A stretch of DNA of 64,000 nt from an uncultured Chloroflexales bacterium (GCA_937925925.1 CALANA010000091.1:1-64000), one strand, 5' to 3'. Counted from the first letter of the stretch, positions 1 through 64,000 are shown. Notes: generated by a model from the letters alone, not told the origin. Program-made: numbers and translations.

Positions 1-105
1 GTTGACACCATTGGCCCGCTATGAAGGGTTTGGAAACTTGCTCCCCAACCTTCCCCCTGCTAGCGGGTAGGTCAGTTGACCGCATTGGCGCGCTATTTGG
101 AACCC

Positions 106-173
106 AGGTGACGGTCACCCCCCGCAGGTTCCGGTTCTCAACCCTTCAGCGTTGCAGGGGGTGACCGTCACCT
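106..173. repeat. Inverted repeat, 17-bp perfect arms (AGGTGACGGTCACCCCC / GGGGGTGACCGTCACCT)
   Basis: Arms 106-122 and 157-173 read directly. Confidence 0.8.
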
Positions 174-250
174 ACCCGCCAGGTGGCTTGCAACCCGCAC
201 AACGGCGATAGCGCCGATTGACGCAATAGCCTGCTATAAAGGGGTTAGAA

Positions 251-360
251 CCGCTGACCCGCTGACCTCCTGATGACGCTGCACGTGGCGTGAGGAGTTT
301 GAATCGCTGACCCGCTGACCTATTGATGACGCTGAACAAGGCGTGTGAGGGGGAGTGAAT
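251..360. repeat. Two degenerate tandem copies of a ~53-bp unit (CGCTGACCCGCTGACC..TGATGACGCTG..GTGAAT)
   Basis: Direct comparison of 251-304 with 303-360. Confidence 0.6.
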
Positions 361-555
361 CGCCGAGGCAGATGAGCATAACCGGCATACCGCCCACTTG
401 CCCGGCAGACAACCGGCACGCAACCGGAGTCCCGGCTTGAGCCGGGCCACCCCCGACACGCGAGTCAGCGTCCTCAGTGTCCTCAGCGCCGCAGCGATTC
501 AAACCTCTGGGGATGGGGCGCGTGGTGGGTACCACTGATGTGCGTTAGAAAGTGA

Positions 556-606
556 TTGACGTAAGCGTTTATATATAACTATAATAGAGTCACCTTACAT
601 AAGGTG
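556..606 (+). promoter_or_regulatory. Sigma70-like promoter (TTGACG, 18 nt, TATAAT) followed by small inverted repeat CACCTTacatAAGGTG at 591-606
   Basis: TTGACG at 556-561 and TATAAT at 580-585; AAGGAG RBS at 631-636 before ATG 645. Confidence 0.6.
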
Positions 607-644
607 CCGACCAGAGCTATCAATACAACGAAGGAGTCGAGTAC

Positions 645-3053
645 ATGACAACGAGCTTGGAGGAGAAAACCCTCCGGGTTGAGAATGAGCGGCTGCGCCA
701 GCGCATAACTGAACTAGAACAATCCGTGCAGCGTCAAGATGCGCAGATTCATCACTACGAGCAAATCCTTAATATACTTCCCGTAATGGTCATCACCAAA
801 GATACGCGCTCTCGCCTGACCTATGGCAATCAGGCTTTTCGTGATCTATATGGAATGAGCCAGACCGAATTGCAGGGGTTGATCGATGCGGCCTTTAATG
901 ACCCCACCTACACCTTGCAGTATCTTGAAGATGACACCTATGTGCTGCAGACCGGCCAGATACGCGAAGTCGAAGAACTGGTAACTCGGCATGACGGTGT
1001 GGTGCGCGCGGTGCGGACGATCAAAGCACCATTGTATAACCAGGAAGGGCAGATTGATGCTCTGGTGGGAGTGTTTACCGATATTACCGAGCGTAAACAG
1101 ACACAGGCAGCGTTAGAAGCATTCAATGCGGAACTGGCGCAGCAGGTGGCACAACAGACTGCAGCACTCCAGGTGTTCAAAGCACTGGTAGAACATACGC
1201 CCGATGCCGTTGCTATCACTGATGCTGATGGTGTGCTGACCTACGTGAACCCGGCCTTTAAGCAGTTGTATGGCTATGGTGATGCAGCGGTTGGTATGTC
1301 TATTTCGGCCTGCTTTCCACAGACCGAGCAGGCGCGTCTGGCAGAAGTGTTGACGCATATCCAGGAACATGACCTGTGGCAAGGGGTGCTGACACACCAG
1401 CACCAGGAAGGTCGCGTCTTTCCGGGTGAGGCGGCGGTGATGGTGATACGCGACCCACAGGGCAATGTTCAAGCCATGGGAGCTGTTGTGCGTGATATTA
1501 CCATCCGCCAGGAACAAGAGGAAGCGTTGCGTCGCAGCGAGTTGCGCCTGCAAACATTGCTAAAGGCTATTCCTGATATGATACTGCGGATTAGTCAGGA
1601 TCATATCTTCCTGGATTATCAGGAAGCCCTGAATGTGCCAGCCTATGTGCCGCCAGAGGTCTTCCTGGGCAAACATGTGGCGGATGTTCTACCGGCCGAT
1701 GTAGCAGAAATGGTTATGCAGACTGCTGTACAGGTGCTGCGCACGGGCGAGCGCCATATGATCGAATACCAGCTCGCCATGCCTGATGGTCAACATTGGT
1801 TTGATGCCTGGGTGGTAGCCAGTGAGGACAACACCTACATGCTGCTGATCCGCGACAGCACCGAGCGCAAGGAGCAACAGAACCTGCTGCTGAACCTGAA
1901 TGAGCGCCTGAACTTTATTCTCGAAGGGAGCCAGGATGGGGCCTGGGATGCCAACCTGCTAACCGGTGAATTCTACTACTCGCCGCGCTTTGCCGAGATA
2001 CTGGGCTACGATATCGACGAACTTGCCCCAACTATTGATACGTGGATAAGCAAGATGCATCCCGACGATGTGGACAAAGTCAACCAGGTATTCCAGGACT
2101 ATCTGGCCGGACAAACATCGGTGTATGAATACGAAAACCGCATGCGTCACAAATCTGGTACGTGGCTCTGGATTCTAGCGCGGGGCAAGATTACTATGCG
2201 TGATGTGCAGGGCCAGCCGCTGCGTATGGCGGGCACGATCTCGGATATCACTCGGCGCAAGCAGCAGGAGGAAACGCTGCTCTGGTTTCGTCAGGCCATC
2301 CAGAGTATCAGTGATCTTATCGGTATCATGGATATCAAAGGGCAGTCGCTCTATCACAATCAGGCCTTTCTTGATCGACTGGGCTATACGCCCGCCGAAC
2401 TCAATGCGCTTGGTGGCCCGCCAGCGATCTACACTGATCCGCAGCAGGCGGCAGCGGTCTTTGCGGCCCTACAACAGGGGCGTTCCTGGAAGGGAGAGAT
2501 TACCCTGTGCAGCAAGGATGGTACCCATATTCCCATCTTATTACGTGCCGATGTCATCCGCAATGATGCCGGCCAACCTGTTGGCTTTATCGGAGTGCAG
2601 ACCGACATCACTGCGCAAAAACAGGCCGAAGCGGAACGTGCTGCGTTCCAGCAACAAATTATCGACGCTCAACGCAATGCACTCCGTGAACTCTCCTCCC
2701 CGATCATTCCCATCTCGAATGACGTAATGATTATGCCGCTGATCGGGACGATTGACAGCGGACGGGCACACCTGGTGATGGAAACGTTGCTGGAAGGAGT
2801 AGCCGCGTATCAGGCGCAACTGGTCATTATTGACATAACCGGTGTGGCCGTTGTTGATACCCAGGTGGCGCAGGCACTAATCAGCGCGGCGCAGGCGGTG
2901 AAGCTGCTGGGGGCAAAGGTGATGCTAACGGGCATTCAGCCCCGGATCGCGCAGACGCTGGTACATCTGGGGGTTGATCTGAGCGGCCTGATCACGCTCG
3001 GTAGCTTGCAAGCGGGTATTGCGATGGCATTGGGGCGCAACGTGGGTTTATGA
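645..3053 (+). CDS. Multi-PAS domain protein with C-terminal STAS domain (RsbR-like)
   Basis: Repeated PAS/PAC signatures (e.g. DITERK, DITRRKQ); C-terminus ELSSPIIPISNDVMIMPLIGTIDSGRA..VIIDITGVAVVDT..GIQPRIAQT resembles RsbR STAS domains. Confidence 0.9.
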   Translation: MTTSLEEKTLRVENERLRQRITELEQSVQRQDAQIHHYEQILNILPVMVITKDTRSRLTYGNQAFRDLYGMSQTELQGLIDAAFNDPTYTLQYLEDDTYVLQTGQIREVEELVTRHDGVVRAVRTIKAPLYNQEGQIDALVGVFTDITERKQTQAALEAFNAELAQQVAQQTAALQVFKALVEHTPDAVAITDADGVLTYVNPAFKQLYGYGDAAVGMSISACFPQTEQARLAEVLTHIQEHDLWQGVLTHQHQEGRVFPGEAAVMVIRDPQGNVQAMGAVVRDITIRQEQEEALRRSELRLQTLLKAIPDMILRISQDHIFLDYQEALNVPAYVPPEVFLGKHVADVLPADVAEMVMQTAVQVLRTGERHMIEYQLAMPDGQHWFDAWVVASEDNTYMLLIRDSTERKEQQNLLLNLNERLNFILEGSQDGAWDANLLTGEFYYSPRFAEILGYDIDELAPTIDTWISKMHPDDVDKVNQVFQDYLAGQTSVYEYENRMRHKSGTWLWILARGKITMRDVQGQPLRMAGTISDITRRKQQEETLLWFRQAIQSISDLIGIMDIKGQSLYHNQAFLDRLGYTPAELNALGGPPAIYTDPQQAAAVFAALQQGRSWKGEITLCSKDGTHIPILLRADVIRNDAGQPVGFIGVQTDITAQKQAEAERAAFQQQIIDAQRNALRELSSPIIPISNDVMIMPLIGTIDSGRAHLVMETLLEGVAAYQAQLVIIDITGVAVVDTQVAQALISAAQAVKLLGAKVMLTGIQPRIAQTLVHLGVDLSGLITLGSLQAGIAMALGRNVGL

Positions 3054-3312
3054 ACCCCGTTGTTCCTTGCTCAGTTTGTACGACGATATGGTAGCATACA
3101 CTGAGGTATGCAGTCGCTCGAATCCGGCGTCTCTCTCGCATAGAGTGAACCGGGTCTGCGCGCTACGAACGAGGCTTGCGGCCAATGTACCAGGGGAAGG
3201 TTTGCACTATGGCGAAACCAATCCGTCAAAGAACTCGCACGTGCCAGCGTGCTTGCCCAGGGGGTTCAATGCTCTATCGCTCTACAACTATGCCCATTGT
3301 CAACAGGAGTGG

Positions 3313-3383
3313 AGTCCCGGCTTGAGCCGGGGTATTACTCCGCCCTGGCTCAAGCCGGGAGTCCGGTTTTTTCACTACTCAAG
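3313..3383. repeat. Short element GAGTCCCGGCTTGAGCCGGG..CCGGCTTTT-like, first copy
   Basis: Near-identical to 3744-3822 (cccggcttgagccgggg ... ggctcaagccgggagtccggttttttcactactcaag); related to family E core. Confidence 0.7.
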
Positions 3384-3387
3384 GACT

Positions 3388-3666
3388 TATACCAATTTGA
3401 CTTCGACCTTCCGCATCCGTTGGTTCGTCGTACGCTTGCGCATACGACCACGAGACTTCCCTTGGAACGAGCGGTCGCGGGGCAGAGAGGCGTTGCATGC
3501 AACGCCTCTCTGCCGACATCCCCTTGCTGGTGCGGCGCGGCGAAGCCGCGCCGCACCAGAAAACGAACATGGGCGGGGGCCGCAGGCCCCCGCCCCCCCG
3601 CCGCGACGCAGTCTCGTGGAAGGACGCATGGCACGACCATGCGGAAGGGTCACATCGAAACGGTAT
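3388..3666. repeat. Family C intergenic element (imperfect TIR ATACC..TTCCGCAT; contains 34-bp palindrome GGCAGAGAGGCGTTGCATGCAACGCCTCTCTGCC)
   Basis: Palindrome at 3481-3514; also CTGGTGCGGCGCGGCgaaGCCGCGCCGCACCAG and GGGGGCCGCAGGCCCCC hairpins; related copies at 28.97, 34.2, 37.1, 46.3 and 61.1 kb. Confidence 0.75.
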
Positions 3667-3743
3667 TACGCGGTGGGTCATTTGCCGACCGGTTTCGGCT
3701 GCGGTGGTAGGCGCGCACGTCTGTGCGCGTCTCTGGGCGGAGC

Positions 3744-3822
3744 AACCAGAGGCCCGGCTTGAGCCGGGGCGGAGCAATCCCCCGGCTCAAGCCGGGAGTC
3801 CGGTTTTTTCACTACTCAAGCT
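3744..3822. repeat. Second copy of the CCGGCTTGAGCCGGG element
   Basis: See 3313-3383; the two copies flank the family C element. Confidence 0.7.
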
Positions 3823-3898
3823 GACAATGAACGACCGTGTACATCCTGTCATTGAAAGGACATACGCGGTCGCTTGAATGCCCGCACGTTCGACTCCC

Positions 3899-6007
3899 CT
3901 ATGGCTTACTGAACGTGACACTCATGGAAACAGACGGCTTACCAGCAGCGTTTGCCGTAGCCGTGAGTTGATATGTCCCCGATCCCAGCATATCCCAGTT
4001 AGGAACAGTGGCACAGGGGCCATCGCCACCATAGGCACAGTAGGCTGCCTGGCGCTCCAGGCGGCTGTGACTGTAGCTGCCGCTGCCAGCGATCTGCTGG
4101 ATGCTAAACTGAACAGAAGCGATTCCCGCCCCATCACTGGTGCCAACGTCTGGATCGTAGGCGATGGCCTGGAATGCTGTGCCTGCTGCACTCTCTATCA
4201 CTGCGCCGTCGCCTGGTACGGTGATCTGGATGAATAATCTGGCCGGGACAGGGGTATCCGTCGGCGGCGGCGGTGGGACGGGCGTATCCGTCGGTGGTGG
4301 CGGCGGGACGGGCGTATCCGTCGGCGGCGGCGGTGGGACGGGCGTATCCGTCGGCGGTGGCGGCGGGACGGGGGTATCCGTCGGCGGTGGCGGGACGGGG
4401 GTATCCGTCGGCGGCGGCACCGGAGTTCCTGTCGCGGTGGGTGGCGGCGGCACCGGCGTTCCTGTCGCGGTGGGTGTGGGCAACGGGACAGGCGTATTCG
4501 TCGGTGTGGGCGATGGTAGCACACCACCGTTTACAGGTACAACAATGCGTGCTGACTCGGCAGTAATGCCACTCGCGCTGGCATAGGCCTGGTTCACGAT
4601 AGTGCCAGCCAGGGCGTCGTCACGTACCCGAACCAGGATGGTGATAATGGCGGGTGCTGCATCCTGAATGCTCACAAAACACATAACGGTCTGGCCCATT
4701 ACGTCGCATGTGCCGTTGCTGGGTGTCGCTGCCAGTACCTCCAGGCGATTATCCAGAGTGTCCTGCATCGTCGCTATAAAAGCGGGAGTGTTGTAGGTTA
4801 GCAGCGAGATGCTGTAGTTGAACTGCTGGCCGGGATTTGCTGCTGACACCGAAGCCAGTTTGAGAATGTGCAATGAGTCGATTGGTTTTGGCGTCGTTAT
4901 CAGTGTTGGCGTTGATGTCGGTGGAACAGGCGTATCGGTTGGTAGTGGTAGCGGCTCCAGTGTGCTAGTTGGTGTCGGTATGTCGGGCGCAGGCGGCTCG
5001 TCGGGCGCGGGCGGCTCGTCAGGCGCAGGCGGCTCGTCGGGCGCAGGCGGCTCGTCGGGCGCGGGCCGCTCGTCAGGCGCAGGCCGCTCGTCAGGCGCGG
5101 GTGGTGCGGGTGGTGCGGGTGGCGCAGGTGGCGCAGGTGGCGCGGGTGGCGCGGGCGGCGCGGGCGGCGCGGGCGGCGCGGGTGGTGCGGGTGGCACGGG
5201 TGGCGCGGGCGGCGCGGGTGGCGCGGGCGGCGCGGGCGGCGCGGGTGGCGCGGGTGGCGCGGGTGGCGCGGGTGGCGCGGGTGGCGCGGGCGGCGCGGGT
5301 GGGACGAGTGGTGCGAGCGAATCGCTCATTGCAGGCGGCAGTGGATCTGCGGGCGCAGGTGGTACGGGTGGCAACTGATTAGGGGGGATCAATGGTGCGC
5401 CAGGCAGGTTGAGATTGCTCGTTGCCGGTGGCGCGGGCGGTAATGGGTTGGCAGGTGCTGGTGGTACCGGCAGTGTCGTTATCTCGCCAGGTGCTGGTGA
5501 TGGGGCAATCGCTACCACTGCCGCCGTCGCCATGACCGGCTCGCTGGTAGCCACTGCGGTTACGTTGGATGTGGCCGGTGGTGCTGGCTCGCGGGTGCGG
5601 TTCGCGCCGGTTGCGGTCGGGAGCATACGTGCTGCCAGTGGGCGTTGACCCTGTGAGTCCACCGCCTGTGGCAACGGTGGGACCTCAAGTGGTACAAGCA
5701 GACTGGCACCAGGAAGCGGCGTAACTTGACGTAAGATGGCATCACGGGCAGCTTCAACGATAATCTCTTCCTCAAGCTGACCCTGACGCTGGTAGGAGTC
5801 CGGCCACGGTGCATAGTCGGCTTCTAGCAATGACAATAGACTGACGGTATAAGCCCGATTCTGTGGCTCAACCAGCGCCAGCCCGATCGACGAGGTGGTA
5901 ATAATAGCCACAACCGCCAGCACCAGCATACACACCGTCATGATCTGTATTGGCCGCCGTCGTAGTGGACGCAGCCAGAATCTATGCCGCAAGAGCGTTC
6001 GTTGCAT
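3899..6007 (-). CDS. Membrane-anchored proline-rich protein with DUF11-like and Ig-like domains
   Basis: N-terminal TM (IMTVCMLVLAVVAIITTSSIGLAL); (APP)n and PAPDEP repeats; (PTDTPVPPPP)n; DUF11-like QFNYSISLLTYN..; likely start is MQRTLLRHRF rather than the longest-ORF start at 6094. Confidence 0.8.
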   Translation of the reverse strand: MQRTLLRHRFWLRPLRRRPIQIMTVCMLVLAVVAIITTSSIGLALVEPQNRAYTVSLLSLLEADYAPWPDSYQRQGQLEEEIIVEAARDAILRQVTPLPGASLLVPLEVPPLPQAVDSQGQRPLAARMLPTATGANRTREPAPPATSNVTAVATSEPVMATAAVVAIAPSPAPGEITTLPVPPAPANPLPPAPPATSNLNLPGAPLIPPNQLPPVPPAPADPLPPAMSDSLAPLVPPAPPAPPAPPAPPAPPAPPAPPAPPAPPAPPAPPVPPAPPAPPAPPAPPAPPAPPAPPAPPAPPAPPAPDERPAPDERPAPDEPPAPDEPPAPDEPPAPDEPPAPDIPTPTSTLEPLPLPTDTPVPPTSTPTLITTPKPIDSLHILKLASVSAANPGQQFNYSISLLTYNTPAFIATMQDTLDNRLEVLAATPSNGTCDVMGQTVMCFVSIQDAAPAIITILVRVRDDALAGTIVNQAYASASGITAESARIVVPVNGGVLPSPTPTNTPVPLPTPTATGTPVPPPPTATGTPVPPPTDTPVPPPPTDTPVPPPPPTDTPVPPPPPTDTPVPPPPPTDTPVPPPPPTDTPVPARLFIQITVPGDGAVIESAAGTAFQAIAYDPDVGTSDGAGIASVQFSIQQIAGSGSYSHSRLERQAAYCAYGGDGPCATVPNWDMLGSGTYQLTATANAAGKPSVSMSVTFSKP
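4245..5330. repeat. Coding low-complexity tandem repeats (PTDTPVPPPP and APP/PAPDE units)
   Basis: ggcgtatccgtcggcggcggcggtgggac repeats at ~4245-4400; cgggtggcg / ggcgcgggc repeats at ~4985-5310. Confidence 0.85.
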
Positions 6008-8618
6008 GACAAGGTACCCCCGGAAGGAAAAGATTGAAAAGACTACCGTCTCCAGGGCGGCTCTCGACCTGAATGGTGCCGCCCTGGCGTTCAATTAACT
6101 CGCGTGTAATAACCAGTCCCAGACCCATACCGCGTGGAGCTGCATTCAGGCTATTGGCGTTGCGTCGCAGACGCTGAAAGAGCTGGGGGAGATCTTCGGG
6201 CGGAATACCTGGCCCAAAGTCACGTATGGCCAGTACCACTCCGCGACCATGGGCACGGGCGACAATGCGCACCGGGGCACCGGCCGCATATTTAATGGCG
6301 TTGTCCAGCAGTTGTTGCAGCGCGACTTTGATCATCCGCGCATCCACCATCACCAGTGGCAAATCGTCGGGGAGATCGACCAGCAGTTCAACCTCAGCCG
6401 CTGCCGCCGCGTCGCGCAGCGAACTGAGCGCGGTTTCAACCACCAGACTGAGGCCAGTAGGCTGGATGTCCATCTCGAGCGAACCGGTCTCAATATTTGC
6501 CACCATCAGCGCCTTATCAATTAACGTACTCATCGCCTGACTCTGGCGCAGGGCCGTATCCACCAGTTCATCCTGCAGCGGCGAGAGCGGGCCACCAATG
6601 CCTTTGCGTAACATATCGGTGGCACCGTGAATAGATGTGAGTGGTGTGCGCAACTCGTGCGCGATCATGGCGATCAGATCGGTCTTGGCCTGGTCAAGCG
6701 CCACTTCATCGCTGATATTGTGCAGAACAATGACCTCCCCCGCGTGCGCACTGGCGGTGGTGGACACGATCGCGCAACTCGCGCTCAACACCTGGCCCTG
6801 CGGCGCGAGATAGCGCGGCTGATCCGAGTGTTGCCCGGCCCGGAGCGCACTGTCAACAATCGGTTTCAGCGGCAACTCATCAAAGTGATAGCGATGCTGC
6901 GTCCAGTCGGATATACCCAGCAACACTTCCGCCGCCGGGTTCATCAGCACCACATAGCGTTCGGCGTCACATACCAGCACGCCATCGGCAATACTCTCAA
7001 GAATCGCACGCCGCCGGTTGCCTTCCGCCTGCACCTCAAGATACAGCCGAATATTATGCAATGCAGTCGCAGTCATGCTGCTAATCGCTGCCAGCGGTTC
7101 CAGCACGCCCGGTGCAAAGGCACCCCGGTATGGGTGAATAATCAGTAACAGCCCGATCGGTCGGCCATGTACCATCAGAGCGGTATAACAGACAGCGGAA
7201 ATATCTGGTGGCAGGCAAAAGGTGCGCAAGCGGCGGGCGTTGGTCGTGGCTACTACTGGACGGGCAGCGCGGCGTACCAGCGCCTGCACCGCAATCTCAT
7301 CCTGAATACGGACTTGACATAATGGCAGGAGCATTTCATCGGCATCGTCGCCCACATAAAACCGCCAGATACCCTGTTCTTCAAGCAGTGCCAGCACCGC
7401 TGCACCGGGTACCAATGGTTGTACGGCTGCATTGGCCTCGGTCAGAATCGCCCCGATCTGCGACTGACTGCTGAGGGCGCGGCTCGTCTGATAGAGATGC
7501 AGCAGGCGTTCGGTCATCTGGTTAAAAGAGCGTGCCAGCAGGCCCAGTTCGTCATTGCTCATAATCGGGCTGCGGCGGCGCAGTTCACCACTGGAGACAG
7601 CACGGGCGGTTGCGACCAGCGTTTCGAGCGGATGCGTAATGCGACGCGAGATGAACAGCCCCATCGCCACCACCGCCACGATCAGCACGATCGCCAGCAG
7701 AATCAGCGGCAGGCGCTGGATAGCCCAGGTGTCAACAATAAAGCTGCGGGGCAAGGCGACTGCAAAGTAGCCATTCATTGTGCGCCGCACTTGCAACGAG
7801 CTATAGGCAAACTGATAGTCACGTCCGTTGATCTCGATCACGCTTTGTACGTGGAGCGGATCGGTGGCGGCGCGTTGCATAACGAGTTGTTCCAGTGCAA
7901 CCACGGGAATGGCAGGGACAATCGCATCACCAGCAATAATCTGGGTAGTAGCGACTGCATAGCCAGCGCCGTCATAAAAGGTGGTGATGCTAGCCTGGCT
8001 GCGGGTCTGTAATGTTTGCAGCAATTGATCTAGCGGCCAGCCAACCATGATCCCGCCCACCAGTTCACCTTCGTGGCGCACCGGGGCCGCGGTATACAAA
8101 AAATCGTCGCGGAACGCCGAAAATTTATCACCAAACGCATCACTGCTGGCACTGACGATCTGCTGCACTATCCACCACTGCGGCAGGTCAGGCACGGGTA
8201 TGCTATCCGGTGGGGCATCAACGCTGGCGGTGGGCGCACGTTGCCAGCTCAGAATCGGGTTGCCCGCCAGGTCAAATGCAACGAGGCGGTAGAGATTGGC
8301 GTTGGCCCAGTGTGGCCGCAACAGCGATGCCAACTGCTGGTCGTTACCCATTGCAAACGCTTCGGCTACACCCTCGGTAAAAGCCATCGCCCGTAGTTGT
8401 TCGATCTGTTGATCTTCAACAGCTACCAGACCGTCACTGGTCACTTGTCCAGCCTCAATCAACCGATTGTCCATCCGATCCTGGAGGGCACCGGTGGTAA
8501 ACCGCACGGCCACAAACGTGGTTGCCACCGTGAGGCATAAAGCCAGCACCAGATAGGGCAGGATGATCTTGTTGCTGATGCGTGTTGAGAAATAACGCAA
8601 GGCTATCTGTAGAAACAT
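5982..8618 (-). CDS. Sensor histidine kinase (extracellular sensor domain, HAMP, GAF-like, PAS, HisKA, HATPase)
   Basis: HAMP SRRITHPLETLVATARAVSSGEL; H-box IAHELRTPLTSIHGATDML; N/G boxes LLDNAIKYA, DFGPGIPPEDLPQLF, GMGLGLVITRELIERQGG. Confidence 0.95.
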   Translation of the reverse strand: MFLQIALRYFSTRISNKIILPYLVLALCLTVATTFVAVRFTTGALQDRMDNRLIEAGQVTSDGLVAVEDQQIEQLRAMAFTEGVAEAFAMGNDQQLASLLRPHWANANLYRLVAFDLAGNPILSWQRAPTASVDAPPDSIPVPDLPQWWIVQQIVSASSDAFGDKFSAFRDDFLYTAAPVRHEGELVGGIMVGWPLDQLLQTLQTRSQASITTFYDGAGYAVATTQIIAGDAIVPAIPVVALEQLVMQRAATDPLHVQSVIEINGRDYQFAYSSLQVRRTMNGYFAVALPRSFIVDTWAIQRLPLILLAIVLIVAVVAMGLFISRRITHPLETLVATARAVSSGELRRRSPIMSNDELGLLARSFNQMTERLLHLYQTSRALSSQSQIGAILTEANAAVQPLVPGAAVLALLEEQGIWRFYVGDDADEMLLPLCQVRIQDEIAVQALVRRAARPVVATTNARRLRTFCLPPDISAVCYTALMVHGRPIGLLLIIHPYRGAFAPGVLEPLAAISSMTATALHNIRLYLEVQAEGNRRRAILESIADGVLVCDAERYVVLMNPAAEVLLGISDWTQHRYHFDELPLKPIVDSALRAGQHSDQPRYLAPQGQVLSASCAIVSTTASAHAGEVIVLHNISDEVALDQAKTDLIAMIAHELRTPLTSIHGATDMLRKGIGGPLSPLQDELVDTALRQSQAMSTLIDKALMVANIETGSLEMDIQPTGLSLVVETALSSLRDAAAAAEVELLVDLPDDLPLVMVDARMIKVALQQLLDNAIKYAAGAPVRIVARAHGRGVVLAIRDFGPGIPPEDLPQLFQRLRRNANSLNAAPRGMGLGLVITRELIERQGGTIQVESRPGDGSLFNLFLPGVPCHATNALAA

Positions 8619-8682
8619 ACTATTTGCCGTTAGTGAGCTACATTGATTTCATGTACAAAAATTAGCTATCAATCACATAAGC

Positions 8683-8850
8683 TATGCGGTCGCTTGTCGT
8701 TACCGTCTTTGTCGCCTTCAGCAAAGCCGTACCTGGTCTGTTTTCCCCGCCCCTCAAATTTTGGCCATGGGCGAAAACTTGAGGGGAAACAGCGTTTCTG
8801 CCTCGCTGTCCCAGGCGCAAACAGTTGGCGGATGACCCACCGCGTAACTC
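8683..8850. repeat. Family A element (variable-arm hairpin CCCCTCAA..TTGAGGGG)
   Basis: Ends GCGGTCGC.. / ..CCACCGCGTAACTC; hairpin 8750-8786. Confidence 0.65.
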
Positions 8851-8964
8851 CTATCAATCAGTGGATCACGGCAAGAATTCTATCGGCATGACAAAGCTCG
8901 TCATGTGCCGTTCTAACGCTTCTTGCGCAGGCCAACAGCAACGTAGGGAGCACATATAGCGTCC

Positions 8965-9066
8965 TCTTCCAATTATGAACGGGAAATCCAGGCTTGAACC
9001 TGGATGGCGTGTTCTCCGGCGAAAGCCTGGCCTCCGGTCTTTACAACTCATTTTAGGATTGCTATA
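8965..9066. repeat. Family E element ending AGGATTGCTATA
   Basis: Right end AGGATTGCTATA at 9055-9066; core atccaggcttgaacctgga / ctccggtctttacaactc shared with other family E copies. Confidence 0.65.
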
Positions 9067-9083
9067 GGCTCACTTTAGCAGGG

Positions 9084-9353
9084 CTTACGCCGTCGCTTGA
9101 ACCCAACGTTCCTTCGACAACGCTCAGAGCTTGCCCTGAGCGCAGTCGAACGGGACAAGCTTTTTCGTCGGAGTTTACCCCTTCGACAACGCTCAGAACT
9201 TGCCCTGAGCGCAGTCGAAGGGGGCAGCGGGGAAAAAACTCTTTTTTTCTCTCCCCCTTTTCGCCGAAGGCGAAAAGGGGGAGAGAAAAACAAGAAAGTA
9301 CCGCGCTGCCGCAAGCGAAAAGGCGCAGTGACCAGATCACTGCGTACGTCCTG
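9084..9353. repeat. Family A element (perfect 22-bp-arm hairpin 9244-9290; two TTCGAC..GCTCAG..CTGAGCGCAGTCGAA boxes)
   Basis: TTTTTCTCTCCCCCTTTTCGCCgaaGGCGAAAAGGGGGAGAGAAAAA; right end ACTGCGTACGTCCTG. Confidence 0.8.
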
Positions 9354-9559
9354 TTTAGATAATTTTATGACAGGAACATTGTCTGAAAACATTATGACAC
9401 TGGTTAGAAAGACGCTATACCAGAGCGATCTCATCATTCCTGTTCATAAAGAGGGTAACATGCTAACGAGGGACAATCCAGAGGATAAATGGTCACATCT
9501 TGCCGCCACTAATGGTACTGCTGCATACTGAGTAGCTACGTCCTGGTACCGTTCGTGGG

Positions 9560-9608
9560 TTGAAGCGTTCGAACGTTTGAGCGTTGAAGCGTTCGAGCGT
9601 TCGAGCAG
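9560..9608. repeat. Iterated GCGTTCGA/GCGTTGAA-type octamer cluster
   Basis: tgaagcgttcgaacgtttgagcgttgaagcgttcgagcgttcgag. Confidence 0.6.
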
Positions 9609-9891
9609 TGTCAGCAACCATATCTGAATGACAGAACACACGCGGTGGCTTAAAGTCCAGGCCTGCGTGCCCTGCGGCAGCGATGTATGACTCTGCCGCA
9701 GGTGGAACCCTTTCATAATGAACGACTGTGTACTTCGTGTGAATGGAATGAGAGGATGGCCCTGGTATCTAGTGTGTGGGTTCTCCCAACCGTGAACAGG
9801 TACACGTTTTTTTCGGGTAACCGCATACCTGGTATGAATGATTATGAGTCGGAAATCACCTGGAAGACCCAGGGCACAAAACGGTCATGGA

Positions 9892-10854
9892 TTATTCGGC
9901 AAAAGGAATGAGTGTGCCCAGGTTGGCGGCTACTGCTCGTTCATAGATCGTTGCCGCCAGTGCAATGTCCCAGAGCGCAATGCCTTGCGACTCGAACAGC
10001 GTAATATCTTCCGGGCGCTGCCGTCCGGTTGTCAAACCGGCGACCACGTCGGCCAGAAGCCGGACACGCGCCCAGGAGAGGGCATTGCGTTCGTAGGCCC
10101 GGATCAGATCACCACTTTCGATGCGTGCGCCTTCCAGATCATCGGTAAAAATCAAATCCGCCCGCCGAACAGTCGTCCGATCCAACTCGGCGCGAATCGC
10201 AGCATTGGAGCCAGCACCGTTAATATGCACACCGGGACTCAAGTCATTGCCATCAAAGACCGGATCGATGGCGGTAGTGGCAGTAGTGACAATATCGGCC
10301 CCTTCCAGTGCCTCACGCGGGGTAGGTGCGGGATGTATTGGTATGTTCAGACGTTGAGCCATCGTCTGGGCAAAAGTCTCGCGCCGCTCTGGAGTGCGAC
10401 CATAGACACGCACCTCTCGCAGGGCGCAAACCGCGGCGATCGCCTCCAGTTGCGTCTCGGCCTGGAAGCCGGTGCCGAATAGTGCGAGTACCCCGGCATC
10501 GCTCCGGGCCAGGTATTTCGTTGCCACACCACTGGCCGCGCCAGTGCGAAGCTGGCCTAGATAGTCGGCCTCGATCATTGATAGCAGCGCACCCGACTGG
10601 CTATCATAGAGGTTGACAATGAAGCGAACCCTTGACCGTGTGGCAGTATAGGCTTTGAACCCCCAGTACCCGCGGCTGACCAGTGCCCCGGCCATGATAT
10701 GCAAAGTACCTGCGGGTTGGCGCACCCGGCGGCGTGGCTCGTTGATACCAGTACCATGAGCTTGCTCCACAAACGCTGTTTCAACCGCTTCCAGTGCTTC
10801 GGGCATGCCCACTAGCGAGCGGGTATCCTCTTCGCGCAGTACACGCACGGCCAT
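9892..10854 (-). CDS. Ornithine cyclodeaminase / mu-crystallin family NAD(P)-dependent protein
   Basis: MAGALVSRGYWGFKAY..FIVNLYDSQSGALLSMIEADYLGQLRTGAASGVATKYLAR..LFGTGFQAETQLEAI typical of the family. Confidence 0.9.
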   Translation of the reverse strand: MAVRVLREEDTRSLVGMPEALEAVETAFVEQAHGTGINEPRRRVRQPAGTLHIMAGALVSRGYWGFKAYTATRSRVRFIVNLYDSQSGALLSMIEADYLGQLRTGAASGVATKYLARSDAGVLALFGTGFQAETQLEAIAAVCALREVRVYGRTPERRETFAQTMAQRLNIPIHPAPTPREALEGADIVTTATTAIDPVFDGNDLSPGVHINGAGSNAAIRAELDRTTVRRADLIFTDDLEGARIESGDLIRAYERNALSWARVRLLADVVAGLTTGRQRPEDITLFESQGIALWDIALAATIYERAVAANLGTLIPFAE

Positions 10855-10917
10855 ACTTATCCTCCTGCGGCTATGACAAGCTGAAACCTGAATGGGTCTC
10901 ATCATACCATACTATGG

Positions 10918-10973
10918 CGTTGAAACGTTGAAACGTTGGAACGTTGGAACGTTGGAACGTTGGAACGTTGGAA
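10918..10973. repeat. Tandem 8-bp repeat, 7 units (CGTTGAAA x2, CGTTGGAA x5)
   Basis: Read directly; lies 64 nt upstream of the start of the ornithine cyclodeaminase family gene. Confidence 0.95.
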
Positions 10974-11356
10974 CGCATCCGCATGGTGCGCGAACTGGTG
11001 ACGCGGGTGCGACGTAGCGCATCCCTTTGGGGCGTGTGCGGGCGGCGCGGATGCGGCGCGAGATGCTGTTGGATTTTGGCAATAGTTAAGTTATAATGAA
11101 AACGGAAGGATTATGCAGTACACAAGGTACTGCAAGTTAAGAGCTAATCTGAAAAAATGTTCATCGGGAGCGCCGGGTCGTACATCGCAATGTTCATTAA
11201 CAAAGGGTATACTAGGTACGATAAGTACACAATGGCAACCGAACGCACAGTCGTACCCCTGTACCTTGCCCCGTGGTTGAACCATACGGTTGGTGTACGT
11301 ACCACGTGATGGGGATGTTCAAGTTATAAGTGCTATACTAGCAAGGAGTAATACAT

Positions 11357-11740
11357 ATGGCGAAGATACTTGTTGTTGATGATAACACTGTCAGCCAGCG
11401 TTTGTTGAGCTTTATTCTGCAGCAAGGCAATCATGCTGTTGTGACGGCAATCAATGGTGTGCAGGCCATGGAGCAACTAAACGAAGCGGGTGTTGATTTA
11501 GTCCTGACCGACCTGATGATGCCCAAAATGGATGGTCTGACATTGCTCGAACATCTGCGGGCCGATGAGCGCTATAAAGATCTGCCGGTCATTGCGCTCA
11601 CCGCCAGCGTCAAAGAGCAGCACTATTCCCGCGCCCGGGCGGCCGGGGTGAACGCTTTGTTAACTAAGCCCATCGAGTCTGAAGTCATTATTGATACAGT
11701 GAATCGTCTGGTGACACAGAAGCACGCTCTTAGTGTATAA
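11357..11740 (+). CDS. Stand-alone response regulator receiver (CheY-like)
   Basis: ILVVDDNTVSQRLL, VLTDLMMPKMDG, ALTAS, KPI motifs; AGGAG RBS upstream. Confidence 0.95.
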   Translation: MAKILVVDDNTVSQRLLSFILQQGNHAVVTAINGVQAMEQLNEAGVDLVLTDLMMPKMDGLTLLEHLRADERYKDLPVIALTASVKEQHYSRARAAGVNALLTKPIESEVIIDTVNRLVTQKHALSV

Positions 11741-11868
11741 AGAATGAGCGAAGGTTATAGATGTCGACTTCATCGTGGTTCATTCTCGTAATTGGAGATG
11801 AAACAGCAGTCGAAAAAATACAATGAAGTGTTACTTCCACACTGTTTTTTAAGTGGAGTAGATAAACA

Positions 11869-12828
11869 ATGAACAGGCAACCATCAAAAGTAAGCATTGG
11901 TTTGCCCGTATATAACGGCGAGCAGTACCTCGTAAAAGCGCTCGACTCGCTTCTGGCTCAGACATTTACCGACTTTGAAATTATTATCTCTGACAACGCC
12001 TCCACGGATCGCACGTCAGAGATCTGTGCTGCATATCGTGAGCGAGACCCACGGATTCGCTATTATCGCAATGAGCAGAATATCGGTGCGGCCCCAAACT
12101 TCAACCGCACATTTGAACTGGCTACTGGCACGTACTTCAAATGGGCTGCCGCTGATGATATGCTGGCTCCGACTTTTTTGGAAAAGTGTGTTGCGGTACT
12201 GGATGCAGATACGTCCGTGGTAGTAGCTTATCCCTGGACGCAGTATATTGATCAGCATGGAAAGAATCTGGCAGTTTCTCCGCATAATGGCAAGCATCGT
12301 GCCGACTCGTCACAGGTAGCAGCACGCTTTCATGATCTGATTAACTATGACCACTACTGTCATCAAGTCTTTGGCTTGATCCGCGTCAGCGCCTTGCGCA
12401 ATACGGGTTTGATCGGTGGCTATAGCGAGGGTGATCGCTTGCTCCTGGCCGAGTTGGGATTGATGGGTCGCTTTTGTGAGATCCCAGAGTATTTATTTTT
12501 GAATCGATCGCATCCCGATCAATCATCAGTCAGACTGGGTCAAAAGCGCAATCGACTGGCGTATACCGCCTGGTTTAATCCTGCCAACGCTGGGAGAATC
12601 CAGTTGCCGACCTGGCAGCTCTATCGGGGCTATTTCAAAGCCGTTCAGCGTGCTGATTTAAACTGGTCTGAAAGGTTCCAATCTTATCTTTGTCTGGTAT
12701 GGTGGCTCTTGCGTTATAGCCAGTTGAAAAAGATGCTGAAAGATGTCATTATCGTTCTACCTTTGATTTTGCACCGTACGATGCACAGTCTCGAAGCATG
12801 TGTGAGACACGAACGTCTTAGCTCATAG
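11869..12828 (+). CDS. Glycosyltransferase family 2
   Basis: VSIGLPVYNGEQYLVKALDSLLAQTFTDFEIIISDNASTDRT. Confidence 0.95.
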   Translation: MNRQPSKVSIGLPVYNGEQYLVKALDSLLAQTFTDFEIIISDNASTDRTSEICAAYRERDPRIRYYRNEQNIGAAPNFNRTFELATGTYFKWAAADDMLAPTFLEKCVAVLDADTSVVVAYPWTQYIDQHGKNLAVSPHNGKHRADSSQVAARFHDLINYDHYCHQVFGLIRVSALRNTGLIGGYSEGDRLLLAELGLMGRFCEIPEYLFLNRSHPDQSSVRLGQKRNRLAYTAWFNPANAGRIQLPTWQLYRGYFKAVQRADLNWSERFQSYLCLVWWLLRYSQLKKMLKDVIIVLPLILHRTMHSLEACVRHERLSS

Positions 12829-12947
12829 AGCCATCTTATCCCATCTATCAACTGTAGTCCAGGCTCAAGCCTGAACGCCGGTTTTTCACCAATCCTATAG
12901 AATTGCTCTCTTTCAAAGTTCCCTGTGATTTCTGTACTGTACAATTG

Positions 12948-13108
12948 TAACTGTTCAGGTGGGGTGGTTGGAAGGAACACGACCCCGGCCGGAGGTTCTT
13001 TTTCAGCGCGTTGTGGCGGCAAAGCCACCACAACGCGCCGAAACGAGGGTTGCGCGCGAGCCTGTACCCCCCGCAACCCCGCTGGCGAACGTTTCCCTGA
13101 AGGTTCCG
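12948..13108. repeat. Family B element (degenerate ends CTGTTCAGGTGGGG / CCCTGAAGG)
   Basis: Internal hairpin GCGTTGTGGCggcaaaGCCACCACAACGC. Confidence 0.7.
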
Positions 13109-13113
13109 TACAA

Positions 13114-14238
13114 TTATGTTGATCGGATAAGCAACAGGCTCATCCGATCAACATAAAATGTTGGTAAAAAAGCTGGATCGTCATTCTTAATGTAGATGCC
13201 CGTGATATATCTATAATCCGGGTCAAACTCACGTTCATCGAGCCAGAGTACCACTTCAACCCACGTATCAGGCGGAATAGTGCGGTTAATATCCAGGAAG
13301 TACAGCCGCGTCTCAGAAAAGAGCGGAAATTCATCGGTGATTGCGCTATCTGGAATGCCCGCTGCTTGCTGAACCGAGGTATCGCCAGCAACCCAGTAAG
13401 GATAAGCGTTGCTGCCCACAACCGTTATTGCCAGGTCACCGGGGTCAACTGCGTTTGCACCACCACTCAACCAGAAACTGACCCCCAGAATTTCGTTGCG
13501 GTTATACACTGTCTGCGCATCCTCGCGCACAGTGAGAAAAAACTGTCCATACCTCCTCTGTGGCGCAACTGCTATGGCAACCCGTCCACTATATACATAT
13601 GTTTCTGACGCAAGATCATATGCTACGCCTTGACTCTGTTCTGCATTCCAATCTGGATGGAGATGATCGTCATAGATCGGAATAGATGCTATTTGTTCAT
13701 CAGGTGCAGCAGGAGGGGAAGTCGGAGGCAGTGGGGCAGTGAGGGCGGGCGGTGTGCTGGTGGGTGGCAGCAGGGCAGCAGGGGCGGGCGGCGTGCTGGT
13801 GGGTGGCAGCGGGGCAGCAGGGGCAGGTGTACTGACAATCTCCGGTACAGTGTCAGTATGGACAATCAGCGGCAGGAAAATGGCAAATTGTTCTCGCGCC
13901 GGGTCGGAAGCTACAGCAGAGGAACGAGCATCAGGATTATCTATGTCGTTCTCACGTGATGTCGGTGTGTCCAACAAAAGAGGTGGCAGTATGGCTGTAC
14001 TTGTTATGTCTGGATTGATCGCTGGTGGTAATTCAGTCACCTGTGGGATTTCTGGTGATTGACTGGGCAGAGGCGTGGGCCATTCTGCAAACAAGCTGCC
14101 AGTGGTTGGGGCAGGTAGTGCATGACTGTTCTGGTCGTTGGTACACCCGGATAGTAGGCACACTGGTAGTAACAGGCCGATCATACACCCTGGCGCTGTC
14201 TTCCAGAATTCTGGTTGTATATACCTATCTATTCTCAT
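13114..14238 (-). CDS. Secreted lipoprotein with Pro/Thr-rich linker and C-terminal beta-rich domain
   Basis: MIGLLLPVCLLSGCTND lipobox; (AAPLPPTSTPPA)n linker; longest ORF start (14454) lies inside a repeat element. Confidence 0.75.
   Translation of the reverse strand: MRIDRYIQPEFWKTAPGCMIGLLLPVCLLSGCTNDQNSHALPAPTTGSLFAEWPTPLPSQSPEIPQVTELPPAINPDITSTAILPPLLLDTPTSRENDIDNPDARSSAVASDPAREQFAIFLPLIVHTDTVPEIVSTPAPAAPLPPTSTPPAPAALLPPTSTPPALTAPLPPTSPPAAPDEQIASIPIYDDHLHPDWNAEQSQGVAYDLASETYVYSGRVAIAVAPQRRYGQFFLTVREDAQTVYNRNEILGVSFWLSGGANAVDPGDLAITVVGSNAYPYWVAGDTSVQQAAGIPDSAITDEFPLFSETRLYFLDINRTIPPDTWVEVVLWLDEREFDPDYRYITGIYIKNDDPAFLPTFYVDRMSLLLIRST
13116..13154. terminator. Hairpin ATGTTGATCGGAT / ATCCGATCAACAT overlapping the end of the lipoprotein gene
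   Basis: 13-bp perfect arms, 13-nt loop; no obvious U-tract, so function is uncertain. Confidence 0.45.
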
Positions 14239-14334
14239 TTGATTATTCCATGTAATACGAATTTGAATTCGTCCTTCCGTATTTTTCTCGACCCCTGCCC
14301 CCCGTTCGGAGAGGGAGGCACGGGTGGAACCCCC

Positions 14335-14486
14335 ATGCGCATCAACGTAAGAGCAGCCGCCTTTACAACCTGTTGCTGTTCTGGCAAAAAAGGCCAGCGA
14401 AGCTGGCCTTTTTTGCCAGAACAAGAGAGATTTTTGGGGGCCTGTAGGCCCCAAATCTCCAACCGGAGGCTTATGTTGATGCGCAT
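14335..14486. repeat. Family D element (TIR ATGCGCATCAACGTAAG / CTTATGTTGATGCGCAT)
   Basis: Central 21-bp-arm hairpin GTTCTGGCAAAAAAGGCCAGCgaaGCTGGCCTTTTTTGCCAGAAC at 14378-14422. Confidence 0.8.
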
Positions 14487-14507
14487 AGGGGCAGGGGTGG
14501 AACCCCC

Positions 14508-14607
14508 ATGCGCATCAACGTAAGAGCAGCCGCTCTTACGTTGATGCGCGATTCTTGGGAGCCGTAGGCCCCCAAACCCCCGGCCGGAGGCTTACGTTGA
14601 TGCGTAT
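14508..14607. repeat. Second family D element, directly adjacent
   Basis: ATGCGCATCAACGTAAG ... CTTACGTTGATGCGTAT. Confidence 0.75.
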
Positions 14608-14885
14608 GGGCGGGCCGTGCGGGAACCCCTTCCCGTTGTCAGGACGGACATGGTGGGGTATCTGCGGCCGCGGGGACGGGACGCACTTCAAGTTTCCCCT
14701 TTTCGCCTTTGGCGAAAGGGGGCACCAGAAAAGAGCAAAAGAACTGTGCTGCCGCAGGCCCCCCCCCTTGCGGGGGGAGAATGGGGTGGGAACGACCGCG
14801 TGCCGCGTAGGCATAATCAGAACATACGGTATAATCATAACCATAAGAAACGTGAATGGTATACTCACGACAAGCCATATTGCGC

Positions 14886-15977
14886 TTACTGTGCTATGCA
14901 TCGCTCTTGTGTTGCAGCTAGAAGGGTAGCAACGATCCGCAGCGCATTGTGGCGAGCATCGAAAAACCTTTCTGCACGCTGACGCGCTGCCTGACCCATG
15001 CGCAGGCGCAGATCGGCGTCGGCGGCCAGCAGACGTAACCGTGCTGTGAGTGTGTCAACATCACCGGGTGGGATCAGAAAGCCTGTCTCGCCATCAATCA
15101 CAATATCCGTCAGGCCACCGACTGCTGTCACAATTGCTGGTAGCCCGGCCGCGCTGGCTTCCGCAGCGGCAATGCCAAAGGCCTCGCCCTCGGTTGGTAG
15201 CACAAAGACATCCGCCGTCCGAAATAGTTCCAATAGTTCCGGTGAATTTGGTTGTAAATGATGATAGCTGCGTATACCTGTAATTTGCGGTGTTTGCGAA
15301 CGTGTTACCAACACCAGTTCTGCCGTACCTGCTGGCAACTGTTGAAAAGCCTGAATTAAAAGATGACCACCTTTACGATGAAGATCGCCACCAACAAAGA
15401 GGATGTGCAACCGGTCATTTGCTGATCGGGGCTGCATCGTCCAGTATGTCAGGTCAACCCCAGGTGGAATGACCTCGATCCGTTCAGGAGCAACACCATA
15501 ATCAATTATCAATGATTGGCGTGCCCAGGTTGACCAGGGTAGTAAGCGGGTTGCGCCACGGAGCAATGCGACATTCACCTGGTGTTTGAATATTTTCAAC
15601 AACCCCGGTCGATCAGGACGATGGCCGTATTGTTTGCTCATCTGGTCGTACTGGATCGGAGTCACATCGGTACTAATCACATACGGTTGTCGTCGCGTCA
15701 GATTTCCGCCCAGAACGGCAGGAACTTGCGTATTAAAAAAGGCGACATCGCCGGGCGATTGAGCCAGACCGGCCCGTACCTGGCTACGTCCACAGAGGGT
15801 GCCACGGATATGGGCCGGTATTAGTGGAACGCGCTCCCAGAAACCATTCGGGTTCGTATACGTCACCGGAATCCATGTGGCCTGAATGTCATGTGACTCG
15901 TCAACAAAGCTTTGTAAATTGCGATAGTAGGTCAGGTGGCCGAGGTGTTGTTCCATCACGAACGTTGCCCGTATCAT
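14886..15977 (-). CDS. Glycosyltransferase family 4
   Basis: ILFVGGDLHRKGGHLLIQAFQ..EGEAFGIAAAEASAAGLPAIVTAVGGLTDIVIDGETGFL. Confidence 0.93.
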   Translation of the reverse strand: MIRATFVMEQHLGHLTYYRNLQSFVDESHDIQATWIPVTYTNPNGFWERVPLIPAHIRGTLCGRSQVRAGLAQSPGDVAFFNTQVPAVLGGNLTRRQPYVISTDVTPIQYDQMSKQYGHRPDRPGLLKIFKHQVNVALLRGATRLLPWSTWARQSLIIDYGVAPERIEVIPPGVDLTYWTMQPRSANDRLHILFVGGDLHRKGGHLLIQAFQQLPAGTAELVLVTRSQTPQITGIRSYHHLQPNSPELLELFRTADVFVLPTEGEAFGIAAAEASAAGLPAIVTAVGGLTDIVIDGETGFLIPPGDVDTLTARLRLLAADADLRLRMGQAARQRAERFFDARHNALRIVATLLAATQERCIAQ

Positions 15978-16094
15978 AACAGTTTCTCTTTACAGGTTTT
16001 GAGGGTTACAAGTGTATTGGTCGTCCCTGGGTATCTGCACTGGTACGGAGATACGCGGTGGGATCAACAAGATACATGGTACACGATTTTAATT

Positions 16095-16395
16095 AAGACT
16101 GGCGCCGTCGTCCATCACCGCATGGGTTTCGCCTGCGGCAGAGCGGTACGTTGCCTGTTTTTTGCCCCAAATTTTCGCTGTAGGCGAAAATTTGGGGCAA
16201 AAAAAGCGTTTCTTCCATGCTGCCCCATTCAGCTTCGCTCAGAGACTGCCCCGTTCGACTGCGCTCAGGGCAAGCTCTGAGCGTCGTCGAACGGGGTAAA
16301 CTCCGGCGAAAAAGCTTGTCCCGTTCGACTGCGCTCAGGGCAAGCTCTGAGCGTCGTCGAAGGAACGTTGGCTTCCAGTAACTGCGTGAGTCCTG
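16095..16395. repeat. Family A element (hairpin 16158-16204, arms TTTTTTGCCCCAAATTTTCGC)
   Basis: 21-bp perfect arms; two TTCGACTGCGCTCAG..CTGAGCGTCGTCGAA boxes; right end ACTGCGTGAGTCCTG. Confidence 0.8.
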
Positions 16396-16396
16396 T

Positions 16397-17449
16397 TTAA
16401 TGTACGATCTGGCGCAATGCATGCAAAAAACGGTCGCGTCCACCGAGTTCGTCGGCCACCCCTTGATAGTAGCGCAGGTTAAACAGGCCGCTATACGCCA
16501 TTTGCGTCAGCCGCGAGATACCGAGCATCTGCGCCAGATCGGCGAGTTGCTTGAGGCCCATATGGATCACTCGGCTCAGGGCATAGCGATCGATCCCCAG
16601 ATACACCATCTGGCGAATCAACCGATGGCGAGTGTAAAACTCTTTCCAGATAGTGGGGAGCAACCAGTCCTGTTGTTTGTCGCGTGCAAAGATGACATCG
16701 TTACGCCCATAGGCATAAGGAATATCTATCCATGAGCGAAAGCTACGTTCAGCATAGTGATAGCCAATGGCGTTGGGATTGAAGACAAACCGCAGCCCAT
16801 ACCGTGCCAGGCGATAGGCCAGTTCGACATCTTCGGCACGGCGAAACGTCGGGTCAAATCCGCCAGCGGCAAGCAAGAAACGCCGGGCCAGTGACGTATT
16901 GCCGGTATAAAATTGGCGGGCTGTGGGTTGCCAGCGACCAGCCAGCATATCAGCATACTGTTTAACCAGCATTGCCTGTTCCCACTGTACCCAGGGTACC
17001 ATGGTGAAATCAGGTGGCGTGAGCATTGGCCCCAGGACAACAATATCATCGGTGCTGGTAGTATGTGTGCCGATATGTTCCGCGATCAATGCGGGGGTCG
17101 GTACAACATCATCATCAAGGAACAGAACAAACTCGCCAGTGGCGTGCTGTATGCCATGATTGCGTGTGGCAGCAACACCCTGGTTTGCCTGGATAACCGG
17201 GATAATCGGCAGAGATGTCTGTGGTGTTTCCAGGTAAGCATTCGTTCCATCGGTCGAACCATCGGAAACGACAATGATCTCACATTGCGCCAGAGGATAT
17301 GTCTGTTGTTGCAAACCGTCAAGGACGCGCTGCAACCGTTCGAGCCGATTGTAGGTCGGAATGATAACACTGACCTTCGGTATCGTCACGGGCGTGGTGC
17401 TTGCCGTCACGTGGGTGGTATCGATTCGCGTTCGGGTCTGTTCGTTCAT
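16397..17449 (-). CDS. Glycosyltransferase family 2 (WcaA-like)
   Basis: VSVIIPTYNRLERLQRVLDGLQQQTYPLAQCEIIVVSDGSTDGT; ATG at 17449 gives ATGA overlap with the upstream gene. Confidence 0.92.
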   Translation of the reverse strand: MNEQTRTRIDTTHVTASTTPVTIPKVSVIIPTYNRLERLQRVLDGLQQQTYPLAQCEIIVVSDGSTDGTNAYLETPQTSLPIIPVIQANQGVAATRNHGIQHATGEFVLFLDDDVVPTPALIAEHIGTHTTSTDDIVVLGPMLTPPDFTMVPWVQWEQAMLVKQYADMLAGRWQPTARQFYTGNTSLARRFLLAAGGFDPTFRRAEDVELAYRLARYGLRFVFNPNAIGYHYAERSFRSWIDIPYAYGRNDVIFARDKQQDWLLPTIWKEFYTRHRLIRQMVYLGIDRYALSRVIHMGLKQLADLAQMLGISRLTQMAYSGLFNLRYYQGVADELGGRDRFLHALRQIVH

Positions 17450-18450
17450 CGCTTGCCTTCCGCAATGGCGGTGTAGTATTGGAGATAGCGTTGAGCCGAA
17501 CCGTCGAATGAGAGTTCGTGTTGCACATATGTCCGTGGCTGATAGGTATCCAGGTTGGCCCAGAAGTGCGCAAATGTGTCGGGAAAGGCGGCAAAATCCC
17601 GAAAGCGCTCGCCACATGCGGCGGAAAAGTATGGTACAGAAGATGCCGGTACCGGGTTGGGATCATATTTCTCGCGGTCAGGATCAAGCCAGAAGCCATT
17701 CTCCCAGGCCAGGATAGGCACATTCGAAGCCAGTGCTTCTTGATAAGCCAGACCCTGTGTTTCGTGTTCACACAAAAAGATCATGCTGCGCGAGCGTTGT
17801 AAGAGTGCTTTGTAGGTATCGTGATCATAGTGGCGATAGCGAATCGTGGTATACCGCAGGCCACGCTCTTGTAGCATCTGCAGGATTGGATTCAACAGGG
17901 CCGGTTCGTAATGCTCGCGGTTCCAGCGAATTTTATCGTACACCAGCACATCGATATCTTTGGGATGCGAACGTGTATCCGGCCACTGGTGCGTATCGAT
18001 ACCGGCATACCATAACACGCATCGATCACCATAGACCGGCGCAAACATTGCCCGCATCCAATCACAGGTAACGAGATAGAGCTTATAGCGTGGATCGTGT
18101 AACAGATTCGGAGCCTGTCGGGGATGATCGAACAGGCTGGGGCCGAGCAGCGCCGGGTTGGGCAAATTCCATCCATGCAACAGATGCGGATAGCCCACCA
18201 GTCCAACCGGATAGTCGGGGTGTTTCCGTGCAAGCGTATAGTTATTCAGTTGCACATCATAGCCCGCCTGGCGTAAGGCTTTCACCAGGAGTTGATACCA
18301 GACAAAGAACCCGCTCACCTTCTGTTTTTTGCTGATGGCCTGATACACTGGCCGCACAATCCGCTTTACATAACGATCATGCTTAAAAAACGTATCCTTT
18401 TCAAAGTCCTGATAAAAAAGTAAGATGACCCTATCGCGTGCCAGATTCAT
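17446..18450 (-). CDS. Glycosyltransferase (GT-B like)
   Basis: DIDVLVYDKIRWNREHYEPALLNPILQMLQERG..EHETQGLAYQEALASNVPILAWENG; 4-nt ATGA overlaps on both sides. Confidence 0.8.
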   Translation of the reverse strand: MNLARDRVILLFYQDFEKDTFFKHDRYVKRIVRPVYQAISKKQKVSGFFVWYQLLVKALRQAGYDVQLNNYTLARKHPDYPVGLVGYPHLLHGWNLPNPALLGPSLFDHPRQAPNLLHDPRYKLYLVTCDWMRAMFAPVYGDRCVLWYAGIDTHQWPDTRSHPKDIDVLVYDKIRWNREHYEPALLNPILQMLQERGLRYTTIRYRHYDHDTYKALLQRSRSMIFLCEHETQGLAYQEALASNVPILAWENGFWLDPDREKYDPNPVPASSVPYFSAACGERFRDFAAFPDTFAHFWANLDTYQPRTYVQHELSFDGSAQRYLQYYTAIAEGKR

Positions 18451-19658
18451 GCCGCTTGATCCTTTCGGGACGCAATGTGTATATCACGACTGGCTATTTC
18501 ACTGAATAATGCAGCAATCTGCTTCCCGTAGATTTTGTCAGTATAGTAGGTCTCTACGTGTTTCCGACCCTTGACTCCCATCATCTGCGCACGTTCCGGG
18601 TCGTTAATTACCGTTAACAAGGCTCGGGCCAGGGCATGATAATCACGCGGCTCAATCAAGATGCCCATCTCCCCGTCTACCAGAAACTCGGGTACGCCAC
18701 CAGCGCGTGTTGCTACTACCGGCTTGCCCATCGCCATTGCTTCCAGTGCAACCAGGCCAAACGGCTCTTCGTGACTGGGCATCGTGGACACGGTAGCACT
18801 GGCAAATACTGCGGGCAGATCGCTACGATGTCCGATCAGCTTGACACGGTGCCCAACGTTCAGTTCAGCGATCAGATTTTCGAGAGTTCCGAGAAATCCC
18901 TCCACATTCTCGCCGCCGGCCAGCAGAAAGTACGTATCAGGGCGTTCTTTGAGTACCAGCGCAGCAGCACGGATCAGGTCATCCTGGCCCTTAAACGGTG
19001 AGAGGCGTCCTGCCAGGACTACAACCGGCGCATCGGCGGGAATGTTCCATTCCCTGCGAATGCTGGCACCAGATATGGTCGGGTCATAGCGCTCAAACGT
19101 GATCGCGTTGGGAATGGTGACTAATCTGGTGGGATCAGCAACATACGGGAGAAAGGCTCGACGCATAGCTTCACTGCTCACGGTTATTTTGTGGGCATGT
19201 TTGATCACGCGCTGGTGCAACCGACTGTTTGCCAGGTAGTGTGTAATCTGAGCATTTAAGACCAGAGGACGACCGGTTAACAGCGATACGACATAGGTGA
19301 TGGTCATTCCAACCGTGCGATCAACCGTGTAAAGCACGTCGATCTTTTCGCGTTGTACCAGCGTAGTGACACGCGGCACGGTCAGCAGTGCTTCTGCGGC
19401 GCGGAGTGGTTTACCCAGGCGTGTCGGTGGATGTAACTCGCTGCCCCCCACTTCCATTGGGATTATCGTCGCATGCGGCAAATCACGTAAAAATTCATAT
19501 ACCTTGCCACGCGGGGCTGAGACGGCATAGATGTGAAAATGTGCTGGTTCCAGGTAGGGTAATCCCAGCAACAGCATGGCAATATCACCGCCTATGTACC
19601 CGGCTGCGTTAACGATTAAGATTTTTGTTTGTGACACAGGCCTGCTCCTATTCTGCAT
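18447..19658 (-). CDS. Glycosyltransferase family 4
   Basis: VLAGRLSPFKGQDDLIRAAALV..PSHEEPFGLVALEAMAMGKPVVATRAGGVPEFLVDGEMGIL. Confidence 0.95.
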   Translation of the reverse strand: MQNRSRPVSQTKILIVNAAGYIGGDIAMLLLGLPYLEPAHFHIYAVSAPRGKVYEFLRDLPHATIIPMEVGGSELHPPTRLGKPLRAAEALLTVPRVTTLVQREKIDVLYTVDRTVGMTITYVVSLLTGRPLVLNAQITHYLANSRLHQRVIKHAHKITVSSEAMRRAFLPYVADPTRLVTIPNAITFERYDPTISGASIRREWNIPADAPVVVLAGRLSPFKGQDDLIRAAALVLKERPDTYFLLAGGENVEGFLGTLENLIAELNVGHRVKLIGHRSDLPAVFASATVSTMPSHEEPFGLVALEAMAMGKPVVATRAGGVPEFLVDGEMGILIEPRDYHALARALLTVINDPERAQMMGVKGRKHVETYYTDKIYGKQIAALFSEIASRDIHIASRKDQAA

Positions 19659-19664
19659 ATGCCA

Positions 19665-20576
19665 TCATGCAAAAAGACGCTCGATGCGCCGGGTAGCGCG
19701 CACCTGCGCCCAGTTGAGTAGATTGTATGGCCGGCTGGGCACTGTCCGTATTGGTACCGGGACAGCCTGCGGGTTAATCGTCTGGGCATGGGTGCGGAAT
19801 TCATCGATGCGATGGCGTACCAGCGAGACAAAATGTCCGCCTACCAGATCTTTCGTGAATTTAGAACTGGTCTGGAGTACCGGTATCTGGCGTGCATCCC
19901 ACATCCGCGCCCCGATACGTACCCCAAGTGCTGACCAGCAGGTTTGTTCTTGCCACCAGCCCCGATGCCCGGTATAGGTAAACCGTGGTTCGTTATCGAT
20001 CAACAGATGTTCGATAAAATCCAGATCATAGGCGGTCTTCTGAAGAAAAACCAGCCCGGCATTGACCCGACTGAGCAGCTTTAAATCACCCAGTTGCCAG
20101 GGCTTGAGCGAATAGGAATCCTGGTAATCGTGCATGAAAATGATCGATGTCTGGTTGTCCGGGAGTTGAAACAGGCGCGAGAAAGGTCGAAAGAAGAGAA
20201 TATCCGTATCACAATAGGCCATATTGCCCTGCCCCAGCAAGACCACATCGAACAGTTTCAGCCCCAATACCGATGCACACCGAAAATTAGTACAGTAGGG
20301 ATAGTTACGTAACAATGACGCCAGTAATTCATCGGCCTCGGCCCGTGAGATGATGGTGACGCCGGGCAGCCCTTGCTGTAGTTTTGCAACATCCTCCGGA
20401 GTTAATGACCCATCATCGTGTAAAACAGAACGCAGTGGCTCCTGTGAGAAGGTATGGAGGGAGCTTAAACACATAAGCGCCATATCAACATCACGATGGC
20501 AGATCAAACTATGCACTTCTTGAACAGGGGGACTGGCCTGCATATGAGACTCCTTCACGGTTTTTCGGCTATGCAC
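19665..20576 (-). CDS. Putative glycosyltransferase (nucleotide-diphospho-sugar transferase-like)
   Basis: Bears YCDTDILFFRPFSRLF DxD-like motif; sits in a glycosyltransferase operon. Confidence 0.7.
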   Translation of the reverse strand: MHSRKTVKESHMQASPPVQEVHSLICHRDVDMALMCLSSLHTFSQEPLRSVLHDDGSLTPEDVAKLQQGLPGVTIISRAEADELLASLLRNYPYCTNFRCASVLGLKLFDVVLLGQGNMAYCDTDILFFRPFSRLFQLPDNQTSIIFMHDYQDSYSLKPWQLGDLKLLSRVNAGLVFLQKTAYDLDFIEHLLIDNEPRFTYTGHRGWWQEQTCWSALGVRIGARMWDARQIPVLQTSSKFTKDLVGGHFVSLVRHRIDEFRTHAQTINPQAVPVPIRTVPSRPYNLLNWAQVRATRRIERLFA

Positions 20577-20664
20577 GGGTTCTTGCGATGTTCATCATCT
20601 CCTACACGCTTGTCATTCTAATGAATACGACCGCATAGGAGATCAATATTTTGTAAGGTTACTC

Positions 20665-20781
20665 GTAACCGTTCAGGTGGGGTGGTCAGGAGGGGCAACG
20701 CCCCTCCTGAAGTCTCTTCGGTTTTGCGGGGACTGCAGGCCCCCGCATCCCCGCCGGCGCAGGTACCACCTGAACGGTTAC
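20665..20781. repeat. Family B element with perfect 16-bp TIR GTAACCGTTCAGGTGG / CCACCTGAACGGTTAC
   Basis: Read directly; 117 bp; close copy at 63377-63492. Confidence 0.9.
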
Positions 20782-20783
20782 GG

Positions 20784-22154
20784 TTACTCAGTACTCAATG
20801 ACCAGATCGCAATATCGCGTACATGCCAGCTATGCCCCAGGTTTTCGCCCCGGATCTGCACCGAGGTGATACCGGCTGGTACAGGTGTCCAGTATGACTT
20901 GAAGTGATACCCTTCTGGCCGTTGCTGCACCTGAAGTTGCGCGGCTTCCCATGTACGGCCACCATCGAAACTGACCTGCAGGTTCGTCGCTGCGGCGGCA
21001 AAGCGCAGGTGTGCATTGGCCGGAGCCGGGGCCGGAAAATGCACGTCAGGACTGGTGGTTGCATCGACAAAGCGTTGATCGGCATGGAGCATGGTGAAGG
21101 GACGGGAGGGATGCATGCTGACATTATCCCAATGCCAGGTGTTCGGATGGCATTCGTCAAAGGGGCATTCTTTGCGTGGTGTATAGGAATGATGCCCAAA
21201 CTGCACAATCCCCTGACTCCAATCCAGTTCGGGAATGGTGTTGTCAATCCACCAGAAATTATAGTCGGGCATGCCAAATTTGAGATGCGTACGCGAAATA
21301 CGCAACTCAAAGGTATCACGCCGCTGGGCGCTGGGGGTCAAAAAGTCTTGATAGCCGCGCCACCAGTTCTCGCCATCAACTGCTGTTACCTCAAAGTTGC
21401 GTACCACTGATCCGCGAAAGACGGTACCGTCGTTATGGTGCCCCATCACGATGTGAATGGCATGCCGCGGTTCACCGCTCAGATCCGGCATCCACAGTTG
21501 TAACGGTAATTGCAAATGATCCTGATAGGGCGTAATCCAGAAGCTCACCCAATCGCGGCCAGATGTGCGTTCAGTTGACAGATCAAAGCGAATAACCGCT
21601 TCCCCATCGGAGAAGTCTACCATATGATCGGGTGTAAGATAAATAACGCCATATCCCGTGGCATTGATGGCGGTCATCATGTGATTACGACAAATAAAAA
21701 CAGCATCCTCATAGGCGCTGATCGGATGGCTGGCAGGCGGTGGCGCGCAATCACTCCCATGGGCGGCCTGCATCGGTTCCAGCGTTTTCCAGGTATCACC
21801 ATCGCGGGAATGAATCGTGATGTCCCAATTATCTGGCCGCCATGGCTGGGGTTGCGCGGGATTGCCATCAAATGTTTCCAGAAAAGACGGCGTTCTGCCA
21901 TCAGTATCAGGGGCGTAATCGGAGTCGGGATCGGGATCGATATCGATATCAGGATCAGGAGCAGGATCGGGGACGGGGTTAGAGGCCGCATGCTGTCCCT
22001 GCATAATAAGTGCGAGGAAAATCTTGTTGTCTGACCGGGTGCCTTGTGCTGGCAGATGATGGGTAGCTAACAGACGGGCAAGCGAGATCTGGACCAAAAA
22101 GGTGAACAACAGGATGCTTACCAGTATAACTGGTTGCTTGATTTTATGAATCAT
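20784..22154 (-). CDS. Secreted/anchored protein with DPDPD linker and carbohydrate-binding-like domain
   Basis: N-terminal TM MIHKIKQPVILVSILLFTFLVQISLA; DPAPDPDIDIDPDPDSD linker; FDGNPAQPQPWRPDNWDITIHSRDG. Confidence 0.75.
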   Translation of the reverse strand: MIHKIKQPVILVSILLFTFLVQISLARLLATHHLPAQGTRSDNKIFLALIMQGQHAASNPVPDPAPDPDIDIDPDPDSDYAPDTDGRTPSFLETFDGNPAQPQPWRPDNWDITIHSRDGDTWKTLEPMQAAHGSDCAPPPASHPISAYEDAVFICRNHMMTAINATGYGVIYLTPDHMVDFSDGEAVIRFDLSTERTSGRDWVSFWITPYQDHLQLPLQLWMPDLSGEPRHAIHIVMGHHNDGTVFRGSVVRNFEVTAVDGENWWRGYQDFLTPSAQRRDTFELRISRTHLKFGMPDYNFWWIDNTIPELDWSQGIVQFGHHSYTPRKECPFDECHPNTWHWDNVSMHPSRPFTMLHADQRFVDATTSPDVHFPAPAPANAHLRFAAAATNLQVSFDGGRTWEAAQLQVQQRPEGYHFKSYWTPVPAGITSVQIRGENLGHSWHVRDIAIWSLSTE

Positions 22155-22289
22155 AGAATATGGATACTCCTGGATTATCAACACGACGTAGTGAGCTAAG
22201 AAATCAGACCTGATCACTGCTGGTTTTTCGTGTACATCCTGGCCCTGCGCACGTTTGCTTACGCGGGACATCTGCGGATTGATTATTTT

Positions 22290-22588
22290 AGGACGTACGC
22301 GGTCGTCCATCACCCGATGGGTTTCGCCTGCGTCCGGGCGGTACGTTTCCTGTTTTTTGCTCGACATTTTCGTCTACGGCGAAAATGTCGAGCAAAAAAA
22401 GCGGTTCTTCCACGCTGCCCCCTTCGGCTTCGCTCAGAGCTTGCCCCGTTCGACTGCGCTCAGGGCAAGCTCTGAGCGCAGTCGAAGGGGGTACTCCGGC
22501 GAAAAAGCTTGTCCCGTTCGACTGCGCTCAGGGCAAGCTCTGAGCGTCGTCGAAGGAACGGGAGCTTCAAGCAACCACGTACGTCCTG
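22290..22588. repeat. Family A element (hairpin 22353-22399, arms TTTTTTGCTCGACATTTTCG)
   Basis: Ends AGGACGTACGCGGT / ACGTACGTCCT; two TTCGAC boxes. Confidence 0.85.
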
Positions 22589-22590
22589 AT

Positions 22591-23214
22591 TTATGCATCG
22601 AACGTTTTAATTGCACGAGCGGGCACACCGGCCACTAATGTATGCGGTGGTACATCACGGTTGACCACACTCCCGGCCGCAACAATTGCCCCTGCTCCGA
22701 TGGTAACGCCGGGGAGAATGGTCGAGCGTGAACACAACCAGGTACCGGCACCGATGGTCACCGGTAGCCGTTGGGGTGGCCCGACGCGACGCTCTGCGCT
22801 CCCAATGTCATGCGTCGTCGTCAGTATCATCGTTTCGTGGCCCAATCCAACGCGATCACCAATAGTAATGGCGGCCCCCAGTTCCAGCACACAACCAATA
22901 TTGATCCAACATTCGCGGCCAAATGAGAGACGTTGTGTAATATCACCAGTACCGGTAATCGTAGGCATACCCCAGATGACAGTGCCATGACCGACATTGA
23001 ATCCCGCCATGCGTAGCGCATAGGCACGCAGGCGACTGCCAGCATATAGTGGTAATGGCGTAAGCAACAACTGCATCAGTAAAAGACGCGGATGAAATCC
23101 TTGTAGTTCTTCACGGGCTACTCGTTCTAGATGCCAGGGCGTGAACTGGCGCTGACCATTTGCATGCACCGTGTATTGCCGTTGATGTATTCTTCTCGTC
23201 ACAGGCAGCCTCAT
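22591..23214 (-). CDS. Left-handed beta-helix acyltransferase (WcaF/Maa-like)
   Basis: Hexapeptide repeats ITIGDRVGLGHETMI..VTIGAGTWLCSRSTILPGVTIGAGAIVAAGSVVNRDVPPHTLVAGVPARAI. Confidence 0.93.
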   Translation of the reverse strand: MRLPVTRRIHQRQYTVHANGQRQFTPWHLERVAREELQGFHPRLLLMQLLLTPLPLYAGSRLRAYALRMAGFNVGHGTVIWGMPTITGTGDITQRLSFGRECWINIGCVLELGAAITIGDRVGLGHETMILTTTHDIGSAERRVGPPQRLPVTIGAGTWLCSRSTILPGVTIGAGAIVAAGSVVNRDVPPHTLVAGVPARAIKTFDA

Positions 23215-23219
23215 TTCTA

Positions 23220-23382
23220 TAACCGTTCAGGTGGGTTGGTTTGGAGGGGCGTTGCCCCTCCTGGTGTCTCTTCGTTTCGGCCCGTTGTGGCGGCGAAGCC
23301 GACACAACGGGCCGAAAAAGGGTTTCGCGGGGGCCTGCGGCCCCCGCAACCCCCGCTGGCGAACGTTCCCCTGAACGGTTAC
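23220..23382. repeat. Family B element (TAACCGTTCAG / CTGAACGGTTA; hairpin CGGCCCGTTGT..ACAACGGGCCG)
   Basis: Read directly. Confidence 0.8.
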
Positions 23383-23406
23383 TCATTTCTTACTCCAATG
23401 CAGCAT

Positions 23407-25014
23407 TTACAATGGACGTAAGCCAGGTACAGGCAGCGGGTCAGGTTGCCATGGCCAGCGCTTCGGTGGTGCCTCCACCGGTTGAGCCACGATCCGCTCC
23501 AGGCTGTTGATCAGGCCCATCGACATTCCCACATAAATCATGCTTTGTGGCTCCCAGGCCATATCAACATAGGCAAAGATGAAATGCATGATAATGTATA
23601 ACACGGCTGTCAAGGCAATAGCACTCAAATCACCACCAGGCATACGCGCCAGAACCCGAAAGCCTTTAATAATCGATAAACCCACCATAAACAGCAGCGC
23701 CAGGAAGCCACCAATTCCGGTTTTGATCCAGATCCACAAGATCGAGTTATGCGGAATATACTCCCACCAATCAAAAAAGCTAATATCGGCCATCGGCGCA
23801 ATAATATGGAATTTTTGTCCAAACCCTACTCCTGTAAGCGGGGACATTCTAATGGTAAAGAAAATATTGATATTTTCAAGTATCCGATAGAGATTCGAGG
23901 ATTGATCCCGTTCACTGCTGGCATCCTCAGCTACTACGGACTTAATCGCACGGGCCGGCATTCCAATGACACCAGAACTGTTCCAGAAGGCACCGATATA
24001 GAGCGTACCGACTACAGCGGCAACAGGAGCAATCAAGAAGAAGGCCTTGCGATTGTGCCAGTATAGAACCGCGAATATAAACACCAGGGCAATCGCCAGG
24101 GTCACAAAAGCAGCGCGACGCTGATTAGCAAAGAAGCTGAGTAAGACAAAAGGCATCATTACCGGCAAAATGAGGCGACGAGCGTATGATGCCCTGAACA
24201 TCCAACTGCCAATCACCATGATAAAAAACGTGTTGGCATGTACCGAAGAGGGATGCCCGGCGATCCGATCTACGGTACTCAAATCAAACTTCAGCACAGT
24301 TGCTACAAACCAGGAACCGACGAACCCGTTGATAAAAATGGCGATCATCACCAACCACAGCAGAATACTCACCTGCCGACGCGTCTCGATCAAATTGCTC
24401 GTCAATATAAGCATCAGGGGCAGATAGTAGATCGCCCGCGATTCCCACAGGCCAATGTTCACGTTTCCCCCGCGCCCCAGTCCATAGACCAGGCCAAAAG
24501 TAATAAAAGCAATAAAGAGCAGCGTAGGCCAGAACAGGAGGCCAGTATAGAATGATTTGAGTTTGCGCTGGACAATCGCTCTGCCCAGCCAGGATACATA
24601 CGTCAGGACGAGAAACGACTCCAGTGGGCTAAAGATGATCGCGTTGCTGAGAAACAACAGCGACTCACCACTCGAAAAGTTCTTGATAAACGGATACCAA
24701 TAGACTAGCGCCGAATCAGCGGCCATACCCAGGCCCATGATAAGATACACCCCATAGCGTGGGTGATAGAAAATGAGGGTAACGCCAGCAATGTACCCAA
24801 ACCAGCCGAATAGCGCCGGATTGGGGCCGCTACGCGCCATCGAGAGGCCCATCAAGGTTGTGATGCCAATCAGACACGCAAACCAGAGCCACCATCTGAT
24901 GGTCGCCCGCCGTACCTGATCGGTGACGGTGATGATGTTTGAGCGAGGAGTAAAGCTTGTAATCATCTTGTGACTATTGTGTTTGTACGTCTTATTCCGT
25001 TGATCATCGAGCAA
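23407..25014 (-). CDS. O-antigen ligase / Wzy-like polytopic membrane protein
   Basis: Many TM segments; large loop before HNSILWIWIKTGIGG typical of O-antigen ligase family. Confidence 0.85.
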   Translation of the reverse strand: MLDDQRNKTYKHNSHKMITSFTPRSNIITVTDQVRRATIRWWLWFACLIGITTLMGLSMARSGPNPALFGWFGYIAGVTLIFYHPRYGVYLIMGLGMAADSALVYWYPFIKNFSSGESLLFLSNAIIFSPLESFLVLTYVSWLGRAIVQRKLKSFYTGLLFWPTLLFIAFITFGLVYGLGRGGNVNIGLWESRAIYYLPLMLILTSNLIETRRQVSILLWLVMIAIFINGFVGSWFVATVLKFDLSTVDRIAGHPSSVHANTFFIMVIGSWMFRASYARRLILPVMMPFVLLSFFANQRRAAFVTLAIALVFIFAVLYWHNRKAFFLIAPVAAVVGTLYIGAFWNSSGVIGMPARAIKSVVAEDASSERDQSSNLYRILENINIFFTIRMSPLTGVGFGQKFHIIAPMADISFFDWWEYIPHNSILWIWIKTGIGGFLALLFMVGLSIIKGFRVLARMPGGDLSAIALTAVLYIIMHFIFAYVDMAWEPQSMIYVGMSMGLINSLERIVAQPVEAPPKRWPWQPDPLPVPGLRPL

Positions 25015-25128
25015 TCTTACATCAATTGTGAAGACCTGGCGTCCCGGCTTGAGCCTGGACGGTTGTGAAGACCTGGTGTTCCGGCTTGAGCCTGGACGGA
25101 GCGAGACTCAGGCTCAAGCCGGAACGCC
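25010..25128. repeat. Family E element (duplicated core TTGTGAAGACCTGG.G.TCCGGCTTGAGCCTGGACGG)
   Basis: Starts GAGCAATCTTACAT; core appears twice (25031-25067, 25069-25103). Confidence 0.6.
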
Positions 25129-25255
25129 TTTCTTGCTCCACATCTTCGCCGTAGGCGAAAATGTGGAGCAAGAAACAGGAAACGTACCGCTCTGCCACGG
25201 GCGAAACCCATGGATGGCGTGATGGACGACTGCATCAGTCCTACGATAGAGATGT
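25125..25255. repeat. Family A element fragment (hairpin 25129-25175, arms TTTCTTGCTCCACA..TGTGGAGCAAGAAA)
   Basis: 22-bp arms with a single mismatch. Confidence 0.75.
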
Positions 25256-25279
25256 GCTGTAGTATGGCCGTTTTTCGTA

Positions 25280-25423
25280 TCAAATCTGGTTAAACACAAA
25301 GTAGCCAATACAGACCAGGACACACAACGCAGCCAGCATCCAGAGCGTAAACGTCAAATCTTTTTTGCGCAATATCACGGCGATGATGGCGCACAAAAAT
25401 ATATAACCGAGAAAGACCTTCAT
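25280..25423 (-). CDS. 47-aa small membrane protein MKVFLGYIFLCAIIAVILRKKDLTFTLWMLAALCVLVCIGYFVFNQI (not in supplied ORF track)
   Basis: ATG at 25423, TGA at 25280; RBS-like GAGAGG upstream; 16-nt gap after the BY-kinase-like gene; two predicted TM segments. Confidence 0.65.
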   Translation of the reverse strand: MKVFLGYIFLCAIIAVILRKKDLTFTLWMLAALCVLVCIGYFVFNQI

Positions 25424-25439
25424 ACACCTCTCGTTCACC

Positions 25440-26234
25440 TCAGTCTTCAGGTAAAAAAGCGCGTACCCATTTGGGAGTATGAATGTAGGTTTTGTTCAGC
25501 ACCACCCCCAGTATAGGTAAATGTTTTATTTCGTCCAACCCCATTTTCACATCATTGATTGGTGTAATTCCCTGCTGCACCACCAGGCAACAGGCGTTCG
25601 CAAGTGAAGCCAGCGCAATGGCATCACTGGTCAACATAATGGCTGGAACATCCAGAATAAGATGATCAAAACGTTGATCGAGTTCCTCGATGCAGTTCTT
25701 CAGCGTATCACTACGGGCGATTAACGGGCGCTGGCTCATTGGCATATCGCCGGCTGGTAGCAGGCTGAGATTCGGGCGATCGGTCTGGATCAAGACCTCA
25801 TCAAGCGTTGCTCCATGCAATAACACCCCGGCCAGACCGGGATTACCTCTCATCATATCGTCCATATCAGCTTGATTTGCCGTACGCCGGGAGGCCTGTT
25901 TCGCTCCTCGCTTTTTCGTCGAAGTAGACAGATGATCGTGCATGCCAGGGTTATACCAGTTTAACTCAAGCGCACACACCCGGGTATCCAGATCGTTTGC
26001 CAGGGTTGCTGCCAGCGCGAGAGAGATATAGGTAACACCTTCTTTACGCAATGTTGCGATCACCGAGATCCGTGCCGGGAGGTTCTCGCGGTGCATAATC
26101 CCGGTGATCATCCGCCGTACATTATTAGCTGCCTCTGTGGGTATCGCGTAGAAGGGCGTCCCATCCGTAGCCCGCAAGGGCACGGTGGTCTCCTGAGCGC
26201 TACTTTTTTTACGCGGTTTTTGCACTTTTGCCAT
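25440..26234 (-). CDS. CpsD/CapB-like (BY-kinase/ParA-type) polysaccharide co-polymerase partner with degenerate Walker motifs
   Basis: ISVIATLRKEGVTYISLALAATLANDLDTRVCALELNWYNPG ... HLILDVPAIMLTSDAIALASLANACCLVVQQGITPINDV; start MAKVQKPRKK 7 nt after the wzx-like stop. Confidence 0.75.
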   Translation of the reverse strand: MAKVQKPRKKSSAQETTVPLRATDGTPFYAIPTEAANNVRRMITGIMHRENLPARISVIATLRKEGVTYISLALAATLANDLDTRVCALELNWYNPGMHDHLSTSTKKRGAKQASRRTANQADMDDMMRGNPGLAGVLLHGATLDEVLIQTDRPNLSLLPAGDMPMSQRPLIARSDTLKNCIEELDQRFDHLILDVPAIMLTSDAIALASLANACCLVVQQGITPINDVKMGLDEIKHLPILGVVLNKTYIHTPKWVRAFLPED

Positions 26235-26241
26235 GGGTGGG

Positions 26242-27738
26242 TCAAACTCCTGTGATACCGGGTGACTCGGCCTCTGTGCGGCGGAAACGCGCCAATCCCT
26301 GGCGTACCAGATCGGTAAATAGAGCGATTTCTGTTGATGGTATTGCACGGGTCAGAAAAATCAAGCCTGTGTAGGTTATCGCCCCCAGGCCAATCGTGAT
26401 AGCCAGAGGCATCGCTTCTGACCACCAGCAGACACCTACCATCGCCGTGCCTGATCCAGCCGACAGCAACACAGTACGGACGTTGGACCAGGCAAAGGTG
26501 CCACGGGGCAGCAACAGGATGCCTGCGCTCACCATGCCAAACTCGGTGATGAGATAGCTGATTGCACCTGCCAGTGCCCCGATGCCAAAGATGCGTTGGC
26601 ACCATGGGATAAGATAAATATCCATAGGTATCGTGGCTACCGTCGCCACAAAAATGACCAGTGTCCACTGGTTCACGCGATCAGTGGCGATCACAAAGCG
26701 CCCGAACATAGTGGAGAGATACGTGAAGATCAATGATATGGCCATGAACGCCACAATCAGGCCACTTGGCGCAAATTCCTCACCAAAGAGTAAGATGACT
26801 GCTCGATCCGAAATGGCAAACAAGCCCATGCCAATGGGCACTCCCAGCAAGAGCATCAGATCAAAACTTCGGCGCATCACACGCAATGATGCCTCCGGTA
26901 CATTGGCATAACTGCGTGCAATGGCGGGGAAGATGGCCGTTGTTAAAATCACGGGCAGGAACATAAAAGCGCTGGTCAAGCGGAGGGCCACACTGTACAA
27001 ACCAATTTCAGTTTCATTGACCAGGATCGAGAGCAGTAAGATATCGACTTGAAAATACACCGTAACGACCAGTATCGACATGAGATAGGGGGCACCGGAT
27101 TTAAGCATATCCAGTGACTCCTGTAATCGAAACCGTAGATGTAATCGATACCGACGGTTCAGGAAATACAACTGGAGGATCATCTCGGTAAAAGCTGCGA
27201 TGACAATAACGCCAGCAACGATATACACGCCGTAGCCCATAAGCAGGATAGTAATCCCTAGAACCGTATTGACCAGTTTCCCACCGATAAGTGATAGTGA
27301 AGCGAATTCCATACGTTCCAGACCATACAAGGCCGACTGAAACGTCTGGGTAAATTGGCCGATCAAAACAGAAACACCAATGATATAGACAATGTGCGTC
27401 GTTATTGTAGGATAGTCTAACAGATACATATAGAGTGCAACTGCGCCAAAACCCAGGATACAAAAGAACCCGCGTGTCACCATACTGGCCCCAATTAATT
27501 CCGGGGTTTTTTCGGGATAACGTGCAATCTCCTTCATCAAGTAGGTGTCCATCCCAAAAGCGATCAGTACACCAGCAATCGCCCAGATTGATTGGGCAAA
27601 AGTAAGTTGCCCAACCGCTGTTGCACCAAGATACCGAGGCAGAAAGACCATTAAAGCCAGAGTCAAGGCCCAGGTAATTATCTGCGACAGCATCAAGGCG
27701 CTAGCGTTTTTGAAGATCGTCCCTTTAGAGTCATTCAT
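26242..27738 (-). CDS. Polysaccharide flippase (Wzx/MATE-like)
   Basis: FKNASALMLSQIITWALTLALMVFLPRYLGATAVGQLTFAQSIWAI; ~14 TM. Confidence 0.93.
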   Translation of the reverse strand: MNDSKGTIFKNASALMLSQIITWALTLALMVFLPRYLGATAVGQLTFAQSIWAIAGVLIAFGMDTYLMKEIARYPEKTPELIGASMVTRGFFCILGFGAVALYMYLLDYPTITTHIVYIIGVSVLIGQFTQTFQSALYGLERMEFASLSLIGGKLVNTVLGITILLMGYGVYIVAGVIVIAAFTEMILQLYFLNRRYRLHLRFRLQESLDMLKSGAPYLMSILVVTVYFQVDILLLSILVNETEIGLYSVALRLTSAFMFLPVILTTAIFPAIARSYANVPEASLRVMRRSFDLMLLLGVPIGMGLFAISDRAVILLFGEEFAPSGLIVAFMAISLIFTYLSTMFGRFVIATDRVNQWTLVIFVATVATIPMDIYLIPWCQRIFGIGALAGAISYLITEFGMVSAGILLLPRGTFAWSNVRTVLLSAGSGTAMVGVCWWSEAMPLAITIGLGAITYTGLIFLTRAIPSTEIALFTDLVRQGLARFRRTEAESPGITGV

Positions 27739-27800
27739 GGAAGTGTTGTATCTTTCAGGTAAGCAGGAAATGGTAACGAATTGTATCTTGCCGGGCTATC

Positions 27801-28937
27801 TTAAGAGGTTGGCAACGGTGCTGGTTGTTCAACCGCGTCACGCTCAACGGGTTCGCGTGTAGTCCGTGATTGTTTATTCACCGCATGCGTGCCGGGTTTG
27901 TGAACTGGATCGCGATCTTCTGCTGTTGCTTTGCGTTCATTGGCAACCGTACTTGCCAGAACAATCGGGCGGGCATTGGGTACCATCGCTAAAACCGGTA
28001 GATCGAGACTATGCTGAACATCGACTGGAAAACGAATACTGCGATCAAGGAGCATACCGCCCACAATACCGCCGCCGGTTAATGCCACACCGATCATGAT
28101 AAAAATCGCAAAACTCATGATCAAATCTTTCTTTGATGATGATGGCTCACGCGGCAGGGTCGGTGCATCAATGACGAGATAGGATTGACTCGCCTCACTC
28201 TCTGCTTTGGATAGGGCAAGACGGGCTGCTTCTTCTTTGTCAAGCGTTTCCTTGACGCGCGCTGAGAGTTGATCGACCATTGCTTGCAGTCCATCTAATT
28301 CCATTTGCTCTACTTCAGGCCGTTCTCCGCGTATTGGCGCAGGATGTGCTTGAATAAAATCACTTAACCGTGTACGGGCTGCCTCTAACTCTTGCTGCAA
28401 CGGTTCGAGTTGGCTGGCAAAAAACGCCTGGGCTACCATACTGTCCCGTCGATCAGCGTTTAATTTCCAATCGGTATACGCTTCGATAGTTGATGAAGCC
28501 AGTTGATAGGCAATATCCGGATCTTGATGTCTGGCTCCAAAGCGCATCAGTTTTTCGCCCTCAGCCCCCACCCAGATCGACTGGCGTACACTGAAAATGA
28601 TACGCTCAACTTCTTCCGGGCCTTCGTTCATATGTTCCTCAAGTGAGGTGCGCTGGATAATGAAACGAATAAAGGCTTCGGTGCGTAACAGCTCATTCAG
28701 TTCATTCGCCGTCATCTGCGCAGGGGTGATCCAGGAAAACCCGCTGTTGCCAATCGGAACCAGGGTTGAGAGCAGCGAGTCTTTTTGCACAAAAAGTACG
28801 CCACTGGAGATATACATACGTGGAGATTGAATGGTATAGACTGTAGCCACCCCTGCCATCAGTACGATAGGGAGCAGATAGAGCCAGCGATGCCGGAAAT
28901 AACTTTCGAGCAATCGGAGGACAACAAGACGGAGCAT
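27801..28937 (-). CDS. Wzz-type chain length determinant protein
   Basis: Two TMs flanking coiled-coil region, APTLPREPSSSKKDLIMSFAIFIMIGVALTGGGIVGGMLLDRSIR. Confidence 0.85.
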   Translation of the reverse strand: MLRLVVLRLLESYFRHRWLYLLPIVLMAGVATVYTIQSPRMYISSGVLFVQKDSLLSTLVPIGNSGFSWITPAQMTANELNELLRTEAFIRFIIQRTSLEEHMNEGPEEVERIIFSVRQSIWVGAEGEKLMRFGARHQDPDIAYQLASSTIEAYTDWKLNADRRDSMVAQAFFASQLEPLQQELEAARTRLSDFIQAHPAPIRGERPEVEQMELDGLQAMVDQLSARVKETLDKEEAARLALSKAESEASQSYLVIDAPTLPREPSSSKKDLIMSFAIFIMIGVALTGGGIVGGMLLDRSIRFPVDVQHSLDLPVLAMVPNARPIVLASTVANERKATAEDRDPVHKPGTHAVNKQSRTTREPVERDAVEQPAPLPTS

Positions 28938-28969
28938 AAAAATTTCCTTGCGTATGAATCACTACGCTC

Positions 28970-29080
28970 TTACTACAACGAGACTTTCCCTGGAAAGAGA
29001 TGGCGGAGCAGCTTCGCCCCACCAGAAAGGGAACATGTGCCGGGGCCGCAGGCCCCCGTCGAAACGAAGTCTCATTATGG
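28970..29080. repeat. Family C element (short copy) just upstream of the Wzz-like gene
   Basis: TTACTACAACGAGACTTTCCCTGGAAAGAG..GGGGCCGCAGGCCCC..CGAAGTCTCATTATGGTA. Confidence 0.65.
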
Positions 29081-29106
29081 TACATGACATATAAATATCA
29101 ATGACC

Positions 29107-29183
29107 TGACCGTTCAGGGAAACGTATATCTGCTGCGGATGTGGAGGCCGTGTCCTTGCAACCCATCCCACCTGAACGGTTAC
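29107..29183. repeat. Family B element (short)
   Basis: ACCGTTCAGGG .. CCACCTGAACGGTTAC. Confidence 0.65.
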
Positions 29184-29526
29184 TCAATATGAATGCCTAA
29201 CGCAGAGTCTTAAATATCATGGGGCTGACTTCAGGTTGCTTCTGTTCTCTGCGCAGACTATGCGTATGTACAGTGTATCTAAGAATAATAAAGATTGTCA
29301 ATAATGTCTGATAGATGAAAGATGTCAAAAAAATCATCTTCCTGCATGCATAACCGCAGGAGTCATCGGCGTGATGGTACGCTGTACGAGGAAAGAGCAA
29401 CGATGTACAATTATACCACTGCTCAGACTGGTGCGCATTGCGAATAAAGATACTCTTTAACAGTTTCGTCATATCGAAAGGAACAGAGGTAGCTTCTATG
29501 ACACGAGTGACGCGGTAGTATAGCAA

Positions 29527-29644
29527 GTACCCGTTCAGGGGAACGTTCACCAGCGGGGGTTGCGGGGGCCTGCGGCCCCCGCGAAACCTTTAGAACCTCC
29601 TGGAGCGGCACGGCTCCTCCCAACCAACCCACCGGAACGGTTAC
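29527..29644. repeat. Family B element
   Basis: CCGTTCAGGGGAACG..GCGGGGGCCTGCGGCCCCCGC..ACCGGAACGGTTAC. Confidence 0.75.
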
Positions 29645-29647
29645 GCA

Positions 29648-29756
29648 CAACAATCCTATTCCAATTGTGAACGGAAATCCAGGCTTGACGCTGGATGGAG
29701 CGCTCCCAGCGTCAAGCCTGGACTCCGGTCTTCACAAATCATTTAGGATTGCTATA
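29648..29756. repeat. Family E element (CAATCCTATTCC .. AGGATTGCTATA)
   Basis: Core ATCCAGGCTTGACGCTGGATGGAGCGCTCCCAGCGTCAAGCCTGGACTCCGG is a long inverted repeat. Confidence 0.8.
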
Positions 29757-29935
29757 TGGTCAACTCGTCTTTTCGCTTTCGGCCGAGCGGTACTTTTCTG
29801 GTTGTCCGCTCCTGCATTTCGTCGTAGGCGAAGGTTTGGAGCGGAAAAACGTTTCTTTCATACTGCAGACGAAAAAGACGTTGTGTGTGAGCGACTATGC
29901 ACGTTCTTGTGTAAAACGCCGCCCCAATCTCGACA
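29757..29935. repeat. Family A element, degenerate (hairpin TCCGCTCC..GGAGCGGA 29805-29845)
   Basis: Directly abuts a family E element. Confidence 0.6.
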
Positions 29936-29981
29936 GGTGGGTCAACGAACGTCCTGTCAGTTTAGAAAGGCCATACAGCAT

Positions 29982-31175
29982 TCAAGAGTCATTGCGAGCA
30001 GTACGTACCCAGCCATGCTGATCGCGTCCGATCAGCACGCGCACATACAACCAGATCTTCCAGGCGATAAAGGCGGGCGCATACAGCAATGCCTGATAGA
30101 GCTTGCGGGGTGCCCGTGCCAGAATCAGACTGGCGACAATGTAGATAATCTGCCCCAGAATGGTACCTGCACAGAGGATGGTTGCTCTAACACTCTGAAG
30201 CGCTGCCGCTGCCAGCAAACAGACCAGGCTGCCAATGGTCACGATTGAAAATGGCGGAATGAGTTGCTCCACTGCTGCATCGAAGAGCAGAAAGTTGCGC
30301 CTGGTCAGAGCGGTGCGCAAGAGACGGGGCACATACTGGCGCACCATCTGCAACCGTCCGCGTTCCCAGCGGGCATTTTGTGATTGTGCTGCCCGTAGTG
30401 TGCCGGGCATCTCGGCCCAGACGACAGCATCGGGCGCAAACATAACGCGCTCGCCGCCCTGAATGAGCGCCATATGGTACTCAATATCTTCGGTCAAGGA
30501 GGCTGGCCAGCGATACCGGCGCATAATATCGGCCCTAAACACCATCCCGTTGCCCTTCAGTCCGGCTGAACCACCGAGTACCATGCGCCCCTGTGGGCGC
30601 ACATAGTGTACCGCCATCAGCGCAATCGAGCGCAGGCTGGCACTCCAGGAGGCTTCGGGATCACGCACGGCGTAATATGCCTGAATAACGCGCTCGCCTC
30701 GTGACAGTCGAGCATCCATGACCGTTAAGAAGTTCGGCGAAACAATGGTATCGGCATCAAGAATAACCATTGCGTCATGGGCATCACCGCGCTCCCAGAT
30801 CCGCTCTAGCAGCCACTCCAGCGCATAGCCTTTGCCAAGCCGTTCGGTATTGGTGCGTTCGTGAACGATTGCCCCGGCTTGTCGCGCCAGTTCGGCGGTG
30901 CGGTCGGTGCAGTTATCGGCCACCACGTGGATCGCGTACAGTGTGGAAGGATAATCGAGCTGATGCAGGTTCGTCAGTAATGTTGGCAGCAACCGCTCTT
31001 CATTGTGAGCCGGTATCATGAACAAAAAGCGCGTATCTGGTGCCCGGCCACGGGCGGCTGTTCGTCGGGGCGCAAACCATGCTGCGCCTGTCAGCAGCAA
31101 CAAATAGCTGACCATGGCCGCCAGGATACCAGCGATGAGCCAGACCACTCCGCGTGCTAGTGAGATAATGCGCAC
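29982..31175 (-). CDS. Membrane glycosyltransferase family 2 (cellulose synthase-like)
   Basis: FMIPAHNEERLLPTLLTNLHQLDYPSTLYAIHVVADNCTDRT..ILDADTIVSPNF; QNARWERGR motif; C-terminal TMs. Confidence 0.92.
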   Translation of the reverse strand: MRIISLARGVVWLIAGILAAMVSYLLLLTGAAWFAPRRTAARGRAPDTRFLFMIPAHNEERLLPTLLTNLHQLDYPSTLYAIHVVADNCTDRTAELARQAGAIVHERTNTERLGKGYALEWLLERIWERGDAHDAMVILDADTIVSPNFLTVMDARLSRGERVIQAYYAVRDPEASWSASLRSIALMAVHYVRPQGRMVLGGSAGLKGNGMVFRADIMRRYRWPASLTEDIEYHMALIQGGERVMFAPDAVVWAEMPGTLRAAQSQNARWERGRLQMVRQYVPRLLRTALTRRNFLLFDAAVEQLIPPFSIVTIGSLVCLLAAAALQSVRATILCAGTILGQIIYIVASLILARAPRKLYQALLYAPAFIAWKIWLYVRVLIGRDQHGWVRTARNDS

Positions 31176-31218
31176 GAGTTTCTATCCTCTCCTCAGAACA
31201 TGGCAACAGTGTAACGTT

Positions 31219-32310
31219 TTAATGGGTTACTGCCTCGCCGTTTGTCTGAACGCTTGCCACCACACGACTCAGGCGAGCCGTATAGTGATCCAGGCTCATT
31301 TCCTGTTCAATGCGTCGCCGTCCAGCCTGACCCATCCGTGCTGCCTGATCGGGATGGGTCACCAGTTGCATGATCGCCGCTCGTAGGGCATCAGGGTCGC
31401 CCGGCGGAACGTACAGTCCGGTCTCGCCATCGATCACTACGTCGGTCTGACCAGGTGTGCGCGAACAGATGACCGCCCGCCCCATCGCCATCGCTTCTAG
31501 AATCGCCGTCACACCCGCCTGATAGTTGACATTCAGCAACGGCATGACCACAAAGCGGCTATCGGCATACAGTTGGCGTAGTTCATACTGCGAAAAGCGC
31601 TGCACCGTAACATTTTCGGGAATATGCTGTCCTTGCGTGCTATCCGCTTGCCTGGCCCAGGGACTGGCAGCCGCAATAACCACCTGGATGTCCAGGCCAC
31701 GCACAGCCTGAATCAGGGTGGGATAGTCACGTGACTCCAGACCGACCGAGCAAATCATAGGGCGGGAGGTCGGGTTGGGGGTTACCTTGTCGGGCGCGAA
31801 AAAGTCAGCATCGACCATAAAGGGTGTAAAGACCACCCTCTGAGCAGGTACCTTCCAGCGGCGTTGGATAAACTGTTGTTGCCAGGTGGCATACACCAGA
31901 AAGATATCGACATGGCTCTGCAAGCCAAGCACGTCAAACAGCAACATTTTTTTGCCCACCGACAGGATGTGGACGATCATCACATGTCGTGCGCGGTGAC
32001 CGGCGATGGTGGCATACTTCAACAGAGTGGCGAGCGGAATACCCACTTGCTCACCGTCGGTAAAGATAACGTGATAGTGTCGTCGGCGACAATAGCATGC
32101 CCAGGCCAGCAACAGATTCGGGCCAGACAGACGCTCCAGCAGCCATCCGAACCAGCCGCTGTTGCGACGCGCCGCGGCATAGTCCATAATATCGGCTTCA
32201 AATGCCTGGGCCAGTTCAAAGTAATCAGCGCGTGGCCGCGCGCCTTGAGCAATCTTTTCAACTGTGTCGGGGGCGATTACCCCGGATACCGTCAACAGCA
32301 CCTGTGCCAT
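31219..32310 (-). CDS. Glycosyltransferase family 4
   Basis: MPLLNVNYQAGVTAILEAMAMGRAVICSRTPGQTDVVIDGETGLYVPPGD; likely start MAQVLLTVSG at 32310, overlapping the upstream gene. Confidence 0.9.
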   Translation of the reverse strand: MAQVLLTVSGVIAPDTVEKIAQGARPRADYFELAQAFEADIMDYAAARRNSGWFGWLLERLSGPNLLLAWACYCRRRHYHVIFTDGEQVGIPLATLLKYATIAGHRARHVMIVHILSVGKKMLLFDVLGLQSHVDIFLVYATWQQQFIQRRWKVPAQRVVFTPFMVDADFFAPDKVTPNPTSRPMICSVGLESRDYPTLIQAVRGLDIQVVIAAASPWARQADSTQGQHIPENVTVQRFSQYELRQLYADSRFVVMPLLNVNYQAGVTAILEAMAMGRAVICSRTPGQTDVVIDGETGLYVPPGDPDALRAAIMQLVTHPDQAARMGQAGRRRIEQEMSLDHYTARLSRVVASVQTNGEAVTH

Positions 32311-33418
32311 AGCGTACCTTACTTTCAATGCGTGCTGTATCCGCCTCCTGTTTGAGCAAATCCAGCAAACGATCGGCATTGCGTTGCGCATCAAATTCAC
32401 GCGTCACCAGTTCGATCGCCCGTGTGCCCATATCCAGCCGCAGTATCGGATTTTCGATCAGTCGTCTCAGCGCCGTAACCAGTGCCGATACATCGCCTGT
32501 CGGTATCAGCAACCCGGTTGTACCATCTTGTATAATCTCAGGAATAGCCGCTATCCGTGTGGCTATTCCTGGTAAACCTGTGGCCCCGGCCTCCGAAAGT
32601 ACCATGGGCAAGCAGTCGCCATGGGTTGGCAGGCAAAAGATGTCGCTATTATAGTACAGTTGTTTGAGCGGCGCACTGTTGGGCTGCATATCGTTATAGA
32701 CAAATAGCCCTGGCTCGGCAGGTAAGGTATCGCGTGTCACCAGATGCAACTCCACGTCTGGCGAACGCACGGCCCGAAAAGCCTCGAGTAGCAACAGACC
32801 ACCTTTGCGCTCTAGATTACCACCCACAAACAAGATTTTCACTGGCCCATCGTGTGCTACACGTGGTGTTGGACGTAGCCACTCGCTGGTGTTCACGCCG
32901 GGTGGGATGACAGTTATTTTATCTGCGGGAACGTCATAGTCGTCCACCAGACCTTGCCTGGCCCACGTACTCCATGTGACGAGTCGTCGTGCAGCCCGAA
33001 AACAGTCCCGATTCATCCGCCACTTGGTGTGTTCTAGCCATGCCGGGCCACGTCTATGGCTATAGGCTGCGCCCAACGCGTCGTACTGGAGCGGTGTGGC
33101 GTCTAACGAGACAATACTAGGAATACGCTTGATCCAGTTGGTGGACAGCACGGCCGGTACCTGGGTATGAAAGAACAGGGCATCCAGTTGCGTCCGGCGG
33201 GTCATATCTGCCACCAGCCGTCGGGCGCGTACACCAGCCCGCACTGTCCAGTTACTTCTGAAAAGCGGGATATACCCACCAATCCCTGGTGTTTCCCAGG
33301 GCACCAGCCCCCAGCAAGCTTGAATATCCGGGTCACGCGGCACATTCGCCCGCAGATTGCTGGCATGCGTGATATGGCCCAGAGCCTGCTCAAGAATGAA
33401 ACCAATGCGATAGGTCAT
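32258..33418 (-). CDS. Glycosyltransferase family 4
   Basis: ILFVGGNLERKGGLLLLEAFRAV..LPTHGDCLPMVLSEAGATGLPGIATRIAAIPEIIQDGTTGLL. Confidence 0.92.
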   Translation of the reverse strand: MTYRIGFILEQALGHITHASNLRANVPRDPDIQACWGLVPWETPGIGGYIPLFRSNWTVRAGVRARRLVADMTRRTQLDALFFHTQVPAVLSTNWIKRIPSIVSLDATPLQYDALGAAYSHRRGPAWLEHTKWRMNRDCFRAARRLVTWSTWARQGLVDDYDVPADKITVIPPGVNTSEWLRPTPRVAHDGPVKILFVGGNLERKGGLLLLEAFRAVRSPDVELHLVTRDTLPAEPGLFVYNDMQPNSAPLKQLYYNSDIFCLPTHGDCLPMVLSEAGATGLPGIATRIAAIPEIIQDGTTGLLIPTGDVSALVTALRRLIENPILRLDMGTRAIELVTREFDAQRNADRLLDLLKQEADTARIESKVRYGTGAVDGIRGNRPRHS

Positions 33419-33638
33419 GCTGATTTTTTCCTTGATAGCATGGAATGTAGGCGATAACGACGGGTATGGCAACCAATATCAGAGTGACTGACACCATCCT
33501 GTGGCTGTTGTTCGGCCATTGACCGATGAACCAGGCAGGGTTGCACTACTCCACGCCAGGATGGCCCCCTCTACAGTATGTACCATTCTGACACTAAACG
33601 AGTTACACTCCTACTTGAGCTGGATGAATATTTGGTAA

Positions 33639-33690
33639 TATAGCAATCCTACATGAGTTGTAAAGACCGGAGGCCCGACTTGACGCTGGT
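33639..33690. repeat. Truncated family E element (TATAGCAATCCTACAT..)
   Basis: Left TIR intact; sequence changes to family C-type end (ATACCGTTTCGACTTTCCCCTGGG) at ~33692. Confidence 0.6.
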
Positions 33691-33831
33691 AATACCGTTT
33701 CGACTTTCCCCTGGGAGCGCGGGCAGTGTGCCCTCGTCTCCGCGATAGAGATCGTCCTGTCCTCGCTCCCAGGTATCCGGTGTTATACCAATTTGTCTTA
33801 GGCAGTTGGTTCGTCTTACCCTTCTTACTGT

Positions 33832-34017
33832 CAGGATGTACGCGGTGGGTCATCCGCTGACCAGGTGCGCCTGCGGCAGCGTGGAAGAAACGCGTTCTTT
33901 CCCCCCCCAATTTTCGCCGTAGGCGAAAATTGGGGGGGGAAAAACAAGAAAAGTACCGCTCTGCCGAAGGCGAAAAAGACGTCTTGTTTGATCTACCGCG
34001 TAACTCGTGTTCATGAC
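33832..34017. repeat. Family A element (perfect 21-bp-arm hairpin 33898-33942, arms TTTCCCCCCCCAATTTTCGCC)
   Basis: Left end CAGGATGTACGCGGTGG; right end CCGCGTAACTCGTGTTCATGAC. Confidence 0.85.
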
Positions 34018-34095
34018 AAGAACATGCGGAATGTTCAAGTCAAAACGGTGTTACTCCACGCGTGAACAGGTACAACAACGCAACAATCGCTGTTC

Positions 34096-34124
34096 TTGAC
34101 AAATTTAACTCACAATGTTACCAT
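34096..34124 (+). promoter_or_regulatory. Candidate sigma70 promoter TTGACA-N17-TACCAT for cysI
   Basis: Consensus -35 hexamer with 17-nt spacer; ~280 nt upstream of the cysI ATG. Confidence 0.4.
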
Positions 34125-34241
34125 TTTCCTATCAACGGCGCAGGAGACCACCATACCGATCCAGACGCCGTAGCCCGTTATAATCAATATGCGACACATT
34201 GCATCGTAGTGTATACTTAGCGCGGATTTTGCTCTAGCGTA

Positions 34242-34394
34242 GTACTATAACGAGCCTTCCCCTGGAACGAGATTGCGAGGGGGCGTAGAGACATTGCATG
34301 CAACGTCCCGCCGCCGCCCCTCCCCTATGGGGGGATGTAGGGGGGAGGGGCGCAGCGAAGCCGCGCCGAGACGAAGTCTCGTTGTAGTAGTAGG
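34242..34394. repeat. Family C element ending 7 nt before the cysI ATG
   Basis: GTACTATAACGAGCCTTCCCCTGG .. CGAAGTCTCGTTGTAGTAG; ATTGCATGCAACG core. Confidence 0.75.
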
Positions 34395-34401
34395 GAGTCA
34401 T

Positions 34402-36132
34402 ATGCATAGTGAGACACCACTGGACGGAGATACGTTGTCAAAAGTTGAGCATATCAAAGTCAACAACGATGGTCTGGGTGGTTTGCTCTTTGAAGAGATT
34501 CTGGATGCAACCACCGATCATATCTCAGAAGACGCCTATCAACTGCTGAAGTTTCACGGGAGCTATCAGCAAGATGACCGTGATCTGCGTAAGGAGCGCA
34601 AAAAGCAGGGTCTTGATCGGGCCTGGCAATTTATGGTGCGCACCAAAACGCCCGGAGGTCGTATGACCGCCGAGCAATATTTGCTGGCGGATGAACTGGC
34701 GACACGCTATGCCAATAACACGTTGCGTATCACTACCCGCCAGGCTTTCCAGTTTCACGGCGTTGGGAAGGCCAATCTGAAACCGTTGATTCGCGCATTG
34801 AATGGACGCTGGATCAGCACCTATGGTGCGTGTGGCGATGTGGCGCGTAATACGCTCACGTGCCCGGTAGCCGATCTGTTGCCCGGTAACACCTTTGACT
34901 ACCAGGCACTGGCCCAAGAGGTGAGTGATCGCTTCTTGCCCGAATCCACGGCTTACTATGAACTCTGGCTCGATGGCGCGAAAGTGCTGGCCGACGGAAA
35001 AACCATAAAGATCGAACCCAATCGCCACGAGTCCTTTTATGGCCCGAACTATTTGCCGCGCAAACACAAGATCGGTATTGGTCTGCCTCACGACAACTGT
35101 ATTGACCTCTTTACCCACGATCTGGCGCTGGAGGCAGTGCTTGCCAGCGATGGAACCCTCAGTGGCTTTAACCTGGTGGCGGGTGGCGGGTTGGGTAGCA
35201 CACATGGCAAAGCGGAGACCTTTCCGCGTCTGGGTGACCGTATCGGATTTTTGCCACCGGACAGAGCGCTGGCGGTATTGGAAGCCGCGACGGCTATCTA
35301 TCGTGACTATGGCGATCGTACGAATCGGCGGCATGCGCGCCTGAAGTATGTGCTTGAAGATCGCGGTGTAGCCTGGTTTCAGCACGAGTTAGGTCGGCGA
35401 TTAGATGGGCCGCTGGCACCGCCCGCTGCGGTTCCCCGCTATAGTGTTGAAGATCATCTGGGCTGGCAGCAGCAGGCCGATGGGCGCTGGATGGTGGGCA
35501 TCTGGATCGAGAATGGGCGCATTAAGGATACACCACACGACCAGAGTAAACGCGGCCTGCGGGCGATCATAGAGGAGTTTCAGCCCGAAATCCGTCTAAC
35601 GGCGCATCAAAATATTGTGCTGGTAAATATTGCGCCGGAAGACAAGCCGCGGGTTGAGTCGTTGCTGGTATACTACCAGCTGGCAACGAGCGATGGGCAG
35701 GCTACCGGGCGGGGTACACTCAGCCAGTTGCGGCGCTATGCGATGGCTTGTCCTGCAATGCCCACCTGTGGGTTGGCAGTGGCTGAGAGCGAACGATTTT
35801 TGCCAGACGTTATCAGTGCGCTGGAGCAACGCGGCTATGGCGATGATCGGGTCTGGATTCGTATGAGCGGGTGCCCAAATGCTTGCTCGCGTCCACCCAC
35901 CGCCGAGATTGGCATCATCGGGCGTAGCCTCGGTTTGTACAATGTCTATCTGGGTGGCAGCTTTGAAGGCACACGCCTTGCACAGCTCTATCGTGAACAT
36001 GTTCGCGCTGATGTCCTGGTGGATCTGCTGGCAGACGTTCTCGATCAGTGGAAACGTGAACGGGCCGAGGGTGAAGCCTTTGGCGACTGGGCGGCGCGTG
36101 TGCTGTGGAGTTCAACGGCGGAAGCAATGTAA
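34402..36132 (+). CDS. cysI: Sulfite (nitrite/sulfite) reductase hemoprotein
   Basis: TRQAFQFHGVGKANLKPLI, ACPAMPTCGLAVAESERFLPDVI, MSGCPNACSRPPTAEIGIIG (siroheme/4Fe-4S motifs). Confidence 0.92.
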   Translation: MHSETPLDGDTLSKVEHIKVNNDGLGGLLFEEILDATTDHISEDAYQLLKFHGSYQQDDRDLRKERKKQGLDRAWQFMVRTKTPGGRMTAEQYLLADELATRYANNTLRITTRQAFQFHGVGKANLKPLIRALNGRWISTYGACGDVARNTLTCPVADLLPGNTFDYQALAQEVSDRFLPESTAYYELWLDGAKVLADGKTIKIEPNRHESFYGPNYLPRKHKIGIGLPHDNCIDLFTHDLALEAVLASDGTLSGFNLVAGGGLGSTHGKAETFPRLGDRIGFLPPDRALAVLEAATAIYRDYGDRTNRRHARLKYVLEDRGVAWFQHELGRRLDGPLAPPAAVPRYSVEDHLGWQQQADGRWMVGIWIENGRIKDTPHDQSKRGLRAIIEEFQPEIRLTAHQNIVLVNIAPEDKPRVESLLVYYQLATSDGQATGRGTLSQLRRYAMACPAMPTCGLAVAESERFLPDVISALEQRGYGDDRVWIRMSGCPNACSRPPTAEIGIIGRSLGLYNVYLGGSFEGTRLAQLYREHVRADVLVDLLADVLDQWKRERAEGEAFGDWAARVLWSSTAEAM

Positions 36133-36327
36133 CTGCAGTCTGGCACAGGTTAGCAAGAGAGTGCATACGCCCATCGACCTCGTTTACAGTGTCATTGCTA
36201 ATATGTAATGATTTGACACACCAGACAAATAGGGTAAGATTCTGGTCGTATAGCGCTCCTTATTCATAGGAAGCAACATCTGATGCCATTGTACATATAA
36301 CCAGTATGGGGCAAGTGCGTTGAGGCA

Positions 36328-36375
36328 CGGACATAACAACAGACGATCGTCTGTCGTTGTGTCCGTTTTATTTTG
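36328..36375 (+). terminator. Near-perfect 19-bp-arm hairpin followed by TTTTATTTT between cysI and cysH
   Basis: CGGACATAACAACAGACGA / TCGTCTGTCGTTGTGTCCG, 2 mismatches, then U-rich run. Confidence 0.6.
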
Positions 36376-36392
36376 GAAGGACGGGTTTTGGT

Positions 36393-37115
36393 ATGAGATC
36401 ACTGACAGCAGAGGATGACGTTGCCCAGATCTGGACCGAAGATGAGATAGGTGAACTGAACGAACGATTCCGGGCATGTTCGACCGAGACGCTGCTTGAC
36501 TGGGCAACTGCTCGATTCGGTCAGGACATCGTGTTAACCTGTAGCTTTGGTGGCCCATCCGGTATGGTCTTGCTCGATATGGTGTCACGCCTGGAACGTG
36601 GTACGCCGGTCGTTTTCCTCGACACTGATTTACTCTTCCCTGAAACCTATGCGCTGGCCGAGGCGGCTGCCCAACGGTATGGGGTCACTATCCAACGTCA
36701 GCGCCCGGCTTTGACGCTGGCTGCACAGGATAAGATGGAAGGGCCACGCCTCTACGAGCGTGATCCAGACCGTTGTTGCGGCATCCGCAAAGTGGCTCCG
36801 TTAGCCGAGGCGTTGCGCCCCTATCAGGCGTGGATCAGCGGCATTCGCCGTGATCAGGCGCAGAGCCGGGCTGCGACGCCACTGATCCAGTGGAATACAC
36901 GTCACCATCTGCTCAAGATCAATCCGCTTGCTTTCTGGAATGATCGTGATGTCTGGCATTATATTCACACGCATGATGTACCCTACAACCCCCTGCTCGA
37001 TCAGGGTTACCCCAGTCTGGGCTGTATGCCCTGTACGCGACCGGCCAGTGCCCAGTCACCGCGCGCAGGCCGTTGGAACGGTTTTGCCAAAACGGAATGT
37101 GGCATTCACGTATGA
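36393..37115 (+). CDS. cysH: Assimilatory APS-type reductase (phosphoadenylyl-sulfate reductase family)
   Basis: TCSFGGPSGMVLLDM; RCCGIRKVAPL and LGCMPCTRP (4Fe-4S cysteine pairs); C-terminal KTECGIHV. Confidence 0.93.
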   Translation: MRSLTAEDDVAQIWTEDEIGELNERFRACSTETLLDWATARFGQDIVLTCSFGGPSGMVLLDMVSRLERGTPVVFLDTDLLFPETYALAEAAAQRYGVTIQRQRPALTLAAQDKMEGPRLYERDPDRCCGIRKVAPLAEALRPYQAWISGIRRDQAQSRAATPLIQWNTRHHLLKINPLAFWNDRDVWHYIHTHDVPYNPLLDQGYPSLGCMPCTRPASAQSPRAGRWNGFAKTECGIHV

Positions 37116-37146
37116 GCTATGGCTAAAGGTCAGAAAGAGGTATTAT

Positions 37147-37378
37147 GACCAACGAGCCAGCGTCGCGGCGAGGGGGGCGGGGGCCTGCTGCCCCCACTCC
37201 TGTTCCTTTTCTGGTGCAGCGTGGTGAAGCCGCACCCTGTCCCCGCAGGGAGGGGCCGGGGGGTGTTGCATGCAATGCCCCCCGGCCCCGCGACATCGCG
37301 TTCCAGGGGAAGGCTCGTGGTCGTAGGCGCAAGAAGCATCAGCCGAACCAACGGATGAAGGCACATTGGTATAAGGCG
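37147..37378. repeat. Family C element (palindrome GGCCGGGGGGTGTTGCA/TGCAATGCCCCCCGGCC at 37254-37287)
   Basis: Reverse orientation relative to the 3.4-kb copy; same order of hairpins. Confidence 0.75.
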
Positions 37379-37541
37379 CTGCCGGGTCAGATTCGCGGTC
37401 GAAGGACAACACAAGACCTCGGATTCGAGCGATGGTGCAACTGTAGCCTATACACGAGTTACATTGTTACTCTGTATAGCCTTCTTTGTTGCCTTTAGCA
37501 GCCAGGTATCACCACATATGGTCGTGCCGATACATTGGGTA

Positions 37542-37973
37542 TTACTCAGCTTCAAACGGCCCGATCTGCTGCTCAAGGCGGACTAATTCGGCATGGAAGC
37601 CCGCAAAATTCTCCATGCCACTGAGCATTGCTACCTTCTGCTGATCGCGTGCGTCTGGTTCCAGTAGTGCCCGATACGTCTGCAATCCCTGATCCATCGC
37701 CGCCAGGAATGCTTGATGCACAGACTGACAGGCTGGTGGTACCGGTAATTGCTGTGCCGTGAGGCGAATGGCCTCAAGCCGTGTCGCAAGGGGCAATGTT
37801 GCTGGTGGCTGATTTTCTTCATCGGCAGCTTCTGCTTTGAATGCAACCGATGCATGCTGGCTTTCGGTATGCCACAGCTTTAACAGTGCCATCGCTGCGC
37901 CTAGATAGGCGACAATGGCGGGTTCAATCGGTTGATCTGATTGAGACATCGGCACCATGCGTTCTCCTTCCAT
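37542..37973 (-). CDS. Conserved hypothetical protein
   Basis: Start from MEGERMVPMSQSDQPIEP; upstream part of the longest ORF is repeat-derived. Confidence 0.6.
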   Translation of the reverse strand: MEGERMVPMSQSDQPIEPAIVAYLGAAMALLKLWHTESQHASVAFKAEAADEENQPPATLPLATRLEAIRLTAQQLPVPPACQSVHQAFLAAMDQGLQTYRALLEPDARDQQKVAMLSGMENFAGFHAELVRLEQQIGPFEAE

Positions 37974-38090
37974 AGCAATCCTACATCTGTTGTGAAGCAC
38001 CAGAGTCCAGGCGAAAGCCGGGACAGAGCGAGATCCAGGCGAAAGCCAGCTTGGGGATAAGCTTACTCTATGACTGAGCCTGATCGCTAT
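37971..38090. repeat. Family E element (CATAGCAATCCTACATCTGTTGTGAAGCACC..)
   Basis: Left TIR and core GAGTCCAGGCGAAAGCC. Confidence 0.6.
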
Positions 38091-38098
38091 TATACAAA

Positions 38099-38327
38099 AG
38101 GACGTACACAGTCGCGTGAACCCAACGTTCCTTCGACTACGCTCAGAGCTTGCCCTGAGCGCAGTCGAACGGGACAAGCTTTTTCACCTGCGGCAGCGTG
38201 AAAGAGACACATTCTTTCCCGCCACATTTTTTCGCCTTCGGCGAAAAAATGTGGCGGGAAAAACAGAAAAAGGAGCGCTCTGCCGCAGGCGAAAACGGTC
38301 AGTGGATGACCCACCACGCACGCCTGG
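38099..38327. repeat. Family A element (perfect 22-bp-arm hairpin 38215-38261, arms TTTCCCGCCACATTTTTTCGCC)
   Basis: Left end AGGACGTACACAGTCG; one TTCGAC box. Confidence 0.85.
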
Positions 38328-38354
38328 ACATGCGGAAGGGGTTCCCCCTGCCCT

Positions 38355-38506
38355 CTGCGCATCAACGTAAGCCTCCGGTTGGGGGGTTGGGGGCCGTAGG
38401 CCCCCAAAAGTCTCTCTTTTTCTGGCACAAAAGGCCAGCTTCGCTGGCCTTTTGTGCCAGAACAGCAACGGGTTGTAAGGATGGCAACCCTTAACGTGAT
38501 GTACAT
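38355..38506. repeat. Family D element (hairpin TTCTGGCACAAAAGGCCAGC ttc GCTGGCCTTTTGTGCCAGAA)
   Basis: TIR-like CTGCGCATCAACGTAAG / CTTAACGTGATGTACAT. Confidence 0.75.
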
Positions 38507-38579
38507 AGGGCTTCCTCCTACCCTCCCACCCCCTCCGAGCGGGGTGGGTAGGGGGTCGAAAAGATGCAGAAGGTCGCAG

Positions 38580-39155
38580 TTAAATTGGTATAAGACGATC
38601 ATCCGTCCCCGCTTCCGTCATTGTGCGGAGTGCATGCTGGCTACGCTTATCATTTAGCGCTTCCATAAAGGCACGGGGGCGGGCCGGGCTAATGATCAGT
38701 GTGGTTGTTCCCTGTCGTGCCACAGCGACCAGCCGTTCACGATTGGTCGCCAGAAAAAACGCCTCGCCGTAGGGATCAAGACGGAATGGCCCCTGGTAGC
38801 CAAATATGCCAGGATTGAAGGCAAAGCGTAGCCCGGCACGAGGCATACCAGCCAGTGCTGGTGCCGAAGAAACGCCGGTAATGCGCGTAAAAGGGATGTC
38901 GAGCGTGCGCCACCAGCGCCGCTGAATACGTAATCGATCATCTTCAACGATATATCCTACTGGTTGTACGGCATAGGCCAGCAGCAGAAACAGAGCCATA
39001 GATACGGCCAGGGCAATTGGAATCAATAGTCCGCCCCAGCGCAGGTTGCTCAAATACGCAAACAGCAACGGCAGCGTGAGCAAACCTCCCATATAAGCGA
39101 TGCCAATCGTAATCCGTTCCGCGTAACTATCGAGCGGTGCGATCTCAAATTTCAT
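38580..39155 (-). CDS. PH-domain-like membrane protein
   Basis: Two TMs then VGYIVEDDRLRIQRRWWRTLDIPFTRITGVS..YGEAFFLATNRERLVAVARQGTTTLIISPARPRAFMEAL (bacterial PH-like). Confidence 0.7.
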   Translation of the reverse strand: MKFEIAPLDSYAERITIGIAYMGGLLTLPLLFAYLSNLRWGGLLIPIALAVSMALFLLLAYAVQPVGYIVEDDRLRIQRRWWRTLDIPFTRITGVSSAPALAGMPRAGLRFAFNPGIFGYQGPFRLDPYGEAFFLATNRERLVAVARQGTTTLIISPARPRAFMEALNDKRSQHALRTMTEAGTDDRLIPI

Positions 39156-39185
39156 GTCTTCAGCAACCTCTGAAATAGACTTGTT

Positions 39186-39393
39186 CAGGACGTACGCGGT
39201 GGTCTGATCACCTCGCTTTTTCGCCTTCGGCAGAGTGGGACGTTGTCTTCTTTTCCCACCAAATGTTCCCCGTAGGCGAAAATTTGGTGGGAAGCTGCTG
39301 AAGGCGAAAAAGCTTGTCCCGTTCGACTGCGCTCAGGGCAAGCTCTGAGCGTAGTCGAAGGAACGTTGAGTTCATGCGACTGCGTACGTCCTG
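39186..39393. repeat. Family A element with TIR CAGGACGTACGCGGT / ACTGCGTACGTCCTG
   Basis: 15-bp TIR, one mismatch; hairpin TTCCCACCAAAT..ATTTGGTGGGAA 39253-39293. Confidence 0.85.
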
Positions 39394-39576
39394 TTGCTCT
39401 CTTTTTCCTATTTTCTCCCTACATGCGCGTTGGCAGCGAACATATACGCAGAAGGACAAGCCCTTTTTACGTGGTATCGTTGGGTGTAGGTTGCCCTGAG
39501 CGGAGCCACAGGCATCAGCGGAAACATCATCGAAAAAGACGGTTTGTTCGAGTGATCAAGCCCGCCCGAATCATAG

Positions 39577-39686
39577 TATAGTGATCCTACATCTGTGAAG
39601 CACCGGAGTCCAGGCTTGACGCTGGCCTAGCTCCGTCCAGGCTAAAGCCTAGAATCCAGGTTTACAAGTGTAATAGGATTGCTATA
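39577..39686. repeat. Family E element (TATAGTGATCCT .. AGGATTGCTATA)
   Basis: Both ends present; 110 bp. Confidence 0.8.
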
Positions 39687-39767
39687 CGTCTTTGACGCTA
39701 AACCAGAGTTTCCATTATAATCTACATTCAGAAGAGACGCGAACGGAGAATATGCAAGGAGAACACG

Positions 39768-40637
39768 GTGTCAATCTTTAATCCGCTACCGGTTGAGCCA
39801 GCTTTTTTGAACTGGCGTGGGCATCAGATCGCCAGCTACACGGCTGGTGCCGGGCCAAAAGTATTGCTCATTCACAGTATCAATGCCGCCGCATCAGCCT
39901 TTGAGATGCGCAAACCGTTTGTGCAACTCCAGGATACCTTTCATATCCATGCCATTGACCTGTTGGGGTATGGACGATCGGATCGTCCTGCTCGTGCCTA
40001 CCATGCCAGTGACTACGTGGAACTGATTGCACACATCCTCCAACAGATGGGATCAGGGACGACCATCATTGCCAGTTCGCTCAGCGCAGCGTATGCGGTG
40101 CGAGCGGCCCGTCAGCATGCTGAACTGGTACAGGCGCTGGTGCTGGTTTGTCCAGCGGGGATCGAGCAACTGGCCCAACCACCCGGCCAATCCAACGCGA
40201 TCGCCTATCGTACGCTGCGTGGGGCCGCCGGAAAGTTGATCTTTGCGGCACTGACCACACGTCCGGCAGTACGTTTTTTTCTTGAACGCGAAGGCTATGC
40301 TCAGCGTAGCAGTATTACGCCAGATACACTGGAAGGGTTTTATCAGGCCACGCAGCATCCTGGTGCCCGCTATGCGCCGCTCTGTTTTGTAACCGGGTTG
40401 CTCAATACCAACATTGCTGAGGATTTTGCCGCCCTCACTCAACCCATCCTCATCGTGTGGGGCCGTCAGGCAACGACGACGCCGGTGAGCCAGGCAGATG
40501 CGTTCCTGGCGCGTAATCCGCAGGCAAAGCTGAGTGTGGTTGACAATACATCGTTACTCGTTCAGGACGAGCAACCGGAGGTGTTCAGCGGATTGGTACG
40601 TGAGTTTCTGGCGGTGCCAGCGCTAGAGTCAACGTAG
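39768..40637 (+). CDS. Alpha/beta hydrolase
   Basis: IHAIDLLGYGRSDRPARAY, IIASSLSAAYAVRAARQH (nucleophile elbow SSLSA), PILIVWGRQATTTPV. Confidence 0.9.
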   Translation: MSIFNPLPVEPAFLNWRGHQIASYTAGAGPKVLLIHSINAAASAFEMRKPFVQLQDTFHIHAIDLLGYGRSDRPARAYHASDYVELIAHILQQMGSGTTIIASSLSAAYAVRAARQHAELVQALVLVCPAGIEQLAQPPGQSNAIAYRTLRGAAGKLIFAALTTRPAVRFFLEREGYAQRSSITPDTLEGFYQATQHPGARYAPLCFVTGLLNTNIAEDFAALTQPILIVWGRQATTTPVSQADAFLARNPQAKLSVVDNTSLLVQDEQPEVFSGLVREFLAVPALEST

Positions 40638-40841
40638 TTCGCGCAGTTCGATCGGGTCTTCACGTGGTTCGCATACCCCACAAAATAGCGCTCTCGCGGT
40701 GACAATCGCTTTGTGAATGTTCTTCTGGTCACGATAGAGCGCCACAATGTGCGGCATTTCCTGCGCATGGTTGCGACACACGGCGCGCCCACAGAAAATG
40801 CATGTGCCATGCGCTGGACGTTCACAATGCCAGCAGTTCAT
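40629..40841 (-). CDS. Small zinc-finger-like protein
   Basis: MNCWHCERPAHGTCIFCGRAVCRNHAQ..FCGVCEP: paired CxxC / CxxH motifs. Confidence 0.7.
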   Translation of the reverse strand: MNCWHCERPAHGTCIFCGRAVCRNHAQEMPHIVALYRDQKNIHKAIVTARALFCGVCEPREDPIELRELR

Positions 40842-40913
40842 ACTATTCCTCTTATGATCAGACCAGCCGAGGCGCTGGTGCCACCAGTCGATCAGACCGC
40901 CAACCGCCCCACG

Positions 40914-40942
40914 CTGGTGCCGACGCTCTGCGTCGGCACCAG
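40914..40942. terminator. Hairpin CTGGTGCCGACGC tct GCGTCGGCACCAG downstream of the DUF11 gene
   Basis: 13-bp perfect arms, 3-nt loop, 24 nt beyond the DUF11 stop; may be a dispersed repeat rather than a terminator. Confidence 0.5.
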
Positions 40943-40965
40943 TTCGTGATCAGTCCTGTTGTGGA

Positions 40966-43900
40966 TTAACGCTGTATGAGTGGGAGATACACAAAACTCC
41001 CTTTGGTAATGCGTACTTGAGCGGTATCCAGCGATGTATCAAGACTGGCCGGGCTAGAATTGACGACAACCACTTTATTGGTAACGATCTCGTCGTCCTC
41101 ACCATCAACGGCCCGCACACGGAAGCGGAGCAACCGCACCCCAGGAACCAGTTGTTCATCCTCATTGGTTTCCGCCCTGGGCACCCGCAAGTCGTTCCAG
41201 GTCAATCGGTTGCCATCCTGAATGGGATTGGCCGTATCGCCTACCGGTGCCACAAAAGTCAGGTTGGGCGGTAACTGATCCTCAATAGACACCGTTAGCT
41301 CGGACGTTTCCGTGTTCACGATTGAGATCTGATACACAAACTCCTCTCCAACCGCAACCTGCTCCCGGTCAGCCATCTTCGCCAGCGCCGATTGGGGTGG
41401 ACACATGCGGATAGTCGGATCGAGTACGCCGTCTTTGAGCGGGATGGCACCATTCGGGCTGGTGGTGGTTACTTTTGTTGGCAGATCATGCCAGACCTGC
41501 CCGACTTCCAGTTCACTTTCTAACACAACCAGCGCCGAGGTTTCATCAGCTCTTTTAGCCGGAACCGTTAGATTTTGCCAGACTGCCAGTGTGTCACCGT
41601 TCTCAGCCTGGCGTAGGGTTGGAGCGGGCGTAGTCCCCATAGGGCGTACAAATTTCAGACCAAGCGGCAACGTGACCGTCACAGTGGTGCTTTCATAGCT
41701 GATGTCATTGGTGTTGACCAATGAAAGTTGATAGACCGGTCGATCACCGGGAGTGGCACACGTATCGGCATTCAGCAACTTGGGTTCAGCCGTATGTAGC
41801 GGTTCGACGTTGACATCAACATAGGCAAAGCTTATTTCCGCACCCTGGAAGTTACTACAGATACCGTTACCAGGGCCCCCCCGTGGGATAGCTTCCAGCA
41901 AATCTGGCGCAGTTGCCATCAGCCAGTTACGGTTATAACGCTCAAGGTCGTTGGAGTCACATGCCTGTACCGCCTGCACGGGTTTGCGCAAACTCAAGAC
42001 CGTATTGCCGGTGCGAGCCACAAAGACGATACTGGCGGTACGGTTGGCCTGGATCGAAGGGATGACCCATGTCAACTGGATCCGCTCATCTTCGAGTTGC
42101 TCTTGCTGCGGAAGATTTGTTACGTCACCGCTGCCAACCATACTGGCAAAGGTAAAGCCGGGTGGCAGAATATCGATCACTGTCACGTTGTTAATCGCAG
42201 CGGCACGATTGTTATTCTTAACCTCCAACGTATAGGTGATCCGATCTTGCAAGCTGGCACGTTCGCGGTCAACCTTCTTCGAGTATTCAATGCGATTCGT
42301 GCCACAGTTGAGTTGCACGATACCTTCCGCGGGGGGAATTCGGCGTACAATGTAGGTGTCGCGCCCGCTCTTAAAGCGAAACATCAGTTCGTTGACATAT
42401 TTCGCCGTCTTACATTCATTGGGCAACCGGGTGACAATCACGGCCTCCAGGCTATCGCCAGGTGCGACGCGTTTCAGTGGCCACTCTAGTACGTTGTCTT
42501 CCTTCAGCTCTGGCTGTGCATAGCCACTGTCTTGCTTGACATACACGAAACTCCCAAGCGGATCGTACAGCCCTACTTCCTGAGGTTCTGAGGACTGGTT
42601 GGTAAGCCTGAGCCTGAACGTGATCGTATCCCCCTGAATGGTTGTCACGCTCTTGTCCGGTATCTTCTCCAGATTGATGTCTGGATTTATCCTGACACAA
42701 ACACTATTACTTGTGATATTAATGCGCTCATCACCGCTACGCGTTTCTACCTTGTTACAGTAATCGACAAATTCAAACCCATCAACGCGCAGTTCGTAAC
42801 GCAGGGTGAGTTTCTCACCACGTGGAACACTAATGTTATTCCAGATAAGATTGCCACCATTTTTATTATCATCAATCGAGTCTGGTTCACGACTGATATC
42901 ATCCAGGGTCGCGCTGCCTCTGACGTAACTGAATTTGGCAGGTAATGATCGATGTGAAGGCAGATTGTCAATTACGGTGACATTATCGGCATCGGCTGAA
43001 CCGTCATTCTTGATCTCGATCAGATACGCATAATTCTGGCCTCTTGTCACGAATAACTCGCCACTCTCAGAGAATTTTCCAACGCTCAAACGTGGTACGA
43101 GATTCACGCGCCCGTTGACCGTTTTGGCGCATGCCAGTGGTACCGCAGAAGTACCAGCAACCACCTGTCCTACACCAGTACCGCGTGCTATGGTTCGATT
43201 GTAATCACCAATCACCCGTAAGGAGAAGGTCGCCTCCGTCGGAGCGGTGATCGTTCCAGGAGGAATATTCAGGTTCCAGCGGATCTCGCCGCCCGGTTGA
43301 GCCGCTGAAGATGGTGCCTGGGCCGGATTAGGTGTGGCCGAATTAGGAACATAGAACGCATTCGACTGAATTGTAAAAATCAGTTGTGAACCTGAAATCG
43401 GTTTATCATAGAAATTTTGTACAACAATCGTCAACGAGGCTTCATTGCCATAAACCGTAGAGCGTGGTTCGGCCGTAATTGACTTGATTTCGAGTGGGTT
43501 GATAACCACAATATCAACCCGTTTACCCTTGACGTCATAGCGCTCATTTGCGTTCTTGAATGGCATTTGATCGCTGGTAACGCTGTAGTTCTGATTGCGA
43601 ATGAGTCCACAATCGACGCTCACGTTGAGCTTTCGGAACCGGACGCGGAACTGCTGCGCATTATTCGGTTGCAGTGGCCCGGCAATGCGCCAGGTCAGTG
43701 TGCCTTTCTGCGTATTCACCTCGGGATTACCATCGCCGTCGGCAGGTACATATTCGCTCCCAGCCGGAATGGTATCAACCAGAACGATGTTGGTGGCTGT
43801 ACGCGCATCTGCCCGAATCTGTCCATCGATCACATCGCCTGGCCCGCTAGCATTGCCCATGGTGATGATAAAATCACCGGTATCAAGCGGGTAGATTCTT

Positions 43901-44700
43901 GCCGGTGTTTCGGGTGCCCGTTCCTTTGCCAGATAGAAGATCGGGCCAACAACCAGCGCATTCGCGGTATTTTCACTGATAACCCGGTTGTTGATAAGTA
44001 GTTGTCCCGATCCAGCCGGGCGAACCGGCTCTTTGCCCGACTCGGAGTAGGCCTCGGGCATTGTGCGCAGGCGTACCGAGAAACGCCCACTCTGGTTGGG
44101 AGGCAGATCACCAATACGGTATTCGTAGTTTCTAATCTTCTCGACCGTTGGGCCACTACTGGAGGCGACATTGCATTCATTGTCGCAGTATTGCCAGTTG
44201 CCCTTTCTGGCGATTGGATTGAAGCGCGACCATGTCGCACGTACAACCACATTAGATGCCGTCTGTGAGCCGGTGTTGGTATACACATAAGTGTAAGTAA
44301 TCTGACCATTGTCTGTGCCCAGATTTTCGCTGCGAATCTGATCGGGTGTCACCAGTACACTGAGTTGTACAACACCCTGGACGTTGCGGGTTATCGGGAA
44401 ATCGTCGATTAAACCAGTTTCGCTTTCGGTTGTGTCGGTCAAACCTGGCTCGGTTTCGTGTTCGGTGGGCGTTGCGGTTATGATCGGTGTTGTTTCGGTG
44501 GGGGGAGGTACGATCAGCGTGACGCCGGTTTCATCCTCTGAATCAGGGAAGGCGTCCGGGTCAACAATTTTGAACTCGGGCGTTGGTGTGGGATCCTGAG
44601 CGGTCGTAGTAAAAGGTACCAGGGCCATCAACATAAACAGCAGGGTCAACAAGGTAATCCGACGATACCAGTGACCAGCCTGACCAGATGATGCTTTCAC
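40966..44700 (-). CDS. Large secreted DUF11-repeat surface protein
   Basis: Signal peptide ITLLTLLFMLMALVPFTTTAQ; multiple VTVIDNLPxxxxF / VTVTLPLGLKFV modules; C-terminus FVYLPLIQR. Confidence 0.9.
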   Translation of the reverse strand: MKASSGQAGHWYRRITLLTLLFMLMALVPFTTTAQDPTPTPEFKIVDPDAFPDSEDETGVTLIVPPPTETTPIITATPTEHETEPGLTDTTESETGLIDDFPITRNVQGVVQLSVLVTPDQIRSENLGTDNGQITYTYVYTNTGSQTASNVVVRATWSRFNPIARKGNWQYCDNECNVASSSGPTVEKIRNYEYRIGDLPPNQSGRFSVRLRTMPEAYSESGKEPVRPAGSGQLLINNRVISENTANALVVGPIFYLAKERAPETPARIYPLDTGDFIITMGNASGPGDVIDGQIRADARTATNIVLVDTIPAGSEYVPADGDGNPEVNTQKGTLTWRIAGPLQPNNAQQFRVRFRKLNVSVDCGLIRNQNYSVTSDQMPFKNANERYDVKGKRVDIVVINPLEIKSITAEPRSTVYGNEASLTIVVQNFYDKPISGSQLIFTIQSNAFYVPNSATPNPAQAPSSAAQPGGEIRWNLNIPPGTITAPTEATFSLRVIGDYNRTIARGTGVGQVVAGTSAVPLACAKTVNGRVNLVPRLSVGKFSESGELFVTRGQNYAYLIEIKNDGSADADNVTVIDNLPSHRSLPAKFSYVRGSATLDDISREPDSIDDNKNGGNLIWNNISVPRGEKLTLRYELRVDGFEFVDYCNKVETRSGDERINITSNSVCVRINPDINLEKIPDKSVTTIQGDTITFRLRLTNQSSEPQEVGLYDPLGSFVYVKQDSGYAQPELKEDNVLEWPLKRVAPGDSLEAVIVTRLPNECKTAKYVNELMFRFKSGRDTYIVRRIPPAEGIVQLNCGTNRIEYSKKVDRERASLQDRITYTLEVKNNNRAAAINNVTVIDILPPGFTFASMVGSGDVTNLPQQEQLEDERIQLTWVIPSIQANRTASIVFVARTGNTVLSLRKPVQAVQACDSNDLERYNRNWLMATAPDLLEAIPRGGPGNGICSNFQGAEISFAYVDVNVEPLHTAEPKLLNADTCATPGDRPVYQLSLVNTNDISYESTTVTVTLPLGLKFVRPMGTTPAPTLRQAENGDTLAVWQNLTVPAKRADETSALVVLESELEVGQVWHDLPTKVTTTSPNGAIPLKDGVLDPTIRMCPPQSALAKMADREQVAVGEEFVYQISIVNTETSELTVSIEDQLPPNLTFVAPVGDTANPIQDGNRLTWNDLRVPRAETNEDEQLVPGVRLLRFRVRAVDGEDDEIVTNKVVVVNSSPASLDTSLDTAQVRITKGSFVYLPLIQR

Positions 44701-44737
44701 AATACAATCTCCTCATTACGCAATGATTAATGCGAGA

Positions 44738-44844
44738 CTTTTATTCAGGTAGTTATGAAGACTGACGTTCAGGTTTGGGCCTGGAAGCGCTCCGTCCTGA
44801 CTGAAGCCTGGATTCCCGTTCACAATTGAAATAGGATTGCTATA
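44738..44844. repeat. Family E element ending AGGATTGCTATA
   Basis: Right TIR 44833-44844; core TTCAGG..GGCCTGG..TCCTGACTGAAGCCTGGA. Confidence 0.6.
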
Positions 44845-45111
44845 GGTATTATGGAAACTGGGAAGATCTGCTTCTTGATCACAATACTTGCTGACAGTTC
44901 TGATCACCAGGCTCGATTGCGTGATCGTCATTATCCTGTGTGATTATTGTCATAACCTTTAACCTGATTTAAGTATCTCATACTGACTATAGCATCTCGT
45001 CTTACATATGTGAATAGGAGAAAAGGACTAAATTTACACGAGGAACACGGTCGCTTATACAGCCGCTCGTCCCACGGGCGCATCAGAGGAGGCCCTAGTC
45101 CCAGCCCCGAT

Positions 45112-46173
45112 CTAGCGTCCTGCTTCTCTTTCACGCTCAATAGGGACACGATGGTGATTATTCAGTTCTTCGCGCACCACATAGATCGGCTTCTGCTGTG
45201 TTTCATAGTATGTACGTACCACCAGTTCACCAATTAAACCCATGCTAATAAACTGTACCCCAAGAATGAGCAGCAGCGTGCCGAGCAGCAGCAGGGGCCG
45301 ATCCGCCAGGCTCGCGCCCGTGATAAATTTCAGTAGCACCAGGTAGGTGTTAATCACGACTCCCAACAGCATCGACAGCAATCCGAATAACCCGAAGATC
45401 TGCATCGGGCGTGTTGCATAGCTCAACAAAAAGCGTACGGTCAACAGATCAAGCAAGACGCGGATGGTACGACTAATCCCATATTTTGAGGTTCCAAACT
45501 GACGTGGCGCATGCTGGACGGGTAGTTCGGTTACCGCCACTCCCTGCCAGCTTGCGATGGCGGGAATGAAGCGGTGAAGCTCGCCATACAGTTGAATATT
45601 GCGCAACACATCGGCGCGGTAGGCCTTCAGTGAACAACCATAGTCGCGCAGGTGAACTCCCGTGACGATCGAGATCAGGCGGTTGGCAATCTGGGAGGGT
45701 AGTCGGCGGCTCCAGAACGGATCCTGGCGTCGTTCGCGCCAGCCGCTTACTACATCGTAGCCTTCATCCAGTTTGTTGAGCAAACGGCCAATATCAGCCG
45801 GGTCGTTTTGCAGATCGGCATCAATCGTGATTACTACCTCGCCACGCACGCGCTCAAAGCCAGCAGCGAAGGCGGGTGTCTGGCCGAAATTACGCCGAAA
45901 GCGGATCACGCGTAAGCGAGAATCGACCAGTGCCAGGTCGCGCAACAGGCTAAAGCTACGATCTTTACTCCCGTCATCAACAGCAATAATTTCGTAGCTA
46001 TACCCTAGTTGATCCAGTTCTGTCGTTAGCCGGGTATAAAGTGTTGGAATGCTCTCCTCTTCGTTGTAAATTGGGACAACAATCGAGAGATAGGGTGCAG
46101 CATCAACGCCATTGCCCATCGACTGGAGGCTGGCGGTGTTGTACATCGGGTTGTGAGGGACGGTTTGTTCCAT
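45112..46173 (-). CDS. GT2 polyprenyl-phosphate glycosyltransferase (GtrB/DPM1-like)
   Basis: LSIVVPIYNEEESIPTLYTRL..DADLQNDPADIGRLLNKLDEGYDVVSGWRERRQD; two C-terminal TMs. Confidence 0.93.
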   Translation of the reverse strand: MEQTVPHNPMYNTASLQSMGNGVDAAPYLSIVVPIYNEEESIPTLYTRLTTELDQLGYSYEIIAVDDGSKDRSFSLLRDLALVDSRLRVIRFRRNFGQTPAFAAGFERVRGEVVITIDADLQNDPADIGRLLNKLDEGYDVVSGWRERRQDPFWSRRLPSQIANRLISIVTGVHLRDYGCSLKAYRADVLRNIQLYGELHRFIPAIASWQGVAVTELPVQHAPRQFGTSKYGISRTIRVLLDLLTVRFLLSYATRPMQIFGLFGLLSMLLGVVINTYLVLLKFITGASLADRPLLLLGTLLLILGVQFISMGLIGELVVRTYYETQQKPIYVVREELNNHHRVPIEREREAGR

Positions 46174-46267
46174 GGGTACTCCTTGCCGGTTATGCTACAA
46201 CCGGCACTATGACCGTTCGTCTGTCCCCTATTGTAACCGAATACGTACTTGAGCTTGCTGCCTGACT

Positions 46268-46876
46268 CTGACGAATACCAATTTGACGTAAACATTCTGC
46301 ATCCGTTGGTTCGTCTGACGTTAGTACCAGAGGGCCTACCTACCGCCATACGGTGTCTGGCATCCTGCGTGGAGGCGTCGCCGGCGCGAAAGGCCTCCTG
46401 CGCGGCGCGAAAGGCCTCCTGCGCGGCGTGCATGACATCCTGCGCGAAGCGACTGGCATCCTGCGCGAAGCGAAGGATCTCATCCCATCCGCAGGCAAGC
46501 TGCTTCGCTGCGAAGATGCTTCGCTGCGCTCAGCATGACAACGCGCTGCGCTCAGCATGACAAAGCGCGGCGACGATGCGTCGCTCCGCAAGATGCTGCG
46601 CTGCGAAGATGCTTCGCTGCGCTCAGCATGACAAAGCGCTTCGCTCAGCATGACACAACCTGGGAGCTATTTCCGTCATTGTGTACTAGTGCCTACGCCA
46701 ACGTGCCTGCCCCTGGAACGAGCTGGCGCGGGGCGGAGGGGCGTGGCATGCAACGTCTCTCCGCCACCCCCCGCAGGAACATGACCCCGGGGGCCTGCGA
46801 TCCCCGCCCCCGCCGCGACGCAGGTGCGTGGACGGACGCAGGGCACGCACATGTGGAAGGGTCACGTCGAAACGGT
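46268..46876. repeat. Family C element interrupted by a catgctgagcg array
   Basis: Left end ATACCAATTTGACGTAAACATTCTGCATCCGTTGGTTCGTC; right end GTGGAAGGGTCACGTCGAAACGGTAT; array in between. Confidence 0.65.
46321..46689. repeat. CATGCTGAGCG(C/A)AGCG palindromic array (bounded element)
   Basis: Terminal sequence CTAGTACACAATGACGGAAATAG (reverse strand) identical in form to the 62.7-kb copy. Confidence 0.75.
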
Positions 46877-47000
46877 ATAGCGTGTTTTTCTGCCCGTGCC
46901 TTGTCTCCAATGAGCTGTGACGTTCGAACCGCTGTATAGGCGCTGGTACTACATGATGTATGTGCTGGTATACAAAGCTTGCATACCAGTTACTATAGCC

Positions 47001-48233
47001 CTATTGTCCAGGTATGGTTGAGACACAACGGCGATGCTGATTGTACGACTTGACATAATAATAGGCCTGCTCAACACCAGGCACCAGCCGTTCCCAACGA
47101 AACGCATTCACGGCGATACGTGCGGTAGCCCCCAGACGCACCCGCAGATCGGCATACTCTAACAGCAACAGCGTGGCACGGGCCAGTGCAGCCGCATCGC
47201 CTGGTGCGACAAGCAGACCACTGTGTTGATGTTCGATGTATTCGCTCACCTGTCCCACCTGTCCGGCCACGATGGGCAAACCAGCGGCCATAAGTTCAAG
47301 CAGTTTGACCGAACAGCGCGCGCGGTTGATCAGCGTATCGTTTAATGGCACGAGGGCAATGTCTGCGGTAGCAAGTAAGGCAGGAATTGCGGCTGGCTCA
47401 ATCCAGCCACGATAGTCAATCGCGCTGGCAATACCAGCGCGGGCAGCGAGTCGCAGCATATCATGTTCCTCGCCGCGCTCGCCGCGCCCGATCACGAGCA
47501 AGCGAGTGGTAGGATAGTGGATGATGATCGCGGCCAGGGCGATGATCAGATCGGATACGTTAAATTCCCAGAAGCGCGTATAGAGCAGCAGCGTTGGCCC
47601 CGCATGCTCCCGTCTGACTGTGGATGTTGGCAGTGATGCTGCACCAATACCGTTGGGCAGATAGAAGACGCGCTCCGGGGGCACGCCTGCACCCCAGACC
47701 TGTGTCTCCAGTGTACGACTGGCAACGGTAACGGCCTGGGCACGGCGCGGCAGATCTCGTTCTTGCCAGGCAAAGAGTTGTTTTGCCAGGCGTGGATAGG
47801 GTAATACATCATTCCACCCACCCTGGCCTTCCCAGTCGTCGGTATCGACCACCAGCGGTAATCTTGGATGGGTGATGCGAGCCAGCAGTGCCGTTAGACC
47901 GCTGTAGCCTTTGGGTTTAAAGAGGTGTAACACATCGGGGCGTATAGCCAGCGCCTGCTGTAACAGGGTAACGATCCACTGCAGTGTCCCTGTTGTTCCA
48001 GGTAACACCGGGAGGTCAAGGTGGGTAACCGGTACGCCCGCGTAGACCGTGCGTTGACCGGCGTCCTGTGGATTATGCACCGGCGGAGCGGTGATCGTCA
48101 CCGTATGGCCGCGTTCTACCAATGCCTGCGCCAGCGGCAGCATACGTGCGGACAGCGTGCCTTTCGGCCGAATACCAAAGGGGGCCAGCATCGCAATTCG
48201 CAACGGCGGATGTTGCAAGCTCTGAATGGTCAA
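47001..48233 (-). CDS. Glycosyltransferase family 4
   Basis: IAMLAPFGIRPKGTLSARMLPLAQALVERGHTVTI..VKLLELMAAGLPIVAGQVGQVSEYIEHQHSGLLV. Confidence 0.93.
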   Translation of the reverse strand: MTIQSLQHPPLRIAMLAPFGIRPKGTLSARMLPLAQALVERGHTVTITAPPVHNPQDAGQRTVYAGVPVTHLDLPVLPGTTGTLQWIVTLLQQALAIRPDVLHLFKPKGYSGLTALLARITHPRLPLVVDTDDWEGQGGWNDVLPYPRLAKQLFAWQERDLPRRAQAVTVASRTLETQVWGAGVPPERVFYLPNGIGAASLPTSTVRREHAGPTLLLYTRFWEFNVSDLIIALAAIIIHYPTTRLLVIGRGERGEEHDMLRLAARAGIASAIDYRGWIEPAAIPALLATADIALVPLNDTLINRARCSVKLLELMAAGLPIVAGQVGQVSEYIEHQHSGLLVAPGDAAALARATLLLLEYADLRVRLGATARIAVNAFRWERLVPGVEQAYYYVKSYNQHRRCVSTIPGQ

Positions 48234-48311
48234 GCAGCACCTGCTACACTGGTTTAATGCCGGAGACAGGGATGTACATACTCCCTTTTGACATAATCTG
48301 AGGTGGTTTCA

Positions 48312-48370
48312 CGTTGGTATGTTCAAACGTTCATAACGTTATAATGTGATGAACGTTTGAACGTTTGAAT
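48312..48370. repeat. Iterated AACGTTYGAA/TTCAAACGTT cluster
   Basis: gttcaaacgttcataacgttataatgtgatgaacgtttgaacgtttgaat. Confidence 0.6.
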
Positions 48371-48371
48371 C

Positions 48372-49775
48372 CTAAAGTCTGTTCTGCTTGATTACAGTGA
48401 GCATCTCGGGCACACTGGTTACTTTTATGCGTGGGCGTCCCTGCTCAGCTCCACACTTGACCTCATATGCATCGAGAACCTTCCAATCGTCATAGGTAAC
48501 GTAGTCAACACCCCGTTCCCGCAGCAGTTGTTCCACCCGTTTCGGATCACGGTTGGCATCAGCTATCGGGGTGATCGTTGGTAGATCCTCAAGCATAGCC
48601 GCTACCGTTGCCACCGCATCAGGCTTGTTGGTGCCAATGACGCCCGAAGGCCCGCGCTTGGCCCATCCTACCACATACTCGCCACCGACCGGCTCGCCAT
48701 CCACTGCGTTGGTCACACGCCCGGCCACATTGGCAATCGTATAGGTGTATTCATCGAACGGCACACCTTTGAGCGGTACACTGCGATAGCCAACGGAACG
48801 TAGCACTAGACCAGCCGGAATTGTCTCGAACTCGCCTGTCCCCTGGGCACGCACGCTGCCATTGTGCTGGAGTACCAGGCGATTCCGCTCAACGCGCACG
48901 GCGACCACTCGGCCCTGTTCGCCGATGATCTCCACTGGTGAAGTCAGAAAGCGCATATGGATGGTGCGTGGCGCCGACTGGTGGCCGCGGGTAGCATAGC
49001 TGCGCAAAATCTCAACATTTTTGGTAGCAATCTTGTTGTCAGCCAGAGCTGCGGCGCTATGTTGATCCAGTTCAAGATCGGCAGGATCGACAATAATGGC
49101 GACGCCCGCAAGCTCACCAAATTCCTTGATTTCTGCATTAGTGAAGGCCGCCTGGGCTGGCCCGCGCCGTCCAAGAACCACAACTTCACGCACATTACTG
49201 GTGCGTAGTCTGGCGAGCGCGGTATCGGCAATATCGGTTTTTGCCAGTTCATCGGGATCAGAAACAAGAATGCGGGTCACATCCATTGCCACGTTGCCAT
49301 TACCCACCACAATTGCGCGCTCGTGTGTGAGATCAAACTCAAGATCACGATAATCAGGATGCCCATTGTACCAACCTACAAAAGCCGTCGCCGGGTAACT
49401 GCCGGCAAGATCCTCGCCTGGAATGCCCATTTTGCGATCACTCTGGGCACCGACTGCATAGATAATCTGATCGTAGAGTTGTTTGACATCTTCGTGTTGA
49501 ATATCTGTGCCGAAGGTGACATTGCCAAAATAGCGTACATGCGGGTTGCTGGCAATCCGGTCGTAGATGCGGGTCACAGACTTGATCGACTGGTGATCTG
49601 GCGCGACACCATCACGTACCAGGCCGAACGGTGTGGGAAAGCGATTAAATATGTCAATAGAACACACAAGATCTGGTTGCTTGAGCAGAGCCTCAGCGGC
49701 ATAGAATGCCGCCGGCCCGGCACCAATAATCGCAACGCGCAGGGGGCGCGTTTCCGTTCCCAAACTCTGGCTCAC
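48372..49775 (-). CDS. FprA/adrenodoxin-reductase-like ferredoxin--NADP+ reductase
   Basis: VAIIGAGPAAFYAAEALLKQ..FPTPFGLVRDGVAPDHQSIKSV..VVGNGNVAMDVTRIL..VGWAKRGPSGVIGTNK. Confidence 0.95.
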   Translation of the reverse strand: MSQSLGTETRPLRVAIIGAGPAAFYAAEALLKQPDLVCSIDIFNRFPTPFGLVRDGVAPDHQSIKSVTRIYDRIASNPHVRYFGNVTFGTDIQHEDVKQLYDQIIYAVGAQSDRKMGIPGEDLAGSYPATAFVGWYNGHPDYRDLEFDLTHERAIVVGNGNVAMDVTRILVSDPDELAKTDIADTALARLRTSNVREVVVLGRRGPAQAAFTNAEIKEFGELAGVAIIVDPADLELDQHSAAALADNKIATKNVEILRSYATRGHQSAPRTIHMRFLTSPVEIIGEQGRVVAVRVERNRLVLQHNGSVRAQGTGEFETIPAGLVLRSVGYRSVPLKGVPFDEYTYTIANVAGRVTNAVDGEPVGGEYVVGWAKRGPSGVIGTNKPDAVATVAAMLEDLPTITPIADANRDPKRVEQLLRERGVDYVTYDDWKVLDAYEVKCGAEQGRPRIKVTSVPEMLTVIKQNRL

Positions 49776-50347
49776 GATTCCCTCTCCCTTTCAAGTTCTC
49801 TATCCTGCTGGTGGCGAAATACCTGGATGCGATCTGGATGAACAAAGGGCCACATACGTCGGCAGTGGGGGATGTGAAGCCGTCAGAGTCATTCGGTTGC
49901 TGTCGTTTATCCCCACACCGGGTTATCATGCCCTACACCGGGCCAATACTCGTGCATATTTTGGATAACGATACTGTAGCATGGTGTGTGCAGACTGTCA
50001 AACGATTGTAATGCAACGTATTTGACGCCCTGGAACGTTGTGCATATACTGTTAGCAGTTGATTTGAGCTATCCTCTGTGAGTATGCCATTCACCACTCT
50101 ATGATATACAATCTGGCAGACCAACAATCCCCATCATATGCACGAGATTATGACCGACCAGTCTACCTCTTGCAGCCGGGCCAGGTGGTAGTGGCAAGCA
50201 TGCACAAACGTAAGCAGTGTTCATGGCCAATGACGCGGGTAGGTCAGGGTTCCCAGATAGAGCCGACTGGCCAGTTTGAAGCTGCATTCATTGATACGAA
50301 GGTGGCCCGGTTCTTCGTTATACTGAAACAGGGAGGAAATACAACCA

Positions 50348-52456
50348 ATGATAGAGCAATCATCCTCAGCCGACAGCCACCCGTCAACCAGTAGCGCGAT
50401 CCGTGGATCAGAGCGGGTTGCGGCACTCGGCGTACAACCGAAGCTGCTGCTGCTGTTGGCCAGCACGCTGGTACTAGCAACATTGGGGCAATACAACCTG
50501 CAGCAGAAATATCTGGCAACCCGGGAGTTTCCCTGGGAAGGATTATTGATCTATGTGCTGGCAGTAGTCATGTTTACTGCCGCCAATGTGCTGGCGGATC
50601 GTACATTTGATCCGGTGATACAGCGCGATCAGCCGCCAGCATCCGATCAAGCGACGGTATTGCCGGTACGCAAACCCTGGCGGATTATAGCGGTGGTCTT
50701 GAGCCTGATGCTTACTGCGGTGGCACTCTTCTTCCTGGGACAGGAACCCCCGCTGCCGGACTACAACTGGGTGGCATGGCCCTGGTTGGCGGCGATGATA
50801 TTGTATCTCGCCGCCGTCACGCTGCCACGCGGTACCGTCTTGCCCGCTAGCCAGCCTGCCTGGTGGCATGATCGCGCTGTGGTGTGGACACTGGTCGGGA
50901 TTCTCGTGGTTGCGTTTGCGTTGCGGATCTGGCGTGTGGGTGAGATTCCGCCCACCCTTGGTGGCGATGAAGGGTCACAGGGCCTGGAAGCAATGCGTGT
51001 CATCGCGGGTGAGATTCGCAATCCCTTTACCACGGGCTGGCTCGGTGTGCCAACCATGAGCTTTTATTTCAATGCGCTGTCGATTTTACCTCTGGGAAAC
51101 ACCATCTTCGCGCTCCGTTTACCGTGGGTGCTGGTGGGTACGGCCACAGTGTTCACCATGTTCCTGCTGGTAACGCGCCTCAGCGGAGTCACACTGGGTT
51201 TGATGACAGCGGCGTTCTTAGCGATGTATGATTACCATATTCACTACTCGCGCCTTGGATCCAATCAGGTTGCGGATGCGCTGTTTGTGGCGCTGGCACT
51301 GCTGTTTTTTTATCGTGGTTTTGATCGCCATAGCCCACTCGACTGGGCCTTGTCAGGTGTGATCATTGGGGTTGGGCAGTATTTTTATGCTGGTGCCCGC
51401 TTTACGGCGATTGTCATTCTGTCGCTGATCATCTTTTTTACCGTGCGTGACCGGGTGCGCTTCTGGCGGGCGCATGGAGCCGGGGTTCTCATACTCGCAG
51501 GGGCGGCGCTGATTGTGTCTGCGCCAATGATCCAGTATGCGTTCCGCTTTCCCGATGATTACAATGCCCGCATCAATATGGTGGGTATTATTCAGAGTGG
51601 CTGGTTGGAACGGGAGCAGATGATACGCAATCAAGGCGCGCTCCCGATTCTGTTTGACCAGTTTCAACGCGCCGCCCTGGCGTTCCATTACTATCCAGAT
51701 CGCACGTTCTGGTATGGCTCGCCGCGTCCGCTATTTAGCCCTGGGGCGGCGGTTTTATTTACCCTGGGTTTTGGCTACAGTGTGCTGCATCTCCATAACC
51801 GACGCCTCTTTCCTCTGGTCGCCTGGTGGGGTGGGGCGATGGTGATGGGCGGGATGTTGACGGAGAGTCCTCCCTCAAGCCAGCGGTTAATAACCATGTC
51901 GGCACCGGCGGTCTTTTTTGTGGTCTATGCCGTGCTGAACATCGGGCAGATTTTCTTACAGGGGGCTGGCCGGCCATCGTGGGCACGCCTGAAGCCCTAT
52001 CTGGCGGCAGTCGTTCTGACGCTGGGGGTCTTCAGTATCCACTGGTACTTTGTACGGTTTACGCCGCTGCGGGTGTATGGTAATCCCAACGCGGTCGTGG
52101 CAACGTCGATTGGCAAGTTTGCCAGTGATGAGTTGGGCCCAGATTGGCAGATTTTCTTCTTTGGCCCGCCACGCATGTATATCGGGTTTGGCTCTATTCC
52201 CTACCTGGCACCTGATGTGCCCGGTCAGGATATTCACGAGCCGATTACCGAGCCACCTGACTGGGATCTGGCTGAACTGGATAAACATGTGCTGTTTATT
52301 TTTCTGCCAGAACGACTGGACGAGCTAGAACTGGTGAAGCAGGCTTTTCCGGGAGGTGAACTACGGGAAGTTCCACCGCCACCACCCCCGTTTCATGCGC
52401 AGCATCAACCGCTCTATATCATGTATAGCCTGTCACGTGAGCAACTGGCGCAATGA
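50348..52456 (+). CDS. GT39-like (ArnT/PMT family) membrane glycosyltransferase
   Basis: LGGDEGSQGLEAMRVIAGEIRNPFTTGWLGVPTMSFYFNALSI; ~12 TM. Confidence 0.85.
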   Translation: MIEQSSSADSHPSTSSAIRGSERVAALGVQPKLLLLLASTLVLATLGQYNLQQKYLATREFPWEGLLIYVLAVVMFTAANVLADRTFDPVIQRDQPPASDQATVLPVRKPWRIIAVVLSLMLTAVALFFLGQEPPLPDYNWVAWPWLAAMILYLAAVTLPRGTVLPASQPAWWHDRAVVWTLVGILVVAFALRIWRVGEIPPTLGGDEGSQGLEAMRVIAGEIRNPFTTGWLGVPTMSFYFNALSILPLGNTIFALRLPWVLVGTATVFTMFLLVTRLSGVTLGLMTAAFLAMYDYHIHYSRLGSNQVADALFVALALLFFYRGFDRHSPLDWALSGVIIGVGQYFYAGARFTAIVILSLIIFFTVRDRVRFWRAHGAGVLILAGAALIVSAPMIQYAFRFPDDYNARINMVGIIQSGWLEREQMIRNQGALPILFDQFQRAALAFHYYPDRTFWYGSPRPLFSPGAAVLFTLGFGYSVLHLHNRRLFPLVAWWGGAMVMGGMLTESPPSSQRLITMSAPAVFFVVYAVLNIGQIFLQGAGRPSWARLKPYLAAVVLTLGVFSIHWYFVRFTPLRVYGNPNAVVATSIGKFASDELGPDWQIFFFGPPRMYIGFGSIPYLAPDVPGQDIHEPITEPPDWDLAELDKHVLFIFLPERLDELELVKQAFPGGELREVPPPPPPFHAQHQPLYIMYSLSREQLAQ

Positions 52457-52551
52457 TATGTTGATGAAATCATACGAACCAGTGCGCATGCTGATGCGCG
52501 TGCAATGCGTTCCCACATACGCTGGGGTTCACGGTATTCTGATGCTCGTTC

Positions 52552-54597
52552 GTGATGATCAGGTTCTGTCCAGTTTGCGACCAGATTAGTATGCAACCAG
52601 TTGCAGAGCAAGCATATGAGGCGCGTGTGATGATGCGGTATGGTACACCGCTCATGGTCATTGCGCTGATTGCCAGTATGGGGCTAGGTATCGCAGCTCA
52701 GATAGCGCTCAACACCCGGCATGTGCCCCTGGGTGTCGTTGGTTATGCTATGGCTGTGGGTGCTGCTGTGATCGGTGTATCCCACATGCGTGTATCACCG
52801 TGCCGCCCAGCTCCTGTGCCCTTTCAATCGCATCCCACGCCCTGGATCTGGCGTCTATCGCTGGTGATACTGGCACTGATAGCGGGTGCGTATACTTTTG
52901 CTCTCAGTAGTGATAATCGTTATCGCCCGGCAGGTGTCGTGCTGTGGCTGATCAGCATGCTCTGCTGGTGGCTGGCCTGGGCGGATACGCGCTGGTTCAT
53001 GGCGCTCAAGATCCAGCTTACTGCCCGTCGATTGGCGCTATTGGTAGCGATCGCGGCAGTATTGCTACTGGGGGCGGTCTTTCGCTTTGCCAACCTGACC
53101 TCTAATCCGGCTGAGATGGGTAGCGACCATGTTGAAAAATTGCTGGATGTGCATGATATTCTGGCTGGCTCCCCTTCAATTTTCCTCGAACGTAATACTG
53201 GTCGTGAGCCATGGCAATTCTACTGGACGGTTATGCTGGTCAGGTTGACTGGAATTGCTCCCGACTTTATGGCGTTAAAGCTGGGCACAGCGCTGATCGG
53301 CTGGTTGATGTTACCCGCCGTGTTTCTGCTGGCCCGCGAGGTGGCAGGTGTGCGGGTAGCGTTGCTGGCGACACTGCTGGCGGCGATCACGAGCTGGGCC
53401 GTCATTCCGGCGCGCTTTGGGCTGCGCTATCCACTGGCACCGTGCGCTGTGGCGTGGACGATGTTTTTCCTGGTACGCGGGTTACGGCGCAACGAGCGTA
53501 CCGCTATGCTGGCGGCCGGTGTCTGGGTCGGGATCGGGTTACAGGGGTATACCGCCTATCGTCTGTTACCTGCGATTGTGTTGCTGCTGGTGTTGCTATG
53601 GATCATCAGGTATACCGTTCAACGCCGCTATGCCCTGGCAGCGCAGACAGCGGCCCATGGCGGTCTGGCACTGGTGATGGCAGTGCTGGTGATGCTGCCA
53701 CTATTGCGCTATGCCTATGAGCGGCCAGACTGGTTTTTACATCGCATGAACACACGCCTGACAGGTCGTGAGCGAGCGATTGAGGGTGAGATCGGGTCAA
53801 TCTTGCTCAATAACCTGAGAGAAGTGGTGCTGTTTTTTAACTACACATCGGATCGGGTACCAGTCGTCAATATTCTGTCCAGGCCAGCGCTTGACCTGAT
53901 ACTCGGTGCGCTTCTGGTGGTCGGTATAGCCGCAACGCTGACGCTGACAGTACGCACGCGCAATCCCTGGCCGCTGGTCATGGTGGGTACGGGGATGTTG
54001 ATGTTGCTGCCGTCGGCCCTGAGTCTGGCTTTTCCGCTCGAAAACCCCAGCACGGTTCGCACCGGCGGGGCCATTCCCCTGCTGATGATTGTGTGTGCTA
54101 TGCCACCAGGATTGCTGCTCGAAGCCACGTCACGGGTGCAACCCAGAATGGTACGGGGCGCGGTGCTGCTTACGGTGGTTGCGCTGGTGCTGGCGGCGAT
54201 CTACCTGAATGCCGACCGTGTATTTCGGCAGTATCCAGCACAATACTGTAGTGTGGCACCGAATGCCAGCGATGTGGCGCACGAGTTGCAAGCATTTGTC
54301 GCTGCTGGTCACTCCCTGGACGCAGCCTGGATTGTTGGCTATCCACACTGGATCGACTATCGCGCTATTGGGGTCTGGATCGGCGATATCCGGTTTGCCA
54401 ATCATGTTTTTGGTACGGAGGAAGCGCTGCAGATCGATCCCGGTGATCAACCAGTCTGGTTTGCCATACACGCACATGACGTGGCAACGCAACAGGCGCT
54501 ATGGGCGCGGTATCCGCATGGCATAGCGCGCACTGTGCGGGGCAGCCATTGTCCTGACCGGCAGTTTGTGGTCTTTACCACCGCATTTCAGCGTTAG
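52552..54597 (+). CDS. GT39-like (ArnT/PMT family) membrane glycosyltransferase, divergent second copy
   Basis: NPAEMGSDHVEKLLDVHDILAGSPSIFLERNTGREPWQFYW; multiple TMs; start may be 52588. Confidence 0.8.
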   Translation: MMIRFCPVCDQISMQPVAEQAYEARVMMRYGTPLMVIALIASMGLGIAAQIALNTRHVPLGVVGYAMAVGAAVIGVSHMRVSPCRPAPVPFQSHPTPWIWRLSLVILALIAGAYTFALSSDNRYRPAGVVLWLISMLCWWLAWADTRWFMALKIQLTARRLALLVAIAAVLLLGAVFRFANLTSNPAEMGSDHVEKLLDVHDILAGSPSIFLERNTGREPWQFYWTVMLVRLTGIAPDFMALKLGTALIGWLMLPAVFLLAREVAGVRVALLATLLAAITSWAVIPARFGLRYPLAPCAVAWTMFFLVRGLRRNERTAMLAAGVWVGIGLQGYTAYRLLPAIVLLLVLLWIIRYTVQRRYALAAQTAAHGGLALVMAVLVMLPLLRYAYERPDWFLHRMNTRLTGRERAIEGEIGSILLNNLREVVLFFNYTSDRVPVVNILSRPALDLILGALLVVGIAATLTLTVRTRNPWPLVMVGTGMLMLLPSALSLAFPLENPSTVRTGGAIPLLMIVCAMPPGLLLEATSRVQPRMVRGAVLLTVVALVLAAIYLNADRVFRQYPAQYCSVAPNASDVAHELQAFVAAGHSLDAAWIVGYPHWIDYRAIGVWIGDIRFANHVFGTEEALQIDPGDQPVWFAIHAHDVATQQALWARYPHGIARTVRGSHCPDRQFVVFTTAFQR

Positions 54598-54651
54598 ACA
54601 AGGTTCGTCGATACTTTAGGTTGAGTAGCACGTCATAACAACGTTCGTCGT

Positions 54652-54720
54652 TTGTAAAGCGGGATAACGACAGAAGTCGTGACTACTGTAAAGCGGTAGA
54701 ACGACTGACGTCGTTGCTAC
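54652..54720. repeat. Two tandem ~34-bp repeats (TGTAAAGCGG.AKAACGAC.GA.GTCGT..CTAC)
   Basis: Direct comparison of 54652-54686 with 54686-54720. Confidence 0.7.
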
Positions 54721-54922
54721 ATGCGTCACGTTTTGACGTGACACATGAACCCATGTTTTAGCCCCTCGTACCGCTCGCGGGTCGTCCCTGGTGTTGGGGA
54801 GAGGCACATCCACGCCGCGCCCCGGAAGGGCGCGCTACGTCGCTGCTTCTTGTTGAATGCCCAGACGCGAAGGGGCAAAGGCATCAGCGTTGCGATGTTG
54901 TAATGCCTAGACGCCTCGCGGC

Positions 54923-55261
54923 TCACACAAATGGTACAAAATACCCCTGGTCGTCAATTGTCCAGCGACTGCCATCACTGGCCTCAACACCATAGTGTGT
55001 GCGCCAGACGGTAGGGAGTTGCTGCGGCATCGCCAGCAGTCCACCCTGCGGGGTATGAAAGAGAATAAAGTCCATATGGCCGCTAATCCGGCCAGCCACA
55101 TCGACCGCCACCCGCCACCCGCCGCTCCACTCGCGGTAAAAATCAAACGTCATGCTGTCGCTGCCGGTCATCTGGACAATTAGCCGTGTAATGCACTCGC
55201 GGGCGATCTGGGTCAGGCTGTGCATCTCTGTCACCTGGATCAATCCATAGTGTTCTGTCAT
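54923..55261 (-). CDS. Hypothetical protein
   Basis: Coherent 112-aa ORF just downstream of GH31 gene on same strand. Confidence 0.6.
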   Translation of the reverse strand: MTEHYGLIQVTEMHSLTQIARECITRLIVQMTGSDSMTFDFYREWSGGWRVAVDVAGRISGHMDFILFHTPQGGLLAMPQQLPTVWRTHYGVEASDGSRWTIDDQGYFVPFV

Positions 55262-55286
55262 GATAATTCCCCGTTAAGCGTAGGTA

Positions 55287-57734
55287 TCATACCTTCAACC
55301 TGAAGCGCAGGGTATGGGCATTCCCGTCATCGACCAGGTGTAGCGTGAGGACACCCAATTCATCTGCATATGCTGCACCAGGATGATCTCCAACTGCCTC
55401 GGCCGCTACAGCATGCACCCGTAGCCGCAGTTGTCGTGCAGATGGAACGAAGGCTCCGGTACGTGACCCGATCTGGAAAACCAGTTCGTCGCCTACTCGC
55501 TCCAGGTGATAGGTAGTTGTACAGAACTGACCTTGCTCATATGCAAAGGTTAGCCCATCATCTTCGTACATAGTGAATGTGCCATCACCTGGAAAGAGAT
55601 CCAGCGTAAGCGGGTCAAGTATGTACTGGTCGGTATAGGTGACATCTGGCCCGGTAGGAATGATCGCCCCGGCACGAACAAAGAGCGGTAATTTCTCCAG
55701 CGGGGCATGTTCCAGCACATACGCCGGGCCAGTCAGTCGATCGCCTTGCCACCAGTCATACCAATCACCCGCTGGCAAATAGACGACGCGGTATTCACGC
55801 CCAGGTTGATAGATCGGTGCGGCCAGCAGCGATGGCCCCAGCAGTACCTGGTCGTGCAAGTGGTACGTCACCGGGTCGTCGGCAAAATGATAGAGCAATG
55901 GCCGGAGGATGGGCGTGCCGTGGCAGGCGGCTTCCCAGAACAGCGTATACAAATAGGGCAACAGGCGATAGCGTAGTTGCAGATAGTCGCGGCAGATAGC
56001 CTCGACCTGCGGGCCAAACACCCACGGTTCGTGACGTTCAGTGCGTGCGGAGGTATGGCCGCGACAGAAGGGTAGCAGGGCACCCAGTTGCATCCAGCGT
56101 GCAAACAGTTCGCCCGAAGCATTGCCGAAGAAGCCGCCGATATCTACGCCCACGAAAGGTACGCCCGAAAGCCCCATGTTGAGCAACTGGGGCATCGCCA
56201 TTTCGAGATGCTCCCACCACGAGTAGTTATCGCCCATCCAGCCCGCACTCCAGCGCTGAATACCGGCAAACGCCGAGCGTGTCAGGACAAAGGGGCGCTG
56301 ACCATTCAGATCGCGGCGTAGCCCTTCATAGGCGGCACGGGCCATGTGTGAGCCATACAGGTTGTGTACTTCGGCATGGGTGACGCGCTCATCCTCTGGC
56401 CCCTGAATTGCATCGGTATCAATAGTACCGGCGGCACTGGTACCAGCACTGAATGGCCGGGCGAACGATGTTGGCTCGTTCATATCATTCCAGATGCCGC
56501 TGATACCCTGCGCAACCAGTGTTTGTTGCCAATCGGCCCACCATTGCCGTACTTCGGGACGCAGAAAATCGGGAAAGACGGTATCATCAGGCCAGACATA
56601 GCCCTGGAACATCTCGCCGTTGGCCTTGCGCACAAACATATCACGCGCAATCCCGGTTTGATACACGGGATAGTCGGGGTCGATTTTGACACCGGGATCG
56701 ATAATGGCAACCGCATGAAAGTGTTGCTGCCGTAGATTGGTCAGCAACCCGGCCGGGTCAGGGAAGCGTTCAGGATCCCAGGTAAAAACGCGGTAGCCGT
56801 GCATATAGTCAATATCAAGATGAATAACATCGCAGGGAATAGCGTGGGTGCGAAACATCTCAGCTAACTGCCGTACATCGCGGTCGGTTTCATAGCTCCA
56901 GCGGCTCTGATGATATCCCAATGCCCAGCGCGGGGGCAAGGGCATTGTACCAAGCAGAGTGCCGATCTGGGTGACAACCTCGGCTGGTGTGGGGCCATAG
57001 CAGACATAGTAATCCAGTTCACCGCCGCCAGCCTCCATCGTCCAGGTATCCACCCGTTCGTGCCCAATGTCAAAGCGACTGGGCCAGGTGTTATTGAAAA
57101 AGACGCCATAGGCCAGTCCTGGTCGCAGAACCATAAAAACCGGAATCGCCATATACAGCGGATCAGTGCCTGGCCCATGACCAACAGGTGGATCGGTTGT
57201 CCAGTTCAGCATTCGCCGCCCGAATTTGTCAAGTTGTCCGGTACGCTCGCCAAACCCGTAGAAGTGTTCGTCGGCTTCGACGTGTTTGCTGCATGCGACA
57301 CAATCAGTGCCCAGTGGCAATACGTCTGGATCACGATGCGGAATATGGCCCCAGCGCATTCCCTCGGAATCGGCACAAAAGCGCTGCCCGTCGGTGTTGG
57401 CGAAGGCAATGCGGCAGGGATCGCGTTCAATCCGGATCGTCAATGTCTCGGTTTGTACTAGCAGGGTGTGCGGGGTGGTCTGCAAGGCCACAGGTGTGGC
57501 CGGAAAAGCGCTCTCAGGGGCCGCGACCGCCCATGAGCGGCGCGGCGCAAACTCACCGGTGGGTGCCAGGCGCACGCGCACCATACGTGGAGTTAGCACG
57601 GTCAGAGCGAGACGTGGGCCACCACAATCCAGTTCGACTCGCGTATCTGTGTGTGTATAGGTGCGTATGGTGCCCAGGCTCATCGTGGCTCGATCGGTCA
57701 AACCTGCCTCCTCAACTGCGCTCATTGTTACCAT
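55287..57734 (-). CDS. Glycoside hydrolase family 31 (alpha-glucosidase)
   Basis: GFGERTGQLDKFGRRMLNWTTD; GIWNDMNEPTSFARPF catalytic motif; RWSAGWMGDNYSWWEHL. Confidence 0.95.
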   Translation of the reverse strand: MVTMSAVEEAGLTDRATMSLGTIRTYTHTDTRVELDCGGPRLALTVLTPRMVRVRLAPTGEFAPRRSWAVAAPESAFPATPVALQTTPHTLLVQTETLTIRIERDPCRIAFANTDGQRFCADSEGMRWGHIPHRDPDVLPLGTDCVACSKHVEADEHFYGFGERTGQLDKFGRRMLNWTTDPPVGHGPGTDPLYMAIPVFMVLRPGLAYGVFFNNTWPSRFDIGHERVDTWTMEAGGGELDYYVCYGPTPAEVVTQIGTLLGTMPLPPRWALGYHQSRWSYETDRDVRQLAEMFRTHAIPCDVIHLDIDYMHGYRVFTWDPERFPDPAGLLTNLRQQHFHAVAIIDPGVKIDPDYPVYQTGIARDMFVRKANGEMFQGYVWPDDTVFPDFLRPEVRQWWADWQQTLVAQGISGIWNDMNEPTSFARPFSAGTSAAGTIDTDAIQGPEDERVTHAEVHNLYGSHMARAAYEGLRRDLNGQRPFVLTRSAFAGIQRWSAGWMGDNYSWWEHLEMAMPQLLNMGLSGVPFVGVDIGGFFGNASGELFARWMQLGALLPFCRGHTSARTERHEPWVFGPQVEAICRDYLQLRYRLLPYLYTLFWEAACHGTPILRPLLYHFADDPVTYHLHDQVLLGPSLLAAPIYQPGREYRVVYLPAGDWYDWWQGDRLTGPAYVLEHAPLEKLPLFVRAGAIIPTGPDVTYTDQYILDPLTLDLFPGDGTFTMYEDDGLTFAYEQGQFCTTTYHLERVGDELVFQIGSRTGAFVPSARQLRLRVHAVAAEAVGDHPGAAYADELGVLTLHLVDDGNAHTLRFRLKV

Positions 57735-57911
57735 ATTCGAGCTACAAGCAGTATAGCATGGACGATGCTGTTGCTACGGGTTACATGTTATAGGACGTGT
57801 TTACGTTTCTCCTGGGGGCGCTAGCAGCTTGCCCGCGCTCGCAGGAGTGGGTGGTACCACGTGTGAACAGCTACAGCGTATATTATACGTGCCAGTTTTG
57901 GGCAGATCGCT

Positions 57912-58020
57912 CAGGACATACACCGTCGCTTGAACCCAACGTTCCTTCGACGACGCTCGGGACAAGCTTTTTCGCCTGCGGCAGTCACGTGTGGTTCAAG
58001 TGACCGCGCACCGCATGTCA
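57912..58020. repeat. Family A element remnant without the variable hairpin
   Basis: AGGACATACACCGTCGCTTGAACCCAACGTTCC .. AAGTGACCGCGCACCGCATGTC. Confidence 0.6.
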
Positions 58021-58127
58021 TTGAGCGGTTTCAGGCGTATAACGCCTTTCGGCGATTGCAGTCTCATCCTGACCGCCAGAAGACAGCATAGTATCCGGTT
58101 ATAGCCTCAGGCTGCCGGGTGTTACCG

Positions 58128-59231
58128 CTAACGCGGATTATAACCAGAGACACTGCTAATTAGCCCACCGCCGATGGTATAGGCATCCAGCACAATCCGG
58201 GCACGATCAAAATAGAACCCGGCTTCCTGAAAGCGAATGGCAGCCTCATTGGCCCGTTCGACCTTGAAGGTGCTATAAAAGTCCAGGATCGCATCCAGCG
58301 CCTCCAGTTCCAGCGCCAATCCCCGAACATAATCATCGTGAGCATTACTCAACTCCGGGGGAGGAGTCAATTCTTTCAGCGTAACGTATGCCCGCTCAAC
58401 CTGTGAGCGCAAACGTTGGGCGGCTGTCACATGCGCAACCGAAGCACCGCCAGTCTGATGCGTTGCTGTACGATAGTTATTGACAGCCGTGCGCAACTGC
58501 TGGCGCAGTGGCTCCAGCGTGCTAAGGTAGGAAATGGTGCGTACCTCACGCACCGCTGCCAGTTCCTCATCTAGCACTGGCTCGTCGATGAGCAGTGGCT
58601 CGGCCTCGCTCCGCACGGCGGACGAGAGAACTGGTGGTAGTACAGGGGGGGTGCGGCTCTGTTCAACCGCCAGGCTGAAGGCATGATGTAATACCAGTGC
58701 CAGGCACAGCAACACCAGTGGGATACTCCAGAAGAGCAGGCGAACGCGGTTCATTTCTCGACGGGTCTGCCGCCAGTTGACCCACCACGACTCGCCATAG
58801 GTACGGGCTTCGTCCTGTGCAGCAGGTTCCAGCACGGGCATATCGAGGAGCGCACTCGCTGTTCTGGGTGTATTGTGTAACGGGTTGCGTTCTTCCAGCC
58901 AGCGCAAACCCTTCTGGGCGCGCTCATTGGCCGGGTTGATTTTTAAGACAGATTGTAAACAGAAGGCTATCTGGTGCGGGTCGTCCAGTACACCACTTAA
59001 CCAGAGCCACCCCTGCTCATTATTGGGATCAAGCTGAAGTGAGCGGGTGAGCAGACCTGCGGCCACGCGCCGCTGTCCACCACGTGCAGCCGCTACACCC
59101 CGCTGATAGAGGCGGACCGCTTCGGCGTTATGCGCTTTGATACCAGTCTCCGTTACATTATTATTCTTTGATGGCGCAATGGGTGAGCAGGCCATGCTGC
59201 CATCGGATGATGGACGCCTGAATGCTTGCAT
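58128..59231 (-). CDS. TPR-containing membrane protein
   Basis: AVRLYQRGVAAARGGQRRVAAGLLTRSLQLDPNNEQGWLWLSGVLDDPHQIAFCLQSVLKINPANERAQKGLRWLEE; one TM. Confidence 0.8.
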   Translation of the reverse strand: MQAFRRPSSDGSMACSPIAPSKNNNVTETGIKAHNAEAVRLYQRGVAAARGGQRRVAAGLLTRSLQLDPNNEQGWLWLSGVLDDPHQIAFCLQSVLKINPANERAQKGLRWLEERNPLHNTPRTASALLDMPVLEPAAQDEARTYGESWWVNWRQTRREMNRVRLLFWSIPLVLLCLALVLHHAFSLAVEQSRTPPVLPPVLSSAVRSEAEPLLIDEPVLDEELAAVREVRTISYLSTLEPLRQQLRTAVNNYRTATHQTGGASVAHVTAAQRLRSQVERAYVTLKELTPPPELSNAHDDYVRGLALELEALDAILDFYSTFKVERANEAAIRFQEAGFYFDRARIVLDAYTIGGGLISSVSGYNPR

Positions 59232-59235
59232 AGGC

Positions 59236-60510
59236 TTAATGCTCCGGCAATAGTGGGTTGATCGAGCGCTGGATCAGCGCTGGATCTTCAACGAGCTTGC
59301 GACGTATCACTCTCCAATATTCGGGCCTCTCATACCCCAGTTGCCAGATTGCAATCCCGGCCAGATCTAACTCTTGCACCAGATCGAGTTTGGATTCGAG
59401 GCCCTTGTCAGTCATAAACCAGACCTCACGGCTACCCTGCGCCGATTGATACACAAACCAGCTTTCATCAACCGGGCCACGGCTGTTGCGTTCCATCAGG
59501 TTCACCGTCAATCCCTGGGAAGCAATCAGATCCTCGATATCGCTCCAGGGCAGGCCGCGTGCGGTACCACCGGGAGGCCAGTCATAGCCATAGAATGGCA
59601 CCCCAATCACCACTTTGGCCGGATCAACCACAGAGCGTGCATACTGGGCAACTGCCTGTACCCAGTAGAGCGGTGCAACCGGGCCGGGGCCACTACCGCG
59701 CCAGTGATAATCGTAGGTCATAATCCGTAATCGGTCAACATATTGCCCCAGGACTACCCAGTCCTGATAGCCACCCATGCCACCAAAGTCGTTATCTTTG
59801 GCATGGACGGCCACGGTGAGCATCTTGTTATGACTATGCAGTACGTTAGCGAGATCACGAATAAAGATCGAAAAATCTTCGCGCATCGAAGGATCGAGTG
59901 CCTCATAGTCAATGTCGATGCCATCATAGTTACGGGCCAGCACTTCATCCAGAATATTTTGAATATGCCAGGCGCGCAACTGCGGATCAGAGAGTATGTT
60001 TATGACCGACTGAAAATCGGCGATGTTATGAATAGTCGGAATAACAAGAATATTGTTTTCGTGCGCAATCCGCACAAACTCATCATCGCGGGTGCCGATC
60101 AATCGTCCACTGCTATCGGTATGATACCAGAAAGGACTGACCTCATCAATAATATCTTTGTTCGCCTCGAAAGATGCGCGCGCCCCACCGCTGAACGAGG
60201 GGGGGAGCCAGGCGGCCACATAGCGCCCGGTTTTGGGATAGTAGCGACTATCAGGGCGAAATTGAATATCGGTGGTGACGGGCAGGGTGGCTGGCGTGGG
60301 CGTGGGCGTTGTTGCCACGGCCACCGCGTTGGGCGTCGGCTCCGGGGTAGGGCTGGCTGGTCTGGTGGTGGCTCCAATAATCAGAGGGGTTGGCATTTCG
60401 CTGGTCAACAGAAAGGTTTGATAGACCAGCACCCCCGCAACGCCCAGTGCGCTGATGTAGATCAAGGCAAACAAGAGATTGCGCAGATAACGGATAATAC
60501 GATAATTCAT
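59236..60510 (-). CDS. Glycoside hydrolase family 18-like protein
   Basis: YDGIDIDYEALDPSMREDF (DxxDxDxE), MTYDYHWRGSGPGPVAP, GVPFYGYDWP; N-terminal TM anchor. Confidence 0.92.
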   Translation of the reverse strand: MNYRIIRYLRNLLFALIYISALGVAGVLVYQTFLLTSEMPTPLIIGATTRPASPTPEPTPNAVAVATTPTPTPATLPVTTDIQFRPDSRYYPKTGRYVAAWLPPSFSGGARASFEANKDIIDEVSPFWYHTDSSGRLIGTRDDEFVRIAHENNILVIPTIHNIADFQSVINILSDPQLRAWHIQNILDEVLARNYDGIDIDYEALDPSMREDFSIFIRDLANVLHSHNKMLTVAVHAKDNDFGGMGGYQDWVVLGQYVDRLRIMTYDYHWRGSGPGPVAPLYWVQAVAQYARSVVDPAKVVIGVPFYGYDWPPGGTARGLPWSDIEDLIASQGLTVNLMERNSRGPVDESWFVYQSAQGSREVWFMTDKGLESKLDLVQELDLAGIAIWQLGYERPEYWRVIRRKLVEDPALIQRSINPLLPEH

Positions 60511-60512
60511 AC

Positions 60513-60884
60513 TTAATAGGCTCCCAGTTCGCGCAAGCGGTCGTCACTAATGCCAAAAAGATGCGCTATTTCATGAAAAACAGTTCGACGTACCTGGGCA
60601 CGTAGTGCAATACGGCTGGGGAAGTCGTGTTCCAGTGGTTCTTGAAAAAGAATAATGGTATCTGGCAAATGTACGTGGTGAACGCTCCGCCGCGTTAAGG
60701 GTACTCCTTCGTAGAGTCCATAGAGCGTCTGCCAGGGTTTCAGCCCAACCCGTCGTCGATGGTCGGCGGTGGGTCGTGGCTCGATCAGAATCTCAACATT
60801 GGCCAGATAGCGTGCGAATTCGGGTGGCAAGCTATTGATAGCTTCGATCACCAGTTGCTCAAATTCTGTTCTATCCATGGTCAT
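60513..60884 (-). CDS. Zincin-like metallopeptidase (minimal, HExxH)
   Basis: VFHEIAHLFGISDDRLRELG: HExxHxxGxxD. Confidence 0.85.
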   Translation of the reverse strand: MTMDRTEFEQLVIEAINSLPPEFARYLANVEILIEPRPTADHRRRVGLKPWQTLYGLYEGVPLTRRSVHHVHLPDTIILFQEPLEHDFPSRIALRAQVRRTVFHEIAHLFGISDDRLRELGAY

Positions 60885-61027
60885 CAAATGTTCTCTCAAC
60901 TTCCAGGCCATTATACGGGGCTGAGCAAGACGGTGTCAAGCGTTTTCTGGGCTATTTTGCGTTTGAATAGCAATACCTCTACAATAGACCTGGAAAAAGG
61001 CAGGACTCAAGCAGTGAAATAGCGCAA

Positions 61028-61131
61028 TTCTCCATGATGTCGTGAAAAACCGGAGTCTCGTCTTAAGCCTGTAGAGAGCGCTATCCAGGCTCAAGCCATA
61101 GCTCCGGGTTACAATTGAAATAGACTTGCTA
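61028..61131. repeat. Family E element
   Basis: TGTCGTGAAAAACCGGAGTCTCGTC..AATTGAAATAGACTTGCTAT. Confidence 0.55.
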
Positions 61132-61333
61132 TTCCTCTCACGAGACTGCGTCGCGGTGGGGGTGCGGGGGCCGCAGGCCCCCACCCATGTTCCCTTTCTG
61201 GTGCGGCGCGGCAAAGCCACACCGCATCCCTCCACACCCCTCGCAAGGGGGGTGCGGCGGAGGGGCGTTGCATGCAACGCCTCTCCGCCCCGCGACAGCT
61301 CTTTTCAGGGGAAGGTTCGTTGTAGTACTATAG
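61131..61333. repeat. Family C element (GGCGGAGGGGCGTTGCA/TGCAACGCCTCTCCGCC at 61256-61289)
   Basis: Ends CACGAGACTGCG .. TTCGTTGTAGTACTATA. Confidence 0.75.
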
Positions 61334-61364
61334 ACTTTTGTGAGGAGGAGATCCAATAGAAGGT

Positions 61365-62312
61365 ATGACGATACGGCAACTGATTGTATGCATGTTCAGC
61401 TTATGCCTGGTGATCGGTGTGTTGCACTGTAGTGGATGGCGCAGTGGCGCTGGTAATTATGTTGATAATCAGGCGCAACATTCACAACCGGCAATAATGC
61501 TACCCGTACATCTCGGTCGTGTCCAGCCTGTCCAGGCATGGGAGTTGACTGGACACACGCATGTATACCAGGATACCATGTCAGGACCACAGCGCTTTAT
61601 CGCACCCTATGTGCGCCCGGGGTTAGCATCACGTATGGCGGATTTGCGACCGATTATACTCGCAGCGGCAGCACGCCATAATGATCCAGAACAGTCGGGG
61701 ATGAGTGATCGGGAATTTGCAGTGATCATCGCGCTGATCCTGTATAACGAGCATCATGGCTGGCTCGAAGACGATATAACGCTGCTACGGGCATTGAGAC
61801 CGTGGTATGAGCAAGCCCAGGTGCGGGTGAATCGCCAGGGAATTGGCGCAAATTTCAGTGTCTGGCCGACGAATTTACGCCCTTCGGTGGCGCTCGAAAT
61901 TCTGCGGCATGAGGTACCCGTACCTGAACCAACGCGCTTGATTACGGTACCAATCGAGGTGTATGGTAGCCAGATTGTACTCGATGACTATGATTCACAG
62001 CAAGCATTGCTGGCTGCAATTACCGATGAGATTACCCACGATGAGCTGGCGATTGAGTATCTGGCAGCCAATCTGCGGCGGGGGGTCTACCGTGCGCGCT
62101 ACGAGGGTGTTCCAGTAAGCTGGTGGGTATTGGCCGCCTGGCACAATCAAGGCATTGTGCAGCCGATGCAGATATGTACTAACTCGATGGCTGCCACTTA
62201 TGTGCAGCGGGCAGCGGCCTATATGCCCCTCGCACGTCGTCTTATTGCGCAGGAGGGCGCTCTCCGTCTGGCACATTCGAGTAGGGAATATCAGGGGCAG
62301 GCACCACAGTGA
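61365..62312 (+). CDS. Exported protein of unknown function
   Basis: N-terminal hydrophobic signal IRQLIVCMFSLCLVIGVLHC; NEHHGW and VSWWVLAAWHNQG motifs. Confidence 0.75.
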   Translation: MTIRQLIVCMFSLCLVIGVLHCSGWRSGAGNYVDNQAQHSQPAIMLPVHLGRVQPVQAWELTGHTHVYQDTMSGPQRFIAPYVRPGLASRMADLRPIILAAAARHNDPEQSGMSDREFAVIIALILYNEHHGWLEDDITLLRALRPWYEQAQVRVNRQGIGANFSVWPTNLRPSVALEILRHEVPVPEPTRLITVPIEVYGSQIVLDDYDSQQALLAAITDEITHDELAIEYLAANLRRGVYRARYEGVPVSWWVLAAWHNQGIVQPMQICTNSMAATYVQRAAAYMPLARRLIAQEGALRLAHSSREYQGQAPQ

Positions 62313-62411
62313 TACCGGTTGCTGGTGCCAACACTGATTGGTGACGATATTCCGTGCCGCCACAGGCCAAAACGGTTGCCAGATGACCCACTGCATCCAT
62401 TCCATCCCTGG

Positions 62412-62651
62412 CTACGGTGCGTCGCTAGTGTCCAGGTGCGCCTGCACCCGTCCTTCCAGTTCTGTGAGCGTGATGCGCGGAATATAGTCAACACCGATAA
62501 TCATGGCGGGATTATCGTCACAAGCTGCCATACAGTTTAGCTCAACCACACAGAGTTGATCCGCATGGTTCTGCAACAGATCCTGAAGAAAGGCGATCAG
62601 CGCTGGATGCTCGTGCAAACACAGCACACAATAGGTCAATGTCAGGGTCAT
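62412..62651 (-). CDS. Thioredoxin-like [2Fe-2S] protein
   Basis: YCVLC..VVELNCMAACDDNPAMIIGVDYIPRIT (C-x3-C like NuoE-type 2Fe-2S fold). Confidence 0.7.
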   Translation of the reverse strand: MTLTLTYCVLCLHEHPALIAFLQDLLQNHADQLCVVELNCMAACDDNPAMIIGVDYIPRITLTELEGRVQAHLDTSDAP

Positions 62652-62666
62652 GGTAGCATCTCAATT

Positions 62667-63098
62667 CTAGTACACGATGACGGAAATAGTTCCAGGGTTG
62701 TGTCATGCTGAGCGCAGCGCAGCATCGTGCGGAGCGCAGCATCGTGCGCAGCGCGTTGTCATGCTGAGCGAAGCGCAGCATCTTGCGCAGCGCAGCATCG
62801 TGCGGAGCGCAGCATCGTGCGCAGCGCGTTGTCATGCTGAGCGAAGCGCAGCATCTGAGCGCAGCCCGTTGTCATGCTGAGCGAAGCGCAGCATCTTGCG
62901 GGGCGCGTTGTCATGCTGAGCGCAGCGCAGCATCTGAGCGCAGCCCGTTGTCATGCTGAGCGGAGCGAAGCATCTTGCGGGGCGCGTTGTCATGCTGAGC
63001 GCAGCGCAGCATCGTGCGCAGCGCAGCATCTGAGCGCAGCCCTCAGGATGCCCTGCGCTCCGGCGACGCCTCCGCGCAGGATGACCGACAACTAGTAC
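62667..63098. repeat. CATGCTGAGCG(C/A)AGCG palindromic array, second copy
   Basis: Begins CTAGTACACGATGACGGAAATAGTTCC; ends GACAACTAGTAC; many TGTCATGCTGAGCGAAGCGCAGCATC units. Confidence 0.85.
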
Positions 63099-63376
63099 AG
63101 CTTGGCGTAAATATCTCTATAGTTTCGTTCAACTTCCAGCCGATTGGTGTAGACAGGAAACTATGGAGAAACGTAGGCCCGAATATACTAGCTTGATCTT
63201 GTCTTCTGATTAGAACAGTGACACAACGCCATACCTACACCAACCGAAGTGTCATTCACTGTCTATCAGCAAAGCACATGCTTACGTATTATGGCGCTGC
63301 TTGTACGCATTTGTCAAGACTTTGAAAAGGCTTTGAAAATATATTGCATATACTGCTGCATGCACCAGCGCCTGGC

Positions 63377-63492
63377 GTAACCGTTCAGGTGGGGTGGTCA
63401 GGAGGGTCGTTACCCCTCCTGGAGTCTCTTCGGTTGTGCGGGGGCCGCAGGCCCCGCGCCCCCGCCGGCGCAGGTACCACCTGAACGGTTAC
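63377..63492. repeat. Family B element with perfect 16-bp TIR
   Basis: GTAACCGTTCAGGTGG / CCACCTGAACGGTTAC; near-identical to 20665-20781. Confidence 0.9.
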
Positions 63493-63592
63493 GTGCCTGG
63501 CAACCAACCTGCAGGTAAGCGGGAGCTTCCGTGTTGAGGCGGGTTCCGAACCCGCCCGTACGCGGCTCTTGTTCTGCACGCAAGATGCTATA

Positions 63593-64000
63593 ATGGCCAT
63601 GGTGGCAACAGTTGAAGCAAACGTTAGCACAGTGGGGTCATTCTTAGCTATGAACATGCTGACTTCATCGTCACTATCGGTTATACAACCTGGTTGGAGT
63701 GATCGCCTGCGGCTGAGTTATCTAACAGTGAGTGCGTCACAGTCGTCGGTAGTACTTGTCCATGGATGGGGCGCTTTTAAGGAATTGTGGTGGAGTACAA
63801 TGCTCAAGCTGGCACCGTACTACCGGGTGGTTGCTGTGGATTTACCAGCGCATGGCGACTCGCCGCCCGCCTATCGGTTGACAATACGCGGCCTGGCCGA
63901 GTTACTGGCCGATTTTTGTGCGGAACAGGGCTTGGAGCGGATTGCGCTGGTTGGGCATTCGCTGGGTGGGAACATTGCGCTGGAACTGGCGCTGGCGCGC
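63593..64000 (+). CDS. Alpha/beta hydrolase, truncated by window end
   Basis: VVLVHGWGAFKELWW, VVAVDLPAHGDS, IALVGHSLGGNIALELAL; start could be 63593, 63599 or 63650 (same frame). Confidence 0.85.
   Translation, partial: MAMVATVEANVSTVGSFLAMNMLTSSSLSVIQPGWSDRLRLSYLTVSASQSSVVLVHGWGAFKELWWSTMLKLAPYYRVVAVDLPAHGDSPPAYRLTIRGLAELLADFCAEQGLERIALVGHSLGGNIALELALAR

Follow-up and report, generated by a model that had tools for sequence, protein, structure and literature searches.

Mirrored palindrome arms in a short MITE-like element family and in orthologous hairpins of Chloroflexales probably reflect template switching between arms

Introduction

Hairpins can arise and be maintained through template switching (Monttinen and Loytynoja 2022, PMC8794818), although in the rRNA examined in that study CM plus loop inversion was extremely rare and the role in stem maintenance was less clear. 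In yeast genes, template switching causes homogenisation of palindrome arms and inversion of the spacer (Abraham and Hazkani-Covo 2021, PMC8604942), and quasipalindrome mutations are described in E. coli (e.g. PMC7202029). The hairpins described here show both of these products, but the earlier cases concern yeast coding sequences or laboratory reporters, whereas ours are differences between species in intergenic palindromes of Chloroflexota, including those of a mobile family. The signs predicted in PMC8794818 (several compensatory changes at once, loops that are inverted and stems that are extended) are all seen. Loop inversions are frequent at these loci, which are free of the constraint on rRNA: with a looser cut-off they affect 14 of 63 orthologous loci.

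The mobile family, here called D, is like REPINs (PMC3116915) and RU/ERIC-type elements (PMC2229807) in being short, geneless, intergenic and multi-copy with terminal inverted repeats. It differs from them in its multiple hairpins, of which one is optional, and in the long direct repeats at its flanks. Unusually long target-site duplications of 16-28 bp, near in length to the 16-27 bp direct repeats of D, are reported for the IS1202 group of insertion sequences (PMC10132070), the sole comparable case that we found and a lead only: IS1202-family ends begin with TGT and the elements have their own transposase, whereas the ends of D read CCCCTATGCGC or TATGCGC and D is geneless. In the literature we found neither a described element family with the ends of D nor anything relevant on Chloroploca or Chloroflexus repeats; D is probably undescribed, and its flanking direct repeats are unusually long.

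The usual evidence for a conserved RNA structure is covariation, which in such elements cannot by itself show function. With the natural hairpin set assembled here it can be tested directly whether one mutational step or selection gives rise to compensatory changes.

Anatomy and distribution of the element family

The window (the whole stretch of DNA analysed, 64,000 nucleotides) is contig C91 of the draft genome G000 (5.2 Mb in 316 contigs) of an uncultured Chloroflexales bacterium whose relatives include Candidatus Chloroploca asiatica (Chloroflexota, order Chloroflexales). Searching this genome with D copy 1 of the window (Table 1) returned 86 matches, which resolve into about 27 copies, complete or partial, that measure about 110-175 nt. 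The consensus, CCCCTATGCGCATCAACGT-AAGGGCTGCCGCCCTT-AAAACCCGTTGC-optional palindrome-GAGATTC-TTGGGGGCCGTAGGCCCCCAA-ACCCCCAACCGGAGGCTTACGTTGATGCGCATAGGGG, runs through the end repeats, hairpin I, an optional central palindrome and hairpin III, and carries no gene. Its length is about 110 bp without the central palindrome and about 160 bp with it; the terminal inverted repeats measure 15-22 bp and there are two or three internal hairpins. With its terminal inverted repeats, short length, lack of genes and many copies, D is best explained as a short non-autonomous, MITE-like mobile element.

Table 1. Positions of D copies, their parts and related repeats (plain numbers are window positions)
Feature	Position	Strand	Description
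Direct repeat (19 bp), left member, beside D copy 1	14317..14335	+	GGCACGGGTGGAACCCCCA
D element copy 1	14330..14491	+	162 nt; terminal inverted repeats, hairpin I, central palindrome, hairpin III
Central palindrome, D copy 1	14377..14423	+	TGTTCTGGCAAAAAAGGCCAGC-GAA-GCTGGCCTTTTTTGCCAGAACA
Hairpin III, D copy 1	14433..14455	+	GGGGGCC TGTA GGCCCC
Direct repeat (19 bp), right member, beside D copy 1	14490..14508	+	GGCAGGGGTGGAACCCCCA
D element copy 3	14503..14614	+	Tandem to copy 1; without central palindrome
18-bp hairpin, 4-nt loop, in D copy 3	14510..14549	+	GCGCATCAACGTAAGAGC-AGCC-GCTCTTACGTTGATGCGC
D element copy 2	38351..38510	-	160 nt
Hairpin III, D copy 2	38387..38408	-	Triloop TAC, element orientation
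Central palindrome, D copy 2	38420..38462	-	Element orientation: TTCTGGCACAAAAGGCCAGC-GAA-GCTGGCCTTTTGTGCCAGAA
Palindromes of the ..TTTTCGCCGTAGGCGAAAA.. family	9244-9290, 16158-16204, 22353-22399, 25129-25175, 33898-33942, 38215-38261		Loops GTA, GAA, TTC, TGTAG, others
D copies with internal duplication	G000:C97:21056-21239 (L068), C298:5420-5606 (L059), C11:340-523 (L065), C162:3648-3945 (L055)
Hairpin III arrays in G032	L106 (C331), L107 (C872), L108 (C170), L110 (C642)

Direct repeats of about 16-27 bp occur at many D insertion sites; they often start with GGGG and end with CCCC, which makes their exact boundaries uncertain. They reach 27 nt at C262 (one mismatch), 24 at C97, 21 at C6 and 19 at C146; beside copy 1 they measure 19 nt, with one mismatch between the two members, the right of which overlaps the start of copy 3. 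The mean local score for direct repeats was 12.6 when the flanks of each copy were paired with each other and 6.3 for mismatched pairs, as for target-site duplications. The flanking repeats look like a long target-site duplication, and the 19-bp repeat around copy 1 is likely to be one. No pair of D ends brackets a transposase-sized gap in the 316-contig draft, and D is presumably moved by a transposase acting in trans. Mobilisation by a RAYT was considered and rejected: there is a single Y1_Tnp gene (on C106), and the hairpins within 1.5 kb of it are not D.

D-like elements were found by DNA search in 8 of 41 relative genomes, and by the pattern of hairpin I in 4 of 18 genera of the taxonomic family (0 matches when the pattern was reversed). 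G001, from the window's own genus, gave no D match at E <= 0.001. The distribution is thus patchy across related Chloroflexales genera, among them Candidatus Chloroploca. In these genera the central palindrome keeps its layout with quite different arms (GTGCTGGCGAAAACGGCCAGC-GAA-..., GTGTTGGCGGC-GAA-... and GGTTGTTATTTGGCGGC-GTA-...).

In some D copies a hairpin III segment of about 38 nt is duplicated internally as a direct repeat, with unrelated spacers of about 33-38 nt in between; the duplicated hairpins at C162 carry inverted loops (TAC, GTA, GTA). A CRISPR-like reading of these four loci was dismissed, as the repeat is D's own hairpin III segment, present in 2-3 units with differing spacers. 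The relative G032 has this segment in tandem arrays at a spacing of about 41 nt with CTTGGGGGCCGTGCCCCCAAACCCCCGCCGAACGGGAGGAT-like units, and the 2-4 nt at the unit centre vary and invert (CCAAGC/GCTTGG in L107). The copies at C51:5817 and C195:7926 of G000 each have one arm of a further inverted repeat on either side (e.g. AGGGCGCGGCACG .. CGTGCCGCGCCCT), an arrangement that resembles insertion of D into a hairpin loop.

Copies of the element in the window

The two central palindromes of the window had been picked out in a preliminary description, which reported mirrored differences between their arms; both are present where it placed them, inside D copies. The surrounding ends that it likened to GCGCATCAACGTAAG..CTTACGTTGATGCGC are real too, though imperfect in each copy (the right end of copy 1 is CTTATGTTGATGCGC and the left end of copy 2 is GTACATCACGTTAAG). 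Its contrast between 'gaa' and 'ttc' loops is an effect of orientation: copy 2 is on the minus strand, and once turned round its loop is identical. Copies 1 and 2 are inverted copies, 82% complementary over 175 nt, and fold strongly, copy 1 as single-stranded DNA (z = -12.4) and copy 2 as RNA (z = -8.9). Hairpins as strong as the D palindromes number 26 in the window, against 0, 0, 0, 1 and 0 in five block-shuffled windows. Placed in the same orientation, the 20-bp stems of copies 1 and 2 differ at one pair, A-T to C-G, which is mirrored, and the outermost G-C pair of the copy 1 palindrome shows a one-sided loss in copy 2. With a single mirrored pair and one one-sided loss, the window copies alone are thin evidence for mirroring.

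Copy 3 is near-identical to copy 1 on the left, where copy 1 goes on as CTTTACAACCTGTTGC. Copy 3 has instead the 18-bp hairpin, in which the left end and hairpin I come first and the reverse complement of the two comes next; its pairing is perfect, and its right half is the left end in reverse complement. The sequence is suggestive of a stem extension that may have arisen by fold-back copying from hairpin I. Such an origin would take one event, and recombination with a right end, which shares CTTACGTTGATGCGC, would take two.

Covariation among D copies of the same genome

We aligned 12 distinct central palindromes of G000 over 20 stem pairs, leaving out a contig-cut copy on C190. Cells were paired in 97.9% of cases, and 5 of the 20 pairs had changed on both sides, in 6 cells (shuffled mean 0.8; none of 500 shuffles reached 5). 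The covariation score was 0.117, compared with 0.045 in shuffled alignments and at most 0.047 for slid structures, and no slid register gave any both-sided change. Of the five mirrored pairs, three changed by transversion, two from A-T to C-G and one from G-C to T-A. One-sided changes occupy 8 cells, a G-U pair being kept in 3 of them and not in 5. Read in the element frame, both loop orientations are frequent: the triloop of hairpin III is GTA in 15 cases and TAC in 13, and the loop of the central palindrome is GAA in 5, TTC in 4 and otherwise in 4 (a sixth GAA loop, on C256, was missed by the search pattern).

Orthologous hairpins in Chloroploca

Paralogous copies cannot separate cause from descent, and orthologous loci were therefore compared. 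Within the window's own genus orthologues were unusable, G001 being too diverged (69-80% identity), and the decisive test was thus carried out in Chloroploca by using orthologous regions of G004, G027 and G041 (92.9-93.9% identity over 317-385 kb). Hairpins found in any of the three genomes were mapped through their flanks, which gave 52, 31 and 26 loci per pair. The three genome pairs, which share loci and are not independent, had 30, 22 and 13 compensated pairs where 5.0, 3.7 and 2.7 were expected, in each case above the maximum of 5,000 shuffles (13, 10 and 9). For G004/G027, the 30 stem pairs that had changed on both sides with pairing kept were drawn from 1,028, and one-sided stem changes numbered 76; arm correction is incomplete, since one-sided changes outnumber compensated ones.

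Mirrored stem changes are thus well above chance without being the rule, in Chloroploca as among the D copies (8 one-sided and 6 mirrored cells). Asked whether changes break pairing as often as they keep it, which is how the preliminary description had proposed to judge the matter, the claim taken literally would be in trouble. The proper yardstick, however, is the number of compensated pairs that independent change would give, about 1 to 5, and the data clearly exceed it. The further suggestion that the phenomenon extends beyond one family holds: mirrored changes occur in D and, in related genomes, also in single-copy hairpins unrelated to it. Judged on all genomic copies, the observation of mirrored palindrome arms is confirmed in substance.

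Loop inversion was scored on the centre of each hairpin, defined as the loop plus 3 nt on each side, in 109 centre comparisons between Chloroploca orthologues. Ten of the centres were at least 3 bases nearer to the reverse complement of the orthologue than to the orthologue itself, against a mean of 0.02 in a null with the same number of changes (0 of 3000 replicates). One 14-nt centre is inverted exactly, from TCTTCCCGCTCAGC to GCTGAGCGGGAAGA, and clear inversions were also seen from GAA to TTC at two loci and from TTT to AAA at two loci. Stems changed in blocks as well. The outer stem at G004_C68_7000:51760 is different in every one of the three genomes (GAAGACACGACAAAG, GAAGAGGACACAAAG and GACGACGACCCAAAG) and is paired each time by its own other arm, with one mismatch in G004. 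At G004_C9_1500:48734 the outer 3 nt are re-matched, the far arm tracking a rearranged near flank. Across the Chloroploca loci, both arm homogenisation beyond independent substitution and in-place inversion of the spacer occur. Single-copy orthologous hairpins show covariation, loop inversion and block co-change together, as template switching predicts.

Mechanism and alternative explanations

DNA template switching between arms, a mechanism already known, probably produced the mirrored arms of the MITE-like family D and is likely to act on other palindromes of these genomes as well. Long, near-perfect D palindromes would fold at replication forks, where DNA polymerase could copy one arm off the other or cross the centre on the wrong strand. 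Arm copying would make matched pairs out of one-sided changes, be they single mutations or whole blocks, and crossing the centre on the wrong strand would leave an inverted loop; stems could then drift in sequence yet stay paired, without selection for pairing. At the Chloroploca loci the excess of in-situ mirrored changes, the exact centre inversions, the block co-changes and the transversion-rich compensation are observed; we infer that polymerase template switching, over other routes of arm-to-arm copying, produced them and that it also operates in the window's own genome. The centre GCGAAGC occurs in 18 of 76 GCnnnGC triloop hairpins of Chloroploca, against 2.5% of background heptamers, and the DNA mini-hairpin d(GCGAAGC) is unusually stable (PMC4686876). 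This enrichment would favour folding as single-stranded DNA, with the limit that the hairpins are often related copies and so not independent evidence. We put forward tentatively the broader possibility that the intergenic palindromic elements of these Chloroflexales genomes evolve mainly by self-templating, with frequent arm copying and centre inversion, stem drift at the background rate, pairing restored without selection, and covariation as a mutational signature that would not be evidence of functional RNA structure.

The word 'compensatory' in the preliminary description hints at selection for structure, under which the palindromes would be functional RNA or DNA hairpins (a terminator, an mRNA stabiliser or a protein site) whose pairing is restored by compensatory substitution. 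The excess of paired double changes and the strong folding agree with this, as does the presence, for some compensations, of a one-sided intermediate in the third genome (e.g. TA/CA/CG at G004_C71_3000:70004), which counts against template switching in that ordinary two-step substitution gives the same. However, the G-U route predicts transitions, and the opposite was found: compensated changes in G004/G027 comprise 12 transitions and 18 transversions and one-sided changes 50 and 26 (Fisher p = 0.018; the compensated changes cluster in 17 hairpins and are not fully independent events). Stems are not visibly slowed either, since 144 of 2056 stem sites differ (7.0%), no fewer than in the anchored flanks (5.2%, a figure biased low) or overall (6.1%). 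Selection on hairpin function predicts neither loop inversion nor block co-change. Rfam covariance models gave no match in the window at the gathering threshold, and the central palindromes of copies 1 and 2 lack a T-run on either side, on which ground we rejected canonical intrinsic terminators. Loop inversions, block co-changes and the transversion excess point to a mutational mechanism, and we regard selection for structure as unlikely.

Among mutational routes other than template switching, recombination between the arms of a cruciform would invert the loop, and arm-to-arm mismatch repair in the extruded cruciform would mirror the stems. The products would be alike, an inverted centre and homogenised arms, but at 12-28 bp the arms offer little length for homologous recombination, and stem extension into flanks (G004_C9_1500:48734 and the copy 3 hairpin of the window) suits polymerase copying better; we consider the cruciform route improbable. 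Ectopic gene conversion, by which copies would be overwritten from family members that are already symmetric, fits the high-copy families and the variation of whole hairpins between loci. It leaves the symmetry of the donors themselves unexplained, and compensation and inversion occur also in hairpins with no other strong copy: six that were checked had no other strong match in the three Chloroploca genomes, which excludes conversion between family copies as their source. Overall this explanation is very unlikely. Still less credible, to the point of being barely worth entertaining, are loop flips as assembly artefacts caused by k-mers shared between palindrome arms. Every compared genome is in many contigs and short-read assembly is likely, but the 12-28 bp arms are shorter than the usual final k-mers and a whole hairpin is shorter than one read; moreover, stem changes cannot come about in this way, and both loop orientations are found among paralogues within one genome.

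Other repeats in the window

In the ..TTTTCGCCGTAGGCGAAAA.. palindrome family (Table 1), the outer arms are almost wholly different between copies yet complementary. Repeats of the CCTTCGACTACGCTCAGAGCTTGCCCTGAGCGCAGTCGAACGGG type, which are nested with other families of hairpins, occur in either orientation at 22418-22491, 9109-9243, 38128-38193 and 39298-39400, and one is inserted within the D copy at C262 of G000. At 62701-63055 an array of a 17-nt unit (CGCAGCATCGTGCGGAG..) is interrupted by TGTCATGCTGAGCG units and shows higher-order periods of 79 nt. Short tandem arrays were also noted at 4244-4513, 4932-5371, 9550-9607 and 10918-10975, with units that are GC-rich and of 30 nt and 9 nt, or of 8 nt (CGTTGAAA/CGTTGGAA).
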